Source of the DNA: Polaribacter haliotis
GTDB taxonomy: Bacteria > Bacteroidota > Bacteroidia > Flavobacteriales > Flavobacteriaceae
Direction of reading: 5' to 3'
DNA length: 64,000 bases
Assembly: GCF_014784055.1 (NCBI RefSeq)
Contig: NZ_CP061813.1
Location: 2,800,001 to 2,864,000, forward strand
A program made the translations under genes and the position numbers. Below the pieces are notes generated by a model. That model was given only the letters and a program-made list of their open reading frames with translations. It was not told the DNA's origin and did not search any database. Shown here in pieces: positions 1 to 64,000 of the stretch. Each line of letters opens with the position of its first letter. Position 1 is the stretch's first letter.

Positions 1-23
1 ATTGGGACTAAAATATGTTTCAT
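1..23 (-). CDS. N-terminus of probable universal stress protein (partial)
   Basis: Only the first seven codons lie in the window, read leftward from an ATG at 23-21. They give M-K-H-I-L-V-P, the usual opening of UspA-family proteins (the first beta strand, normally followed by I/T-D-F-S). A TAACTTTG promoter element sits 20 bases upstream in the correct orientation, which supports a real gene start. The family call rests on seven residues and is an inference. Cytoplasmic nucleotide-binding stress proteins of this family are common in Flavobacteriaceae. Confidence 0.45.
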
Positions 24-43
24 GGTGGTAAATTTTAACTCTG

Positions 44-51
44 CAAAGTTA
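44..51 (-). promoter_or_regulatory. -7 promoter element for the leftward partial gene
   Basis: On the minus strand the bases read TAACTTTG, an exact match to the Bacteroidota TAnnTTTG -7 consensus, 20 bases before the ATG at 23. No convincing TTG -33 element is visible. Confidence 0.5.
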
Positions 52-95
52 GTTAATTTTCAGAGAATCTGTACTTTTTACATTTTTTAGATATG

Positions 96-103
96 TACAT
101 TTG
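96..103 (+). promoter_or_regulatory. -7 promoter element for the MATE gene
   Basis: TACATTTG matches TAnnTTTG and lies 14 bases before the TTG start at 118. The 5' leader would be very short. No clear -33 TTG is visible. Confidence 0.45.
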
Positions 104-117
104 CAAAAAATCTTTTT

Positions 118-1452
118 TTGAATACAAATATTAGTTTTAAGAACATTAATAAATTGGCAATTCCTGCTTTAATTGCTGGTATTGCAGAACCTGTTTTGTC
201 TATAACAGATACTGCAATTATTGGGAATATAGATGTAAATGCAACTGAAAGTTTAGCTGCAGTTGGTATTGTTGGTGCTTTTATTTCTATGCTGGTTTGG
301 GTTTTCGGACAAATAAGAAGTGCAATTTCATCCATAGTTTCGCAATATGTTGGCGCAAATAAAATTAATGAAGTAAAAAGTTTGCCAGCACAAGCCATTG
401 CAATTGTTGTTTTAGGAAGCTTGTTAATTTTAGGAATTTCGTATCTTTTTTCGAGAGAAATTTTTGCTTTTTACAATGCATCAGGAGAAATTTTAGAATA
501 TTGTATTACCTATTTTAATATAAGAATTTTTGGTTTTCCTTTTTCTCTATTTGTATTTGCAATTTTCGGCATATTTAGAGGTTTGCAAAACACATTTTAC
601 CCAATGATAATTGCAATAACTGGAGCATTACTAAATATCGTTTTAGATATTATTTTGGTATATGGAATTGAAGGTTACTTTCCTGCAATGAATATAGAAG
701 GAGCAGCTTATGCAAGTGTAATTGCACAAATTTCTATGGCAATTATGTCTTTGGTTTTGTTAATGAAAAAAACTAAGATTTCATTGAAATTAAGTTTGCC
801 TTTTCATGCTGAAATTCCACGTTTATTAGGAATGATTGGCAATCTTTTTATAAGAACAATTGCCCTAAATACAGCTTTGTATTTTGCAACATCTTACGCA
901 ACATCTTATGGAAAAGAATACATTGCAGCTTATACAATTGGTTTAAATTTATGGCTTTTGGGTGCTTTTAGTATCGATGGTTATTCGAGTGCAGGAAACA
1001 TTTTATCAGGAAAGTTATTAGGTGCAAAAGATTACAAAACACTTTTAAAATTAAGTAATAAACTAATTATCTATGGTTTTGGAACTGGTGTTGTTATGGC
1101 ACTTATTGGATTTGCTTTTTACGAGCCAATTGGTAGAATTTTTACAAAAGACCCATTAGTTTTAGACCAGTTTTATATGACTTTTTGGTTGGTTTTAGCA
1201 ATGCAACCTATTTGTGGAATTACTTATATTTTAGATGGAATGTTTAAAGGAATGGGAGAAATGAAGTTTTTAAGAAATCTTTTAATAGCATCTACAGGCT
1301 TGGTTTTTATTCCGTCTTTGCTTTTTTTCGATTCGTTAGATTTAAAATTATATGCAATTTGGATTACTTTCGTTTTATGGATGGTTATAAGAGGGCTTCC
1401 AATATTTATTAAATTTAGAAGTAAGTTTATACCATTGGCAGAGAATTCGTAA
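118..1452 (+). CDS. MATE family efflux transporter (DinF-like)
   Basis: This 444-residue polytopic inner-membrane protein has about twelve hydrophobic segments in two homologous halves, the usual size and layout of MATE Na+/H+-coupled multidrug antiporters. The opening region (ALIAGIAEPVLSITDTAIIG, residues about 17-36) is the typical first-helix signature of DinF-type MATE proteins. A TTG at 118 is the chosen start: it gives a full-length first helix and no in-frame ATG lies upstream. Its stop codon directly abuts the stop of the convergent HTH gene with no bases between. The substrate cannot be told from sequence. Confidence 0.88.
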   Translation: MNTNISFKNINKLAIPALIAGIAEPVLSITDTAIIGNIDVNATESLAAVGIVGAFISMLVWVFGQIRSAISSIVSQYVGANKINEVKSLPAQAIAIVVLGSLLILGISYLFSREIFAFYNASGEILEYCITYFNIRIFGFPFSLFVFAIFGIFRGLQNTFYPMIIAITGALLNIVLDIILVYGIEGYFPAMNIEGAAYASVIAQISMAIMSLVLLMKKTKISLKLSLPFHAEIPRLLGMIGNLFIRTIALNTALYFATSYATSYGKEYIAAYTIGLNLWLLGAFSIDGYSSAGNILSGKLLGAKDYKTLLKLSNKLIIYGFGTGVVMALIGFAFYEPIGRIFTKDPLVLDQFYMTFWLVLAMQPICGITYILDGMFKGMGEMKFLRNLLIASTGLVFIPSLLFFDSLDLKLYAIWITFVLWMVIRGLPIFIKFRSKFIPLAENS

Positions 1453-1659
1453 TTAATCTTCTTTATATTCTAAAATATCTGCAGGTTGGCAATCCAAAGC
1501 GTCGCAAATTGCTTCTAAAGTAGAGAAACGAATTGCTTTTGCTTTGCCCGATTTTAATATGGATAAATTAGCGGTTGTAATACCAATAATTTCTGCCAAA
1601 TCTTTGCTTTTCATTTTTCGTTTGGCAAGCATTACATCTAAGTTTACTACGATTGCCAT
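1453..1659 (-). CDS. YozG-like small HTH (XRE/Cro-CI) transcriptional regulator
   Basis: This 68-residue protein is a single helix-turn-helix domain. Residues about 20-45 (LAEIIGITTANLSILKSGKA) form the HTH, and it ends in the CDALDCQPADILEY motif typical of the Cro/CI-like YozG group. It is the last gene of a leftward operon behind two DUF2975 membrane proteins, only 2 bases after the second one. DUF2975 and YozG-type regulators are commonly paired (for example yoaS/yozG in Bacillus), so the HTH probably works with, or is controlled by, the membrane proteins. The target is unknown. Confidence 0.85.
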   Translation of the reverse strand: MAIVVNLDVMLAKRKMKSKDLAEIIGITTANLSILKSGKAKAIRFSTLEAICDALDCQPADILEYKED

Positions 1660-1661
1660 AT

Positions 1662-2168
1662 TTATATTGTTAAATCGTTTTCTTGTTTTAGTTCTTTTGC
1701 TTCCATTAAAACTTTACTAAATATCATTAGAAAGAAACCAAAAATAATCATCAGTAAAGATAAATATCTAGAGTCTCCATTAAAGTAAATATAATATTGT
1801 GGAGAGGAAATAAAAAATATTGAAAAACTTAAAAGAAAAGCCATAATATTTGCGATTACAATAAATTTACCTGCTTTAAAAAGAAATAAGAAGGTGTTGT
1901 TATTAAAGTAATCTGTAAGGTTTTTTAATAGTAGTATTTTTATTAAAAAGGATGCTCCATAAATAAAAATACAAAACGCACTAAATTTAATAATTACTAA
2001 TATTTTTAGATAAATTGGAGTTCCTTCTGAATTAAAATGACCAAGATGTAACACATCTTTTTCAAATAATAATGCTAAAATAACTAATATATTATCACCT
2101 AAAAAGAATAATAATGTTAGTATAAATAGTATTAAAATTATTTTTTTAAATATTTTGATGTTCTTCAT
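1662..2168 (-). CDS. DUF2975 domain membrane protein (second copy)
   Basis: This 168-residue protein has four predicted membrane helices: residues about 7-32, 50-75, 98-120 and 135-153. The size, four-helix layout and adjacent YozG-like regulator identify DUF2975. It ends in E-N-D-L-T-I, exactly as the upstream paralogue does. It starts 4 bases after that paralogue and stops 2 bases before the HTH gene, so the three are co-transcribed. The biochemical function of the family is not known; a membrane sensor for the HTH partner is a reasonable inference. Confidence 0.78.
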   Translation of the reverse strand: MKNIKIFKKIILILFILTLLFFLGDNILVILALLFEKDVLHLGHFNSEGTPIYLKILVIIKFSAFCIFIYGASFLIKILLLKNLTDYFNNNTFLFLFKAGKFIVIANIMAFLLSFSIFFISSPQYYIYFNGDSRYLSLLMIIFGFFLMIFSKVLMEAKELKQENDLTI

Positions 2169-2172
2169 AACC

Positions 2173-2688
2173 TTATATAGTTAAATCATTTTCATACTGG
2201 ATTTGAATACCACGTTTTATAATTTGAGCAAAAATGAAAATAATACCTGCTAAAAAGATAAAATCACTAGAAAATAAATCAATTGTAAAACGATATTTTT
2301 TACCTAAAAATTGAACTTGTGCATTATGTACAATTGCTATAATCCACAAGTAAAAAATACTATAACTTATTTTTTGCATTAATTTTTGAACATTAACATT
2401 AAATGGTTTTTCTAAGTTTAAACCACTTAATAATTGGGTAACCATAAAAGCTATGTATGCTTCAGTAGCAAACAAAGCAACTTTATAACTTACAATAAAG
2501 GTATATTGTTTAAAACTGTAATTGTAGTATTCGTATAAGTTTAAGCCTTCAAAAAGATTTTTTGAAGCTTCAGGATTATTAATACTCACGAAATAAGAAA
2601 TTAATATAGCTCCAGTCTTAATGCATAATCCTATAAAAACGATCCAGGCAACTACGTGCATTATTTTTAATATTTGTTTTGAGTCCAT
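2173..2688 (-). CDS. DUF2975 domain membrane protein (first copy)
   Basis: This 171-residue protein has four hydrophobic helices (about residues 10-32, 67-85, 110-125 and 138-158). Features supporting DUF2975 are the KPFN-type segment after helix two (LEKPFNVNVQKLMQKISYS, about 92-110) and the C-terminal I-Q-Y-E-N-D-L-T-I. It is the promoter-proximal gene of a three-gene leftward operon with a second DUF2975 protein and a YozG-like HTH. The two membrane proteins are diverged paralogues, sharing topology and the last six residues but little else. Confidence 0.8.
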   Translation of the reverse strand: MDSKQILKIMHVVAWIVFIGLCIKTGAILISYFVSINNPEASKNLFEGLNLYEYYNYSFKQYTFIVSYKVALFATEAYIAFMVTQLLSGLNLEKPFNVNVQKLMQKISYSIFYLWIIAIVHNAQVQFLGKKYRFTIDLFSSDFIFLAGIIFIFAQIIKRGIQIQYENDLTI

Positions 2689-2707
2689 TTTATAATTTTT
2701 AACTCAG

Positions 2708-2735
2708 CAAATATATAAAAATTATTGATAAACAA
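2708..2735 (-). promoter_or_regulatory. Promoter of the DUF2975-HTH operon
   Basis: On the minus strand TTG (2735-2733) is followed after 17 bases by TATATTTG (2715-2708), both matching the flavobacterial TTG/TAnnTTTG consensus. The -7 element lies 19 bases before the ATG at 2688. Confidence 0.6.
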
Positions 2736-2778
2736 TAATAAAATATTATTTATTGATAATAATGTAAGTTTTAAGCAA

Positions 2779-2813
2779 AAAAAAATCAGCACTAAAAAGT
2801 ACTGATTTTTTTT
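2779..2813 (-). terminator. Intrinsic terminator after the Bax inhibitor-1 gene
   Basis: An inverted repeat with AATCAG and CTGATT arms, one G-U pair and an AAAA loop is flanked by A and T runs. It lies just downstream of the leftward BI-1 stop and upstream of the DUF2975 promoter. Confidence 0.75.
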
Positions 2814-2834
2814 AAAATTTATAAGATAAATACC

Positions 2835-3536
2835 TTAATCTCTAGACATAAAAATCGATAAAACATACCAAAAAAGCAACATTAAAGAAGCAAATAAACC
2901 TAAAGCTGCAGGTATGTAATCTTCTGTTCCGAATTTGTTTACTAAGTTAGATGTTTGGTATAAAATTGCTCCTCCTGCCAAAACACACATTCCAACTGAG
3001 AACCACAAACCTAAATTAAAACCAAATAAAGAACCTGCAACAATTAACCCTATTGCAATAAAAAAACCAACAGTTAAGCCAGATTTTATAAAAGAAAAAT
3101 CTTTTTTAGTGATAAAAACGATGGAAGAAATTCCTACAAATAAAGCCAAAGTAACAATAGTTGCTTGTTGTAATAATTCGTAACTTTCTGTGTAAACGAT
3201 TGCCATATATAATAGTGGCACAAAAATAATTGCTTCAGCAAAAATGTAAACTGCATAGGCTAAATATTGTTTGTTTTTATCCGCGGTTTTTAAAGCTGTA
3301 CTTTCGGCATAATTGGTTATAAACATAAAACCACCCAACATTACTAACCATTTCCAGCCTTGTGTCATAGAAAGCATAAACTCTACAAGAGTATTGCTTT
3401 GTAATAAAATATATTCAAAAAGAACAAACAATAAAATTCCACCAGCAACATGTGTGTATGTTTTCTTGTAAAAATCTACACGAACTTGATCTGTAGCTTG
3501 TGTTAAAAGTAATTTATTTTCAAAAGTGTTTTCCAT
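2835..3536 (-). CDS. Bax inhibitor-1/YccA family membrane protein
   Basis: This 233-residue integral membrane protein has about seven hydrophobic helices. The N-terminal YKKTYTHVAGGILLFVL segment (about 24-40) is the family hallmark; bacterial homologues act as pH-sensitive calcium leak channels. The length fits the family. It begins 7 bases after the stop of the UmuD-like gene and is followed by a terminator, so the two form a short leftward operon. The reason for that pairing is not obvious from sequence. Confidence 0.85.
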   Translation of the reverse strand: MENTFENKLLLTQATDQVRVDFYKKTYTHVAGGILLFVLFEYILLQSNTLVEFMLSMTQGWKWLVMLGGFMFITNYAESTALKTADKNKQYLAYAVYIFAEAIIFVPLLYMAIVYTESYELLQQATIVTLALFVGISSIVFITKKDFSFIKSGLTVGFFIAIGLIVAGSLFGFNLGLWFSVGMCVLAGGAILYQTSNLVNKFGTEDYIPAALGLFASLMLLFWYVLSIFMSRD

Positions 3537-3543
3537 AGTTTTA

Positions 3544-3978
3544 TTATACTTTTTTAATAACGTTTGTTACAATTCCCCAAATAATAAAATCGTTTTCTTC
3601 CGTAATTTTTATAATTGGATAATCTGGGTTTTCTGGTTGCAACCAAACTTCGTTATTTTGCACCCTTAATCGTTTTACAGTAAATTCTCCATCTACGTAA
3701 CAAACCGCAATTTTTTTATCTTCTGGAGCTAAACTTCTATCAATAACTAATAAATCGTTGTTGTTTAGGCCAGCATTAATCATAGACTGTCCTTTTACTT
3801 TCGCAAAAAAAGTACTGTTTTTATTTTTAATTAATTCTTCATCTAAAGAAACTTTTTCTTCTTCAAAATCTCCTGAAGGAATAGGAAAACCAGCAGAAAT
3901 TCCAGTGTCTATTAAAATAGCACCATCTATTGTAGATGGTTTTGGGTTGAAAAAAACAAGATTTTTAGATGTTTCCAT
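3544..3978 (-). CDS. umuD: UmuD-like S24 self-cleaving protease (no umuC neighbour)
   Basis: This 144-residue protein belongs to the LexA/UmuD S24 family. A likely self-cleavage site is Ala29-Gly30 in SAGFPIP. The nucleophile is Ser65 in KGQSM and the general base Lys102 in FTVKRL. Spacing from cleavage site to Ser (36) and Ser to Lys (37) equals that of E. coli UmuD (Cys24, Ser60, Lys97), and there is no N-terminal HTH, which excludes LexA. UmuD family members control error-prone repair, but the polymerase gene umuC that normally follows is absent; a Bax inhibitor-1 gene follows instead. I see no clear SOS operator or TAnnTTTG promoter upstream. Confidence 0.85.
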   Translation of the reverse strand: METSKNLVFFNPKPSTIDGAILIDTGISAGFPIPSGDFEEEKVSLDEELIKNKNSTFFAKVKGQSMINAGLNNNDLLVIDRSLAPEDKKIAVCYVDGEFTVKRLRVQNNEVWLQPENPDYPIIKITEENDFIIWGIVTNVIKKV

Positions 3979-4051
3979 TGACTTGTAAAATTATGACTTT
4001 TCTTTAAATTTTTTTAGATTTTATTTTAAAATAAGTTTTTTAAAAATAATT

Positions 4052-4429
4052 CTAAAATATTGTCTTGCAATTATTACAAATGTGTTTTGTTTTTTCAAAA
4101 AAAGGAAATAACATATAGAACACATTTTTTCTTTGAATAGGAGCAATTAAAATTCTGTTAGAATTACACTTTATACAAAAAAGCGCTTTTCCATTTTTGT
4201 CTTTTTGATAGGTTCTAATTTCATTATAAATTTTCGCAGCTTTTTCAAAATCTTTATTGTGTACTAATAATTTTACACCACCAATTGCATTACTAACCAA
4301 TGGATCTGTATCTATTGTTGTTTCATCCATTAACATTGTATTAAAACCTTCTGAATCTAACCTAGATTTGGTAACATGTGCTTCTGTAGAATAAATAAAA
4401 ACGGCTAAAATTGTGTAGTCTGGATTCAT
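4052..4429 (-). CDS. DUF2007 domain protein with C-terminal zinc ribbon
   Basis: This 125-residue protein has an N-terminal alpha/beta DUF2007 module (about residues 5-72, putative signal-transducing family) with the usual features of substrate-like residues around TDPLVSNAIGGVKLLV. A probable zinc ribbon follows, formed by Cys85-x2-Cys88 and Cys118-x2-Cys121. A hydrophobic stretch (VFYMLFPFF, 103-111) lies between the two cysteine pairs. It appears monocistronic or loosely linked to the UmuD gene. The exact function is unknown. Confidence 0.75.
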   Translation of the reverse strand: MNPDYTILAVFIYSTEAHVTKSRLDSEGFNTMLMDETTIDTDPLVSNAIGGVKLLVHNKDFEKAAKIYNEIRTYQKDKNGKALFCIKCNSNRILIAPIQRKNVFYMLFPFFEKTKHICNNCKTIF

Positions 4430-4474
4430 AAAAAAATAAAAATTTGTATCAATAATAAAAGTAATTGTTTATTC

Positions 4475-5971
4475 TTAAAGAGAAACTTTACGATGCGCTT
4501 TTTTCAGTTTTTTAATTACAGAAGCTATTTCTTCTTCATTTAAATGTCCAAAACCAAAACGAATGGCACACGTATTTTTATCTTGATATAAAATGGTTTT
4601 TGGAATAAATAAATCAATTTTTTCTGCTTCTTCTGTCAATTGAACCAACGAAATTTTTGGTTGAAATTCTAACCAAATTGCCAATCCACCAGAAGGAATT
4701 TTCCACGTTGCAATCTCTGTAAAATGTATCTTTAATAAATCGCACAAACAGTCTCGTCTTTGCTTATAAACAACAACGTTTTTTTTCATTAAACGATAAA
4801 TTTCACCTTCATTAATTAATTCAGATAACATTTGTTTTTGAATTAAATCGCCTTGTTTGTCTAATAATTGCAGGTAATTATTGGCTTCCGAAATTAAATT
4901 TTTTGGAGCAATAACAAAACCGGTTTGAAAACTTGGAAATAAAGATTGCCCTAGTTTTCCTAAGTAAATAACCATTCCATTTACATCTGCACTTGCCATT
5001 GGCAACATTGCAGAACCTTCGAACTGGAAATCGTAATCGTAATCATCTTCAATAATTGCAAAACCGTATTCTTTTGCCAACAGCAATAACTGCAAACGCC
5101 TTTCTACACTTAAGGTTACCATTGTTGGGTAATCTCTATGAGCGCAAACATACACACATCTAATGCTTCCTTTTACAAAGTGTTTTTTTATATAATTAAC
5201 ATCCAAACCATTTTTATCTACAGGAATTGTTTTAATGCTTGCACCTGCTTGTTGGAAAATCATGTTCGAGGCGTAATTACTTAAATTTCCCACCAAAACA
5301 ATATCTTTTTGTTTTATAATTAATTGAGAAACAATGTATAAACTCATTTCTGTACTCCTTGTGCTTAAAAGATTATTTGAGTTTACATGAAAACCTCTTG
5401 TAGCATTTAAATAATTACAAATATGGGTTTGAAATATGGAATCCGAGAATTCATTGGGTCTGTTCCATTTTTTAATCAACGTTTTACGTTTCATAGCTGC
5501 ACTGTACCATCTTGTAAATTGATGCACAGGATGCAAACGCAAATCTGGTTTCCCATCATTAATTGTAAATTTGGCATTTGTTAGTTGAGAGGTAGAAGCC
5601 AAGTGAAAGGAAGTTTGAAAAGGAAATCCTGTTGATTTTGCAGATAAATAAGCCTCGTTTATTTTCTGAGAAGTTGCTTTTATTTTTACAGTGGTTTGTT
5701 CTGGTTCCAAAACAAATGTGCCCTTATTGGGAATAATTTCTACCCAACCTTGGGAAGCCAATTCGTCGTAAATAGCAACTGCAGTATTTCTATGAACTTC
5801 TAGTAATTTCGATAAATTTCGAGTCCCAGGTAAAATAGTACCTTTCGTTAAATATCTTCTTTGTATTGCATTTATAATTTGTTGCGAAACCTGAATATAT
5901 ACAGGCTGAGGAATCTTTTTATCGAAAGTAATTAATTGTTTCAAAAGCGCAAAAACCGGACTATCTATCAT
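4475..5971 (-). CDS. MocR/PdxR-type GntR regulator with degenerate aminotransferase domain
   Basis: This 498-residue protein has the normal MocR layout: an N-terminal GntR winged helix (about 17-88, LPGTRNLSKLLEVHRNTAVAIYDEL region) and a fold-type I aminotransferase domain (about 140-490). Several domain landmarks remain, such as IIEDDYDYDF (307-315) and Arg471 near the end. The PLP-binding lysine motif is changed, however. Where MocR proteins read G-T-F-S-K, this one reads G338-K-L-G-Q342, so Gln replaces the Schiff-base lysine; the PTG loop is also PTM (282-284). It may sense a ligand without forming a PLP aldimine. It is divergent from a TonB-dependent receptor gene, a likely target. Confidence 0.85.
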   Translation of the reverse strand: MIDSPVFALLKQLITFDKKIPQPVYIQVSQQIINAIQRRYLTKGTILPGTRNLSKLLEVHRNTAVAIYDELASQGWVEIIPNKGTFVLEPEQTTVKIKATSQKINEAYLSAKSTGFPFQTSFHLASTSQLTNAKFTINDGKPDLRLHPVHQFTRWYSAAMKRKTLIKKWNRPNEFSDSIFQTHICNYLNATRGFHVNSNNLLSTRSTEMSLYIVSQLIIKQKDIVLVGNLSNYASNMIFQQAGASIKTIPVDKNGLDVNYIKKHFVKGSIRCVYVCAHRDYPTMVTLSVERRLQLLLLAKEYGFAIIEDDYDYDFQFEGSAMLPMASADVNGMVIYLGKLGQSLFPSFQTGFVIAPKNLISEANNYLQLLDKQGDLIQKQMLSELINEGEIYRLMKKNVVVYKQRRDCLCDLLKIHFTEIATWKIPSGGLAIWLEFQPKISLVQLTEEAEKIDLFIPKTILYQDKNTCAIRFGFGHLNEEEIASVIKKLKKAHRKVSL

Positions 5972-5979
5972 TTTAAAAC

Positions 5980-5999
5980 TGGACTAGTTTAATCGTCCA
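5980..5999. promoter_or_regulatory. Candidate operator between MocR and TonB receptor genes
   Basis: TGGAC-N10-GTCCA is an interrupted palindrome in the 67-base divergent intergenic region. The half-site resembles motifs reported for MocR proteins, but assignment to this regulator is an inference. Confidence 0.4.
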
Positions 6000-6038
6000 T
6001 AAAATTACGACTTTTGCACCGTTTTTAAATCACTATTC

Positions 6039-7865
6039 ATGAAAATTAAAATTACATTATTATTTACTGCAATATTTTTTTCTTTACAATTAACTGCGCA
6101 AGAAGAAACTACAAAAAGAGACACTTTAAAAGAAGTAATAATTACTTCTAGTAGAATCGATTTACCATTTAAAAAAAATTCTAGAACGATAGATATTATT
6201 ACTACTAAAGATATTAAAAACAGTGCAACAACAAATGTAGCAGATTTGTTACAACAAGTCGCAGGTGTAGATATTAGAAGAAGAGGAACAGCAGGAAGTC
6301 AGGCAGATTTATATATTAGAGGTGGTGGTTTCGACCAGACTTTACTATTAATTGATGGTATAAAAATGGACGATTCTCAAACAGGACATCATACATTAAA
6401 CGCAGCTTTACCTCTTGAAGTAATTGAGCGAATTGAAATTATAAAAGGACCTGCAGCAAGAGTTTTTGGGCAAAATGCATTTACTGGAGCTATAAATATT
6501 ATAACCAAAAAGAAACTAAATTATACTGCTTCAGCAAATATCGAAGCTGGTTCTTTCGGACAATTTAATGGTTCTGTAACAGTTGGTAAAGAGTACGAAA
6601 ATTCATCTGTAATTGCTCATGTTGGTGCATTAACTTCAGATGGTTACAGAGAAAATTCAGATTATAACAATTACAATTATTTTTTAAAAGCAGTTTTTAA
6701 TAAGAAATCGCAACCAATTGAAGTAATTGGTACTTTTTTCGATAAAAAATTCGGAGCAGAAAATTTCTATACAACAAATCCATCATTTCATGAATATGAA
6801 GAAACTCAAAGTAGTTTATTGGGTGTGCAAACCACTTTTATAGGAGATAAATTAAAAATTACTCCAAGAATTTATTGGAGAAGAGGACAAGATATTTTCT
6901 TGTTAAGAAGAGCAGATCCTAATTTTTACAGAAATTTACATATTACAAATAAAGTAGGGGCAGAAACGAATGCTTCTTATAGCTCAGAATTAGGAATTAC
7001 TGGTTTTGGAATAGATATTTCTCGTGTTTCTATTAGTAGTAACAATTTAGGAAAAAGAGATAGAATTATGGCTAACTTGTTTTTAGAGCATCGTTTTAAG
7101 TTTTTGAAAGATAAATTAGATATTACACCAGGAGTTGCTGTTACTTATTTCTCGGATTTTAAATTCCATGCTTTTCCTGGGTTGGATATTGGTTATCAAA
7201 TCTCAGATGATTTTAGAGCTTATGGAAATATTGGTTCAACATATAGAATACCAACATATACCGACTTATTTTATAATGATGGAACAACAAATGGAAATCC
7301 AAATTTAAAACCAGAAGAAGCTTTTGCACAAGAAATTGGTTTAAAATATAATTCTGGTCGTTTTTCTACCTCTGTTGCACTTTTTAATAGAGATGCTACT
7401 AATTTAATAGATTTTATACGTCCAGATGCAGATCCAGCAACAAAATATACAGCAACAAATATTGCAAAAGTAAACACAAAAGGTTTTGAGTTAAATGCAG
7501 ATTATCGTTTTAATATAAAAGACTACAAACAAACTTTAGCAATTGGTTATAATTATTTAAATGATGATATTTTAGATCAAAATAAAGATTTATCTCGTTA
7601 TTCTTTAAACACTTTAAAACATCAATTTATAACACGTTTTTCTTCGCAATTATTTAAAAATGTAAGACAGAACATTATTTACAAACACGCAGAACGTTCT
7701 ATTGGAACAAGTTATAATGTTTGGGATGCTTCTGTAATTGTAGATGTTAATAAATTTAGTTTTACAGTAACTGCAAATAATATTTTTAATGCAGATTATA
7801 TAGAGTCTGGTTTTGTTCCAATGCCACCAAGTAATATTTTATTAGGTTTAAGATATAATTTTTAA
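6039..7865 (+). CDS. TonB-dependent outer-membrane receptor (BtuB/FepA-like)
   Basis: This 608-residue protein has a signal peptide (residues 1-20, cut before QEETT), a plug domain of about residues 40-155 (VADLLQQVAGVDIRRRG, LYIRGGGFDQTLLLIDGIKM, IERIEIIKGPAARVFGQNAF) and a beta-barrel ending in the aromatic C-terminus LRYNF. There is no carboxypeptidase-like domain, so it is not SusC; the short barrel resembles BtuB-type transporters of cofactors or metal chelates. The divergent MocR regulator hints at a vitamin or amine-type substrate, but the sequence does not settle this. A strong terminator follows. Confidence 0.88.
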   Translation: MKIKITLLFTAIFFSLQLTAQEETTKRDTLKEVIITSSRIDLPFKKNSRTIDIITTKDIKNSATTNVADLLQQVAGVDIRRRGTAGSQADLYIRGGGFDQTLLLIDGIKMDDSQTGHHTLNAALPLEVIERIEIIKGPAARVFGQNAFTGAINIITKKKLNYTASANIEAGSFGQFNGSVTVGKEYENSSVIAHVGALTSDGYRENSDYNNYNYFLKAVFNKKSQPIEVIGTFFDKKFGAENFYTTNPSFHEYEETQSSLLGVQTTFIGDKLKITPRIYWRRGQDIFLLRRADPNFYRNLHITNKVGAETNASYSSELGITGFGIDISRVSISSNNLGKRDRIMANLFLEHRFKFLKDKLDITPGVAVTYFSDFKFHAFPGLDIGYQISDDFRAYGNIGSTYRIPTYTDLFYNDGTTNGNPNLKPEEAFAQEIGLKYNSGRFSTSVALFNRDATNLIDFIRPDADPATKYTATNIAKVNTKGFELNADYRFNIKDYKQTLAIGYNYLNDDILDQNKDLSRYSLNTLKHQFITRFSSQLFKNVRQNIIYKHAERSIGTSYNVWDASVIVDVNKFSFTVTANNIFNADYIESGFVPMPPSNILLGLRYNF

Positions 7866-7891
7866 ATAAAAAAGATTTTTAAAATTTGTAA

Positions 7892-7926
7892 ATGCCTTGA
7901 TACGTTTGTATCAAGGCATTTTTTTT
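7892..7926 (+). terminator. Intrinsic terminator after the TonB receptor
   Basis: A perfect 12-bp stem (ATGCCTTGATAC with GTATCAAGGCAT, loop GTTT) is followed by seven T residues, 26 bases after the stop codon. Confidence 0.9.
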
Positions 7927-8148
7927 AATTTTAATTATTTCTGTAACAAAATATCTTTTAAAGCTACTAATAGATAGAAACCCAACAAACTTTTCGAACA
8001 TTAAATAGTATTAAGTCTAGAATTAATCTATTAATTATAGTTGTTTAAGAAGTAAATTTCTTTAAAAAAGGTTTCTGTTTATAGACCAAATAAATACGGT
8101 TTGTTCAGTCTTAAACTCTTATATTTATTCACTTTAAAACTAACTATT

Positions 8149-8721
8149 ATGATGGAATGGTTTCAAGAGTTAACCTCTTTTCAAAAAACGTACTGGGTAC
8201 TTGCAGGTATTTCTACTTTTATGTTTTTGCTCGTATTAATTTCTACAATTATTGGTGCAGAAACAGATGATATTGGAGATGTAGATGCAGAAATTGATGC
8301 AGATACAGGTGCAGGATTTCAATTTTTTACTTTTAAGAATTTAGTTGCCTTTTTTGCAATTTTCGGATGGAGTGGAATTGCGAGTATAGATGCAGGAAAT
8401 TCAAAAGGAATCACTATAATTATTTCTATTGTTTGTGGTTTAATTATGATGTTTATTATGGCTGCATTATTTTATTATATCAGCAAATTAACCTCAAGTG
8501 GCACCTTAAAAATGCAAAATGCTTTAAATTCTATTGGCGAAGTTTATTTAACAGTTGGCGCAAACAGATCTAAAACAGGTAAAATTCAAATTAAAATTCA
8601 AGGATCTTTAAGAGAATTAGAAGCTTTAACAGACCATAATGAAGATTTAAAACAAGGTAAAGTTATTAAAGTAGTAGAAGTAACCAACAACGGAATATTA
8701 ATTATACAACCACAAAACTAA
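8149..8721 (+). CDS. NfeD-like OB-fold membrane protein
   Basis: The protein of 190 residues starts at the ATG at 8149; a longer open frame from a TTG at 8101 adds 16 residues with no family support. It has three membrane helices (about 16-37, 64-80 and 88-108 of this start) with an acidic loop between the first two. A C-terminal beta-rich OB-fold follows (about 125-190, IGEVYLTVGANRSKTGKIQIKI region, ending VVEVTNNGILIIQPQ). This is the short NfeD type that partners flotillin. The flotillin gene starts 8 bases downstream, so the pair is an operon acting at membrane microdomains. Confidence 0.82.
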   Translation: MMEWFQELTSFQKTYWVLAGISTFMFLLVLISTIIGAETDDIGDVDAEIDADTGAGFQFFTFKNLVAFFAIFGWSGIASIDAGNSKGITIIISIVCGLIMMFIMAALFYYISKLTSSGTLKMQNALNSIGEVYLTVGANRSKTGKIQIKIQGSLRELEALTDHNEDLKQGKVIKVVEVTNNGILIIQPQN

Positions 8722-8729
8722 AAACAACT

Positions 8730-10160
8730 ATGCTAAATATTATAACATTACAAACTAGCCTGCCTGCAGGTTTAATAGGAATAGGAATTGCAATTCTCTT
8801 TATTTTTATATTAATAATTGCAATGATAAAACGCTACAAAAGATGTCCTTCAGACAGAATTTTAGTAGTGTATGGAAAAGTAGGTGGAGGCGAATCTGCC
8901 AAATGTATTCATGGTGGAGCCGCATTTATTTTTCCGGTAATTCAAGATTATCAATTTTTAGATTTAACACCAATTTCTATTGAAGTGAATTTGGTAAACG
9001 CACTTTCTAAACAAAATATTCGAGTAAACGTTCCAAGTAGGTTTACAATTGGTATTTCTACAGAGCCAGGAATTATGCAAAATGCTGCAGAACGTTTATT
9101 AGGTTTAGCGCAAAGCGATATTCAAGAATTGGCACAAGAAATTATTTTTGGACAATTACGTTTGGTAGTTGCCTCTATGGATATTGAAGAAATTAATAAC
9201 GATAGAGACAAGTTTTTAACGAACATTTCTCAGTCTGTAGAAACAGAATTAAAGAAAGTTGGTTTAAAATTAATCAACGTAAATATTACGGATATTGTTG
9301 ATGAATCTGGCTATATAGAAGCTTTAGGAAAAGAAGCAGCAGCACATGCAATTAACGCAGCAAGAAAATCTGTAGCAGAAAAAAATAGAGATGGTTCTAT
9401 TGGAGAAGCAAATGCAGTACAAGATGAAAGAAGCCAAGTTGCAGCAGCAAATGCCCAAGCTGTAGAAGGAGAAAATACTGCAAAAATTGCAGTTGCAAAT
9501 TCCGATTCTTTAAGAAGACAAAGAGAAGCAGAAGCAGAACGTACAGCAATTGCATCCGAAAAAGTACAAACTGCAAACGCATTAAAAGAATCCTATGCAG
9601 CAGAGCAAGAAGCAGAAGTTGCTAGAGCAGATAGAGAGCGTTCTTCTCAATTAGCAGATATTATTGTACCTGCAGAGATAGATAAAAGAAAAGTAGAAAT
9701 AGATGCAGAAGCCCAAGCAGAAAATATTAGAAGAATTGCAAAAGGAGAAGCAGATGCAATTTTATTTAAAGCACAAGCAGAAGCACAAGGTTTGTATGAA
9801 GTTTTAACAAAACAAGCACAAGGTTTAGATCAAATTGTAAAAGCAGCTGGAAACGATTCGCAAAACGCAGCGTTATTATTAATTGCAGATAAATTACCAG
9901 AATTGGTAAAAATACAAGCAGAAGCTATTAAAAATATTAAAATTGATAAAGTTACTGTTTGGGAAAATGGTGGAGGAAAAGAAGGTAAAACATCTACCTC
10001 TAACTTTATTTCTGGTATGTATAAAGCTGTTCCGCCTTTACAAGAAATGTTTAATATGGCAGGAATGGAATTGCCAAGTTATCTAAAAGGAAAAGATATT
10101 ACAGATATAAAGGCAGAGGATATAACAGATATAAAAACGAATTCTTCATCTAAAGAATAA
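8730..10160 (+). CDS. Flotillin family SPFH/band 7 protein
   Basis: This 476-residue protein has one N-terminal membrane helix (about 12-32), an SPFH domain (about 40-205, including VYGKVGGGESAKCIHGGAAFIFPVIQ) and a long Ala/Glu-rich coiled coil (about 210-360). A flotillin-type tail follows (VLTKQAQGLDQIVKAAGNDSQNAALLLIADKLPELV). It is the FloT/YqiK class, a scaffold of ordered membrane domains. Co-transcription with the NfeD-like gene just upstream is the standard arrangement. The C-terminus carries two copies of a short repeat, DITDIKAEDITDIK. Confidence 0.9.
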   Translation: MLNIITLQTSLPAGLIGIGIAILFIFILIIAMIKRYKRCPSDRILVVYGKVGGGESAKCIHGGAAFIFPVIQDYQFLDLTPISIEVNLVNALSKQNIRVNVPSRFTIGISTEPGIMQNAAERLLGLAQSDIQELAQEIIFGQLRLVVASMDIEEINNDRDKFLTNISQSVETELKKVGLKLINVNITDIVDESGYIEALGKEAAAHAINAARKSVAEKNRDGSIGEANAVQDERSQVAAANAQAVEGENTAKIAVANSDSLRRQREAEAERTAIASEKVQTANALKESYAAEQEAEVARADRERSSQLADIIVPAEIDKRKVEIDAEAQAENIRRIAKGEADAILFKAQAEAQGLYEVLTKQAQGLDQIVKAAGNDSQNAALLLIADKLPELVKIQAEAIKNIKIDKVTVWENGGGKEGKTSTSNFISGMYKAVPPLQEMFNMAGMELPSYLKGKDITDIKAEDITDIKTNSSSKE

Positions 10161-10180
10161 ACCTTTTAATTTTTATGAGA

Positions 10181-10217
10181 ATCATCATTCAATATTTTTT
10201 TGAATGATGGTTTTTTG
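10181..10217 (+). terminator. Intrinsic terminator after the flotillin gene
   Basis: A 12-bp stem of ATCATCATTCAA with TTGAATGATGGT (one G-U) and a T-rich loop is followed by a T tract. Confidence 0.85.
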
Positions 10218-10246
10218 TTTTAACAAAGATTTTACTAACAATTTCT

Positions 10247-10254
10247 TAACTTTG
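10247..10254 (+). promoter_or_regulatory. -7 promoter element for the cupin_8 gene
   Basis: TAACTTTG matches the consensus 21 bases before the ATG at 10276. No good -33 element at normal spacing. Confidence 0.5.
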
Positions 10255-10275
10255 CATCGTCAAAAAAGCTAAGCT

Positions 10276-11142
10276 ATGTCTTTAAACTTATCTCAAATAG
10301 ATAGAGTAAAAACAATTACGAAAGAAGATTTTATAAAAAACTATTTTAAGCCACAAAAGCCAGTAGTTATAGAACAGTTTATAGAAGATTGGCCTGCATA
10401 TTCTAAGTGGAACTTAGAGTACATAAAAGAGGTTGCAGGAGATAAAACTGTGCCTTTGTATGATGATAGGCCTGTAGATTTTAAAGATGGTTTTAACGAG
10501 CCACATGCAACCATGAAAATGAGCGAATATGTAGATTTGCTAAAAAGTAAGCCTACAAAATTCAGAATTTTTCTTTGGAATGTTTTAAAAGAAGTACCAG
10601 TTTTACAAAAAGATTTTACGTTTCCAGATTTTGGTTTACGATTAATGAAAGGTTTACCAATGTTATTTTTTGGAGGAACAGACTCTTACACTTTTATGCA
10701 TTATGATATTGATTTAGCGAATATTTTTCATTTTCATTTTGAAGGAAAAAAGGAAATTATTTTGTTCGATCAAAAGCAGAACAAGTATTTGTATAAAATT
10801 CCACATTCGTTAATAACTAGAGAAGATATCGATTTTTCGAATCCCGATTTTAACAAATGGCCAGCTTTAAAAAAAGCAAAAGGGTATAAAACGAACTTAG
10901 AGCATGGGCAAATTTTATATATGCCAGAAGGTTATTGGCATTATATGAAATATATTACCCCAGGTTTTTCTATGAGTTTAAGAGCAATTGCTAGAAAACC
11001 TAAAAATTTATCGAAAGCCATTTACAATGTTTTTGTAATGCGAACAATCGATAATATAATGAGAAGAATAAAAGGACAAAAATGGATCGATTGGAAAAAC
11101 GAACAAGCCATTATTAAAACAAATTCTTATAATAACCTTTAA
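10276..11142 (+). CDS. Cupin_8/JmjC-like domain protein (probable Fe(II)/2-oxoglutarate oxygenase)
   Basis: This 288-residue cytoplasmic protein has the cupin_8 (FIH/JmjD-like) fold. The N-terminal KNYFKPQKPVVIEQFIEDWPA (about 21-41) is the typical entry motif. The metal triad is His142, Asp144 (MHYDID) and His222 (YWHYM), and the set is complete, so catalytic activity is plausible. The family hydroxylates protein or small-molecule substrates; the substrate here is unknown. It is monocistronic, between a terminator and a small zinc-ribbon gene. Confidence 0.85.
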   Translation: MSLNLSQIDRVKTITKEDFIKNYFKPQKPVVIEQFIEDWPAYSKWNLEYIKEVAGDKTVPLYDDRPVDFKDGFNEPHATMKMSEYVDLLKSKPTKFRIFLWNVLKEVPVLQKDFTFPDFGLRLMKGLPMLFFGGTDSYTFMHYDIDLANIFHFHFEGKKEIILFDQKQNKYLYKIPHSLITREDIDFSNPDFNKWPALKKAKGYKTNLEHGQILYMPEGYWHYMKYITPGFSMSLRAIARKPKNLSKAIYNVFVMRTIDNIMRRIKGQKWIDWKNEQAIIKTNSYNNL

Positions 11143-11205
11143 AATAGGTATTTATAATTCAGTTTTTTAGTATTTTGCAGTGGTCTAACAAATATTACTA
11201 ATTAT

Positions 11206-11361
11206 ATGAAAGCCTGTCCAAGATGTAAATCTGTGTCTAGGCACAGAATGAGAAGAAAAGGAATTGCTAGATTAATTCCGGGAACTAAATCCTATGCTTG
11301 CGATAAATGCAATATAGAGTATACTTGGTTTTCTATTATTAATCGATCATTTAAAATTTAA
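11206..11361 (+). CDS. Small zinc-ribbon protein, 51 aa
   Basis: ATG at 11206 opens a 51-codon frame ending at TAA 11359-11361. It encodes Cys4-x2-Cys7 (ACPRCK) and Cys32-x2-Cys35 (ACDKCN), two knuckles of a zinc ribbon, with a very basic stretch between them (RHRMRRKGIARL). A terminator follows the stop by 3 bases, which supports a real transcription unit. The net basic charge suggests nucleic-acid binding; the function is unknown and I do not recognise a named family. Confidence 0.7.
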   Translation: MKACPRCKSVSRHRMRRKGIARLIPGTKSYACDKCNIEYTWFSIINRSFKI

Positions 11362-11364
11362 ACT

Positions 11365-11398
11365 AAAAAGCCTCACAAATCTTGTTGTGAGGCTTTTT
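11365..11398. terminator. Bidirectional terminator between the zinc-ribbon gene and rseP
   Basis: A perfect 14-bp inverted repeat (AAAAAGCCTCACAA with TTGTGAGGCTTTTT, loop ATCTTG) lies between two convergent genes and serves both. Confidence 0.92.
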
Positions 11399-11421
11399 AA
11401 TATTTTAAATAGATGTTTTAT

Positions 11422-12780
11422 TTAATTTCCCAAACTTTGTATCCATCTATAAACATCGTTTCCATTTGCAAAAAGTAGTAATGCAATTAATAAGATAAAA
11501 CCAACTACTTGTGCATATTCTAAGAATTTATCTCCAGGTTTTCTTCCAGTAATCATTTCCCAAAGTGTAAAAACTACATGACCACCATCCAAAGCAGGTA
11601 TTGGTAATAAGTTCATAAACCCTAACATGATCGATAAAAATGCGGTAATTTCCCAGAAAGATTGTGCGCTCCATTCAGAAGGAAAAATACTACCTATAGA
11701 AATAAAACCACCTAAGCCTTTATATGCTCCAGTACTTGGATTAAAAATCTTTTTCAATTGCTTCATATAATCTGTAAGCGTTTTCCAAGATTTTTTTAAA
11801 CCAGCAGGAATTGCTTCTGTAAATGAATACTCTATATCTGCTAAATCATAATAGCCCAATTTTTCTAAATCATTAAAAGGTATGGTAGAAAAAACAACAC
11901 CTAAATTACCACTGTTAGAAACTTTTAAAACCACTTCTTTAGTTTCGTTACCTCTTTTTACGGTTGCAGTAATATCTTGATTTTTGTATTTAGATAAAAC
12001 TGCTTTTGCTTCATCGTAATAATTTATAGGTGTTCCATTAATGGCTACAATAATATCTCTCTTTTTTAAATCACTTGAAGCATTTAAAGAATCTTTTTGT
12101 ATTCCACCAATTGTAAATGGGTATCTAGGATATAAAAAAGCTCCAGCATCTTTTCCTCTATCCATTAACTGAGAAATAAAATCTTCTGGAATTTCTTGTT
12201 CTAAAACTTGTCCATTTCTTTCTATTTCGTATTTATTTCCGTTGATAAATTCTAAAGATAACCCATTAAATTTCTTTACTTTTTGTCCATCAACTGTTAA
12301 AATTTTATCACCAGTTTGTAAACCTAAATTTTCTGCTAATTTATTTTCTACCCAAACACCATCTTTTACATTTTCATTTGGTAGATATTTTTCTCCATAA
12401 GCCCACATAAGCATTATGTAAATAAAAATTCCTAAAACAAAGTTTACAAAAACACCACCTAACATAATAATAAGACGTTGCCAAGCTGGTTTCGAACGGA
12501 ATTCCCAAGGTTGTGGAGGCAAAGCCATTTGCTCTGTATCCATACTTTCGTCTATCATTCCAGAGATTTTAACATAACCTCCTAAAGGAATCCAACCAAT
12601 TCCGTAAACAGTTTCACCAATTTTTTTCTTGAAAATCGAGAATTTATAATCGAAGAATAAATAGAATTTTTCTACTCTCGTTTTAAACAATTTTGCAGGG
12701 ATAAAGTGCCCTAATTCGTGCAAAACAATCAACAAAGATAAACTTAAAATAAATTGAGATGCTTTTATTAATATTTCCAT
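11422..12780 (-). CDS. rseP: RIP metalloprotease RseP (site-2 protease)
   Basis: This 452-residue inner-membrane zinc protease of family M50 cleaves transmembrane anti-sigma factors. It has HELGH (residues 21-25) in the first helix, a second active-site motif IPALDGGH (about 393-400), and membrane helices near 5-25, 105-128, 370-395 and 425-445. Two PDZ-like regions (about 130-205 and 210-300) lie between. The length is usual for Bacteroidota. No dxr/cdsA neighbours are present. A TACATTTG promoter element lies 30 bases upstream, sharing the intergenic region with the divergent SCO gene. Confidence 0.95.
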   Translation of the reverse strand: MEILIKASQFILSLSLLIVLHELGHFIPAKLFKTRVEKFYLFFDYKFSIFKKKIGETVYGIGWIPLGGYVKISGMIDESMDTEQMALPPQPWEFRSKPAWQRLIIMLGGVFVNFVLGIFIYIMLMWAYGEKYLPNENVKDGVWVENKLAENLGLQTGDKILTVDGQKVKKFNGLSLEFINGNKYEIERNGQVLEQEIPEDFISQLMDRGKDAGAFLYPRYPFTIGGIQKDSLNASSDLKKRDIIVAINGTPINYYDEAKAVLSKYKNQDITATVKRGNETKEVVLKVSNSGNLGVVFSTIPFNDLEKLGYYDLADIEYSFTEAIPAGLKKSWKTLTDYMKQLKKIFNPSTGAYKGLGGFISIGSIFPSEWSAQSFWEITAFLSIMLGFMNLLPIPALDGGHVVFTLWEMITGRKPGDKFLEYAQVVGFILLIALLLFANGNDVYRWIQSLGN

Positions 12781-12809
12781 TCAGCGTTAAATCATAGTTA
12801 AAAAACGTG

Positions 12810-12817
12810 CAAATGTA
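12810..12817 (-). promoter_or_regulatory. -7 promoter element for rseP
   Basis: TACATTTG on the minus strand, 29 bases before the rseP ATG. Confidence 0.5.
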
Positions 12818-12926
12818 CGTTTTTAAAGAGAGTTGTAAAAGAACTATCGAAGCTACATTTTTTATTTTAACAAACATTTTAGATTGATCGCTACTAAAAC
12901 CCCTTTCTAAACGATTTTTTAAGTCG

Positions 12927-12934
12927 TAAATTTG
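12927..12934 (+). promoter_or_regulatory. -7 promoter element for the SCO gene
   Basis: TAAATTTG, an exact consensus match, 18 bases before the ATG at 12953. Confidence 0.55.
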
Positions 12935-12952
12935 CAGAAATAACTTCATTTT

Positions 12953-13633
12953 ATGGATTTTAAGTTTTTTAAAAAATCGTTACCTACACTTATTTTTTTA
13001 GTGGTTTTCTCTGCTATTGCAATTCCTGTTTTTTATCATTTATTAAAAGTCGATAAAAAACTAAAAGTATTTAATCCTGTAGATGTAAATCCGCAATTGG
13101 TAGACGAATCGATGTTGCATATTCAAAAAAACCATAAAATAGCCGATTTTAAGTTGATAAATCAGAATGGAGAAACCATTACAAATAAAAATTATAAAGA
13201 TAAAATTTACGTTGCAGATTTCTTTTTTACACGTTGTAAAACCATTTGTATTGCTATGGCTTATAATATGAATGAATTACAAGAATATTATAAAAATGAT
13301 AATGATATTATGTTTCTCTCTCATTCTGTAACTCCTGTAATGGATAGTGTTTCAGTTTTAAAAAAATATGCAGAAAACAAAGGTGTAATAGATGGAAAAT
13401 GGAATGTAACCACAGGCTCTAAAAAGCATATTTACGAATTGGCGAGGAAGAGTTATTTCGCTGTTTTAGACGAAGGAGATGGAGGAGAAGACGATTTTAT
13501 TCATACAGAACAATTTGTTTTGGTAGATAAAGAAAGAAGAATTCGTGGTTATTATGATGGAACAGAAAAAGAAGACATGGAAAAGCTGAAGAAAGATATT
13601 GTTTTGTTGAAGGAAGAATATGCATCTAAATAA
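12953..13633 (+). CDS. SCO family copper chaperone (SCO1/SenC/PrrC)
   Basis: This 226-residue membrane-anchored thioredoxin-fold protein has one N-terminal helix (about 11-32). The copper site is Cys95-x3-Cys99 (TRCKTIC) with His184 (DFIHTEQF), the full ligand set of SCO proteins that deliver copper to the CuA centre of cytochrome oxidase. It acts on the periplasmic side. The feo iron operon begins 51 bases downstream but has its own promoter, so co-regulation is not implied. Confidence 0.92.
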   Translation: MDFKFFKKSLPTLIFLVVFSAIAIPVFYHLLKVDKKLKVFNPVDVNPQLVDESMLHIQKNHKIADFKLINQNGETITNKNYKDKIYVADFFFTRCKTICIAMAYNMNELQEYYKNDNDIMFLSHSVTPVMDSVSVLKKYAENKGVIDGKWNVTTGSKKHIYELARKSYFAVLDEGDGGEDDFIHTEQFVLVDKERRIRGYYDGTEKEDMEKLKKDIVLLKEEYASK

Positions 13634-13634
13634 C

Positions 13635-13666
13635 TTGTTTAGAATCATTCTAAATGGTTATCTTTG
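13635..13666 (+). promoter_or_regulatory. feo operon promoter with embedded palindromic operator
   Basis: TTG (13635-13637) and TATCTTTG (13659-13666) are separated by 21 bases, a good flavobacterial promoter. The spacer holds TTTAGAATCATTCTAAA (13638-13654), a perfect 8-1-8 palindrome. Its position and target genes suggest an iron-responsive repressor site (Fur- or DtxR-family); which regulator binds is an inference. Confidence 0.7.
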
Positions 13667-13684
13667 CTTTCCAAATAAAAAATT

Positions 13685-13915
13685 GTGAGCACAATTGCAT
13701 CTTTACATATTGGCGAATTAGGCTATATTTCAGAAGAATCTTTAGATTTTATACCTCTAAAATTATTAGAAATGGGTTGTTTGCCTGGAGCAGAAGTTCA
13801 ATTAATACAAATTGCGCCTTTAAAAGATCCTCTATACATCTGTGTAAATGGAAGTCATTTGGCAATTAGAAAAGAAACAGCTTCACAAATTAAAATTTTA
13901 AAAGCGAATTTATAA
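13685..13915 (+). CDS. feoA: FeoA family protein
   Basis: This 76-residue SH3-like cytosolic partner of FeoB starts at GTG 13685, which places it 18 bases after the -7 element. The FeoA signature LLEMGCLPGAEVQLIQIAPLKDPL spans about residues 29-52, and the typical AIRKETASQIKIL tail follows. Its stop overlaps the feoB ATG by one base (TAATG), indicating translational coupling. Confidence 0.93.
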   Translation: MSTIASLHIGELGYISEESLDFIPLKLLEMGCLPGAEVQLIQIAPLKDPLYICVNGSHLAIRKETASQIKILKANL

Positions 13916-16026
13916 TGTCTAAAAACGATATAAAAGTTGCTTTAATTGGAAACCCAAATACGGGTAAAACTTCGCTATTTAATCAGCTTACAGGTTTAAA
14001 TCAGAAAGTTGGTAATTACCCAGGAGTTACTGTAGATAAAAAACAAGGAATTAGTAAATTATCTGCAACACAGAATGCAATTATTACAGATTTACCAGGA
14101 ACTTATAGTATAAACCCAACATCACTTGACGAAAGTATTGTTTTAAAAACATTACTTAAAAAAGATATTAAAGAATCTCCAGATGTAATTTTAGTAGTTG
14201 CAGATGTAGAGAATTTAAAGAGAAATTTATTATTATTTTCTCAAATTAAAGATTTAGAAATCCCTACAGTTTTGGCTATTAACATGGTCGATCAAATGAA
14301 TAAAAAAGGAATTTCTATAGATTTGTCTTTACTCCAAAAAGAATTAAATACAGAAGTTGTTTTAATTAGTGCTAGAAAAAACCAAGGAATAAACGATGTA
14401 AAAGAAGCGATTATTCGTTGTCATGTTGCAGCAAAAGCTTCTCCTTTATGTGGTATAAATTCTAAAATAGATCCAGATTATTTTCAAAAATTAAAAGAAA
14501 TTAGTCCTAATTATTCTTTGTATGAATTGTGGTTAATGGTTACTCAAAACAACTATCCAGATTCCATTACAAAAGAAGAAAAAGAAAAATTATTAGCGTT
14601 TAAACAAGATGTTTCTAAGTTGAAAAAATATCAACATAAAGAAACCATTTATCGTTATCAAGAAATTAATAAAATATTAAAGAAAACTTACATTGTAGAT
14701 AAAACGAAAGCGACAGATGTTCGTAGTAAATTAGATAAAATATTTACACATAAAATTTTTGGTTATTTTTTCTTTTTTATGATTTTATTGGTCATTTTTC
14801 AATCTATTTTCGATTGGGCAACTTTACCAATGGATTTAATAGATACCACTTTTGCGGAATTATCTGACTTTGCAAGAGATCGTTTTCAACCAGGACTTTT
14901 AACAGATTTATTGGTAGAAGGAATCATTCCAGGAATTGGAGGTGTGTTAATTTTTATTCCGCAAATTGCCATATTATTTTTATTTATTGCGATTTTAGAA
15001 GAAACTGGTTATATGAGTCGTGTTGTTTTTCTGATGGATAAAATTATGCGACGTTTTGGAATGAATGGAAAAAGTATAATTCCATTAATTTCTGGAACAG
15101 CATGTGCGATTCCTGCAATTATGGCAACTAGAACAATTTCTAGTTGGAAAGAGCGATTAATAACCATTTTAGTAACTCCATTTACAACCTGTTCTGCAAG
15201 ATTACCAGTGTATGCGATATTAATTGCATTAATAATTCCTGATATAAAAATCTTAGGGTTTTTAAATCTACAAGGTTTGGTGTTGTTATTGTTATATGCT
15301 TTAGGGTTTGGAATGGCTATTTTAGGAGCGTATATCTTGCATAAAACTTTAAAGATTCAGTCAAAATCTTTTTTCGTTGTAGAGATGCCAAATTATAAGA
15401 TACCTTCTATTAAAAATGTATTTTTTGATGTTTTAGAAAAAACGAAAGCATTTGTTTTTGGAGCAGGAAAAATCATTTTGGCTTTGTCTATTGTATTGTG
15501 GTTTTTGGCTTCAAATGGCCCAAAATCATATACAAATGCAACAAAAAATGTGTTAGAGAATGTAGAGAACCAGAACTTATCTCAAGATGAATTAAATCAA
15601 AGAATAGCATCCGTAAAATTAGAAAATTCTTACATAGGAATTATGGGGAAAAGTATAGAACCTGCAATAAGACCTTTAGGATATGATTGGAAAATAGGCA
15701 TCGCTTTAATAACTTCTTTTGCGGCAAGAGAAGTTTTTGTTGGAACTTTGGCAACCATTTACAGTGTAGAAGCAGATGATGAAAACACAGCAACAATTAA
15801 AGAAAAAATGCGTTCTGAAATAAACCCAGCAACAGGAGAAAAACGATTTAATTTTGCTGTAGGAATGTCGTTGTTAATTTTTTACGCTTTTGCAATGCAA
15901 TGTATGGCAACATTGGCAATTGTAAAACGTGAAACAAAAACGTGGAAATGGCCTTTAATTCAGTTTTTTGGAATGGGTTTATTGGCATATGTATCCTCTT
16001 TAATTGTTTATCAAATATTAAGTTAA
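13915..16026 (+). CDS. feoB: Ferrous iron transporter FeoB
   Basis: This 703-residue protein has an N-terminal G domain with G1 GNPNTGKT (12-19), G3 DLPG (59-62) and G4 NMVD (123-126). A linker follows, then the polytopic permease with two Gate regions (SGTACAIPAIMATR at about 395 and TSFAAREVFVGTLA at about 600). Length and motifs are normal, with no breaks. It imports Fe2+ across the inner membrane with FeoA. It overlaps the next small gene by one base, again TAATG. Confidence 0.96.
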   Translation: MSKNDIKVALIGNPNTGKTSLFNQLTGLNQKVGNYPGVTVDKKQGISKLSATQNAIITDLPGTYSINPTSLDESIVLKTLLKKDIKESPDVILVVADVENLKRNLLLFSQIKDLEIPTVLAINMVDQMNKKGISIDLSLLQKELNTEVVLISARKNQGINDVKEAIIRCHVAAKASPLCGINSKIDPDYFQKLKEISPNYSLYELWLMVTQNNYPDSITKEEKEKLLAFKQDVSKLKKYQHKETIYRYQEINKILKKTYIVDKTKATDVRSKLDKIFTHKIFGYFFFFMILLVIFQSIFDWATLPMDLIDTTFAELSDFARDRFQPGLLTDLLVEGIIPGIGGVLIFIPQIAILFLFIAILEETGYMSRVVFLMDKIMRRFGMNGKSIIPLISGTACAIPAIMATRTISSWKERLITILVTPFTTCSARLPVYAILIALIIPDIKILGFLNLQGLVLLLLYALGFGMAILGAYILHKTLKIQSKSFFVVEMPNYKIPSIKNVFFDVLEKTKAFVFGAGKIILALSIVLWFLASNGPKSYTNATKNVLENVENQNLSQDELNQRIASVKLENSYIGIMGKSIEPAIRPLGYDWKIGIALITSFAAREVFVGTLATIYSVEADDENTATIKEKMRSEINPATGEKRFNFAVGMSLLIFYAFAMQCMATLAIVKRETKTWKWPLIQFFGMGLLAYVSSLIVYQILS

Positions 16027-16142
16027 TGCAAGAAGTCATCGCTTATTCTTTATTAATTATTGCCTTGTTTTTCTTGGTAAAGAAATATGCATTTCCAAAA
16101 AAGAAAAAAGGAAATTGCAATACAGATTGTGGTTGTCACTAG
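16026..16142 (+). CDS. FeoB-associated Cys-rich membrane peptide
   Basis: This 38-residue peptide starts at ATG 16026, overlapping the feoB stop by one base. It has one membrane helix (residues 4-18), a lysine-rich stretch (YAFPKKKKGN) and a Cys cluster at the end (NCNTDCGCH, three Cys in the last eight residues). This is the layout of the FeoB-associated Cys-rich family, which often accompanies feoB and may take the place of FeoC. It is the third gene of the feo operon. Confidence 0.88.
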   Translation: MQEVIAYSLLIIALFFLVKKYAFPKKKKGNCNTDCGCH

Positions 16143-16184
16143 AATCTTAACAGAAATATAAGATATAATTATTGTAATGATTCT

Positions 16185-16192
16185 TATTTTTG
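16185..16192 (+). promoter_or_regulatory. Possible -7 element for the DUF2911 gene
   Basis: TATTTTTG fits TAnnTTTG, 40 bases before the ATG at 16233. The AT-rich context makes it less certain. Confidence 0.35.
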
Positions 16193-16232
16193 GCAGACTA
16201 GATAAAAAATAAATTTAAAAAATATAGTAATT

Positions 16233-16790
16233 ATGAAAAAATCTATAATATCGTTAGTAGTTTTAGCAGTCGTTTTAATATTCTCCAATGAAGCAATTGC
16301 TCAGAAATTTCCAAAAATGGATGTAAGTCCAATGGACGCTGCATCTTATCCAAATAATTGGAAAGAAGCAAATAAATTAGTGAAAGTTATCTATAGCCGC
16401 CCACAATTAAAAGGAAGAGATTTAAGTAAATTAGCACCAAAAGATAAAGTATGGAGAACAGGAGCAAACGAAGCTGCAGAAATTACTTTTTACAAAGAAT
16501 TAGATTTTGGTGGTAAACAAGTTAGGCCAGGAACGTACACACTTTTTACAATTCCTCAAGATGGAAATTGGGTAGTAATTCTAAGCAAGCAAAAAAATGT
16601 TTGGGGTTCTTATTTTTATGATGAAAAACAAGATGTTTTAAGAGTTTCTGGAAAAATTTCTAAATCTAGTGATAGTTTAGAAGCTTTTTCAATTGTTTTT
16701 GATGGAGAAGAAGATAATATAAAAATGCATATGGGTTGGGGAAACACTGTTGTTTCAGTCCCTTTAGAGTTAAAAATAGAAGAAGAATAA
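16233..16790 (+). CDS. Secreted DUF2911 domain protein
   Basis: This 185-residue protein has a signal peptide (1-23, cut before QKFPKMD). The rest is the DUF2911 domain, with landmarks VIYSRPQLKGRD (about 52-63), KVWRTGANEAAEITF (about 71-85) and YTLFTIP (about 101-107). The family is common in Bacteroidota as periplasmic or surface proteins of unknown function. It is monocistronic, followed by a terminator. Confidence 0.85.
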   Translation: MKKSIISLVVLAVVLIFSNEAIAQKFPKMDVSPMDAASYPNNWKEANKLVKVIYSRPQLKGRDLSKLAPKDKVWRTGANEAAEITFYKELDFGGKQVRPGTYTLFTIPQDGNWVVILSKQKNVWGSYFYDEKQDVLRVSGKISKSSDSLEAFSIVFDGEEDNIKMHMGWGNTVVSVPLELKIEEE

Positions 16791-16807
16791 ACGTATTTAT
16801 TTATAAT

Positions 16808-16837
16808 AAAAAACCGCAATTTAATTGCGGTTTTTTT
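16808..16837 (+). terminator. Intrinsic terminator after the DUF2911 gene
   Basis: The stem AAAAAACCGCAAT with ATTGCGGTTTTTT has a TTA loop and a T tail. Confidence 0.9.
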
Positions 16838-16886
16838 ATGCCTAAAATTTAGTGGTTTACAAATTACTTCTTTTGTAGAATAAACG

Positions 16887-16894
16887 TAAATTTG
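16887..16894 (+). promoter_or_regulatory. -7 promoter element for leuS
   Basis: TAAATTTG, exact consensus, 22 bases before the leuS ATG at 16917. Confidence 0.55.
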
Positions 16895-16916
16895 CGCCAT
16901 AATTAAGAGAAGAGAA

Positions 16917-19900
16917 ATGCAATACAATCATCAAGAAATAGAAAAGAATTGGCAAAAATTTTGGGCAGAAAACCAAACTTTTAAAGCCAGTAATGAAAGT
17001 GAAAAACCTAAATATTATGTACTAGACATGTTTCCTTACCCAAGTGGAGCAGGTTTGCATGTTGGGCATCCTTTAGGATATATTGCAAGTGACATTTATG
17101 CACGTTACAAACGTCACCAAGGTTTTAATGTTTTGCATCCTCAAGGTTATGATTCTTTTGGTTTACCAGCAGAACAATATGCAATACAAACTGGGCAACA
17201 TCCAGCAAAAACTACGGAAGCAAACATTGCAACTTATAGAAAACAATTAGATAAAATTGGTTTTTCTTTTGATTGGAGTAGAGAAGTTAGAACGTCAAAT
17301 CCTGAATATTATAAATGGACACAGTGGATTTTTATTCAATTGTTTAATTCTTGGTATAATAAAGATTCAGACAAAGCAGAAGACATTTCAACTTTAGAAA
17401 AACTCTTCAAAAAAGAAGGAAATTCTAAAGTAAATGCAGTTTGTGATGAAGATATAAAACCTTTTTCTGCGGAAGAATGGAAAGCATTCTCAAAAACAGA
17501 ACAAGAAGAAATTTTATTACAATACAGATTAACATTTTTGTCAGATACAGAAGTAAACTGGTGTCCTGCTTTAGGAACAGTTTTAGCAAACGACGAAATT
17601 GTAAACGGAGTTTCAGAACGTGGAAGTCATCCTGTTATTCGTAAAAAAATGACACAATGGTCTATGCGAATTTCTGCATATGCACAACGTTTGTTAGACG
17701 GATTAGAAACCATAGATTGGCCACAACCTTTAAAAGATTCTCAAACCAATTGGATTGGACGTTCTCAAGGAGCAATGGTTACTTTTAAGGTTGATAATGG
17801 AAGTGAAAAACAATCGAATGAAGTAAAATTATCTTACAAAGAATTAGAAGCTTTAAAAGAAATAAGACAAAATTCAACAAAAGCAGAAACGACGCTTTGG
17901 AACGAATTAAAGAATAAAAAAGGAGCTTCAAAATTTAGAAGAAAATATACAATAGGCACATTTTTAGTAGATTATGTATGTGTTTCTAAAAATTTAATTG
18001 TTGAATTTTCTGGAAAAGAAGATGAAGAAGCAAGAACAACTTATTTTAATAATGAAGGCTTTAATGTAATTCGTTTTACAAATGATGAGGTTCTTAAAAA
18101 TGTAGAAAAAGTTGTTTCAGAAATTAATTTTGCAATTCAGTTTCCAAAAGTAACAGTTAAAGAAACTGCAAAAAAAGAAGTTGTAAAAGAGGAAAATCAA
18201 TATAAAATTGATGTTTTTACAACAAGACCAGATACAATTTACGGAGTAAGTTTTATGACTTTAGCTCCAGAACACGAATTGGTGTCACGAATCGTTACAG
18301 ATAAGCAAAAAGACGAAGTTAATGCGTATATAGAAGCAACAGCAAAACGTTCTGAACGTGATAGAATGGCAGATGTAAAAACCATTTCTGGAGCATTTAC
18401 AGGAGCGTATGCAATTCATCCTTTTTCTGGTGAAAAAATACAAATTTGGATTGGAGATTACGTTTTAGCAGGTTATGGAACAGGAGCAGTTATGGCAGTT
18501 CCTTGTGGGGATCAACGTGATTATGATTTCGCAAAACATTTTGATATTCCGATTCCTAATATTTTTGAAGGTGTAGATATTTCTGAAGAAGCGCACACAG
18601 ATAAAGACGGAACTAAAATTGCAAATTCAGATTTTTTATCAGGATTAAAATACAAGAAAGCATTAAAATTAGCCATTTTCGAAATGGAAAAACGTGGTTT
18701 TGGTTATGGAAAAATAAACTATAGATTGCGTGATGCTGTTTTTAGCAGACAACGTTATTGGGGAGAACCTTTTCCAGTATATTACAAAGACGGAATGCCA
18801 CAAATGATTGACGCAAAACACTTGCCAATCGTTTTACCAGAAGTAGAAAAATACTTGCCAACTGAAGATGGAAAACCACCTTTAGGAAACGCAACAGAAT
18901 GGGCTTGGGATTCTCGTGGGAATAAAGTTGTTTCGAACGAAAAGTTGAAAAACAAAACTGTTTTTCCTTTAGAATTAAACACAATGCCTGGTTGGGCAGG
19001 AAGTTCTTGGTATTTTAATAGATATATGGATTCGCAAAATTCCACAGCATTTGCAAGTAAAGAATCTTTAGATTATTGGAAAGAAGTAGATTTATATATT
19101 GGAGGTTCAGAACACGCAACAGGGCATTTATTATACGCTCGTTTTTGGCAGAAATTCTTGTTCGATAAAGGAATTGTTCCTGTAGATGAATTTGCGAAGA
19201 AACTAATAAACCAAGGTATGATTTTAGGAACTTCTGCTTTTGTATATAAAGCAACTCCTTTTATTCAAAATGGTTGTGGTTGTTCTGATGAAAAATCTAA
19301 TGATGATATTATCGCAGAAATACCAACCGTATTTGTTTCTAAAAATTTATTTTCTAATGATGATGAATTTGAAACTGTTGTAAAAAACTACTTATTAGAT
19401 AATAAATTATTGAATCCTAATTTTGCAGATTTAGTAATGATTACCAAAACACCTATACATTCAGATGTTTCTTTGGTAAATTCTTCAGATGAATTAGATG
19501 TAGATGGTTTTAAAAATCATCCTTTAAATGCAGATTATAAAAATGCTGAATTCATTTTAGAAGAAGGTGTTTACAAAGTTGGTAGAGAAGTAGAGAAAAT
19601 GTCTAAATCTAAATACAATGTCGTAAATCCTGATGATATTGTAAGAGAATATGGAGCAGATGCTTTGCGTTTGTTCGAAATGTTTTTAGGGCCATTAGAA
19701 CAAGCAAAGCCTTGGAAAACATCAGGTATTTCTGGTGTTTATTCTTTCTTAAAGAAATTATGGAAATTATATGTTTCTGAAGATGGCGTAATTGTATCCG
19801 AAGAAAAAGCAACTAAAGACGAACTAAAAGTTTTACATAAAACAATTAAAAAAGTACAAGAAGATATCGAGAATTTCTCTTTTAATACCTCTGTTTCTAC

Positions 19901-20276
19901 GTTTATGATTGCTGTAAACGATTTAACAGGCTTAAAATGTAATAAGAAAGAAATATTAGAACCGTTATTGGTTTTATTATCACCTTACGCACCACATATT
20001 TCAGAAGAATTATGGAGTAAATTAGGAAATAAAGAGTCTATTTCAACAGCTCCTTTTCCAATTTTTGATGCAAAACATTTGGTAGAAAGTTCTAAAAATT
20101 ACCCAATTTCTTTCAACGGAAAAATGCGTTTTACTCTAGAGCTTCCTTTAGATTTATCAAAAGAAGAAATAGAAAAAACAGTTTTAGAAAATGAAAAAAC
20201 AATTGCGCAATTAGAAGGTAGAACTCCTAAAAAAATAATTATTGTTCCTGGGAAAATTGTAAACATAGTTGGTTAA
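16917..20276 (+). CDS. leuS: Leucyl-tRNA synthetase with DUF559-like insertion
   Basis: This 1119-residue class Ia synthetase has the HIGH-type motif HVGH (48-51), KMSKS (894-898) and the CP1 editing domain with TTRPDTIYG (435-443). It is longer than usual for Bacteroidota. Part of the extra length is a stretch of about 125 residues (about 300-427) between the opening strand of the editing domain (MVTFKV) and YKIDVFTTRP. That stretch matches the DUF559/Vsr-like fold: RQNSTKAETTLWNELK, KFRRKYTIGTFLVDYVC (Asp352), LIVEFSG (Glu363) and GFNVIRFTNDEVL. The reading frame is continuous. The usual E-x-D-G and QH of active DUF559 proteins read E-F-S-G with no His, so nuclease activity is doubtful. Confidence 0.95.
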   Translation: MQYNHQEIEKNWQKFWAENQTFKASNESEKPKYYVLDMFPYPSGAGLHVGHPLGYIASDIYARYKRHQGFNVLHPQGYDSFGLPAEQYAIQTGQHPAKTTEANIATYRKQLDKIGFSFDWSREVRTSNPEYYKWTQWIFIQLFNSWYNKDSDKAEDISTLEKLFKKEGNSKVNAVCDEDIKPFSAEEWKAFSKTEQEEILLQYRLTFLSDTEVNWCPALGTVLANDEIVNGVSERGSHPVIRKKMTQWSMRISAYAQRLLDGLETIDWPQPLKDSQTNWIGRSQGAMVTFKVDNGSEKQSNEVKLSYKELEALKEIRQNSTKAETTLWNELKNKKGASKFRRKYTIGTFLVDYVCVSKNLIVEFSGKEDEEARTTYFNNEGFNVIRFTNDEVLKNVEKVVSEINFAIQFPKVTVKETAKKEVVKEENQYKIDVFTTRPDTIYGVSFMTLAPEHELVSRIVTDKQKDEVNAYIEATAKRSERDRMADVKTISGAFTGAYAIHPFSGEKIQIWIGDYVLAGYGTGAVMAVPCGDQRDYDFAKHFDIPIPNIFEGVDISEEAHTDKDGTKIANSDFLSGLKYKKALKLAIFEMEKRGFGYGKINYRLRDAVFSRQRYWGEPFPVYYKDGMPQMIDAKHLPIVLPEVEKYLPTEDGKPPLGNATEWAWDSRGNKVVSNEKLKNKTVFPLELNTMPGWAGSSWYFNRYMDSQNSTAFASKESLDYWKEVDLYIGGSEHATGHLLYARFWQKFLFDKGIVPVDEFAKKLINQGMILGTSAFVYKATPFIQNGCGCSDEKSNDDIIAEIPTVFVSKNLFSNDDEFETVVKNYLLDNKLLNPNFADLVMITKTPIHSDVSLVNSSDELDVDGFKNHPLNADYKNAEFILEEGVYKVGREVEKMSKSKYNVVNPDDIVREYGADALRLFEMFLGPLEQAKPWKTSGISGVYSFLKKLWKLYVSEDGVIVSEEKATKDELKVLHKTIKKVQEDIENFSFNTSVSTFMIAVNDLTGLKCNKKEILEPLLVLLSPYAPHISEELWSKLGNKESISTAPFPIFDAKHLVESSKNYPISFNGKMRFTLELPLDLSKEEIEKTVLENEKTIAQLEGRTPKKIIIVPGKIVNIVG
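17820..18140 (+). other. DUF559-like domain inserted in leuS
   Basis: This covers leuS residues about 302-408. It shows the order of motifs of small DUF559 endonuclease-like proteins, bordered by Lys/Glu-rich linkers. It carries no intein splicing motifs and is in frame, so it is translated as part of LeuRS. Confidence 0.75.
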
Positions 20277-20322
20277 AAGACATTTATGGTCATAAGTGTT
20301 AACTTGTTGTGAAAACAATATT

Positions 20323-20356
20323 AAAAGTCATTACAGCATTTGTAATGACTTTTTTA
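20323..20356 (+). terminator. Intrinsic terminator after leuS
   Basis: The stem AAAAGTCATTACA with TGTAATGACTTTT has loop GCATT and ends in a T run, 46 bases after the stop. Confidence 0.9.
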
Positions 20357-20391
20357 TTTAAGTACCTTGTCACTCTTAAAATAATACCAAT

Positions 20392-20859
20392 ATGAAAATG
20401 AGATATATTATATTTTTAATAATTTTCGGAACGTTTTTTGTTGCATGTAAAAAAGATAAAGAAGCTTCTTTAAAAGAATATATAACTCAAAGTTGGCAAA
20501 CTACTTATTTAAAATTGGAAATGCCAACCTATCAAAAAACAGATTCTTTAGAGATTTATGAAGATAAATTTGAAAACAATCCTGATTTATTAGCACAATC
20601 TAAATACAATTCAGATGGAACATTTTCGGCTTGGTTTATCAATAAAAAAGGAGAAAAATCTTCGAATTCAGATGGAAAATGGCGAGTAGAAAACGACTCT
20701 CTTTTTGTAGAATTTTTTTATAATGAAAGAGATATGAAGGTGAGTTACCATGTTACAAAAACCGAAGAAGGTTTTACAGCAAAAAGCAAATACGATTGGG
20801 ATAAAGATGGCGATTTCGACGATCTTTTAACTATGAAAACAAAACAAATAAAAGAATAG
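20392..20859 (+). CDS. Lipoprotein, lipocalin-like
   Basis: This 155-residue protein has a signal sequence and lipobox (residues about 4-19, FVAC with Cys19). The mature part has alternating strands and residues such as SDGTFSAWFINKKGEKSSNSDGKWRVENDSLFVEF (about 75-109), which resemble lipocalin-like Bacteroidota lipoproteins. Near the end it has one DKDGDFDD acidic loop that could bind calcium. It ends 4 bases before the histidine kinase gene, so the two are co-transcribed and it may be an envelope accessory of that sensor. No named family is recognised. Confidence 0.7.
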   Translation: MKMRYIIFLIIFGTFFVACKKDKEASLKEYITQSWQTTYLKLEMPTYQKTDSLEIYEDKFENNPDLLAQSKYNSDGTFSAWFINKKGEKSSNSDGKWRVENDSLFVEFFYNERDMKVSYHVTKTEEGFTAKSKYDWDKDGDFDDLLTMKTKQIKE

Positions 20860-20863
20860 GACT

Positions 20864-22321
20864 TTGAAAATATTTAAGAATGTTTCCTTAAGGATTCGTA
20901 TTTTTTTATCAATGATTTTATTGGTGTTATTAGCATCGATTTTAATATTAGTGGTAACTCTTTATCAATATGATGAGCAAACGAAAGATTACAACATACA
21001 ACGTTTCGAAAGAAAAGAAGCGATTGCAAAACAAATTATAGAATTAGAACTTACCAATAAAACCACATATGCAGTAAATACAGAAAATTTAGATAAAATT
21101 TTTAAAGAACGTATTTACGAAATTTCTTCAATTAATAAACTAAACATTGCCATTTACGACTTAAATGGAAATTTGTTAAAATCTTCTATTGCAAGTGCTT
21201 TCGAAAAGATAGATGTTATGCCACTTTCCGAGGAAATTATTATTGAATTGGCACAAAATTCTAATCATAAAATTTTAAAAAATTTAGAAGTAGAAGATAG
21301 TAGTTATCAAACTTCTTATTCCTATATAAGCGACTCTAAATACAAAAGAATAGGTATTTTAGAGTTACAGTTTACACAAGACAATTCCGAAATAGAATAC
21401 GAGCTTAGAGAGTTTATGTACAGGTTAGGGTTGGTATATATTTTAATGTTTTTAATAGCGATTGCCATTGCATTTTTCTTATCTAGTTATATTACACGCT
21501 CTATAAAAACCATTTCAGATAAGATGCAACAAACGCGTTTGAACGAGAGAAATGAAAAGATTATTTTAAATAAAGCAAGTTCGGAAATTGAAGTTTTGGT
21601 AGATGCTTACAACAATATGATCGATCAATTAGAGGAAAGTGCTGCGAAATTGGCGAAAAGCGAACGTGAACAAGCTTGGAGAGAAATGGCAAAACAGGTA
21701 GCACATGAAATTAAAAATCCTTTGACTCCAATGCGTTTGACTGTGCAGAGTTTCGAACGAAAGTTCAATGCTGAAGATCCAAAAATTAAGGAGAAATTGA
21801 AAGAATATTCACAAACATTAATTCAGCAAATAGATGTTATGAGTTCTATTGCTTCTGCATTTTCCGATTTTGCAAAAATGCCATCTCAAAAAAAGGAAGA
21901 AATAGAAGTAATTGATGTTGTAAAATTAGCTTTAGATATTTTTAATGAAAAAGCAATTAAATACAGTCCCAAAGAAGAAGAATTACACGCATTTTTAGAC
22001 AAAACACAATTAATTAGAATTGTAACAAACTTGGTAAAGAATGCTTTACAAGCTACAGAACAAGAGGAAAACCCATTAGTAGAAGTAGAAGTTTTATCGA
22101 ACAATGGTAATGTAAAAATTGTAGTGTCAGACAATGGAAAAGGAATTTCTGAAGATGTAAAAGAATTAATATTCGAACCTAAATTTACAACAAAGTCAAG
22201 TGGAATGGGATTAGGTTTAGGAATTATTAAAAATATTATAGAAGCCTATGGAGGTACTATTTCATTTACTTCCAAAGAAGGAGTTGGAACTACTTTTACA
22301 GTTATTTTACCTAAGAAATAA
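20864..22321 (+). CDS. NtrY-like sensor histidine kinase
   Basis: This 485-residue protein has two membrane helices (about 9-31 and 190-212) around a periplasmic sensor domain, then HAMP (about 213-265). The HisKA domain has the H-box VAHEIKNPLTPMRL (His281) and is followed by HATPase_c with NLVKNALQA, DNGKGI and GMGLGLGI. The NPLTPMRL form of the H-box is typical of NtrY-type kinases. The start is TTG at 20864, four bases after the lipoprotein stop. No response regulator gene is adjacent, so its partner lies elsewhere. Confidence 0.9.
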   Translation: MKIFKNVSLRIRIFLSMILLVLLASILILVVTLYQYDEQTKDYNIQRFERKEAIAKQIIELELTNKTTYAVNTENLDKIFKERIYEISSINKLNIAIYDLNGNLLKSSIASAFEKIDVMPLSEEIIIELAQNSNHKILKNLEVEDSSYQTSYSYISDSKYKRIGILELQFTQDNSEIEYELREFMYRLGLVYILMFLIAIAIAFFLSSYITRSIKTISDKMQQTRLNERNEKIILNKASSEIEVLVDAYNNMIDQLEESAAKLAKSEREQAWREMAKQVAHEIKNPLTPMRLTVQSFERKFNAEDPKIKEKLKEYSQTLIQQIDVMSSIASAFSDFAKMPSQKKEEIEVIDVVKLALDIFNEKAIKYSPKEEELHAFLDKTQLIRIVTNLVKNALQATEQEENPLVEVEVLSNNGNVKIVVSDNGKGISEDVKELIFEPKFTTKSSGMGLGLGIIKNIIEAYGGTISFTSKEGVGTTFTVILPKK

Positions 22322-22371
22322 AATAGTTTTTGTTCCCAGTCATAGTTATATAAAAAATAAAAACAAATAAA

Positions 22372-23154
22372 ATGAACTTCGAAAATTTATTAGTTTCAAA
22401 AAATAATGGTATTGCACAAATAACCATAAACCGTCCAAAGAAATTAAATGCTTTAAACAAAGTAACTATAAAAGAATTACATGAAGCTTTCGATGTTTTA
22501 GAAAGCGATTTAAGCGTAAAAATAATTATTGTTACTGGAAGTGGAGATAAGGCATTTGTTGCAGGTGCAGATATATCTGAATTCGCACATTTTTCTATAG
22601 AGGAAGGCGCAAGTTTAGCTAGAGCAGGGCAAGAAATGCTATTCGATTTTATCGAAAATTTAGCAACTCCTGTTATTGCAGCTATAAATGGTTTTGCTTT
22701 AGGTGGAGGTTTAGAATTGGCAATGGCTTGTCATTTTAGAATTGCATCCGACAATGCAAAAATGGGATTACCAGAAGTTTCTTTAGGTGTAATTCCTGGT
22801 TATGGAGGTACACAACGTTTACCACAGTTAGTTGGTAAAGGAAAAGCAATGGAATTAATTATGACAGCTGGAATGGTTCCTGCAGAAGAAGCAAAAGAAT
22901 GTGGTTTGGTAAATCATGTAGTTTCTCAAGAAGAATTAATACCCTTAGCAGAAAAAATTGCCAGTAAAATTATGCGAAATTCTTCTGTAGCTATTGCTGC
23001 AGCTATTAAAGCTATAAATGCTAATTTCCAAGATGGTGTAAATGGATTTGATGTGGAAATTTCAGCATTTGGAGAGTGTTTTGGAACCGAAGATTTCGAG
23101 GAAGGAACCACTGCTTTTTTAGAAAAAAGAAAACCAAATTTCTCTGGAAACTAA
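22372..23154 (+). CDS. Enoyl-CoA hydratase/isomerase (crotonase) family protein
   Basis: This 260-residue protein has the full crotonase fold: AFVAGADISEF (61-71) for the CoA oxyanion hole, GFALGGGLELAMAC (107-120), and the two catalytic acids Glu115 and Glu135 (LPEVSLGVIPGYGGTQRL) spaced as in rat enoyl-CoA hydratase. It probably hydrates trans-2-enoyl-CoA or crotonyl-CoA in fatty-acid or amino-acid breakdown. It lies 50 bases after the kinase gene and could be in the same transcript. Confidence 0.92.
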   Translation: MNFENLLVSKNNGIAQITINRPKKLNALNKVTIKELHEAFDVLESDLSVKIIIVTGSGDKAFVAGADISEFAHFSIEEGASLARAGQEMLFDFIENLATPVIAAINGFALGGGLELAMACHFRIASDNAKMGLPEVSLGVIPGYGGTQRLPQLVGKGKAMELIMTAGMVPAEEAKECGLVNHVVSQEELIPLAEKIASKIMRNSSVAIAAAIKAINANFQDGVNGFDVEISAFGECFGTEDFEEGTTAFLEKRKPNFSGN

Positions 23155-23191
23155 TAATTAAAGTCATTCACTCCCAATAATAATAAAACAT

Positions 23192-23225
23192 AAAAAAAGC
23201 GAGCCAATAAAGGCTCGCTTTTTTT
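23192..23225. terminator. Bidirectional terminator between the crotonase and a secreted protein gene
   Basis: A perfect inverted repeat AAAAAAAGCGAGCC with GGCTCGCTTTTTTT (loop AATAAA) lies between convergent genes. Confidence 0.93.
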
Positions 23226-23257
23226 ATCAAATTCATAGCAATATTTCATTTGATATT

Positions 23258-23842
23258 TTAAAGATTAAAGTCTTGTGAGTAAGATCTATTGTTTGTGTTT
23301 ACAATTACTTTATAGTTTCCTTTTAGCTCTTTAGAAACTTTATAAACTCTGTTTAAAATCTTTTCTGTTCCTTTAATTGTTTCAGAATAAATTACATCAT
23401 CTTTATAAAAAACAGTAACTTGAACTGGTTTTTGATTGAAAGAAATTTTAGAAATTAAAACCAATTCGTTTTCGGTTCTAATAACTGGCTTAAACTCTGT
23501 TATATCATTTTCAGAAAAAATAACAAGACCATTTTTTACTTCGAAAGATTTTATAATAATCTCGTAATCTTTGTTTAACTCTGCTACATAACTTCCAGAC
23601 TCTAAAGCAGAAAAATCAAATATTTTAGAGAAAGTTCCTGAATTTTCTATCTCAGAGCTATATAATACAGGACCATTTTTCTGAGTTATTGTTAAAGTAT
23701 TTCCTTTTTTAACAGCGTTAAATTCAACTTTTACTCTTTTTCCATCTATTGCAGTAGGAGTTGTATTGTTTGCGTTTGCGTAACCTAATAATGTTCCGAA
23801 CATTAATGCTACTACTAAGTAATTTTTAATTGTCGTTTTCAT
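23258..23842 (-). CDS. Secreted protein of two similar beta-rich modules, unknown function
   Basis: This 194-residue protein has a signal peptide (about 1-24). The remainder looks like two weakly similar beta-sandwich modules (about 35-105 and 120-194). Each has a pattern of strand, an L/V-Y-S-S/E-T-I turn, then GxYxV near the end (SGSYVAELNKDYEIIIKSFEV and KGNYKVIVNTNNRSYSQDF). The second half resembles small secreted proteins of Flavobacteriaceae and the general shape of sorting-domain-like beta modules, but I do not recognise a family. It is monocistronic with its own promoter. Confidence 0.65.
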   Translation of the reverse strand: MKTTIKNYLVVALMFGTLLGYANANNTTPTAIDGKRVKVEFNAVKKGNTLTITQKNGPVLYSSEIENSGTFSKIFDFSALESGSYVAELNKDYEIIIKSFEVKNGLVIFSENDITEFKPVIRTENELVLISKISFNQKPVQVTVFYKDDVIYSETIKGTEKILNRVYKVSKELKGNYKVIVNTNNRSYSQDFNL

Positions 23843-23873
23843 TTTCTTTTTTTATTAGTTATTATTAATACTG

Positions 23874-23881
23874 CAAATCTA
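23874..23881 (-). promoter_or_regulatory. -7 promoter element for the secreted protein gene
   Basis: TAGATTTG on the minus strand, 31 bases before the ATG at 23842. Confidence 0.5.
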
Positions 23882-24022
23882 TGGCAGATTTAAGTTCCTG
23901 AAAACATCAAAATTGACAAATAACTATGCTAAATTATCACATTATACTGTGTTAAATTAATGTTAAGTTAATATAGAACACAATAAAGGTAATTTTATAC
24001 ATTTATTTCCGTTTTAGTGTTG

Positions 24023-24030
24023 TAATTTTG
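24023..24030 (+). promoter_or_regulatory. -7 promoter element for the AraC gene
   Basis: TAATTTTG, 20 bases before the ATG at 24051. Confidence 0.45.
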
Positions 24031-24050
24031 TTTTTTGAAAAAAGTAAATT

Positions 24051-24920
24051 ATGAAAACAAAACCAACATTAGAGAAAATTGTACCAAGTTTCGGTAGTTC
24101 TTTATTGGTTAAAAAACACGTACAGTTTTTAAAAACAAAAAAGGCTTTCTGGCATTTTCATCCAGAAATAGAATTGGTATACGTTAATAAAGGAAAAGGA
24201 AAAAGACATATTGGAAACCATATTAGCTATTTTAATAATAGTCAGTTAGTTTTAATTGGTTCTAATTTGCCACATTTAGGGTATATGGATCGTTTAACAA
24301 CCAATGGTTCCGAAACCTTAATACAGTTTAAGCCAGAATTTTTAGGAGAAAATTTTTTTAAAATTCCAGAAATGGCTGCAATCGATCAACTTTTTGAACG
24401 CGCAAAAAAAGGAATTCGTTTTAATATTGAAATTAAAAAAAGAATTGGTGCTAAGATTGAAGAGCTAGTAGATTTAGAAGGGGCAGATAGAATTATTTCT
24501 ATTCTAGAAATTTTAAAAGAGTTGGCAAGAACAGACGATTATACCATTTTAAATGCAGATGGTTTTGCTTTTGAAACACAGCCACAAGACAACGAAAAGA
24601 TAGATTTGGTGTTTAAACATATAAATGAAAATTTTAATAGACATATTGCACTAGATGAAATTTCGGATGTTGTAAGTATGACAGTTCCTGCTTTTTGTAG
24701 ATTCTTTAAAAAAACAACTTCTAAAACATTTACAAAATTAGTAAATGAATATAGAGTTGTGCATGCAACAAAATTATTATCGGAAAGTAATATGAGTATT
24801 GGAGATATTTGTTTTGAATGTGGTTTTAATAATTTTTCTCACTTTAATAAATTATTTAAAGAATTTACTGGAAAATCTGCATCTAAATATAGAAGTGAAA
24901 TGTTGAATTTCGTTCAATAA
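24051..24920 (+). CDS. AraC family transcriptional regulator with cupin sensor domain
   Basis: This 289-residue protein has an N-terminal cupin-type ligand domain (about 25-110, FWHFHPEIELVYVNKGKGKRHIG at 34-56) and a C-terminal double HTH (about 185-285). The AraC signature IGDICFECGFNNFSHFNKLFKEFTGKSASKYR falls at about 252-283. The architecture is common among sugar-responsive regulators of Bacteroidota; the effector and targets are unknown. A 57-residue ORF follows 15 bases later. Confidence 0.9.
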   Translation: MKTKPTLEKIVPSFGSSLLVKKHVQFLKTKKAFWHFHPEIELVYVNKGKGKRHIGNHISYFNNSQLVLIGSNLPHLGYMDRLTTNGSETLIQFKPEFLGENFFKIPEMAAIDQLFERAKKGIRFNIEIKKRIGAKIEELVDLEGADRIISILEILKELARTDDYTILNADGFAFETQPQDNEKIDLVFKHINENFNRHIALDEISDVVSMTVPAFCRFFKKTTSKTFTKLVNEYRVVHATKLLSESNMSIGDICFECGFNNFSHFNKLFKEFTGKSASKYRSEMLNFVQ

Positions 24921-24935
24921 TAATAAAAGATAAAA

Positions 24936-25109
24936 ATGGAAGACAAAATAGAAGAAACATTAAATTATTACACATTTAAAAGTAACGAGGTTTTAAACTC
25001 CATAAATTCAAACTCAAATTTAACGGTTGATGAAATTATAGAGAAAGCAGCCAAACTTTCTGAACTTGAATACAAAATTACTGCTTTAGAAGTTGTAAAA
25101 GAAAATTAA
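24936..25109 (+). CDS. Short ORF of unknown function, 57 aa
   Basis: ATG at 24936 opens 57 codons to TAA at 25107-25109. The product is acidic and helical, with the second half (VDEIIEKAAKLSELEYKITALEVVKEN) patterned as an amphipathic helix. It lies 15 bases after the AraC stop in the same direction, with codon use like its neighbours, so it may be co-transcribed. The 143 bases that follow, up to 25252, hold no gene that I can see. Confidence 0.5.
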   Translation: MEDKIEETLNYYTFKSNEVLNSINSNSNLTVDEIIEKAAKLSELEYKITALEVVKEN

Positions 25110-25252
25110 ATCAATTTTAGAGGTTTTAAGAAGCTTTTTAGTGTAGATATTTACAATTCGTTGGATAAATAATAAAACACGTTTAGAATTAATTTTTAAA
25201 GGTAATTTTTTATAGTTTAAATTTATGATATTTTTTTAAGCATCAATATTAT

Positions 25253-25912
25253 TTATTTCACTCCATTCCATTCATTATAAAACTGCTCTAAATATTTTTC
25301 CATAAATTCATGTCTTTGCATTGCAATTTTTTTTCCAGAATCCGTGTTCATTTTATCTTTTAATAACAACAATTTTTCATAAAAATGATTAATTGTTGGT
25401 GCAGAAGACTTTTTATATTCTTCTTTTGTCATATTTAAGTTTGGTAAAATTTCTGGATTGTACAGAGCTCTATTTTTAAAACCACCATAATTAAAACAAC
25501 GTGCAATACCAATAGCACCAATTGCGTCTAATCTATCTGCATCTTGTACTACTTCTAGTTCTTTGGACGTAAATTTTTCACCATTTTTATCAAATGAATT
25601 TTTATAAGAAATATGGTTGATTATGTTTACAACATGTAAAATTGTTTCTTTGTTAACTTTCTGTTTTTCAAGAAATTCAGTAGCTAATTTAGGTCCAATA
25701 GTCTCATCTCCATTGTAAAACTTAGGGTCTGCAATGTCATGTAATAATGCAGCTAAAGAAACTACAAAAACGTTTACATCTTCTTCTCTAGAAATTAAAA
25801 TTGCGTTTTTAAAAACACGTTCTATATGAAACCAATCATGCCCACCTTCAGCATCTTTTAACTCTTCTTTTACAAATAAAATAGTGTTTTCAATTACTTT
25901 TTCTTCGTTCAT
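25253..25912 (-). CDS. HD domain metal-dependent phosphohydrolase
   Basis: This 219-residue protein resembles the YedJ-type HD family. The metal site is H25/H29 (GGHDWFHIERV), the His58-Asp59 doublet (LLHDIAD) and the later aspartate of VQDADRLDAIGAIGIARCF (about 122-140). The set is complete. Probable nucleotide or phosphate-ester hydrolase; the substrate is unknown. It starts one base after the stop of the upstream small membrane protein gene, so they form an operon. Confidence 0.87.
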   Translation of the reverse strand: MNEEKVIENTILFVKEELKDAEGGHDWFHIERVFKNAILISREEDVNVFVVSLAALLHDIADPKFYNGDETIGPKLATEFLEKQKVNKETILHVVNIINHISYKNSFDKNGEKFTSKELEVVQDADRLDAIGAIGIARCFNYGGFKNRALYNPEILPNLNMTKEEYKKSSAPTINHFYEKLLLLKDKMNTDSGKKIAMQRHEFMEKYLEQFYNEWNGVK

Positions 25913-25913
25913 T

Positions 25914-26153
25914 TTATTTTCTTAAAGCAAGTTCTTTTTTAATTTTTTTAATTTCAAAAAACATTATTACACTCATAGGAGCAAAGAATAATGGTAAAAA
26001 GGTTTGAAAAGAAACGCCTTCATCAATAGAAGAAAAAATTGCCAAAACAACCATTAATAAAACCACAATTGTTTGTACAACAAATAAGATTTTTTGTGTT
26101 TTTAATTTCTTTTGTAATTCTTTTACGGTGTAAGTAGAAAGCAAAGATGCCAT
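25914..26153 (-). CDS. Small membrane protein, 79 aa
   Basis: The protein has a basic N-terminal helix (VKELQKKLKTQK, about 10-21), two membrane helices (about 22-42 and 50-66) and a basic C-terminal tail. It resembles many short two-helix proteins of Flavobacteriaceae without a known role. It is the first gene of a two-gene leftward operon with the HD hydrolase. No promoter match is visible upstream. Confidence 0.65.
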   Translation of the reverse strand: MASLLSTYTVKELQKKLKTQKILFVVQTIVVLLMVVLAIFSSIDEGVSFQTFLPLFFAPMSVIMFFEIKKIKKELALRK

Positions 26154-26175
26154 AGTTTTAAATTTTTATAAAAAT

Positions 26176-26207
26176 AAAAAAATCCACTCTAAAAGAATGG
26201 ATTTTTA
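26176..26207 (-). terminator. Probable terminator after the bacilliredoxin gene
   Basis: The imperfect stem AATCCACTC with GAATGGATT is flanked by an A run and a T run, downstream of the leftward bacilliredoxin stop. Confidence 0.6.
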
Positions 26208-26244
26208 AAATTCTTTCCTTCAAAAAAAAGGATTTATTGTAAGT

Positions 26245-26655
26245 CTAACAAAACTCTTCGTAAGCTTGTGCTAAATTCTGTGCAATCATTTGTGCAGAAC
26301 GACCTTCAATATGGTGTCTTTCTAACATGTGTACTAAATTTCCGTCTTTAAACAACGCCATTGCTGGAGAAGATGGAGGAAAAGGAATCATAAATTCACG
26401 TGCTTTTTGTGTAGATTCTTTCTCTACACCTGCAAAAACAGTTGTTAAATTATCAGGAGTTTTTTCTGCACCTAAAGAAGCAATTGCTCCTGGTCTTGCA
26501 GTTCCTGCAGCACAACCACAAACCGAGTTTACAACCACTAAAGTTGTTCCTTCTTTTGCCATTGCTTTTTCTACGTCTTCACCTGTATATAATGCTTCAA
26601 AACCTGCGTTAATTAACTCGTCACGCATTGGTTTTACTAATTCTTCTGGATACAT
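26245..26655 (-). CDS. BrxA/BrxB family bacilliredoxin
   Basis: This 136-residue protein is of the YphP/YqiW family, with a Cys46-Gly47-Cys48 active site (NSVCGCAAGTARPG) in place of the thioredoxin CxxC. In Firmicutes these proteins remove bacillithiol from oxidised proteins. The N-terminus YPEELVKPMRDELINAGFE is the family hallmark. Its presence suggests that the organism may use bacillithiol; no bsh biosynthesis gene is in the window. Its own TATCTTTG promoter and a terminator frame it. Confidence 0.88.
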   Translation of the reverse strand: MYPEELVKPMRDELINAGFEALYTGEDVEKAMAKEGTTLVVVNSVCGCAAGTARPGAIASLGAEKTPDNLTTVFAGVEKESTQKAREFMIPFPPSSPAMALFKDGNLVHMLERHHIEGRSAQMIAQNLAQAYEEFC

Positions 26656-26676
26656 AATTTTTAATTTAATTCTTTA

Positions 26677-26684
26677 CAAAGATA
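26677..26684 (-). promoter_or_regulatory. -7 promoter element for the bacilliredoxin gene
   Basis: TATCTTTG on the minus strand, 21 bases before the ATG at 26655. Confidence 0.55.
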
Positions 26685-26701
26685 CTTAATATTTTCTTTT
26701 T

Positions 26702-26842
26702 TTGGGCGTGCCCATTTTTAAAAATACTATTCCGTTATCACTACATTCTATTTTAAAAAATCGTCAGGCTTTTCGCACTCGCTTTTTTTCTAAAAAAGAA
26801 AAAAGAGCTCAAACAAATGCTTCAATCCTTCACGCAGAATGT
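26702..26842. repeat. Candidate interspersed intergenic element, no ORF
   Basis: This part of the 309-base gap between divergent genes has no gene. It starts with the hairpin GGGCGTGCCC, then an AT-rich part, then GTCAGGCTTTTCGCACTCGC, a near-palindromic T/A hairpin (26781-26809), and GAGCTCAAACAAATGCTTC with AATCCTTCACGCAGAA. I recall very similar strings recurring between genes in Flavobacteriaceae genomes, which makes it a repeat family or structured RNA candidate. That recollection could not be checked here. Confidence 0.45.
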
Positions 26843-26923
26843 TAACCTTTTGTGTTAGAAGTATTAAGAATTTAAAAGTTCAATAAACATAACGTTTCTA
26901 AACAAATTATAAAAGGAACTTTG

Positions 26924-26931
26924 TAACTTTG
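26924..26931 (+). promoter_or_regulatory. -7 promoter element for the TerB/J-domain gene
   Basis: TAACTTTG, 33 bases before the ATG at 26965. Confidence 0.5.
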
Positions 26932-26964
26932 CTACCTTGTAATTATATAGAAAGAGAATAGAAT

Positions 26965-27720
26965 ATGGCAAATTTCACAAAATGGTTGGGTGCAGGATTA
27001 GGATTTACTTTAGGTGGCCCAATAGGTGCTGCAATAGGTTTTGCAATAGGTAGTTTTGTAGATGGTTTTTCCGAAAAAGATTTGCTTTTAGAGCAAGGAG
27101 AATATCAAAGTAAAACCCAAAATAACAGACATGTAAACACGCAATCTGGAGATTTTGAAATGAGTTTGCTTGTTTTGGCATCTATAGTTATAAAATCAGA
27201 TGGTAAAATAGACAAACGTGAATTAGAATTTGTACGTGCTCAATTTTTAAGTATGTATGGTAAAGAAAGAGCCAACAATGCTTTTAAATTATTTAAAGGA
27301 ATTGTAAAAAAAGAAATTTCTGCTAGACAAGTGTGTATTCAGATTAGAGAACACATGTCTCATGCATCTCGTTTACAATTACTTCACTTTTTATTCGGAA
27401 TTGCAAAAGCAGACGAATTTGTAACCGAAAAAGAAGTTGAAGAAATTAGAAAAATAGCAGGCTATTTGTATATCAACCAAAGAGATTTTACGTCCATAAA
27501 GGCAATGTTTTATGATGAGTCTGACAATGCTTATAAAATCTTGGAAATCACAAAATCTGCTACAGATGATCAGTTAAAATCTGCTTACAGAAAAATGGTA
27601 AAAAAATACCATCCAGACAAATTACAAGATTTAGGAAAAGAGCATTTACAAGGAGCTAAAGAAAAGTTTCAAAGCATACAAACAGCTTACGAGAAAATAA
27701 AAAAAGAAAGAGGTTTGTAA
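26965..27720 (+). CDS. TerB/DjlA-like protein with C-terminal J domain
   Basis: This 251-residue protein starts with a Gly/Ala-rich hydrophobic hairpin (about 8-34, LGAGLGFTLGGPIGAAIG). A TerB-like helical domain follows (about 60-175, with two acidic DGKIDKRELE / DEFVTEKEVE motifs). A J domain ends the protein (about 185-250) with HPD at 216-218. This is the DjlA layout: a membrane-associated DnaK co-chaperone. The J domain is intact. It is monocistronic; 77 bases separate it from the next gene. Confidence 0.88.
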   Translation: MANFTKWLGAGLGFTLGGPIGAAIGFAIGSFVDGFSEKDLLLEQGEYQSKTQNNRHVNTQSGDFEMSLLVLASIVIKSDGKIDKRELEFVRAQFLSMYGKERANNAFKLFKGIVKKEISARQVCIQIREHMSHASRLQLLHFLFGIAKADEFVTEKEVEEIRKIAGYLYINQRDFTSIKAMFYDESDNAYKILEITKSATDDQLKSAYRKMVKKYHPDKLQDLGKEHLQGAKEKFQSIQTAYEKIKKERGL

Positions 27721-27746
27721 GTTATGGCTTAAAAAACCTACTTTAA

Positions 27747-27775
27747 TTGTGCTTATTTTTTTTTACTTATTTTTG
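27747..27775 (+). promoter_or_regulatory. Promoter of the IgGFc-binding/DUF11 gene
   Basis: TTG (27747-27749), an 18-base spacer and TATTTTTG (27768-27775) fit the flavobacterial consensus, 22 bases before the ATG at 27798. Confidence 0.5.
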
Positions 27776-27797
27776 ATAGAATTTTCCCCCGAAAAAA

Positions 27798-30188
27798 TTG
27801 CGTTATATGAATAAATTGAATCGTAAATTATTTACTTTTCTTAAAATATTTTTGTTTTTAAGTGTCACTTTATTTAGTATGCAATCTTATGCACAATTAG
27901 ATAGTGAGCATTACCTGCCACCTTTAAAACAAGTAGCTAATAATCAAGGAATTGTTCAGCAAGCTGTTTATTTTTCAACCCCAGAAACTTCTCCATTTTC
28001 TATAGAAATTTATAGAGGTACAAGCACAACTCCTTTGTTAACAATAACGGGTTTATCTAAAGGAAATGGTAAAATATTTGATAATTCTAACGGATTAGGA
28101 AATGGTGATAACAATATTACTTTGGTTACCAATGCAAATACAGGAGAGGTTTTAAGTAATTCTGGTTTAAGAATAATTTCACCAAGTGGTAAGAAGTTTT
28201 ATGTAAATTATAGAGGAAGATCTTCTGCACAAGCTGGTTCTTTAACATCTAAAGGTGCAAAAGCAAAAGGTATAGATTTTAGGTGGGGAGGTATTCCTAA
28301 TAGGGCAAATAACAACAACTTAACAACATCTTTAGGAATGATAGCTACAGAAGATGGAACCGTTGTTACAGTTTCTGGTTACGACCCAAATTGTAAATTT
28401 AGAAAAGGAAATGCAAGAGGTGGTATTACTGCAGATACACAAACTATTACTTTAAATAAAGGACAATCTTTTGTCTTAGAAGCAGCAAAAAATGAAACAA
28501 CTGCAAATATAGATGGCTGGTTGGGATCAAAAATACATGCGACTAAACCTATTGTAATTAGTAATGGAGGTTTAAATGTGGGGATAAGGAGTACAAGTGG
28601 GAATAGAGATGTAGGTATAGATCAGCCAGTGGGTGTTGCTTCTTTAGGAAGAGAATATGTTTTTGTAAGAGGTTTAGGATCTAATGAAACAGAGTTTCCA
28701 ATAATTGTAGCGACACAAAATAATACAGAAGTATATGCTGGTGGAATTTTAATAGGCACAATAAACGATGGAGATTATATAGAAGTTCCTGGAAGTTATT
28801 ATTCTTCTAATTCTGCAGGAGCAAGCATGTTTGTAACTACATCAAGAGAAGTTTATGCGTATCAATGTTTACAAGGTGCAACAAATAAAATACAAACTAT
28901 TGGTATGAATTTTATTGCACCAGTAAACTGTTTGTTACCGAATTTAATGGACGAAATTTCCGATATTGATAAAATTGCTGGAGCAAATTCTAACATTTCT
29001 GCAATTACAATTATAGCTTCATCTTTAACAGCAAACTCTAATATTGTAGTTAGAGAAAATGGTGTAAGGATTCCATTACCCGCGCAAACTGTTCCTGCTG
29101 GAACTTCCGATTGGAAAACTTTCTATGTAACAGGTTTGTCTGGAGAAATAGATGTAACATCTACTGGACCAATTGCAGTTGGTACTTTTATGAGTTTAGG
29201 TTCTAATGCTGGTTTGGCTGGTTATTTTTCTGGATTTGATACAGTTCCTGTAGTTGGAGTACAAATTACAGGTGGAGGTTGTTTTCCAGCTGGAGATTTA
29301 GAGGAAGAAACAAAAAGTTTTGATGCTTATCAATGGTATAGAAATAATGTTGTAATTGCTGGAGCAACTTCATCTACTTATACACCAACAGGAATAGGAG
29401 AATACAATGTAATTGTTACAGAAGGTACTTGTTCTTATTCTTCTAAAATTGTGTCAGTTTTTAATTGTGATCCAGATATTGTGGTTTCTAAAACAAGTGA
29501 TATTACAGGAACAGTTACAGATGGAGATATCATCAATTTTACAGTTACTGTAGAAAGTTTTGGATTGCAACCTGTAACAAATTTAGTGGTAAAAGATATT
29601 TTTCCAACAGAATTAGATTTAATTAGTGTAACGCCAAGTCAAGGAACATGGAATAGTCCAAATTGGACTATTGGTACCATGGAAGCTGGTGAGTTATTTA
29701 CATTAAAATTTGTTTCTAAAGTACCAAATAAACCGGATGAAGGCACGTTTAGTAACGTAGTTTCAAATACACAAGATCAAACAGATTCTAATTTATCTGT
29801 AGATGACTTAACCGAGAGTTTTACAATAACAGCAAAGAAAATAGATTTATCACTCTCTAAAAAGATAGATAAAAGTGTTGTTAAAGTTGGAGATGAGGTT
29901 ACTTTTACTATTACAATCTTTAACAATGGACCAGAAATTGCAACAGGGGTTCAAGTTAAAGATATTTTACCTAGCGGTTTAACTTTTATATCTACAGGAA
30001 CAATAATCCCTACAAATACTACCTATAACCAATCTACAGGAATTTGGAATTTTGGAACAAGAAATATCCAAAAAAACGAATCTATTAGTTTAAAAATTAA
30101 GGCAAAAATTACGACTACAAACCTTGTTATAAATACTTCTGAAGTTTTTAAAACTGAACAAAAAGATGTGGATTCCAATACAAACTAG
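27798..30188 (+). CDS. Secreted IgGFc-binding/DUF11 repeat protein without sorting domain
   Basis: This 796-residue exported protein has a signal peptide (about 1-32, cut near SYAQ). The N-terminal half (about 35-495) resembles the IgGFc-binding N-terminal domain found in many flavobacterial adhesins. An Ig-like module (about 496-555, YQWYRNNVVIAGATSSTYTP) follows, then two DUF11 modules (about 558-680 and 685-795). The second start, at the ATG four codons later, is also possible. The protein ends right after the second DUF11 module, with no T9SS C-terminal domain. It is the first gene of the adhesin region, in its own transcript. Confidence 0.8.
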   Translation: MRYMNKLNRKLFTFLKIFLFLSVTLFSMQSYAQLDSEHYLPPLKQVANNQGIVQQAVYFSTPETSPFSIEIYRGTSTTPLLTITGLSKGNGKIFDNSNGLGNGDNNITLVTNANTGEVLSNSGLRIISPSGKKFYVNYRGRSSAQAGSLTSKGAKAKGIDFRWGGIPNRANNNNLTTSLGMIATEDGTVVTVSGYDPNCKFRKGNARGGITADTQTITLNKGQSFVLEAAKNETTANIDGWLGSKIHATKPIVISNGGLNVGIRSTSGNRDVGIDQPVGVASLGREYVFVRGLGSNETEFPIIVATQNNTEVYAGGILIGTINDGDYIEVPGSYYSSNSAGASMFVTTSREVYAYQCLQGATNKIQTIGMNFIAPVNCLLPNLMDEISDIDKIAGANSNISAITIIASSLTANSNIVVRENGVRIPLPAQTVPAGTSDWKTFYVTGLSGEIDVTSTGPIAVGTFMSLGSNAGLAGYFSGFDTVPVVGVQITGGGCFPAGDLEEETKSFDAYQWYRNNVVIAGATSSTYTPTGIGEYNVIVTEGTCSYSSKIVSVFNCDPDIVVSKTSDITGTVTDGDIINFTVTVESFGLQPVTNLVVKDIFPTELDLISVTPSQGTWNSPNWTIGTMEAGELFTLKFVSKVPNKPDEGTFSNVVSNTQDQTDSNLSVDDLTESFTITAKKIDLSLSKKIDKSVVKVGDEVTFTITIFNNGPEIATGVQVKDILPSGLTFISTGTIIPTNTTYNQSTGIWNFGTRNIQKNESISLKIKAKITTTNLVINTSEVFKTEQKDVDSNTN

Positions 30189-30569
30189 TAATAATTACAT
30201 TTTTTTTTGGGGAGATATTAAGGAATTTATTATTAGGCTAAAATGTTAATTTTTTTTAAAAACACAATTTATAATTATTCTAAATAACAATCTGTTTAAC
30301 ATTAAATTTACATGCTTGTGATGTTTTGTTGTTTTTATGGGATGAAAGGGAATTTACAGTTTATGTTTTTTTTAGTTTCCATTATCTACAAATCATCACT
30401 TTTACTGATTTCCCCTGCTATAAAACTTATTTTTTTTTGATAAAAGCAATTTTTTGTGATTAACTTTTCCACTTGGCAATAGTTTTATAGGTTACACTAA
30501 TATAATGCAGGGCTGTTTTTTTTTTACTTTGGTCATTAGTTTTTCTTAAACATATGTTAAAAAAAAGTT

Positions 30570-30577
30570 TATATTTG
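30570..30577 (+). promoter_or_regulatory. -7 promoter element of the giant adhesin operon
   Basis: TATATTTG matches the consensus. It is the best candidate upstream of the genes from 30733 to beyond 64000. No TTG lies at the normal -33 spacing, so it may need an activator. Confidence 0.45.
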
Positions 30578-30712
30578 CTTTTGATACTTTCTAAAGTAAC
30601 TAATTTTTACATTATTTAAATAAATAAAAGTATCAAAACTAAACTGAAAAGTAGTTTTTATTAGATTCAAGAATTAGTAAAACTTACTTTTTTTGTAATA
30701 GTTAAAAAATAA

Positions 30713-30730
30713 ATGTTTTTATAAAAACAT
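30713..30730 (+). promoter_or_regulatory. 18-bp perfect palindrome before the adhesin operon start codon
   Basis: ATGTTTTTATAAAAACAT is self-complementary and ends two bases before the ATG at 30733. It could be a protein site or an mRNA hairpin affecting translation. Confidence 0.4.
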
Positions 30731-30732
30731 AT

Positions 30733-33700
30733 ATGTTTAATCTGAAACATAAAGCACACAGTATGAAAAAAAAGTACTTACCACTAAACTGTAGTATTGT
30801 AAAACAGTTTTTTTTATTTTCAAAAAGCAAGAAAACAGTATTGTATATTGTTTTACTTTTTTTATTGAGTTTTGTTAATATAATTAAGGCACAAGATAGT
30901 TTTGAAAGTGATTTTGATGGTTGGGATCAAGTCTCTGGAGATGATATGAATTGGTCACGTGATATTGAAACTCCAAGTTCTAACACTGGTCCTGATTTAG
31001 GTTCAGATGGAGATTTTTTTCTTTTCATAGAGGCATCAAGTAATTCGGGTAAAAAAGCTTGGATAGAGAAAGAGTTTGATTTAACAGGAAAACAAAAATC
31101 TCAACTTAATTTTGACTATCATATGTATGGTTCTAATATGGGGTCTTTAAATGTTTTAGTTAACAAAAATGGTGTTTTAACAAATGTTTTTAGTAGATCT
31201 GGCGATAAAGGAGACGTCTGGCTATCTGCTACAGCAGACTTAAGTGCTTTTGATGGTGATGTAATTAAAATTAGGTTTGAAGGAATCGTAGGAAGTAATT
31301 TTAGAAGTGATGCGGCAATAGATAATATTTCAGTTACTTCTACTCCAGATACTGATGGTGATGGTATTATTGATGATGAAGATGCAGATGCAGATAATGA
31401 TGGTATATTAAATGTAGATGAAGGTTGTGCAGCAGTTGTTAGCTCAGATTTTAATTTAGTGCCGTCTGAAAGTGTTTTAGGAGACATGTCTGCTGGTGGT
31501 AAATTGGTGTACAAAGATGCTGCTGGTAATAAAGTAGTGTTAGAGGCTGCAGGTAGTGTTGGTAGTAATAATATTGTAGGTGTCGGACCAAATGATGGTA
31601 CCATAATTACAGATATTAACAATGGTAAGATTGCTTTTGAAATTGGTAAAACAGATAGTGCCGCAGATCAACCAAAACTAAAAATAACAACATTTTCTGC
31701 AGCAGGAGTTCCTTTTAAAGTTACTTCTATAGGATTAGGTGGTATTGGTAATATGGATAATTCTTCTGCACAAGATGCAATTGCAATGGATGTTCCTGGA
31801 ACTTGGTCTAATCTAACTTCAGCAGGTAATACCTTAGGATCGGCTCAAATTACAACTTCTCCAATTGGAGCTACACCAGTTAATAATGTTACACAGACAG
31901 AGTTAGATGCTTTCGATTTTACAAATTTTGTTACACAAGGTGCAGTGTCTGAAGTAATTTTTAATAACGCAGATAACAATGTTCAATTTGGCTATAATGC
32001 TACATTTTCGCCTACAAATCCAACAAGTTCATTTAACTTAATTGTAGACGATATAAATATTGATGATGGTGTTGGTAGAAATATTGTTGCAGAACTATCT
32101 ACAACATCAATTTCTGTTGCTGCTATTTATTGTAGAGATACAGATAGTGACGGAATACCAGACTATTTAGATACAGATTCAGATGGAGATGGATGTAGTG
32201 ATGCAGATGAAGCATATTTTGGAACTGTAACAAATGCAGATACAGACGATAATGGAACTTATGGTTCAGGAACTCCAACAGTAGATGGTGTTGGAAAGGT
32301 TTCAGGAGCTGCATATACTAGTCCAAACGCATATTATATAGATGCAAGTGTAAACGCTTGTTTTGATAATGATAATGATGGTGTACCAGATTCTGTAGAT
32401 TTAGATGATGATAATGATGGTATTTTAGATGGTGTTGAATGTCCAGATATTAGTTTTTCTAAAAACCTAATTATTAATAATGCGCAAAGGGGTAATTTAA
32501 CTGTAGTAGAAGGAGGCGCATCTGGAACACCATTTGTTTCAGATGCTGGGCCAAATAATAATGAGCAAGGATTGCGATATATAGATCAAGCACCTATGCC
32601 AACATATTACAGACTAAATACAAAAGGAGAAGATTACACTTATATAGATGGTAATAATTTAGTGTTTAGACTTTATGTAGAAGATCCGGGAGAAAGTTTT
32701 TTCGGAGGAACATCCGACATTCGATTAGGTAGTGGAGCAACTCAATTAACATTAGATTTAACTCAAGATCCTTTTGCACAGACCAAACCTGTAGGTAAAA
32801 CTGACTTTACAATATCTGTTCCTCTAACGGCTTCTAATTTTGGAGTTTCTCAAGCACAGTTTAATTCAGTTATAGCCTCTTTAGATTATATTGATATTCG
32901 TGCAGAGTTTTGGTTAGGTCCAACAGGCACAACAGAGAGTGAGCTTGTGCCACTTTTAAGTGATCCATGTGATATAGATAATGATGGAATACCAAATTAT
33001 AATGATTCAGATTCAGATGGAGATGGTTGTTCAGATGCAGATGAAGCCTATTTAGGTTCAGTTGCTAATGCAGATGCAGATAATAATGGATTTTATGGTT
33101 CAGGAACACCAACAGTTGGAACAGATGGAAAAGTTTCTGGAGCGCCTTATACAACACCAAATGCCTATTATTTAGATGCAAGCATTAATGCCTGTGAAGA
33201 TAATGATAATGATGGAATTCCTGATTCTGTAGATTTAGATGATGATAATGATGGTATTTTAGATTCGGTAGAAAATAATTGTACAACTGCAACAACAGGA
33301 TTTTTCGATTGGGATACAGATTTTGGAGTTTCGCCTTCAGGTTCAGATATTTCAGGTTCATTACCAATAATATCAAATTTAGTAGACAATCATAACCTAA
33401 CAGTTTCTTTTGTAGACAACCCTTCAAACCCTGGTTTAGAGTATATGTCTGTAGAAGACGCTTTTGGTTTAGGAACAGTACTTCAAATTGTTAATGCCTC
33501 AGGAGAAACGGGTGGTGGTATAACAACTTTTGCTTTTACAAACGAAGTAAATAACTTAACCTTTACCATGCAAGATATAGATGCAAGAGGTTCAGATTTT
33601 AAAGATCGAATAATTGTAACGGCTAAAAGAGCAGATGGTACTATTGTTGTAATATCAGAAACAACAAATATTATAAGTAAAGGTTCTGCAGTTAGTTACC

Positions 33701-35430
33701 AAGGTAATAATGAAATTATAGGAATAGGAGATGTAGACTCTCCAAACCAAGCAAATGGAGTTTTAAAATTAAAATTTACAGAACCAATTACTGAGATTAG
33801 CTTTCAATATTTTAATGATTTAACGAGCCCAAATACAAGACAAAGAATAGGTATTGCAGATTTAGAATACGAATTTGTTTGTGATTCAGATTTCGATAAT
33901 GATGGTATACCAAATGCTTTTGACACAGATTCAGATGGAGATGGTTGTAGCGATGCAGATGAAGCTTATTATGGTTCAGTAAGTAATGCAGATACTGATG
34001 ATGATGGAGCTTATGGTACTAGTCCTGTTACTGTCGATGGGCAAGGAAAAGTTGCAGGTGCTGGCTACATTACACCAAATGCATTTTATTTAAATGCAGA
34101 TATAAATGCTTGTGAAGACAATGATAATGATGGTATTATAGATTCAGTAGATTTAGATGATGACAATGATGGTATTTTAGATACAGGTGAATGTACAACA
34201 AACCTAAGAGCTGCAAATGGAGATTTTGATGTTGCTATTTCAGGTTCTAACCCAGTATTAACACAAACCTTTGCAAACTCTTTTTCTATAACTTATACGA
34301 ATATAGGTGGTTCATCTATTGCTTCATATTCAGAACCTACAAAAGAAGCAGATGAACTTTATGCTATAGGAACACAATTTAAGTATGTTTACCCAAATGA
34401 AGGGTCTACCCAACAAATGACCTTTTCTTCGCCGGTAAAATTGAAATTTATGGTTACAGATATCGATCAATTAGGAGAAAAACATAGAGTAACAGTTTAC
34501 GATAAAACAGGCGCAATTATTCCAAATCCAGAAAATTTTATAGTTAATACAGCAGAAGGTACAACCGGAAGTTCTTTTGCAACTCGAACACCAAAAAAAT
34601 ATCCAGATTTAGGATTAGATGTTACAAAAGATGGAACGATAAGTGATGATTATGTAGAGTTGTCTCAAGAAAAACAGAAAGACAATGACACATATACAAG
34701 AAGAAACCTTGTCTTTTTTGACTTTAAAGAATTAGAAATCTCTAAAATAGTTGTACAAAATTTAAGTAATTCAGGTCAACCAGGATTTTTATTTGACTCT
34801 ATAAGAGCTGCTTGTGATACAGATCTAGATGGTATTCCAGATTATCAAGATACAGATTCAGACAATGATGGTTGTCCAGATGCAATAGAAGGAGCAGGAG
34901 ATATACAGTTGGGCCAACTTACAGCATTAACAGGAGGAAGTGTTGGAGGTAGTTTAAATAATTTAGGAACTACATCAGATGCAGAAGGAAATCCATTAGT
35001 TAATAGTACAGGTTATGAACAAAATAATACAGCAGCAGTTTTAGACGCAAATGATGCAACTGCTTGTTCTATCGATTTAAGTGTTACCAAAATTGTAAAT
35101 AAACCAATAAAGAAAGTTGGAGAAAAAATTGTATTTACAATAACACTTAAAAATGATGGTAATCAACCAGCAACAAATGTAAATGTTATAGACTTATTAC
35201 CACCAGGTTTAACCTATGATGCAGCAACTACAGTTATACCAACAAATACAACCTATGATTCTAGTACAGGTATTTGGGATTTGAGCTTATTAACACTGGC
35301 CAAGGGAAGTAGTTATCAATTAAAAATTGGCGCAACTGTTAATACAGCTGGTACAATATATACAAATAAAACAGAAGTTTTCTCTACAACAGAAACTGAC
35401 ATTGACTCAACTCCTAACAGCAACAACTAA
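30733..35430 (+). CDS. Large secreted TSP3-repeat protein with terminal DUF11 module
   Basis: This 1565-residue protein has a signal peptide with a long basic n-region ending near KAQD (about residue 55); an ATG ten codons later (30763) may be the real start. After it come a MAM/jelly-roll-like domain (about 57-205), then TSP3-type calcium repeats and three large beta domains. These are separated by three copies of a cassette that reads GCSDADEAY ... ASINAC ... DNDNDGIPDSVDLDDDNDGILD (starting near 487, 765 and 1071). One DUF11 module ends the protein. Like its upstream neighbour it stops without a T9SS sorting domain. It ends 11 bases before the giant gene. Confidence 0.82.
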   Translation: MFNLKHKAHSMKKKYLPLNCSIVKQFFLFSKSKKTVLYIVLLFLLSFVNIIKAQDSFESDFDGWDQVSGDDMNWSRDIETPSSNTGPDLGSDGDFFLFIEASSNSGKKAWIEKEFDLTGKQKSQLNFDYHMYGSNMGSLNVLVNKNGVLTNVFSRSGDKGDVWLSATADLSAFDGDVIKIRFEGIVGSNFRSDAAIDNISVTSTPDTDGDGIIDDEDADADNDGILNVDEGCAAVVSSDFNLVPSESVLGDMSAGGKLVYKDAAGNKVVLEAAGSVGSNNIVGVGPNDGTIITDINNGKIAFEIGKTDSAADQPKLKITTFSAAGVPFKVTSIGLGGIGNMDNSSAQDAIAMDVPGTWSNLTSAGNTLGSAQITTSPIGATPVNNVTQTELDAFDFTNFVTQGAVSEVIFNNADNNVQFGYNATFSPTNPTSSFNLIVDDINIDDGVGRNIVAELSTTSISVAAIYCRDTDSDGIPDYLDTDSDGDGCSDADEAYFGTVTNADTDDNGTYGSGTPTVDGVGKVSGAAYTSPNAYYIDASVNACFDNDNDGVPDSVDLDDDNDGILDGVECPDISFSKNLIINNAQRGNLTVVEGGASGTPFVSDAGPNNNEQGLRYIDQAPMPTYYRLNTKGEDYTYIDGNNLVFRLYVEDPGESFFGGTSDIRLGSGATQLTLDLTQDPFAQTKPVGKTDFTISVPLTASNFGVSQAQFNSVIASLDYIDIRAEFWLGPTGTTESELVPLLSDPCDIDNDGIPNYNDSDSDGDGCSDADEAYLGSVANADADNNGFYGSGTPTVGTDGKVSGAPYTTPNAYYLDASINACEDNDNDGIPDSVDLDDDNDGILDSVENNCTTATTGFFDWDTDFGVSPSGSDISGSLPIISNLVDNHNLTVSFVDNPSNPGLEYMSVEDAFGLGTVLQIVNASGETGGGITTFAFTNEVNNLTFTMQDIDARGSDFKDRIIVTAKRADGTIVVISETTNIISKGSAVSYQGNNEIIGIGDVDSPNQANGVLKLKFTEPITEISFQYFNDLTSPNTRQRIGIADLEYEFVCDSDFDNDGIPNAFDTDSDGDGCSDADEAYYGSVSNADTDDDGAYGTSPVTVDGQGKVAGAGYITPNAFYLNADINACEDNDNDGIIDSVDLDDDNDGILDTGECTTNLRAANGDFDVAISGSNPVLTQTFANSFSITYTNIGGSSIASYSEPTKEADELYAIGTQFKYVYPNEGSTQQMTFSSPVKLKFMVTDIDQLGEKHRVTVYDKTGAIIPNPENFIVNTAEGTTGSSFATRTPKKYPDLGLDVTKDGTISDDYVELSQEKQKDNDTYTRRNLVFFDFKELEISKIVVQNLSNSGQPGFLFDSIRAACDTDLDGIPDYQDTDSDNDGCPDAIEGAGDIQLGQLTALTGGSVGGSLNNLGTTSDAEGNPLVNSTGYEQNNTAAVLDANDATACSIDLSVTKIVNKPIKKVGEKIVFTITLKNDGNQPATNVNVIDLLPPGLTYDAATTVIPTNTTYDSSTGIWDLSLLTLAKGSSYQLKIGATVNTAGTIYTNKTEVFSTTETDIDSTPNSNN

Positions 35431-35441
35431 TTAATATATAG

Positions 35442-38400
35442 ATGAAAAATATGCACAAGCTTTTCAACTTTAACAAAATAAGGGTAATAAACACAAAGAA
35501 ATTTCTTTTGTTTATTGCTATTGGCTTATTAAGTACAATTTCTTATGGTCAATCTGTAACAATGCTTGCAAATGCAACTGCTGCAGATGGTACAGATAAT
35601 GCAGGAGATAAAATAACGTATTCACTAGCAGTTAGTAATACAGGTGCTATTGCTTTAAATAATGTAGCAATAACTAATTCATTAGGCACTACTTTAACTT
35701 ATGTAGAGGGAGATACAAACTCAAACAATATTTTAGATCCAAAAGAATGTTGGGTTTATTCAAGCTCTGCTTATGATGTTACTGCAACAAATATAACTAA
35801 CAATAGCCTTGTAAATCTTTTTGGTTTTACAAGTACAGAAATTACAAGCCCAATATTTCATACACATTCAGAAACAATTCATGAAGATGATATTGCTTTT
35901 GCAAGGGTTTTAGCAATAAATGATTTAGATGCTGTAGACGACGATTTTTCTGCAACAGCTGTTAATGGTATTACTGGAGGTGCATCTGGTGATATTACAA
36001 CAAACGATTTATTAAATGGTGTTGCAGTTACAGATACAAATATAGATATTACCATTCTAAATGATGGAGGCTTAACAGGAGTAACTGTAGATGCTAATGG
36101 AAACATAAGTGTTCCAGCAAACTCTGCAACAGGATCTTATACTATTACTTACAAAATTTGTGAAAAAGCAAACACATCTAATTGTGATACTGCAACAGTT
36201 ATTGTAAAAGTTGATGGAGATACAGATGGAGATGGTGTTTTAGATTCTGTAGATGAATGTAATGGTTTTGATGATAATGCAGATAATGATAATGATGGTG
36301 TAGCAGATGGTTGTGATTTAGATGATGATAATGATGGTATTTTAGATACTGCAGAAAATGCTACAAGTGGAAACCCGTTTGTAGACACAAACAATAATGG
36401 AATTTTAGATTATCAAGATCCAGCACATCCAGATTTTGAAGATACTAATTCAGATAATATAGATGATAGATATGATATTGATAAGGATGGTAAAATAGAT
36501 CAATTCGATACAGATGCAGATGGAGATGGGTGTAATGATGTTCTTGAAGCAGGTCATAAAGAAAGTGCAACAAAAGCAGGAGAAGTTAATGGTACAGGTT
36601 ATAGCGCAACAGATGGTAAAGTAACAGGTTTTACAACAGCTTATACTGGTTCAAATTCAAACGTTACTTCTGCAGGAACTGCACCAACAGTAACAGTACA
36701 ACCACCAAACAGAAATATAATAGTTGGTGGAACAACAACTTTTCCAATAACTACAGATGGTACTGTTTTTAGATGGGAATCAAGTACAGATGGAGGAGTT
36801 ACTTATAATACCATTTTAAATGGAAGTGTATATAGTGGAGCAACAACAAGTACATTAACTATTACTGGAGTAACAGCAGCTCAAAATAATAATAAGTTTA
36901 GAGTAATTGTCTCTAAAACAGATTATGTTTGTCCAGTTACATCAGACGCAGGTACATTAACAACATTTACAAACGATCCACCAGTTGCTAGTAGCAATAC
37001 TATTACTGTAGACGAAGAAAGCACAGGAACTTCACTAGGTTTAACAGCACCTTCAGATCCAGATGGAAACACATTAACAATTACAGTTACAGGTTTACCA
37101 ACTTTAGGAGTTGTAAAAACTTCTTTAGGAGTTACAGTAACAAACGGCGCAACTTTAACTCCAGCAGAAATTGCAGGTTTAGTTTACGATGCACCAACAG
37201 CTTATAATGGAACAGATGATCCAGGAGATTTTACATATACAGTTTCAGATGGAATAGCTGCACCAGTAACAGGAACAGCAGATATTTCTGTTTCTGCTAT
37301 AAACGATTTACCAGTTGCAGTAGGCGATGCAGGTACAGCATTAGAAGATAATCCAGTTACTTTAACAACAATTGGTTCTAATGATACAGATGAAGATGGA
37401 AATGTAGTACCATCAACAATTATTTTAATAGATCCAGCAAATGCTGCCAATACAGGAAAAACTGGTACTCCATTAGTAATAGCAGGAAAAGGAACGTATA
37501 CAGTAGATGCAGCAGGAACTGTAGTTTTTACACCAGAAGCAAATTTTAATGGAGATGCAGATATCAACTATACAATAAAAGACAACAGTGGTTTTGCTTC
37601 TAATCAAGCATTATTAGACATTTCAATTACACCAGTAAATGATGTGCCAGTTGCAGTTGCAGATGTAAATTCTACAACAGAAAATATAACATTAACTGTT
37701 GCAGCAGCAAATGGAGTTTTAAGTAATGACACAGATGTAGATGCTGGTACAACATTAAATGTAACAACATTTACAGTTGACGGACAAACAAAAAATGCAA
37801 ACGAAACAGCAACAATTACAGGAGTAGGTACTTTACAAATTAACGACGATGGTAGTTATGTGTTTACACCAGAAGCAAATTATACAGGGGCAGTTCCTGT
37901 AACAACTTACAATATTACAGATAACAATCCAGGAACTCCAGGAACAGCTTCATCAACTTTAACAATAACAATCAACCCAGATTCAGATAATGATGGTGTT
38001 GCAGATATTGCAGATTTAGATTCAGACAACGATGGTATTTTAGATATTGTTGAAGGTCAAGGAATTGATCCAACTGCTGATGCAGATAATGATGGAACTC
38101 CAAATTATTTAGATGCAGATTTCCCTGGTGGAACTGCACAATTCGATTTCGATGGTGATGGAATTCCAAATCATCTAGATTTAGATTCAGATAACGATGC
38201 AATTCCAGATGTTTTAGAAGCTGGTTATGTAGATGCAAATAATAATGGTATTGCAGATGAGGCAGAAACAAGTGTTGGTGCAAATGGTTTTGCAGATGGT
38301 TTAGAAACTGCTGCAGAAAGTGGTGTTGCACAAACAGCTCCAAGAAATACAGATGCAAGTTCAGATATAAAATCAACATTAATTAACTCATTAGATAGAG

Positions 38401-41400
38401 ATTCAGATAATGATGGTATTTCAGATACAGAAGAAGCATTTTCTAATAATGTTACTTTTAATGATACAACAAATGATGGAATTGTAGATGGTTTTGTAGA
38501 TACTGACAATAATGGTTGGGACGATAGAATATCAGCTCCAACATTAGCAACTTTTCCAACACCATTAAATTCAGACGCAGACTCTTTACCAAACTATTTA
38601 GATTTAGATTCAGATGGAGATGGTTTACCAGATACTTTTGAAGGAAACTTTTTAGTTGTAGATGGAGATAATAATGGTATTGTTGGAACAGGAGTGCCAG
38701 CAGATACAGATAAAGATGGTTTAGCAGATACAAATGATGCAGATTTTGCAGGAAACGTAAATTCAGGTTTTGGTTTTAATGCAGATAGAGATGGAGATGG
38801 AGTAAAAAATTATTTAGATATAGATATTGATAATGATGGAATTATAGATAATATTGAAGGTCAGGCAACTGCGTCTTATGTAGCTCCGAAAGGAACTGAT
38901 ACAGATAACGATGGTATAGACGATGCTTATGATGTAGATACTGCAGGTGGTGTTGCAATTGGTTATGCAAATACTGATGGAGGTTCTGCTCCAGACTACG
39001 CAGATACAGATGCTGAGAATGATGGTATTTTTGATATAAACGAAGGTTTTTACAAAGCAATAGTTCTTACAAATAATTTAGATGCAGATGCAGATGGAGA
39101 TTTAGATATTGCAAAGTTTGTAGATGTAGATGGAGATGGTTTGCATGATGATTTTGATGAAAATAAAGTTGTTGGTGCAACTTCAAATTCAAATAATGCA
39201 ACCAATGTTGGTCAAACTCCTCAAACACATCCAGATGATGATCCAGCTGCTCCAGGTGGAGATAGAGATTGGAGAGAAGCATCAGCGCAAGATAATGATG
39301 GAGATGGAATTAATGATATTGTAGATTTAGATGATGATAATGATGGTATTTTAGATACAGACGAAGATCAAGGAACAGATGATGGGGATCCAAGAACAAA
39401 TCCAACAGATTCAGATGGAGATGGTATTCCAAATTATTTCGATTTAGATTCAGATAATGATGGTATTCCAGATTATACAGAAGCTGGTGGTACAGATGAT
39501 CCTGATGGAAATGGACAACCGGGATTAGGTGTTTTAGATAGTGGAGAAGTAAATGCAAATGGTATTCCTACTGCAGTAGCAGTAGGTTTAATAAGTTCTA
39601 ACTTGGCAAATCCAGATACAGATGGAGATTTAATCAAAAATTTTTTAGATAAAGATTCAGATAATGATGGTATTCCAGATGTAATTGAAGCTGGAGGTAT
39701 AGATCCAGATGGAGATGGAGAATATGGTTCGGGTACAGCAAATGATTCTGATTCAGATGGTTTAGCAGATGCATTAGATCCATATGATGATAGAGATGGA
39801 AATGCAGATGAATCATTAGGTGGTACACCAATAGTTGTAAAAAGTTCAGATCCTGATGGTATTCCAGATTATTTAGATTTAGATTCAGATAACGATACAA
39901 TTCCAGATAATATTGAAGGGCAAACAACAGCTGGTTATATTGCACCTTCTGCAACTTTTACAGATACAGATGGCGATGGTTTGGATGATGCTTATGATAC
40001 TTCAAATGGTGGAACTGCAATTATTCCAGTAAATACAGATGGTACAGATAATCCAGATTATTTAGATTTAGATTCAGATAACGATAAAATAAACGATATA
40101 GTAGAGTATGGAAATGCTTCTGCAGATTCAACAGGTGTTAACGCTGGAGATGGTCAAACAGAAAATTCTGTTGGTACAAATGGTTTAGATAATAGTTATG
40201 AAGATGCAGACGATTACACAGATGTTAATGGAAATGTAGCAAATACATTAGATGAAGATAATGATTTAGCTTCTGGTGGAGATGTAGATTTTAGAGATAT
40301 TTTAGATGCAGATAAAGATGGTATTGCAGATTTTGATGATTTAGATGATGATAATGATGGTATTTTAGATACAGCAGAAACACCAAGTGCAAACCCAGAT
40401 GCAGATTCAGATAATGATGGTATTCCAGATTATAAAGATTCAGATATTGGAACTTTAAATGCAAATGGAATTGTTGCAACATATGATGCAGATGGAGATG
40501 GTATTCCAAATCATCAAGACACAGATTCAGATAATGATGGTTGTCCAGATGTTACAGAAGCTGGCAATTTAGTAAGTACTACAAAACCAGGAGAATTAAA
40601 TGGTACTGGTTATGGAATAGATGGTAAAGTAACTGGTTTTGAGGTAAATAAAGGTTATACAGGGACAAACGGGAATGTAACTACAGCAGGAACTCCTGTG
40701 GTAATAAGCACACAGCCTTCAGATCAAGAAGGTTTTATTAATGGATCTGCTACATTTAAAGTGGTTTCTACAGGTACAGTATTCCAATGGCAACAAAGTA
40801 CTGATGGTGGAACTACTTTTACAGATTTAGTAACTGGAGGAAATTACGCAGGTGCAGATACCGCAGAATTAACAATTTCTAATTTATCAACGGCAGAAAA
40901 TGGTTATAAATATCAAGTAATAGTTTCTAAAACAGATTATGCTTGTGATATTCCTTCAACTCCACCAGCAACTTTAACGGTTAGTAACAATCCACCAGTT
41001 GCAATAGATGATAATGATGCAGGAAATCCATTCACTACAAATGAAGATGTTGCTATTACAATTCCAACAATTGCAGCAAATGATACAGATGTAGAAGACA
41101 CAACTCCAGATGCTTCTACAATTATTTTAATTGATCCAAATAATTCTTCAAATACTGGAAAAACAGGAACACCTTTAGTAATCGCTAATGTTGGTTCTTA
41201 CACAGTAGATCCTTTAGGAAACGTAAAATTTACACCAGTTTTAAATTTTAATGGTGATGCAGATATTAATTACACAATAAAAGATAGTAGTAATAATACT
41301 TCTAACGAAGCAACAATAGATATTGCTGTTACAGATGTAAATGATGCACCAGTTGCAGTGAATAATACTTCTACTGGTTTAGAAGGAGCAGTACAAACAT

Positions 41401-44400
41401 TAACAACTATTGGAGCAAATGATACAGATGTAGATGGAACAATAGATCCAACAACAATTATCTTAATAGATCCAAATAATCCTACAGGACCAAAAGGAAG
41501 TAATGGTACACCATTAGTAGTTCCAAATGTGGGTACTTATTCAGTAAATGGTGCTGGAACAGTAATTTTTACACCTTTAGAAAATTTTAATGGTTCTGCA
41601 GATATTTTATACACTGTAAAAGATAATGATGGACTGGTTTCTAACCAAGCTACATTAGATATTAATGTAACACCTGTAAATGATGCACCAGTTGCACAAC
41701 CAGATTCAGGAACATCTGCAGAGGATGTTACCTTAAATGTATTAGCAGCTGATGGTTTATTAAAAAACGATTCAGATGTTGATGCAAATCCATTAAGTGT
41801 AACGAAATTCGTAGTAGATGGAACTACAGTTACTGTAGATCCTACTTCTGGAGGAAGCTCAACAATTGCTGGAAAAGGAACATTATCAATAAATAAAGAT
41901 GGTAGTTATACTTTTGTACCTGTTACAAACTTTAATGGAAATGTTCCTCAAGTAACTTATACAGTAAGTGATGGAACCAATTCAGTTAACTCAACTTTAG
42001 ATATTACAATAAGTCCTGTAAATGACGATCCAGTATTGGTAGCAGATACAAATTCTACAAATGAAGATGTTACTTTAACAGTAGCAGGCGCAGATGGAGT
42101 TTTAAAGAATGATACAGATGTAGATGCAGGAACGACTTTAACAGTTTCAAGCTTTACAATTGCAGGAGTTGCAGGAAGCACAAATGCAGGAGACCCAGCA
42201 GTTACGATTCCAAATGTAGGGACTTTCCAAATGAATGCAGATGGAGGTTATGTTTTTGCACCAGCCAAAGATTATGTTGGAGCAGTTCCAGTAATTACGT
42301 ATACAGCTACAGATGGAACATCACCAAAAACAAGCACATTAACAATTACAATTGATCCACAAAATGATGCACCAGTTGCAGAAGATGATACAGCAACTGT
42401 AAATGAAGATACTCCTTTAACAGTAGCAAAAGCAGATGGATTAATAGATGATAATGATACAGATGTAGATGGCGACACATTAAATGTAACTCAGTTTGTA
42501 GTAGGAGGAACTACAGTAGCAGTAACTCCAACAACACCAGGAGTAAGAGCAATACCAAATGTTGGAACGATTACAGTAAATACAGATGGTAGTTATAGTT
42601 TTGTACCAGTAGAAAACTTTAATGGAAATGTACCAGAGATTACTTATACTATAAGTGATGGCACAAATACAGATAATGCAAAATTAAACATTACAGTTAC
42701 CCCTGTAAATGACGATCCAGTATTGGTAGCAGATACAAATTCTACAAATGAAGATGTTACTTTAACAGTAGCAGGCGCAGATGGAGTTTTAAAGAATGAT
42801 ACAGATGTAGATGCAGGAACGACTTTAACAGTTTCAAGCTTTACAATTGCAGGAGTTGCAGGAAGCACAAATGCAGGAGACCCAGCAGTTACGATTCCAA
42901 ATGTAGGGACTTTCCAAATGAATGCAGATGGAGGTTATGTTTTTGCACCAGCCAAAGATTATGTTGGAGCAGTTCCAGTAATTACGTATACAGCTACAGA
43001 TGGAACATCACCAAAAACAAGTACATTAACAATTACAATTGATCCACAAAATGATGCACCAGTTGCAGAAGATGATACAGCAACTGTAAATGAAGATACT
43101 CCTTTAACAGTAGCAAAAGCAGATGGATTAATAGATGATAATGATACAGATGTAGATGGCGACACATTAAATGTAACTCAGTTTGTAGTAGGAGGAACTA
43201 CAGTAGCAGTAACTCCAACAACACCAGGAGTAAGAGCAATACCAAATGTTGGAACGATTACAGTAAATACAGATGGTAGTTATAGTTTTGTACCATTAGA
43301 AAACTTTAATGGAAATGTACCAGAGATTACTTATACTATAAGTGATGGCACAAATACAGATAATGCAAAATTAAACATTACAGTTACCCCTGTAAATGAC
43401 GATCCAGTATTGGTAGCAGATACAAATTCTACAAATGAAGATGTTACTTTAACAGTAGCAGGCGCAGATGGAGTTTTAAAGAATGATACAGATGTAGATG
43501 CAGGAACGACTTTAACAGTTTCAAGCTTTACAATTGCAGGAGTTGCAGGAAGCACAAATGCAGGAGACCCAGCAGTTACGATTCCAAATGTAGGGACTTT
43601 CCAAATGAATGCAGATGGAGGTTATGTTTTTGCACCAGCCAAAGATTATGTTGGAGCAGTTCCAGTAATTACGTATACAGCTACAGATGGAACATCACCA
43701 AAAACAAGCACATTAACAATTACAATTGATCCACAAAATGATGCACCAGTTGCAGAAGATGATACAGCAACTGTAAATGAAGATACTCCTTTAACAGTAG
43801 CAAAAGCAGATGGATTAATAGATGATAATGATACAGATGTAGATGGCGACACATTAAATGTAACTCAGTTTGTAGTAGGAGGAACTACAGTAGCAGTAAC
43901 TCCAACAACACCAGGAGTAAGAGCAATACCAAATGTTGGAACGATTACAGTAAATACAGATGGTAGTTATAGTTTTGTACCAGTAGAAAACTTTAATGGA
44001 AATGTACCAGAGATTACTTATACTATAAGTGATGGCACAAATACAGATAATGCAAAATTAAACATTACAGTTACCCCTGTAAATGACGATCCAGTATTGG
44101 TAGCAGATACAAATTCTACAAATGAAGATGTTACTTTAACAGTAGCAGGCGCAGATGGAGTTTTAAAGAATGATACAGATGTAGATGCAGGAACGACTTT
44201 AACAGTTTCAAGCTTTACAATTGCAGGAGTTGCAGGAAGCACAAATGCAGGAGACCCAGCAGTTACGATTCCAAATGTAGGAACTTTCCAAATGAATGCA
44301 GATGGAGGTTATGTTTTTGCACCAGCCAAAGATTATGTTGGAGCAGTTCCAGTAATTACGTATACAGCTACAGATGGAACATCACCAAAAACAAGCACAT

Positions 44401-47400
44401 TAACAATTACAATTGATCCACAAAATGATGCACCAGTTGCAGAAGATGATACAGCAACTGTAAATGAAGATACTCCTTTAACAGTAGCAAAAGCAGATGG
44501 ATTAATAGATGATAATGATACAGATGTAGATGGCGACACATTAAATGTAACTCAGTTTGTAGTAGGAGGAACTACAGTAGCAGTAACTCCAACAACACCA
44601 GGAGTAAGAGCAATACCAAATGTTGGAACGATTACAGTAAATACAGATGGTAGTTATAGTTTTGTACCATTAGAAAACTTTAATGGAAATGTACCAGAGA
44701 TTACTTATACTATAAGTGATGGCACAAATACAGATAATGCAAAATTAAACATTACAGTTACCCCTGTAAATGACGATCCAGTTGCAACCGACGATACAGC
44801 AGGTACAGATCCAGGAGTTGCAATAGATATTCCAGTTTTAACGAATGATAATGATTTAGATGGAGATACAATTACAGTTAGTAATATTACTGTACAACCA
44901 ACAAATGGAACAGCAACAATAAATCCAAATGGAACTATTAAATTTACACCAAATCCAGGTGCAAATAATTTCTCTGATAGCTTTACTTATGAAATTTCAG
45001 ATGGAAAAGGAGGTACAGATACAGCAGTTGTAAATGTTACAGTACCAATTTCACCTTTCCCACCAGTTGCAAACCCAGATACGAATTCAGTAAATGAGGA
45101 CACAACTTTAACAGTTACAGCTGCCAATGGAATCCTTAAAAATGATACTGATGGAAATTTAGATGCCTTAAAAGTAGTAAGTTTTACAATTGCAGGTATT
45201 CCAGGAACAAAAACAATTGGAACAGTTACAAGTATTCCAAATGTTGGTTCAATAAAAATTAATGAAGATGGTAGTTACGAATTTATTCCAGTAGCAAACT
45301 TTAATGGTTCTATTCCAGAGATTACCTATACAGTAACAGATAGTTCTGGTTTAACAACAGACGATACCAGTACTTTAAATATAACAGTAAATCCTACAAA
45401 CGATGCTCCAGTAGCAGTAGCAGATACGAACACAACACCAGAAGATACTAAATTAACAGTTACAGCTGCAAATGGTGTTCTTAAAAACGATTCAGATTTA
45501 GATGGAGATGCTATAAGTGTTAAAGAATTCGAAATTAATGGTACAACTAGTACAGTTGGAACAGCAGTAACTTTAACAGAAGGAGTATTTACACTATTAT
45601 CAGATGGTAGTTACACATTTACTCCAGCTAAAGATTTTAACGGAAGTGTACCAGAAGTAACGTATACGATGTCAGATGGAACTATAGATGTAGATGCTAC
45701 ATTAAATATCTCTGTAACACCAGTAAACGATCCGCCAGTAGCAGTAGATAATTTAGGAAATGTTGCAAATGAAGAGAATTCTGTAACAATTGCAACAATT
45801 GGAACAAATGATACAGATGATGGTACAATAGATCCATCAACAGTAAAGTTAATAGATCCTAATAATGCTTCAAACTTTGGAGATTCTACTACACCATTAA
45901 TAATTTCTGGAGTAGGAACATATACAGTAAATGCAAATGGAGATGTTGTATTTACACCAGTTGCAAACTTTAATGGTCCAGCAAACATTAAATATACTAT
46001 TAAAGATAATGATGGAGTAACTTCATTAAATCAAGCAACTATTGGTATTACTATCACTCCAACAAACGATGTTCCTGTTGCAGTAGCAGATACTAATACA
46101 GTAGATGAAGGAGCTACTTTAACTGTTACAGCAGCAAATGGAATCCTTAAAAATGATTCCGATATTGATGGTAATCCATTAAAAGTAACACAAATTACTA
46201 TAGGAGGAACTTCTTATCCAGCAGGAACAACAGCAACAATTCCAGAAGGAACTTTAGTTGTAAAGTCTGATGGTAGTTATACATTTACCCCAGCAGGAGA
46301 TTTCAATGGAGATTTTCCTCAAGTTACTTATACAGTTTCTGATGGAACAACAACTACAACATCTACTTTAGATATTAAAGTTAACCCAGTTAACGATAGA
46401 CCAGTTGCAAGTCCAGATACAAATACAACAAACGAAGATATTTTATTAACTGTTACAGCTGCAAATGGAATTCTAAAAAATGATTCAGATGTAGACAACG
46501 ATCCATTAACAATTACAGGTTATACTGTAAATGGAGCCACTAGAACTATAAATACAGATGTTGTTTTAACAGAAGGAACATTAAATATAAAAGCAGATGG
46601 TAGTTATACTTTTCAACCAGCTTTAAATTTCAATGGAGATGTACCTCAAGTTACTTATACAGTTTCAGATGGTAATTTATCTGCAACAAGTACTTTAGAT
46701 ATTAAAGTGAATCCAATTAACGATGCTCCAACTGCAGTATTAGATACGAATACTGTTGCAGAAGATGTTACCTTAACAGTTACAGCTGCAAATGGAGTTC
46801 TTAAGAATGATTCTGATATTGATATGGATGGTTTAACAGTAACTAAGTTCACTGTTGGAGGAATATCATACAATGCTGGAGATACAGTGTCGTTAACAGA
46901 AGGTTCACTTAAATTAAATTCAGATGGTAGTTATTCATTTACTCCAGTAGCGAATTTTAATGGAACTGTTCCAACTGTAACATATACAGTTTCAGATGGC
47001 ACAAACACATCTAACACAACATTAAAAATTACGGTAACTCCAGTTAATGATGCACCAGATTTAGTTGCAGATACAAATACAACTATAGAGGATACACAAT
47101 TAACAGTTGCTGCAGCAAATGGAGTTCTTAAAAATGATACAGATAAAGAAAACAATTCAATTTCTGTAACTAAATTTACAGTTGGTGGAACAGATTTCAC
47201 AGCAGGAGCTACAGCTACTTTAACAGAAGGTACTTTAAAGTTAAATGCAGATGGAGGTTATGTATTCAATCCAGCACCAAACTTTAATGGATCTTATCCA
47301 CAAGTTACTTATACAGCAACAGATGGTACAGATACAGCAACATCTACTTTAGATATTACTGTAACACCTGTAAACGATTCGCCAGTAGCATTAACAGATA

Positions 47401-50400
47401 CAAATGCCACAAACGAAGACACACCATTAAATGTTACAGCAGCAAATGGATTATTAAAGAATGATACTGACCCTGAAAACGATCCATTAACAGTTACACA
47501 ATTTACAGTTGGTGGAAACACTTTTACAGCAGGAAATCCAGCTACAATTACAGAAGGAGTTATAAAAATTAATTCTGATGGTAGTTATACATTTACACCA
47601 GCAACAAATTATAATGGACCAGTTCCTGTAATTAATTATACAATTTCAGATGGTACAAATACCGCAAATAGTACGTTAAAATTAACTGTAAATACAGTTA
47701 ACGATGCACCAACCGCTGTTGCAGATACAAATACAACTACAGAAGATGTTACTTTAACAGTTACACCAGCTAATGGAGTTCTTAAAAATGACTCTGATAT
47801 TGATGGAGATGTAATTAATGTATCAGGTTTTACAGTTGAAGGAACCTCTTATTTAGCAGGAGAAACAGCAACAACAGCTGCAGGTACTATTAAATTAGAT
47901 TCAAATGGAGGATATACTTATATTCCAGCAACAAACTTTAATGGAGACATTCCACAAGTTACATATACTATTACAGATGGTGTGTTAACAGCATCTACAA
48001 CATTAGATATTAATGTAACACCAGTAAACGATGCACCAGTTGCATCACCAGATACAAATTCTACAAATGAAGATGTAACTTTAAATGTACCAGCTGCAAC
48101 CGGATTATTAAATAACGATTCGGATCCTGAAGGAAATGCAATTTCTGTAACCAAATTTACAATTAACGGAACAGTGTATACTGCAGGAACATCTGCAACA
48201 ATTACAGAAGGAGTTATAAAAATAAATGCAGATGGTAGTTATTCATTTACACCAGCTTTAAATTATAATGGAGCTGTACCAGTTGTAAATTATACAATTT
48301 CAGACGGTTCTAGTACTGCAAATAGCACATTAACACTTACAATAAATCCAATTAATGATGCTCCAACAGCAGTTGCAGATACAAACACAACTCCAGAAGA
48401 TGTAACATTAACAGTTACTGGAGCAAATGGTGTTTTAAAGAACGATTCAGATATCGATGGAAATACAATAACAGTATCGCAATTTGAAGTAGGTGGAACA
48501 ACTGTTACAGCAGGAACTCCAACTACAATTACAGAAGGAACAATTACTGTAAATACAGATGGTGGTTACGTTTTTGTACCAGCAGCAAACTTTAATGGAA
48601 CTGTACCAACTGTTACATACACAGTTTCAGACGGAACAACAGACGTAGCAACAGCAACATTAATTATTACAGTAACACCAACTAACGATACACCAACATT
48701 AGTTGTAGATACAAATACAACACCAGAAGATACTGCACTCTCAGTAAATGCAGCATCTGGAGTTTTAAGTAATGATACAGATATAGATGGAGATACAGTT
48801 ACTGTATCTAAATTTACAGTTGGAGGAACAACTTACAATGCTGGTCAAACAGCAACTATTCCTTCAGGAACAATAAAATTAAATGCAGATGGTAGTTACG
48901 ATTACACTCCAGCATTAAACTTTAATGGAACTGTACCAACAATTACTTATACAGCAACAGATGGTGTTAATACAGCAAATAGTACATTAAAAATTAATGT
49001 AACTCCAGTTAACGATGATCCAGTAGCTACAGATGATACTTCATCTACAGACCCTACTACACCAACACAAAGTTTCCCTGTTGAAATTCCAGTATTAACA
49101 AATGATACAGATTTAGATGGAGATTCCCTGTCAATTACTTCAGTTACTGTACCTGGAAAAGGTACTGCTGTTTACGATGACAAAGGTACAACAGACCCTT
49201 CAGATGATGTTATAATTTATACACCTCAATTAGGGTTTAATAATGGTACAGATACATTTACATACGAGATTTCTGATGGAAATGGAACTGATACTGCAGT
49301 AGTAACAATTACAGTACCACAATCTGCATTCTCACCTGTAGCAAACCCAGATACAAATGTAACAGATGAAGAAGTAACCTTATCAGTTGCAGATGGAACG
49401 CCAAAGAGCTTAATTAAAAATGATACAGATGCAAATTTAGATCCTTTAAGAGTAACACAATTTGTAGTAGAAGGTGCAACAATAACAGTTACACCAACAA
49501 CACCTGGTACAACAGTAATAAATAATGTAGGTACCATTACTATTAATTCTGGTGGGGGTTACAATTTTGAGCCAGTTAAGGACTTTAATGGAACTGTACC
49601 TGTTATTAATTACACAATTACAGACGATCAAGGAACGCCAAATGCAAGTAGCACTTTAACAATTACAGTAAATCCATTAAATGATGAACCAGTAGCAAAT
49701 CCGGATATGAAAACTACTCCAGAGGACACTACATTAACAGTAACAGTTGCAAATGGTTTGTTAAGTAATGATACAGATATTGATGGAGATATTTTAACTG
49801 TAAAAGAATTTGAAATAGGAGGTACAACATATCCTGTTGGAGTTGCAGTAGATTTACCAGAAGGTTCATTAAATATAAATTCTGATGGTAGTTATTCATT
49901 TACACCAGCTCCAAATTCAACAGTAGATTTACCTCAAGTAACCTATACAATTACAGATGGAACTGTAGATACTAAAACAAGTACTTTAGATATTTCTGTT
50001 ACTTCAGTAAATGATGCACCAGTTGCAGAAGATGATTTAAATAATACTGGTTTTGAAGATAATCCTATTATTGTTAATTTAATAACAGGAAATGATACAG
50101 ACGATAGTCCTATACTACCAGCAACAATAATACTTATAGATCCTAGCAATCCTGGAAATACAGCAGTTGTAGGAACTCCATTAGTTATAACAGGAGTTGG
50201 AAGTTATGTTGCCGATAATACAGGTAAAGTAACATTCACCCCAGAAGACCATTATTTCGGGCCTGCAAATGTTAATTATACAATTAGTGATGATGCAGAC
50301 CCAACATTGGGGTTAACATCTAATGCAGCAACAATTGGGATAACTGTAACATCAGTTAATGATGAGCCAATAGTTCAAGATGAAACGAATACTACTCCAG

Positions 50401-53400
50401 AAGACACACAATTAGTAGTTTCTGGAACAAGTACAGATGGATTATTAAATAATGATACAGATGCAGATGGAGATCCTTTAACAATTTCAACATTTGAAGC
50501 AGAAGGAACTACATATAATGCAGGAGATACAGCAGTGTTAAATGATGGAACTTTAAGTATTTCTTCTGATGGAGGATATATATTTACTCCAAATAGCGAT
50601 TTCAATGGAACTATTCCAACAGTAACTTATAACGTTACAGATGGTGTAATTACAACACCAATTGCTGGAACTTTAGATATTGAAGTTTTAGGAGTAAATG
50701 ATGCACCAATAGCTTTAAATGATTTAGGAAATACAGGTTTAGAAGACAACCCAATTACTACTAATGTAATTACGGCAAACGATTCAGATGATAATCCTCT
50801 ATTACCAGCAACAATAATACTTATAGATCCAAATAATCCTACAAATACAGCAGTTGTTGGAACTCCATTAGTTATATCAGGAGTTGGAAGTTATATTGCA
50901 GATAATACAGGTATAGTAACATTTACACCAGAAGATCATTATTTTGGACCTGCAAATGTTAATTATACAATTAGCGATGATTTAGATCCAACATTAGGAT
51001 TAACATCTAATGTTGCAACAATTGGTATTACAGTAACATCGCTTAATGATACGCCTGTAGTTGAAAATAAAATGAACACAACTTCAGAAGACACTCAATT
51101 AGTTGTTTCTGCAACAAGTCCAAATGGATTATTAACAAATAGTACTGATGCAGATGGAGATCCTTTAACGATTTCAACATTTGAAGCAGAAGGAACTACA
51201 TATAATGCAGGGGATACAGCTATTTTAAATGATGGAACATTAAAAATTAATTCAGATGGTAGTTACACATTTACACCAAATGAAAACTTTAGTGGAGCAA
51301 TACCAAAAGTAATATTTAATGCTACAGATGGTACAGATACAGTTGCAGGTGAATTAGACATTACTGTAGGTTCTGTAAATGATGCACCAGTAGCAGTAGA
51401 CGATTTAGGAAATACTACAAATGAAGATACAGATATAGAAATAGCATTAGTTGGTGGTAATGATACAGATGATGGAGCAGTAGTTCCTTCAACAATAGTA
51501 TTAATAGATCCAAGTAATCCTTCAAATACTGGAAACTTAACAATGCCATTAGAAATAGTAGGAGTTGGTATTTATACTTTGGACAATTTAGGAAATGTAA
51601 CATTAGATCCTGTTGATAATTATAATGGACCAGCAAATGTAAATTATACAATAAATGACAACGATCCTACAACGCCATTAACATCTAATGTTGCCACAAT
51701 TGGTATTACAGTAACAGCTGTTAATGATGCACCAATAGTTGCAGATGAAACAACAACAAACTTAATTTTTGAAGATACTCCTTATACAGAGTCAGCAGCA
51801 ACAGGATTATTAATTAACGATTCTGATACAGATGGAGATCCTTTATCAATTTCAACATATATTGTTGATGGTAAAACCTACAATGCTGGTCAATCTGCGA
51901 ACTTAACAAAAGGAACTCTAAAGATTAATTCTGATGGTAGTTATACATTTAATCCAGCACAAGACTATTTTGGTCCTGTGCCTCCAATTACGTATAATGT
52001 TTCTGACGGGACAACAACTACGCCAGCTTCTTTAACAATTGCTGTAGTGCCAGTTAACGATCCACCAGTAGCAGTAGCAGATAAAAATACTACGAATGAA
52101 GATACAGTGTTAACAGTGTCTCAAGCAAATGGTATTTTAGCAAACGATTCTGATATAGAAAACGATGCTCTAACAGTTACAGCATTAATGGTAAATGGAA
52201 ACCCAGCAACAGTTGGCAGTCCTATCAATTTAACAGAAGGAGTTTTACAAATTGAAGCAAATGGTAGTTATGTATTTACACCAACAGCAAACTTTAATGG
52301 AACTGTACCAACAGTAACATATACTGTAAAGGATGGAACAGATACAACAACAAGTACTCTAGATATTACTGTTACACCAGTAAATGATGTGCCAGTAGCA
52401 ATAGCAGATACGAACACTACTCCAGAAGATGTAGCAGTTAGTGTTAATGCTGCAAATGGATTATTAAATAACGATTCAGATCCAGAAAACAATACATTAG
52501 CTGTAACGAGCTTTACAGTTGGTGGAACAACTTATGTTGCTGGAAACACTGTTACTTTAACAGAAGGTTCTTTAGTAATTAACTCTAATGGTAGTTATAC
52601 ATTTACACCAGCATTAAATTATAATGGAACTGTACCAACAATATCTTATACTTTAAGCGATGGAACAAACACTGCAAATAGCACATTAGATATTACAGTA
52701 ACTCCATTGAATGATGCTCCTGTAGCAACTGACGATATTTCATCGACAGATCCTGGAGTTTCAGTAATTATACCAGTATTACCAAATGATACAGATTTAG
52801 ATGGAGATACATTAACAATTTCTAGTATTGTAACACAACCAGGAAATGGAACAGTAACCATAAATACAGATGGAACAATAACATATACACCAAATCCAGG
52901 ATTTAATACTGGCACAGATGTATTTGTATACCAAGTTTGTGATGGAAATGGACTTTGTGATACAGCAACAGTTTCTGTTAAAGTTCCAAAATCGTTATTA
53001 CCTCCAGTAGCAAACCCAGATGTAAGATTTACATCAGAAGACGTTACATTAACTGTAGCAGCTGCTAATGGATTGTTAAATAACGATACAGATGCAAATC
53101 CAGGAGAAACATTAACAGTAACTAAATTCCAAATTAGTGGAACAAATTACAACCCTGGAGATACTGCAACAATTGCAGAAGGTACAATTACAATAAACGC
53201 AGATGGAAGCTATACATATGTACCAGCAGCTAATTATAATGGTTCTGTGCCAGTTATAAACTATACAATTTCAGACGGTACAGGAACTGCACCAGCATCT
53301 AGTACTTTAACAATAACAGTTTCTGGTATTAATGATGCACCAGTTGCAAACCCAGATACGAATACAACACCAGAAGACACACAATTAAGTGTTACTGCTG

Positions 53401-56400
53401 CAAATGGTTTAATTAATAATGATACAGATCCAGATGGAACTCCATTAACATTAACTCAGTTTGTTGTAAATGGTATTACAAGTACTGCAGGAACAACAGT
53501 TACATTAACTGAAGGTTCTTTAACAGTAAATGGAGATGGTAGTTACACATTTAACCCAGCAAAAGATTATGTTGGAACTGTACCACAAGTAACTTATACT
53601 GTTACAGATGGTGTAGAAAATGTAACAAGTACATTAGACATTACAGTAACAGGAGTAAATGATGCTCCTATTGCAGTAGACGATTCTGTTACAACAACAG
53701 AAGATACACCAGTAACAATTTCTAACATTACAGGAAACGATACAGATGATAATACTGTAGACCCTTCTACTGTAACATTAATTGATCCTAATAATCCTTC
53801 AAATACAGGAAATTCAACTACACCATTAGTTGTACCAGGAGTAGGAACTTATACAGTAGACAATTCTGGTAATGTAACATTTACACCAGACCCTAACTTT
53901 AATGGATCTGCAGATATTAATTATACTGTAAAAGATAATGATGGATTGGTAACTAAAACACCTGCGAAAATCAGTATTACTGTAACACCAGTAAATGATA
54001 CACCAAATGCAGTTGCAGACGTAAATTCTACCACAGAAGATACTCCATTAATAGTATCATCTGCAAACGGAGTTTTATCTAACGATTCAGATGTGGAAGG
54101 AACTTTATTAACTGTTTTAGAATTCACAATTAATGGAACGGATTACCCTGCAGGTACAACAGCTTCAATTACAGAAGGAACTTTAGTAATAAATTCTGAT
54201 GGTAGTTATACATACACACCAGCATTAGATTATGTAGGTGCTGTACCACAAGTTACATACACTGTTTCAGATGGAGTTAATAATACAAGTACAACATTAG
54301 ATATTACAGTTACAGGTCAAAATGATGCACCAGTTGCTGTAGATGATTCAGAAACAACTGTTCAGAACACACCAGTTACAGTAGCTACAATTACTGCAAA
54401 TGATAGTGATTCAGATGGAACAGTAGATCCATCAACAGTTATTTTAATAGATCCTAATAATCCAACAAATATTGGTGATTCAACAACACCGTTAGTAATT
54501 GCTAATGTTGGAACTTACACAGTAGATGCATTAGGAAATGTAATCTTTACTCCAGAACCAGAATTTACAGGAGTTGCAAACATTAATTATACTGTAGAAG
54601 ATGATTTAGGATTAGTTTCTAACATAGCCAAAGTTACAATTACTGTTCAACCAGATAACGATGGAGATGGTATTATTGATACTGTAGATTTAGATGATGA
54701 TAATGATGGTATTCCAGATACTGTAGAAAACGGAGGAGATGATCCTTTAAATGATACAGATAACGATGGTATTCCAGATTACAGAGATACAGATAACATT
54801 ACTAAAGATGATAATAATGATGGTATTGATGATAAATACGATTTAGATGGAGATGGTATTATAGACCAGTTTGATACTGATGGAGATAATGATGGTATTC
54901 CAGATGTAGTTGAAGCAGGAGGAACAGATACAGATGGAGATGGTAAAGTGGATAATTTCACAGATACCAACAACGATGGTTTAGACGATACTATAGCAAC
55001 TACGCCATTAACAACTCCTGATACAGATGGAGATGGAGTACCAAATTATCAAGATATAGACTCAGATAATGATGGAATTTTAGATAATATTGAAGGTCAA
55101 GATCCAGCAAATTATATCGCTCCATCAGGAACAGATACAGATAAAGATGGTATAGATGATGCTTACGATGCAGATTGTACACCTTGTGGTTCTATAACAG
55201 GAAGCCCAATTAATACACCAATGAATTCAGATTCAGATGTAATACCTAACTATTTAGATATTGATGCTGATAATGATGGAATTGTAGATAATATCGAATG
55301 GCAAACAACTTCAGGATACATTGCACCAGGAGTAGATACAGATGGAAATGGTTTAGCAGATGTTTACGAAACGATGCCAGGTTCTGGTATTCCAATTAGT
55401 AATCCTGTAAATACAGATGGTACAGATACACCAGATTATACAGATACAGATTCAGATGGAGATGGTTTATTAGATACTGTAGAAGCTTATGATACAGATG
55501 GAGATAATGTAGCTGAACCAGGTAAGATATTTACAGGTGTCGATACAGATAATGATGGTTTAGATGATGCTTTTGATTTAAATCCTAATGGACCAACAGA
55601 TTCTGGGGCAGCATCTAACAATAACCAAGATGTAACAGATTTCCCTAACGATCAAGATCCTGGAACTGCAGAAGTAGATTTTAGAGATAAATTTACATTC
55701 GGAGTTCTTGTAGATACAGATGGAGATGGAATTTCAGATGATATTGACATTGATGATGATAACGATGGAATTATAGATGTAGTAGAATCTTTAGGATTCG
55801 AACCTTCTTCAGACCCTAATGACTCATCTTGTATTTTACCAAATGTAAGTTTTAAAAACCCAGTTTATGTTGCAGGTTCTGGAACTGGTTCAGGTACAAT
55901 TGGAGCAAAATACCGTTTCGAAAATGTAGTAGACGTAACAGGTTTTGGTGGATCAGGAGGTATTTTAGATGCTATTATAGAAATTACAGATATCCAAGGA
56001 GGAGCATCTTTAATATCTATAGATAATTCTACAACTGGTAATCCAGACGCATGGCAACCAGAATATACTGTACCAACGCCAACTGGTAATAAAGCAGAAA
56101 TGGCATTTAAAGTTATTTTAGTTAATGATAACACTAACACACTGTATAATATTAGTAGATTTAGTGGAGTTATTTATGATATTGATGGAGCAAATGCAAG
56201 AGAATCTGTTATTTTATCAAGACCAGGTTTATATGCAGTAGACAATGCAACGTTATTAAATGTTACAGATAATCCAGCAACAGGTTTAGTAACTTTCCAA
56301 GGACCAGATGATACATATGCTGGAGTAGATTTAGCTCCAGGATTAGCAACATTCTTTAGTTACTACAATTCATCTTCATTTAATATTCGTTTCTCTGCAA

Positions 56401-59400
56401 AATTATTGTCTGCAAGTTCAAATACTAATTTGGGTTCTGTATTATTCTCTGGTTGTGCAATTAATGGTTTGTTTGAAGGTAATAATATTTCAACTGCACC
56501 AACTCAAACTAACGGTGAAAATGAAACTATAGATGACGCAACAAATTCAGGTCCTGGTACATTTCCAGTATTTACTGTAAATGATGGAATTGATAGTGAT
56601 GGAGATGGAAAATCAGACGATAAGGATATAGATTCAGATAACGATGGTATTCCAGATAATGTAGAAGCACAAGTAACAGGATCTGGTTACATTGCACCTA
56701 ACGTAGGTGTTGTAGATACAGATGGAGATGGTTTACTTGATGCATATGACGACAATACTACAATCAGTGGTTTATCCCCTGTAGATACAGATGGAGATAA
56801 AATACCAGATTATTTAGATACAGATTCAGATAATGATGGTTTAGATGATACCAAAGAAGCAGGTTTCATAAAATCTACAGCGAATAATGATGCAGATAAC
56901 GATGGTTTATTAGATGCTTATGATGATGTTGATACAGGAACAGGATTGTTCGATGTAAATGATGATCAAAATGGAGGTGCATCAGATTTACCAAATGATG
57001 ATAATACAGCAACAACAGAAGTTGACTTTAGAGAAATCAAAGATAATGATGGAGATGGTATTCCAGACTCTGTAGATTTAGATGATGATAATGATGGTAT
57101 TCCAGATACAGTAGAACAAAATGGAAACCCAAATAGAGATACAGATAATAATGGTATTCCAGATCATTTAGATTTAGATTCAGATGGAGATGGAGTAAAT
57201 GACTTAACAGAATCAGGTTTTGGTCAAACAGACTTAGATAATGATGGAGTTATAGATGGTTCAGAAACTGGTTCTGGTTCAAACGGATTATTCGATTTAA
57301 TTGAAACAACACCAGAAAGCGGAGCAACAAAAGATACTCCACTAGATACAGACAAAGATGGTACACCAGACTTCCAAGACACAGATGACGATGGAGATGG
57401 AGTTCCAACTAAAAATGAAGACGTAGTTTCTGCAGATGGAGATCCAACTAACGACGATTCAGACAACGATGGCATTCCAAATTATTTAGATATAGATGAC
57501 GATGGAGATGGAGTTCCAACGAAAGACGAAGATGTTGTTACGAAAGATGGTAATCCATTAAATGATGATACAGATGGAGATGGAACACCAAACTATTTAG
57601 ATAATGATGATGATAATGATGGTATTCTAACCAAAGACGAAGATGTTGTAACTGTAGATGGAGACCCAACGAACGACGATTCAGATGGCGATGGCACACC
57701 AAACTATTTAGATAATGATGACGATAATGATGGAGTTCCAACAAAAGATGAAGATGTCGTAAATATAGATGGAGATTCAAGAAATGACGATTCAGATGGC
57801 GATGGTATTCCAAATTACTTAGATGAAGATGACGATAATGATGGAGTTCCAACTAAAAATGAAGATGTTGTAAATGTAGATGGAAATCCAACGAACGACG
57901 ATTCAGATGGAGATGGTACACCAAACTATTTAGACCAAGATGATGATAATGATGGAGTTCCAACAAAAGATGAAGATGTTGTAACTGTAGATGGAGATCC
58001 AACGAACGACGATTCAGATGGCGATAGTATACCAAACTATTTAGATCAAGATGATGATAATGATGGAGTTCCAACCAAAGACGAAGATGTTGTAACTGTA
58101 GATGGAGACCCAACGAACGACGATTCAGATGGCGATGGCACACCAAACTATTTAGATAATGACGATGACAATGATGGAGTTCCAACAAAAGAAGAAGATG
58201 TTGTAACTGTAGATGGAGACCCAACAAACGACGATACAGATGGCGATGGCACACCAAACTATTTAGATCAAGATGATGATAATGATGGAGTTCCAACAAG
58301 AGATGAAGATGTTGTAACTATAGATGGAGACCCAACGAATGACGATACAGATGGCGATAGTATACCAAATTATTTAGATAATGATGATGATAATGATGGA
58401 GTTCCAACCAAAGACGAAGATGTTGTAACCGTAGATGGAGATCCAACAAACGACGATTCAGATGGAGATGGTACACCAAACTATTTAGACCAGGATGATG
58501 ATAATGATGGAGTTCCAACAAAAGAAGAAGATGTTGTAACTGTAGATGGAGATCCAACAAACGACGATTCAGATGGCGATGGTACACCAAACTATTTAGA
58601 TAATGATGACGATAATGATGGAGTTCCAACAAAAGAAGAAGATGTAGTAACTGTAGATGGAGATCCAACAAACGACGATACAGATGGCGATAATATTCCA
58701 AATTATTTAGATAATGATGATGATAATGATGGAGTTCCAACAAAAGAAGAAGATGTTGTAACTGTAGATGGAGATCCAACGAACGACGATACAGATGGCG
58801 ATAATATTCCAAATTATTTAGATCAAGATGATGATAATGATGGAGTTCCAACAAAAGAAGAAGATGTTGTAACTGTAGATGGAGATCCAACAAACGACGA
58901 TTCAGATGGCGATGGTACACCAAACTATTTAGATAATGACGATGATAATGATGGAGTTCCAACAAAAGAAGAAGATGTTGTAACTGTAGATGGAGATCCA
59001 ACAAACGACGATACAGATGGCGATAATATTCCAAATTATTTAGATGAAGATGACGATAATGATAACGTTCCAACAAAAGACGAAGATGTTGTAACTGTAG
59101 ATGGAGATCCAACAAACGACGATACAGATGGCGATGGTACACCAAATTACTTAGATGAAGATGATGATAATGATGGTATACCAACAAAAGATGAAGACAT
59201 TGTAAATGTAGATGATAACCCAAGAAACGACGATTCAGATGGCGATGGTGTTCCAGATTATTTAGACAATGACGACGATAATGATGGTATTCCAAACAAA
59301 GACGAAGATTTAGATGGAGATGGAGATCCAACAAACGACGATTCAGATGGCGATGGTATTCCAAATTACTTAGATGAAGATGATGATAATGATGGAGTTC

Positions 59401-61439
59401 CAACCAAAGACGAAGATGTTGTAAGTAAAGATGGAAACCCATTAAATGATGATTCAGATGGCGATGGTACACCAAATTACTTAGATACTGATGACGATGG
59501 AGATGGAGTTCCAACCAAAGACGAAGATGTTGTAACTAATGATGGAAATCCAGCAAACGACGATTCAGATGGCGATGGTATTCCGAATTATTTAGATGAA
59601 GACGATGATAATGATGGTATTCCAACCAAAGAAGAAGATGTTGTAACTAATGATGGAAATCCAGCAAACGACGATTCAGATGGCGATGGTACACCAAACT
59701 ATTTAGATAATGATGATGATAATGATGGAGTTCCAACCAAAAACGAAGATGTTGTTACTAATGATGGAAATCCATTAAATGATGATTCAGATGGCGATGG
59801 TATTCCAAATTATTTAGATCAAGATGACGATAATGATGGTATTCCAACCAAAGACGAAGATGTTGTTACCAATGATGGCAATCCAGGAAACGACGATTCA
59901 GATGGCGATGGTATTCCAAATTACTTAGATGAAGACGACGATAATGATGGAGTTCCAACCAAAGACGAAGATGTTGTTACGACAGATGGTAATCCAGCAA
60001 ATGACGATTCAGATGGCGATGGTATTCCAAATTATTTAGATGAAGATGATGATAATGATGGAGTTCCAACTAAAAACGAAGATGTTGTAAATATAGATGG
60101 CAACCCATCAAACGACGATTCAGATAACGATGGTATTCCGAATTATTTAGATCAAGATGACGATAATGATGGTATTCCAACGAAAGACGAAGATGTTGTT
60201 ACTAATGATGGCAATCCAGCAAACGACGATTCAGATGGCGATGGTATTCCAAATTATTTAGATCAAGATGACGACAATGATGGTATTCCAACCAAAGACG
60301 AAGATGTTGTTACTAATGATGGCAATCCATCAAACGACGATTCAGATGGAGATGGTACACCAAATTATTTAGATCAAGATGATGATAATGATGGAGTTCC
60401 AACCAAAGACGAAGATGTTGTAATTGTAGATGGCGATCCAACTAACGACGATTCAGATAACGATGGTATTCCGAATTATTTAGATGAAGATGATGATAAT
60501 GATGGTATTCCAACTAAAGAAGAAGATCTTGATAATAATGGCAACCCATCTAATGATGATTCAGATAACGATGGTACACCAAATTATTTAGATGAAGACG
60601 ATGATAATGATGGAGTTCTAACCAAAGACGAAGACAGTAATAACAATGGAGATTTCACAGATGATGATGATGATAACGATGGTATTCCAGATTATTTAGA
60701 CAATGACGATTCAGATGGTGATGGAGTTATAGATTCTGTAGATTTAGATGATGATAATGATGGTATTCCAGATTTAATTGAGAATGGTGGAGACAATACC
60801 TTAGATACAGATGGAGATGGTATTCCAGATCATTTAGATACAGATTCAGATGGAGATGGTATTACAGATCTTGCAGAGTCAGGCTCAGGAGCACCAGATG
60901 CAGATGAAGATGGAGTTATAGACGGTTCTTTAATTGGTTCAGGAAACAATGGTTTATTCGATGATTTAGAAACATCTAAAGACAGTGGAATTCTTAATTA
61001 CGGAATTAGAGATACAGATAGTGATGGTAAGAGAGATTTCCAAGATATAGATGACGATGGAGATGGAGTTCTTACAATAGACGAGTTTATGTTAGACTGT
61101 GATACAGATGGGGTTCCAGATCATATAGATGTAACTAATTGTGACTTAGTGCCAAATGCATTCTCTCCAAATGACGATGGTGTTAACGATACTTTTGTAA
61201 TCCCAGCATTATCTAAATATCCTAACTTTAAGTTAGAGATTTATAACAGATGGGGTAATCAAGTATATGATTATAGTAATAGAGGAAAAACAAGTCCAGA
61301 TTGGTGGAATGGTTATTCTACAGGAAGATTAACATTAAATGATAGTAAGCCAGTACCAGTAGGAACTTATTATTATATCATTAATTTTAATGATGGAGTT
61401 AGAAAACCAATAACAGGATGGGTATATTTAAACAGATAA
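35442..61439 (+). CDS. Giant T9SS-exported cadherin-like/TSP3 surface adhesin, 8665 aa (SprB-like)
   Basis: A continuous frame of 8665 codons, roughly 0.9 MDa and strongly acidic. Order: signal peptide (1-36, cut near SYGQ), DUF11-like module (about 37-135), TSP3 (about 258-368), Ig-like (417-509), three cadherin-like modules (512-846), TSP3 (847-1707), Ig-like (1753-1848), 41 more cadherin-like modules of about 110 residues (1850-6405), TSP3 (6405-6787), a unique beta domain (6794-7013), TSP3 (7047-8563) and a T9SS type B domain (about 8568-8665). Module boundaries are marked by N-D-x-P-V-A. It should be secreted through T9SS and displayed as a calcium-stiffened filament. The downstream SprF-like gene supports an SprB-type adhesin; a direct orthologue is not shown. 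Confidence 0.9.
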   Translation: MKNMHKLFNFNKIRVINTKKFLLFIAIGLLSTISYGQSVTMLANATAADGTDNAGDKITYSLAVSNTGAIALNNVAITNSLGTTLTYVEGDTNSNNILDPKECWVYSSSAYDVTATNITNNSLVNLFGFTSTEITSPIFHTHSETIHEDDIAFARVLAINDLDAVDDDFSATAVNGITGGASGDITTNDLLNGVAVTDTNIDITILNDGGLTGVTVDANGNISVPANSATGSYTITYKICEKANTSNCDTATVIVKVDGDTDGDGVLDSVDECNGFDDNADNDNDGVADGCDLDDDNDGILDTAENATSGNPFVDTNNNGILDYQDPAHPDFEDTNSDNIDDRYDIDKDGKIDQFDTDADGDGCNDVLEAGHKESATKAGEVNGTGYSATDGKVTGFTTAYTGSNSNVTSAGTAPTVTVQPPNRNIIVGGTTTFPITTDGTVFRWESSTDGGVTYNTILNGSVYSGATTSTLTITGVTAAQNNNKFRVIVSKTDYVCPVTSDAGTLTTFTNDPPVASSNTITVDEESTGTSLGLTAPSDPDGNTLTITVTGLPTLGVVKTSLGVTVTNGATLTPAEIAGLVYDAPTAYNGTDDPGDFTYTVSDGIAAPVTGTADISVSAINDLPVAVGDAGTALEDNPVTLTTIGSNDTDEDGNVVPSTIILIDPANAANTGKTGTPLVIAGKGTYTVDAAGTVVFTPEANFNGDADINYTIKDNSGFASNQALLDISITPVNDVPVAVADVNSTTENITLTVAAANGVLSNDTDVDAGTTLNVTTFTVDGQTKNANETATITGVGTLQINDDGSYVFTPEANYTGAVPVTTYNITDNNPGTPGTASSTLTITINPDSDNDGVADIADLDSDNDGILDIVEGQGIDPTADADNDGTPNYLDADFPGGTAQFDFDGDGIPNHLDLDSDNDAIPDVLEAGYVDANNNGIADEAETSVGANGFADGLETAAESGVAQTAPRNTDASSDIKSTLINSLDRDSDNDGISDTEEAFSNNVTFNDTTNDGIVDGFVDTDNNGWDDRISAPTLATFPTPLNSDADSLPNYLDLDSDGDGLPDTFEGNFLVVDGDNNGIVGTGVPADTDKDGLADTNDADFAGNVNSGFGFNADRDGDGVKNYLDIDIDNDGIIDNIEGQATASYVAPKGTDTDNDGIDDAYDVDTAGGVAIGYANTDGGSAPDYADTDAENDGIFDINEGFYKAIVLTNNLDADADGDLDIAKFVDVDGDGLHDDFDENKVVGATSNSNNATNVGQTPQTHPDDDPAAPGGDRDWREASAQDNDGDGINDIVDLDDDNDGILDTDEDQGTDDGDPRTNPTDSDGDGIPNYFDLDSDNDGIPDYTEAGGTDDPDGNGQPGLGVLDSGEVNANGIPTAVAVGLISSNLANPDTDGDLIKNFLDKDSDNDGIPDVIEAGGIDPDGDGEYGSGTANDSDSDGLADALDPYDDRDGNADESLGGTPIVVKSSDPDGIPDYLDLDSDNDTIPDNIEGQTTAGYIAPSATFTDTDGDGLDDAYDTSNGGTAIIPVNTDGTDNPDYLDLDSDNDKINDIVEYGNASADSTGVNAGDGQTENSVGTNGLDNSYEDADDYTDVNGNVANTLDEDNDLASGGDVDFRDILDADKDGIADFDDLDDDNDGILDTAETPSANPDADSDNDGIPDYKDSDIGTLNANGIVATYDADGDGIPNHQDTDSDNDGCPDVTEAGNLVSTTKPGELNGTGYGIDGKVTGFEVNKGYTGTNGNVTTAGTPVVISTQPSDQEGFINGSATFKVVSTGTVFQWQQSTDGGTTFTDLVTGGNYAGADTAELTISNLSTAENGYKYQVIVSKTDYACDIPSTPPATLTVSNNPPVAIDDNDAGNPFTTNEDVAITIPTIAANDTDVEDTTPDASTIILIDPNNSSNTGKTGTPLVIANVGSYTVDPLGNVKFTPVLNFNGDADINYTIKDSSNNTSNEATIDIAVTDVNDAPVAVNNTSTGLEGAVQTLTTIGANDTDVDGTIDPTTIILIDPNNPTGPKGSNGTPLVVPNVGTYSVNGAGTVIFTPLENFNGSADILYTVKDNDGLVSNQATLDINVTPVNDAPVAQPDSGTSAEDVTLNVLAADGLLKNDSDVDANPLSVTKFVVDGTTVTVDPTSGGSSTIAGKGTLSINKDGSYTFVPVTNFNGNVPQVTYTVSDGTNSVNSTLDITISPVNDDPVLVADTNSTNEDVTLTVAGADGVLKNDTDVDAGTTLTVSSFTIAGVAGSTNAGDPAVTIPNVGTFQMNADGGYVFAPAKDYVGAVPVITYTATDGTSPKTSTLTITIDPQNDAPVAEDDTATVNEDTPLTVAKADGLIDDNDTDVDGDTLNVTQFVVGGTTVAVTPTTPGVRAIPNVGTITVNTDGSYSFVPVENFNGNVPEITYTISDGTNTDNAKLNITVTPVNDDPVLVADTNSTNEDVTLTVAGADGVLKNDTDVDAGTTLTVSSFTIAGVAGSTNAGDPAVTIPNVGTFQMNADGGYVFAPAKDYVGAVPVITYTATDGTSPKTSTLTITIDPQNDAPVAEDDTATVNEDTPLTVAKADGLIDDNDTDVDGDTLNVTQFVVGGTTVAVTPTTPGVRAIPNVGTITVNTDGSYSFVPLENFNGNVPEITYTISDGTNTDNAKLNITVTPVNDDPVLVADTNSTNEDVTLTVAGADGVLKNDTDVDAGTTLTVSSFTIAGVAGSTNAGDPAVTIPNVGTFQMNADGGYVFAPAKDYVGAVPVITYTATDGTSPKTSTLTITIDPQNDAPVAEDDTATVNEDTPLTVAKADGLIDDNDTDVDGDTLNVTQFVVGGTTVAVTPTTPGVRAIPNVGTITVNTDGSYSFVPVENFNGNVPEITYTISDGTNTDNAKLNITVTPVNDDPVLVADTNSTNEDVTLTVAGADGVLKNDTDVDAGTTLTVSSFTIAGVAGSTNAGDPAVTIPNVGTFQMNADGGYVFAPAKDYVGAVPVITYTATDGTSPKTSTLTITIDPQNDAPVAEDDTATVNEDTPLTVAKADGLIDDNDTDVDGDTLNVTQFVVGGTTVAVTPTTPGVRAIPNVGTITVNTDGSYSFVPLENFNGNVPEITYTISDGTNTDNAKLNITVTPVNDDPVATDDTAGTDPGVAIDIPVLTNDNDLDGDTITVSNITVQPTNGTATINPNGTIKFTPNPGANNFSDSFTYEISDGKGGTDTAVVNVTVPISPFPPVANPDTNSVNEDTTLTVTAANGILKNDTDGNLDALKVVSFTIAGIPGTKTIGTVTSIPNVGSIKINEDGSYEFIPVANFNGSIPEITYTVTDSSGLTTDDTSTLNITVNPTNDAPVAVADTNTTPEDTKLTVTAANGVLKNDSDLDGDAISVKEFEINGTTSTVGTAVTLTEGVFTLLSDGSYTFTPAKDFNGSVPEVTYTMSDGTIDVDATLNISVTPVNDPPVAVDNLGNVANEENSVTIATIGTNDTDDGTIDPSTVKLIDPNNASNFGDSTTPLIISGVGTYTVNANGDVVFTPVANFNGPANIKYTIKDNDGVTSLNQATIGITITPTNDVPVAVADTNTVDEGATLTVTAANGILKNDSDIDGNPLKVTQITIGGTSYPAGTTATIPEGTLVVKSDGSYTFTPAGDFNGDFPQVTYTVSDGTTTTTSTLDIKVNPVNDRPVASPDTNTTNEDILLTVTAANGILKNDSDVDNDPLTITGYTVNGATRTINTDVVLTEGTLNIKADGSYTFQPALNFNGDVPQVTYTVSDGNLSATSTLDIKVNPINDAPTAVLDTNTVAEDVTLTVTAANGVLKNDSDIDMDGLTVTKFTVGGISYNAGDTVSLTEGSLKLNSDGSYSFTPVANFNGTVPTVTYTVSDGTNTSNTTLKITVTPVNDAPDLVADTNTTIEDTQLTVAAANGVLKNDTDKENNSISVTKFTVGGTDFTAGATATLTEGTLKLNADGGYVFNPAPNFNGSYPQVTYTATDGTDTATSTLDITVTPVNDSPVALTDTNATNEDTPLNVTAANGLLKNDTDPENDPLTVTQFTVGGNTFTAGNPATITEGVIKINSDGSYTFTPATNYNGPVPVINYTISDGTNTANSTLKLTVNTVNDAPTAVADTNTTTEDVTLTVTPANGVLKNDSDIDGDVINVSGFTVEGTSYLAGETATTAAGTIKLDSNGGYTYIPATNFNGDIPQVTYTITDGVLTASTTLDINVTPVNDAPVASPDTNSTNEDVTLNVPAATGLLNNDSDPEGNAISVTKFTINGTVYTAGTSATITEGVIKINADGSYSFTPALNYNGAVPVVNYTISDGSSTANSTLTLTINPINDAPTAVADTNTTPEDVTLTVTGANGVLKNDSDIDGNTITVSQFEVGGTTVTAGTPTTITEGTITVNTDGGYVFVPAANFNGTVPTVTYTVSDGTTDVATATLIITVTPTNDTPTLVVDTNTTPEDTALSVNAASGVLSNDTDIDGDTVTVSKFTVGGTTYNAGQTATIPSGTIKLNADGSYDYTPALNFNGTVPTITYTATDGVNTANSTLKINVTPVNDDPVATDDTSSTDPTTPTQSFPVEIPVLTNDTDLDGDSLSITSVTVPGKGTAVYDDKGTTDPSDDVIIYTPQLGFNNGTDTFTYEISDGNGTDTAVVTITVPQSAFSPVANPDTNVTDEEVTLSVADGTPKSLIKNDTDANLDPLRVTQFVVEGATITVTPTTPGTTVINNVGTITINSGGGYNFEPVKDFNGTVPVINYTITDDQGTPNASSTLTITVNPLNDEPVANPDMKTTPEDTTLTVTVANGLLSNDTDIDGDILTVKEFEIGGTTYPVGVAVDLPEGSLNINSDGSYSFTPAPNSTVDLPQVTYTITDGTVDTKTSTLDISVTSVNDAPVAEDDLNNTGFEDNPIIVNLITGNDTDDSPILPATIILIDPSNPGNTAVVGTPLVITGVGSYVADNTGKVTFTPEDHYFGPANVNYTISDDADPTLGLTSNAATIGITVTSVNDEPIVQDETNTTPEDTQLVVSGTSTDGLLNNDTDADGDPLTISTFEAEGTTYNAGDTAVLNDGTLSISSDGGYIFTPNSDFNGTIPTVTYNVTDGVITTPIAGTLDIEVLGVNDAPIALNDLGNTGLEDNPITTNVITANDSDDNPLLPATIILIDPNNPTNTAVVGTPLVISGVGSYIADNTGIVTFTPEDHYFGPANVNYTISDDLDPTLGLTSNVATIGITVTSLNDTPVVENKMNTTSEDTQLVVSATSPNGLLTNSTDADGDPLTISTFEAEGTTYNAGDTAILNDGTLKINSDGSYTFTPNENFSGAIPKVIFNATDGTDTVAGELDITVGSVNDAPVAVDDLGNTTNEDTDIEIALVGGNDTDDGAVVPSTIVLIDPSNPSNTGNLTMPLEIVGVGIYTLDNLGNVTLDPVDNYNGPANVNYTINDNDPTTPLTSNVATIGITVTAVNDAPIVADETTTNLIFEDTPYTESAATGLLINDSDTDGDPLSISTYIVDGKTYNAGQSANLTKGTLKINSDGSYTFNPAQDYFGPVPPITYNVSDGTTTTPASLTIAVVPVNDPPVAVADKNTTNEDTVLTVSQANGILANDSDIENDALTVTALMVNGNPATVGSPINLTEGVLQIEANGSYVFTPTANFNGTVPTVTYTVKDGTDTTTSTLDITVTPVNDVPVAIADTNTTPEDVAVSVNAANGLLNNDSDPENNTLAVTSFTVGGTTYVAGNTVTLTEGSLVINSNGSYTFTPALNYNGTVPTISYTLSDGTNTANSTLDITVTPLNDAPVATDDISSTDPGVSVIIPVLPNDTDLDGDTLTISSIVTQPGNGTVTINTDGTITYTPNPGFNTGTDVFVYQVCDGNGLCDTATVSVKVPKSLLPPVANPDVRFTSEDVTLTVAAANGLLNNDTDANPGETLTVTKFQISGTNYNPGDTATIAEGTITINADGSYTYVPAANYNGSVPVINYTISDGTGTAPASSTLTITVSGINDAPVANPDTNTTPEDTQLSVTAANGLINNDTDPDGTPLTLTQFVVNGITSTAGTTVTLTEGSLTVNGDGSYTFNPAKDYVGTVPQVTYTVTDGVENVTSTLDITVTGVNDAPIAVDDSVTTTEDTPVTISNITGNDTDDNTVDPSTVTLIDPNNPSNTGNSTTPLVVPGVGTYTVDNSGNVTFTPDPNFNGSADINYTVKDNDGLVTKTPAKISITVTPVNDTPNAVADVNSTTEDTPLIVSSANGVLSNDSDVEGTLLTVLEFTINGTDYPAGTTASITEGTLVINSDGSYTYTPALDYVGAVPQVTYTVSDGVNNTSTTLDITVTGQNDAPVAVDDSETTVQNTPVTVATITANDSDSDGTVDPSTVILIDPNNPTNIGDSTTPLVIANVGTYTVDALGNVIFTPEPEFTGVANINYTVEDDLGLVSNIAKVTITVQPDNDGDGIIDTVDLDDDNDGIPDTVENGGDDPLNDTDNDGIPDYRDTDNITKDDNNDGIDDKYDLDGDGIIDQFDTDGDNDGIPDVVEAGGTDTDGDGKVDNFTDTNNDGLDDTIATTPLTTPDTDGDGVPNYQDIDSDNDGILDNIEGQDPANYIAPSGTDTDKDGIDDAYDADCTPCGSITGSPINTPMNSDSDVIPNYLDIDADNDGIVDNIEWQTTSGYIAPGVDTDGNGLADVYETMPGSGIPISNPVNTDGTDTPDYTDTDSDGDGLLDTVEAYDTDGDNVAEPGKIFTGVDTDNDGLDDAFDLNPNGPTDSGAASNNNQDVTDFPNDQDPGTAEVDFRDKFTFGVLVDTDGDGISDDIDIDDDNDGIIDVVESLGFEPSSDPNDSSCILPNVSFKNPVYVAGSGTGSGTIGAKYRFENVVDVTGFGGSGGILDAIIEITDIQGGASLISIDNSTTGNPDAWQPEYTVPTPTGNKAEMAFKVILVNDNTNTLYNISRFSGVIYDIDGANARESVILSRPGLYAVDNATLLNVTDNPATGLVTFQGPDDTYAGVDLAPGLATFFSYYNSSSFNIRFSAKLLSASSNTNLGSVLFSGCAINGLFEGNNISTAPTQTNGENETIDDATNSGPGTFPVFTVNDGIDSDGDGKSDDKDIDSDNDGIPDNVEAQVTGSGYIAPNVGVVDTDGDGLLDAYDDNTTISGLSPVDTDGDKIPDYLDTDSDNDGLDDTKEAGFIKSTANNDADNDGLLDAYDDVDTGTGLFDVNDDQNGGASDLPNDDNTATTEVDFREIKDNDGDGIPDSVDLDDDNDGIPDTVEQNGNPNRDTDNNGIPDHLDLDSDGDGVNDLTESGFGQTDLDNDGVIDGSETGSGSNGLFDLIETTPESGATKDTPLDTDKDGTPDFQDTDDDGDGVPTKNEDVVSADGDPTNDDSDNDGIPNYLDIDDDGDGVPTKDEDVVTKDGNPLNDDTDGDGTPNYLDNDDDNDGILTKDEDVVTVDGDPTNDDSDGDGTPNYLDNDDDNDGVPTKDEDVVNIDGDSRNDDSDGDGIPNYLDEDDDNDGVPTKNEDVVNVDGNPTNDDSDGDGTPNYLDQDDDNDGVPTKDEDVVTVDGDPTNDDSDGDSIPNYLDQDDDNDGVPTKDEDVVTVDGDPTNDDSDGDGTPNYLDNDDDNDGVPTKEEDVVTVDGDPTNDDTDGDGTPNYLDQDDDNDGVPTRDEDVVTIDGDPTNDDTDGDSIPNYLDNDDDNDGVPTKDEDVVTVDGDPTNDDSDGDGTPNYLDQDDDNDGVPTKEEDVVTVDGDPTNDDSDGDGTPNYLDNDDDNDGVPTKEEDVVTVDGDPTNDDTDGDNIPNYLDNDDDNDGVPTKEEDVVTVDGDPTNDDTDGDNIPNYLDQDDDNDGVPTKEEDVVTVDGDPTNDDSDGDGTPNYLDNDDDNDGVPTKEEDVVTVDGDPTNDDTDGDNIPNYLDEDDDNDNVPTKDEDVVTVDGDPTNDDTDGDGTPNYLDEDDDNDGIPTKDEDIVNVDDNPRNDDSDGDGVPDYLDNDDDNDGIPNKDEDLDGDGDPTNDDSDGDGIPNYLDEDDDNDGVPTKDEDVVSKDGNPLNDDSDGDGTPNYLDTDDDGDGVPTKDEDVVTNDGNPANDDSDGDGIPNYLDEDDDNDGIPTKEEDVVTNDGNPANDDSDGDGTPNYLDNDDDNDGVPTKNEDVVTNDGNPLNDDSDGDGIPNYLDQDDDNDGIPTKDEDVVTNDGNPGNDDSDGDGIPNYLDEDDDNDGVPTKDEDVVTTDGNPANDDSDGDGIPNYLDEDDDNDGVPTKNEDVVNIDGNPSNDDSDNDGIPNYLDQDDDNDGIPTKDEDVVTNDGNPANDDSDGDGIPNYLDQDDDNDGIPTKDEDVVTNDGNPSNDDSDGDGTPNYLDQDDDNDGVPTKDEDVVIVDGDPTNDDSDNDGIPNYLDEDDDNDGIPTKEEDLDNNGNPSNDDSDNDGTPNYLDEDDDNDGVLTKDEDSNNNGDFTDDDDDNDGIPDYLDNDDSDGDGVIDSVDLDDDNDGIPDLIENGGDNTLDTDGDGIPDHLDTDSDGDGITDLAESGSGAPDADEDGVIDGSLIGSGNNGLFDDLETSKDSGILNYGIRDTDSDGKRDFQDIDDDGDGVLTIDEFMLDCDTDGVPDHIDVTNCDLVPNAFSPNDDGVNDTFVIPALSKYPNFKLEIYNRWGNQVYDYSNRGKTSPDWWNGYSTGRLTLNDSKPVPVGTYYYIINFNDGVRKPITGWVYLNR
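37980..40560 (+). repeat. TSP3 calcium-repeat block II of the giant adhesin
   Basis: This codes for residues about 847-1707, dense in D-x-D-x-D-G loops (DSDNDGIPDVLEAG type). Spacers carry patterned phrases such as NIEGQTTAGYIAP. The repeats are diverged, unlike the later 111-bp block. Confidence 0.8.
42018..44765 (+). repeat. Four tandem, almost identical 687-bp repeats
   Basis: The units start at 42018, 42705, 43392 and 44079, each 229 codons and two cadherin-like modules. By eye I find only three variable positions: an AGC/AGT codon, a GTA/TTA codon, and a GGG/GGA codon. Copies 1 and 3 have GTA and copies 2 and 4 have TTA at the second site. Confidence 0.95.
50010..51377 (+). repeat. Two diverged 687/681-bp repeats in the giant adhesin
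   Basis: The units begin at 50010 and 50697 (687 bp apart) and the next related unit begins at 51378. Each pairs one TIILIDPNNP-class module with one TNTTxEDTQLVV-class module. They share phrases such as TFTPEDHYFGPANVNYTISD but differ at many positions, so this duplication is older than the 42018 array. Confidence 0.75.
55820..56580 (+). other. Unique beta-rich domain between TSP3 blocks
   Basis: Residues about 6794-7013 of the giant protein contain no TSP3 or cadherin pattern. The segment has two cysteines (SCILPNVSFKNPVYV and FSGCAINGLF) near its ends and a Gly-rich core. It resembles the globular N-terminal parts of other flavobacterial adhesins. It is the only large non-repetitive domain in the protein and a possible ligand-binding head. 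Confidence 0.6.
57400..60660 (+). repeat. About thirty 111-bp (37-aa) acidic TSP3-type repeats
   Basis: The unit reads DEDVVTVDGDPTNDD then SDGDGTPNYLD then x-DDDNDGVPTK. I counted 30 units, including three shorter ones near the ends and at about 59290. Asp spacing suits calcium binding. Units differ mainly at N/E/D after PTK and in the VTVDGD/VTNDGN phrase, with V-T-V-D-G-D forms grouped upstream and V-T-N-D-G-N forms downstream. Confidence 0.92.
61141..61436 (+). other. T9SS type B C-terminal sorting domain
   Basis: The last 98 residues match the gliding-motility-associated C-terminal domain: VPNAFSPNDDGVND (from 8570), LEIYNRWGNQVYD, PVGTYYYIINF and a final GWVYLNR. This is the signal for export through the type IX secretion system. 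Confidence 0.93.
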
Positions 61440-61459
61440 TTAAGATAAAGGCAATAAAA

Positions 61460-62377
61460 ATGAAAAAAATTATAGTAATACTTGCAGTTATATTCTTTAC
61501 TGTTTCTGTAAAAGCACAACAAGATCCACAGTACACACAGTACATGTACAATATGAATATCATAAACCCAGCTTATGCTGGGTCATATGACGTTTTAAGT
61601 ATTAATTTACTAGGTAGATCTCAATGGGTAGGTATAGATGGAGCACCAAGAACACTTACAATGGGAATTAATTCTCCAGTAGGTAAAAATGTTGGTTTAG
61701 GTTTATCTGTTATTGTAGATGAGATTGGACCTGTTCAAGAACAAAACGTTTACGGAGACTTTTCGTATACCTTAAAAGTAGGAGAAAATGCAAACTTAGC
61801 GTTAGGTTTAAAAGCAGGGTTTACATTCTTTAATATTTGTTTACCATGTTTAAATGAAGTTAATGAAGGAGATCAAGCCTTTGTAAATCAAAATGCAAAT
61901 AAAGTAATGCCAAATATTGGGGCAGGTGCATTTTATTATACAGATAAGTTCTATGCAGGTTTATCAATACCTAATTTATTAAAAACTTTTCATTTTGATA
62001 AAAAAGGAGGGCAAATATCAAGAGCATCAGAAACGAAGCACTTTTTCTTTACATCTGGTTATGTATTCGATTTATCAAACGATGTAAAGTTAAAGCCATC
62101 TACCATGATAAAAGCAGCAGAAGGATCTCCATTATCAATAGATTTTTCTGGAAACGTTTTATTATATGATAAATTAGAATTTGGTCTTTCTTATAGGTTA
62201 GATGAATCTGTATCAGCATTAATAAACGTAAGAGCAACAAACACTCTAAGAATAGGATATGCATACGATTATACCTTAACAAACTTAGGGAATTTTAATT
62301 CTGGTTCACATGAGATATTTGTACTATTTAATTTCGATTTTGAAAGAAACAAAATTAAATCGCCAAGATTCTTCTAG
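61460..62377 (+). CDS. PorP/SprF family type IX secretion outer-membrane protein
   Basis: This 305-residue protein starts at ATG 61460; an upstream in-frame ATG at 61418 overlaps the giant gene and adds 14 basic residues before the real signal peptide (MKKIIVILAVIFFTVSVKAQ). The mature start QDPQYTQYMYN ... INPAYAGSYD is the PorP/SprF signature, followed by a beta-barrel. In F. johnsoniae, SprF is needed to secrete the adhesin SprB encoded beside it. Here the gene begins 20 bases after the giant adhesin stop, so it is the likely dedicated partner. Confidence 0.94.
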   Translation: MKKIIVILAVIFFTVSVKAQQDPQYTQYMYNMNIINPAYAGSYDVLSINLLGRSQWVGIDGAPRTLTMGINSPVGKNVGLGLSVIVDEIGPVQEQNVYGDFSYTLKVGENANLALGLKAGFTFFNICLPCLNEVNEGDQAFVNQNANKVMPNIGAGAFYYTDKFYAGLSIPNLLKTFHFDKKGGQISRASETKHFFFTSGYVFDLSNDVKLKPSTMIKAAEGSPLSIDFSGNVLLYDKLEFGLSYRLDESVSALINVRATNTLRIGYAYDYTLTNLGNFNSGSHEIFVLFNFDFERNKIKSPRFF

Positions 62378-62391
62378 TTAACAAAACAATT

Positions 62392-64000
62392 ATGAAAAAA
62401 ACAATACAATTTACTCTCGTACTTTTATTCAGTTCTTTAACCATACTTGGGCAAACTAAAGAAACAAAAAAAGCAGACGTCCATTTCGAAAATTTATCTT
62501 ACGTTTCAGCAGCGCAAGAATATAAAAAGCTTGCAGAAGACAATGCAACTGAGCATGTGCTACAAAGATTAGGAGATAGTTATTACTTCAATGTAAAGAT
62601 GCAAGAAGCTTCAAATACATACAGTAAACTATTCAATAATTTTCCAACGCAAAAACCAGAGCATATTTTTAGATATGCACAAGCTTTAAGAGCAACAGGT
62701 AATTTTAATGATTCAGATGCTTGGATGAAGAAGTTTCACGAAGCTAAAAAGAACGACTCAAGAGGAATTCATTTTACAGATCACGAAGCGACTTTAAACG
62801 AACTTAGAAAAGGGAAACCAAACTATACAGTTAGTAATTTAAGAAGTATAAATACCGTTAATTCCGATTTTGGAGTTACAGATTATGGAAATACAATACT
62901 ATTCTCTTCACCAAGAAAAGGAAACATATTTGTGAAGAGAGGTCATACAAGAAACAATAAAAACTTCTTAGATATCTATAAAGTTATCAAAGAAAAGATT
63001 ACAACGAACGAAGGAGATAATTCAGATGTAAGACCAATGTTTACAGACGAAATAAACTCTAAATATCACGAATCTTCAGTTACTTTTTCTCCTGACAGAC
63101 AAACAATGTATTTCACGAGAAATAACTACAACAAAGGAGTGTATAAGAATGATAAAAAAGGATATAACAACCTTAAAATATACAAATCTGTTTGGGTTTA
63201 TAACGAATGGACAAATATAGAAGAACTTCCTTTTAATAGTAACGAATATTCTACAGGGCATCCATCTGTAAGTAAAGATGGTAAGAAATTATATTTCGCA
63301 TCAGACATGCCAGGAGGTATTGGAGAAACAGATATTTATGTAGTTGCTATTAATGCTGATGGATCTTTTGGAACACCACAGAATTTAGGTTCAGAAGTAA
63401 ACACAGAAGGTAGAGAAATGTTTCCTTTTATCTCAGATGAAGATGTATTGTACTTTTCTTCAGACGGACATTTTGGAATTGGAGCTTTAGATGTATTTGC
63501 AACTAAAAAAGAAAAAGGAGAATATAAAACACCAGTAAATTTAAAAGCACCTGTAAATTCTCCATTAGACGACTTTGCATTTTCAATAAATCCAATCGAT
63601 AGAACAGGATATTTATCTTCTAATAGAGAAGGTGGAGTTGGAGATGATGATATTTATGCAGTAGTAGAATTAGAAAAGCCAGAAGTAATTGTGGTAAAAC
63701 CACCATGTATGCAAGTAGTTTCTGGTGTTGTAAAAGACAAGAAGTTTAAAAACCCATTACCAGGAGCAAAATTGGTTTTAAAAGATGCAAATGGGAAGAT
63801 TGTTAAAGAAGTATATGCAGATACAAATGCATTGTTTACTTTTACATTACCATGTAACGAAGCATTTACATTAGATGCTACAAAAGAATATTACGAACCA
63901 GATACAGCTTCTTTCGTAACTACAGAAAATAAGGATTTAGAACTCGATTTAGACTTTGCTTTAGACATTATCTCAGATTTTGCATATAATGAAAGAGGAG
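62392..64000 (+). CDS. OmpA family protein with PD40 repeats (partial, runs off the window)
   Basis: ATG at 62392 opens 536 codons without a stop before the window edge. There is a signal peptide (about 1-20, TILGQ), a TPR-like helical region (about 30-130), then WD40-like PD40 beta-propeller repeats (SSVTFSPDRQTMYFTRN at about 225, HPSVSKDGKKLYFASDMPGGIGETDIY at about 289, YFSSDGHFGIGALDVF, GYLSSNREGGVGDDDIYAV). A carboxypeptidase-like regulatory domain follows (VSGVVKDKKFKNPLPGAKLVL, about 443 on). Proteins of this layout end in an OmpA peptidoglycan-binding domain, here outside the window. Such genes regularly follow PorP/SprF and may anchor the secretion partner. Confidence 0.88.
   Translation, partial: MKKTIQFTLVLLFSSLTILGQTKETKKADVHFENLSYVSAAQEYKKLAEDNATEHVLQRLGDSYYFNVKMQEASNTYSKLFNNFPTQKPEHIFRYAQALRATGNFNDSDAWMKKFHEAKKNDSRGIHFTDHEATLNELRKGKPNYTVSNLRSINTVNSDFGVTDYGNTILFSSPRKGNIFVKRGHTRNNKNFLDIYKVIKEKITTNEGDNSDVRPMFTDEINSKYHESSVTFSPDRQTMYFTRNNYNKGVYKNDKKGYNNLKIYKSVWVYNEWTNIEELPFNSNEYSTGHPSVSKDGKKLYFASDMPGGIGETDIYVVAINADGSFGTPQNLGSEVNTEGREMFPFISDEDVLYFSSDGHFGIGALDVFATKKEKGEYKTPVNLKAPVNSPLDDFAFSINPIDRTGYLSSNREGGVGDDDIYAVVELEKPEVIVVKPPCMQVVSGVVKDKKFKNPLPGAKLVLKDANGKIVKEVYADTNALFTFTLPCNEAFTLDATKEYYEPDTASFVTTENKDLELDLDFALDIISDFAYNERG

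Follow-up and report, generated by a model that had tools for sequence, protein, structure and literature searches.

A probable static-type giant adhesin locus in Polaribacter haliotis, with companion proteins that end in a shared DUF11 domain

The locus described here, from the genome of Polaribacter haliotis, probably encodes a very long, statically anchored surface adhesin fibre, which would be held by a PorE-like protein and joined near its N-terminus by companion proteins. This reading, drawn from sequence comparison, builds on the gene order, the domains, the lack of a cysteine in the tail of the SprF-family protein, the absence of SprB repeats and the retention of the block in nine genomes, all of which are directly observed; the docking of the companions on the giant protein has their linkage as its sole basis. 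The trio formed by the giant, SprF-family and PorE-like genes is best read as a known kind of system, the static PorE-linked type B adhesin.

The window, that is, the whole stretch of 64,000 nucleotides that was analysed, covers positions 2,800,001-2,864,000 of a 3.80-Mb genome assembled as one contig, and the features of the locus are collected in table 1. The original prediction placed the start of the block at 30570 and put a companion of 1565 amino acids first in the operon. The region 30763-35430 does belong to the block, which nevertheless starts earlier, with the ORF at 27798/27807-30188. The predicted companion exists, but it is one of two that share a terminal domain, and companion 1 precedes it; its record gives 1,555 aa, which fits the ATG at 30763 and not the earlier ORF start at 30733. 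Companion 1 is 793 aa long from the ATG at 27807, the length in its record, and its ORF is open from a TTG at 27798. At the other end, the spacing was as first described: the SprF-family gene lies 20 bases after the giant stop codon and the OmpA/PD40 gene 14 bases after the SprF-family gene, whose start is the ATG at 61460, a longer ORF start at 61418 overlapping the giant. Promoter and terminator scans found no more than in shuffles. Elsewhere in the window, a leucyl-tRNA synthetase-like gene (16917-20276) has a DUF559 match (PF04480) at residues 313-407, between synthetase parts.

Table 1. Features of the giant adhesin locus, in window positions
Feature	Position	Strand	Basis
Companion 1, IgGFc_binding-like head, two DUF11 domains	27807..30188	+	PF17517 124.1 bits, DUF11 145 bits
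Terminal DUF11 of companion 1	29793..30188	+	Alignment A1 match, E 8.3e-57
Companion 2, MAM head, Ca-type blocks, terminal DUF11	30763..35430	+	MAM 71.5 bits, DUF11 80 bits
Terminal DUF11 of companion 2	35023..35427	+	Alignment A1 match, E 8.8e-60
Giant type B adhesin, 8,665 aa	35442..61439	+	Single open ORF; domain scans
N-terminal domain of giant, common to nine Polaribacter giants	35547..35978	+	Alignment A2 match, E 4.1e-71
Four tandem 687-bp copies in giant, 99.7-100% identical	42015..44783	+	Sequence comparison
29.2 copies of 111-bp unit, encoding 37-aa Ca-type repeat	57396..60634	+	Tandem Repeats Finder score 4159
CHU_C / type B T9SS sorting domain, giant C-terminus	61149..61430	+	PF13585 96.9 bits (cut-off 27)
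PorP/SprF-family shuttle	61460..62377	+	PF11751 301.3 bits; TIGR03519 278.9 bits
PorE-like OmpA/PD40 protein, 661 aa	62392..64000 in window, end 64377 beyond	+	OmpA 61.4 bits, PD40 58.8 bits, whole protein

The giant is encoded, as had been claimed, by one uninterrupted ORF. The earlier estimate of about 44 cadherin-like modules agrees with the Big_9 stretches in two scanned pieces (24 + 20 = 44), the calcium blocks were recovered as Ca-type motifs in two regions (about residues 250-2000 and 6250-8650 by regex count), and the type B T9SS sorting domain scored above cut-off with both PF13585 and TIGR04131 (44.6 bits for a cut-off of 35, NCBIfam). Together with the gene order, these domains support the prediction that a type B giant is encoded together with a PorP/SprF-family shuttle of its own and an OmpA partner. 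The four 687-bp copies are a recent amplification of two-module units, and the length of the giant changes fast, since positional orthologues that could be read whole measure 10,233, 8,324, 8,538 and 5,843 aa in G060, G072, G094 and G111, respectively. By the SprB figure given with the original prediction, the giant is indeed larger than SprB, but this does not set it apart, as giants of 5-8 kaa are common; a search with its N-terminal region returned 34 proteins of 4,976 to 7,942 aa among the matches listed, and size alone is not remarkable. Judged by eye, the giant has a signal peptide of its own and its N-terminal domain looks DUF11-like. The possibility that companion 2 and the giant are a single gene split by error was rejected, because of this signal peptide (by eye) and because the boundary is kept in other genomes.

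No T9SS sorting domain was found in companions 1 and 2 by Pfam or NCBIfam. Their heads are unrelated and their terminal DUF11 is the same; in companion 1 it is the second of two such domains and lies at the very C-terminus. Upstream of the giant in nine Polaribacter genomes, we identified 19 companion ORFs, all of which terminate in a DUF11. The contigs are split at four of these nine loci, and the count includes the C-terminal half of a G060 gene that lies in two ORFs. The other upstream same-strand ORFs of at least 300 aa shown there numbered two, both in G060: the N-terminal half of the split gene and a 485-aa ORF. This split gene, an IgGFc-DUF11 companion (L187, about 8645-11044), is in two ORFs either by mutation or by sequencing error. 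A scan of eight companions, which came from four genomes and of which four belonged to another genus, showed only the terminal DUF11 as a common part, the heads being different or matching nothing.

The companions are linked to the N-terminal domain of the giant. This domain had a strong match (E 7e-60 or better) in 9 of 58 Polaribacter genomes and a weak one in three others; the same nine genomes hold a SprF at least 77% identical to that of the window, the next being this genome's own paralogue at 74%, and they are also the nine in which the search for companions extended to the terminal domain at E 1e-20. Across the family, 74 of 299 genomes matched the N-terminal domain at E 1e-6, and outside Polaribacter G175 stands out (E 2.1e-26, the next being 6.4e-20): there, the domain comes directly after four tandem terminal-DUF11 ORFs, followed by the contig end. 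The profile built from the terminal DUF11 found matches in 36 out of 149 genomes; 30 loci were read, four of which have this DUF11 as their ending (in this genome, G175, G128 and G003). The linkage is thus strong in one genus, with one good case outside it.

When the DUF11 pair of companion 1 was modelled with AlphaFold2 (mean pLDDT 89.8, pTM 0.74), a strand followed the first domain (residues 128-133, TESFTI), while the second domain ended shortly past a strand at 238-241 and a bridge of two residues. We tentatively read this as a terminal DUF11 that would lack its last strand. An ED(D) segment follows internal repeats in 57 of 82 cases by a rough regex, and a PDB search with the terminal DUF11 profile gave a best E-value of 0.023. 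A plain donor-strand scheme for the Polaribacter companions was considered and is not established; by eye, the N-terminal domain of the giant seems to own its last strand, and the mature N-termini of the companions are unlike donor strands. Within the set of loci L212 and L233, the ORF that follows a terminal-DUF11 protein in G128 starts, in its mature part and by eye, with a segment like the missing strand, a start seen in this follower ORF only; in G183, a single ORF holds both a DUF11 of this kind and what follows it.

What the companions do can be read in three ways. The one we put forward, tentatively, is that their terminal DUF11 docks on the giant. In a bolder and doubtful form of this reading, the companions would be CTD-less T9SS passengers: through strand complementation or a similar contact, the terminal DUF11 would bind the DUF11-like N-terminus of the giant, and one type B substrate would thereby take interchangeable heads out of the cell as a multi-subunit fibre tip. 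It is also possible, though doubtful, that the terminal DUF11 is a third kind of T9SS sorting domain and that the companions are exported on their own. Type A CTDs are described as C-terminal Ig-like domains (PMC11285876), and relatives of companion 1 with the same head do end in different C-termini: among the matches listed (120 of 532), the terminal DUF11 is the ending of 41 and a TNRRIT-type tail that of 64, while the remaining 15 include two with type B and three with type A sorting domains (the third type A assignment being precomputed). Against a sorting domain speaks that, in nine genomes and in G175, this ending goes together with the N-terminal domain of the giant, and that the ending is less conserved than the rest of the protein: mean pairwise identity among 32 relatives of companion 1 is 0.55 for the terminal DUF11, 0.62 for the internal DUF11 and 0.70 for the head. 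With the lowest value at the terminal DUF11, a special constraint on the companion tail is disfavoured. A third reading, which we consider improbable, takes the companions for periplasmic proteins or for remains of genes that lost their sorting domain. In the family, a DUF11 commonly precedes some 100 further residues, the size of a CTD, and the broken companion 1 gene of G060 would suit such decay; yet 19 ORFs from nine genomes, together with four tandem ORFs from another genus, retain the ending, and most of these frames are long and open.

In Zobellia, Maribacter, Cellulophaga and Arenibacter, IgGFc-DUF11 proteins carry a conserved short tail (TVITNRRITYRV and similar; 64 of P0071-P0190, loci L339-L342). 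It has no T9SS sorting-domain match, the stretch before it varies in length, and it could be a new C-terminal signal. In all four loci read from other genera, an IgGFc-DUF11-headed giant (4,106 to 4,185 aa) is followed by a CTD-less IgGFc-DUF11 protein with the TNRRIT-type tail; one such giant was scanned and has SprB repeats and CHU_C too. Type B giants thus have CTD-less neighbours in two recurrent forms, with a terminal DUF11 or with this tail. Among the best-ranked matches of a literature search (DUF11 or IgGFc with T9SS, Polaribacter giant adhesins, CTD-less or piggyback export), no such arrangement was reported.

Whether the fibre would be static or mobile can be judged from its neighbours. 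In Flavobacterium johnsoniae, a Cys-X-Cys motif in the SprF C-tail is described as required for gliding, one cysteine being bonded to GldK (PMC12635249). The PorE-linked substrate Fjoh_3952 is reported to be static and SprB mobile (PMC12618676), so that the static behaviour of PorE-linked adhesins rests on one tested adhesin; as these sources describe it, a porE-like gene in the operon is linked with static anchoring, and the operons of mobile substrates, SprB among them, contain no such gene (PMC12618676, PMC9143113). In the P. haliotis locus, the SprF translation ends in SPRFF, with no cysteine in the C-tail, and the OmpA/PD40 protein appears to be PorE-like. The latter identity is one of architecture, the best NCBIfam matches (CHU_0125_OmpA and T9SS_PorE) both being under cut-off; Pfam gave no TPR match in this protein, and no lipobox was seen by eye at its N-terminus.

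We compared these marks across related loci. The giant-SprF-PorE-like order proved common: among the 77 nearest SprF loci, a type B gene lies upstream in 73 and a PorE-like gene downstream in 71, and among 29 loci with the best PF11751 matches in other genera of the family, the figures are 29 and 23. A cysteine occurs within the last 30 residues in one of the 77 nearest SprFs and within the last 20 residues in none of the 29. As first controls in Polaribacter, we took 15 SprFs whose alignment to that of the window stopped short of the tail (a similar one in G090 was left out): all 15 end in N-x-C-Y-F and none has a PorE-like gene; at locus L308, where the alignment reaches the tail, a PorE-like gene is present and the tail cysteine is absent. 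A second control set (L345-L358) comprised 14 SprFs near SprB-repeat ORFs or found by similarity; all have a tail cysteine (LARCT), none a PorE-like neighbour, and the upstream ORF has SprB repeats and CHU_C in every case. These cysteine controls come from one genus, and their tails carry a single cysteine where a pair is reported. The single LARCT cysteine of Polaribacter SprFs beside SprB-repeat ORFs, set against the Cys-X-Cys pair of F. johnsoniae, is possibly a variation of the disulfide scheme.

For the 136 SprFs compared and the three of this genome (139 proteins), the tail cysteine is absent in 96 of the 97 with a PorE-like neighbour; it is present in 30 of the 42 without one and absent in the other 12, so that the two marks are not related one to one. 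In a quick tree of the same set, the 30 cysteine-tailed SprFs fall on one side of a branch with support of 97, their unity being unsure because long branches meet among them, and the SprF of the window is placed among PorE-linked proteins.

These observations bear on the original prediction of a gliding system homologous or parallel to that of SprB, in which the giant would be carried by SprF along the gliding track. A type B giant with a SprF directly downstream is what that reading expects, and the genome encodes GldK (with a cysteine at 341) and GldJ, so that a gliding track is possible and gliding by other adhesins of this genome is a possibility too. For this giant we nonetheless hold the gliding reading to be very unlikely: its SprF lacks the tail cysteine, has a PorE-like gene 14 bases downstream and groups with PorE-linked proteins, and the SprB repeat (PF13573), matched in 34 of 58 Polaribacter genomes, was found neither in the giant, by Pfam scans of both pieces, nor in the genome. 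Four of the nine locus-bearing genomes (G060, G072, G084 and G111) have SprB repeats elsewhere, which implies that the locus is not simply a substitute for SprB. The genome has three SprF-family genes. One belongs to a paralogous trio near 1.08 Mb (L010, L011; 1.066-1.098 Mb) with a giant of 4,391 aa, a SprF 74% identical to that of the window and a PorE-like gene; in the stretch read there, we found no companion and no N-terminal domain of the giant's type. The third, an orphan beside murI (1,768,552-1,769,397; L016, L201), has one tail cysteine and might serve type B proteins of this genome that lack an adjacent shuttle gene.

That the giant is instead a grappling hook like GhpA of Aureispira ixotrophy, whose sorting domain it matches (PDB 9flp, E 2e-11), is hardly credible, as a 667-aa cadherin-like piece had no PDB match at E 0.01 and two long pieces had none at E 0.001, the latter in a weak search that missed the sorting-domain match inside one of them.

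Under the static-fibre reading, the giant would be exported by the T9SS through its type B domain and taken up by its own PorP/SprF-type barrel, a pairing modelled on published relatives (the need of a cognate shuttle for export is described for F. johnsoniae pairs only; PMC12618676). The PorE-like OmpA protein, again by analogy with published relatives, would hold it to peptidoglycan instead of the gliding track. The roughly 29 Ca-type 37-aa repeats may form a stalk near the cell, from which the 44 or so cadherin-like modules would carry the N-terminus of the giant outwards; the companions would most likely join this outer part of the fibre through their shared terminal DUF11, and the function of the whole is presumably adhesive.

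The giant-SprF-PorE-like trio is a common flavobacterial arrangement. The unusual part is that a giant with a particular N-terminal domain is accompanied by linked, secreted-looking proteins whose heads vary, whose terminal domain is constant and in which no known export domain occurs. If the companions leave the cell with the giant, they would break the rule that every T9SS passenger must have a CTD of its own, and giant adhesins could be modular assemblies. Taken together, the SprF tail cysteine and the PorE-like neighbour offer a simple sequence test to separate likely mobile from likely static type B adhesins.

Several known systems can be set beside this locus. Aureispira GhpA is alike in its type B sorting domain (no match was seen outside that domain, at limited sensitivity). 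F. johnsoniae SprB-SprF shares the giant type B substrate and the SprF-family gene directly downstream; it differs in its Cys-X-Cys tail and in having, as described, no adjoining porE-like gene (PMC12635249, PMC9143113), and the giant here is without SprB repeats. The P. gingivalis PG1035-PorP-PorE set has the same three kinds of parts, with wall anchoring proposed, but PG1035 is small by comparison and described as alone of its type in that genome, and PorE is a lipoprotein there (PMC9143113), unlike the PorE-like protein here as judged by its N-terminus. The IgGFc-DUF11 pairs of other flavobacterial genera (L339-L342) also place a CTD-less IgGFc-DUF11 protein beside a type B giant; in these, the companion comes after the giant and has a TNRRIT-type tail, and the giant has an IgGFc head. 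F. johnsoniae Fjoh_3952-Fjoh_3951-Fjoh_3950 shows the same order of type B substrate, PorP/SprF-like and PorE-like genes (PMC12618676); in P. haliotis, this arrangement, likened by gene order and not by sequence, is extended by CTD-less companions, and its giant has 8,665 aa.
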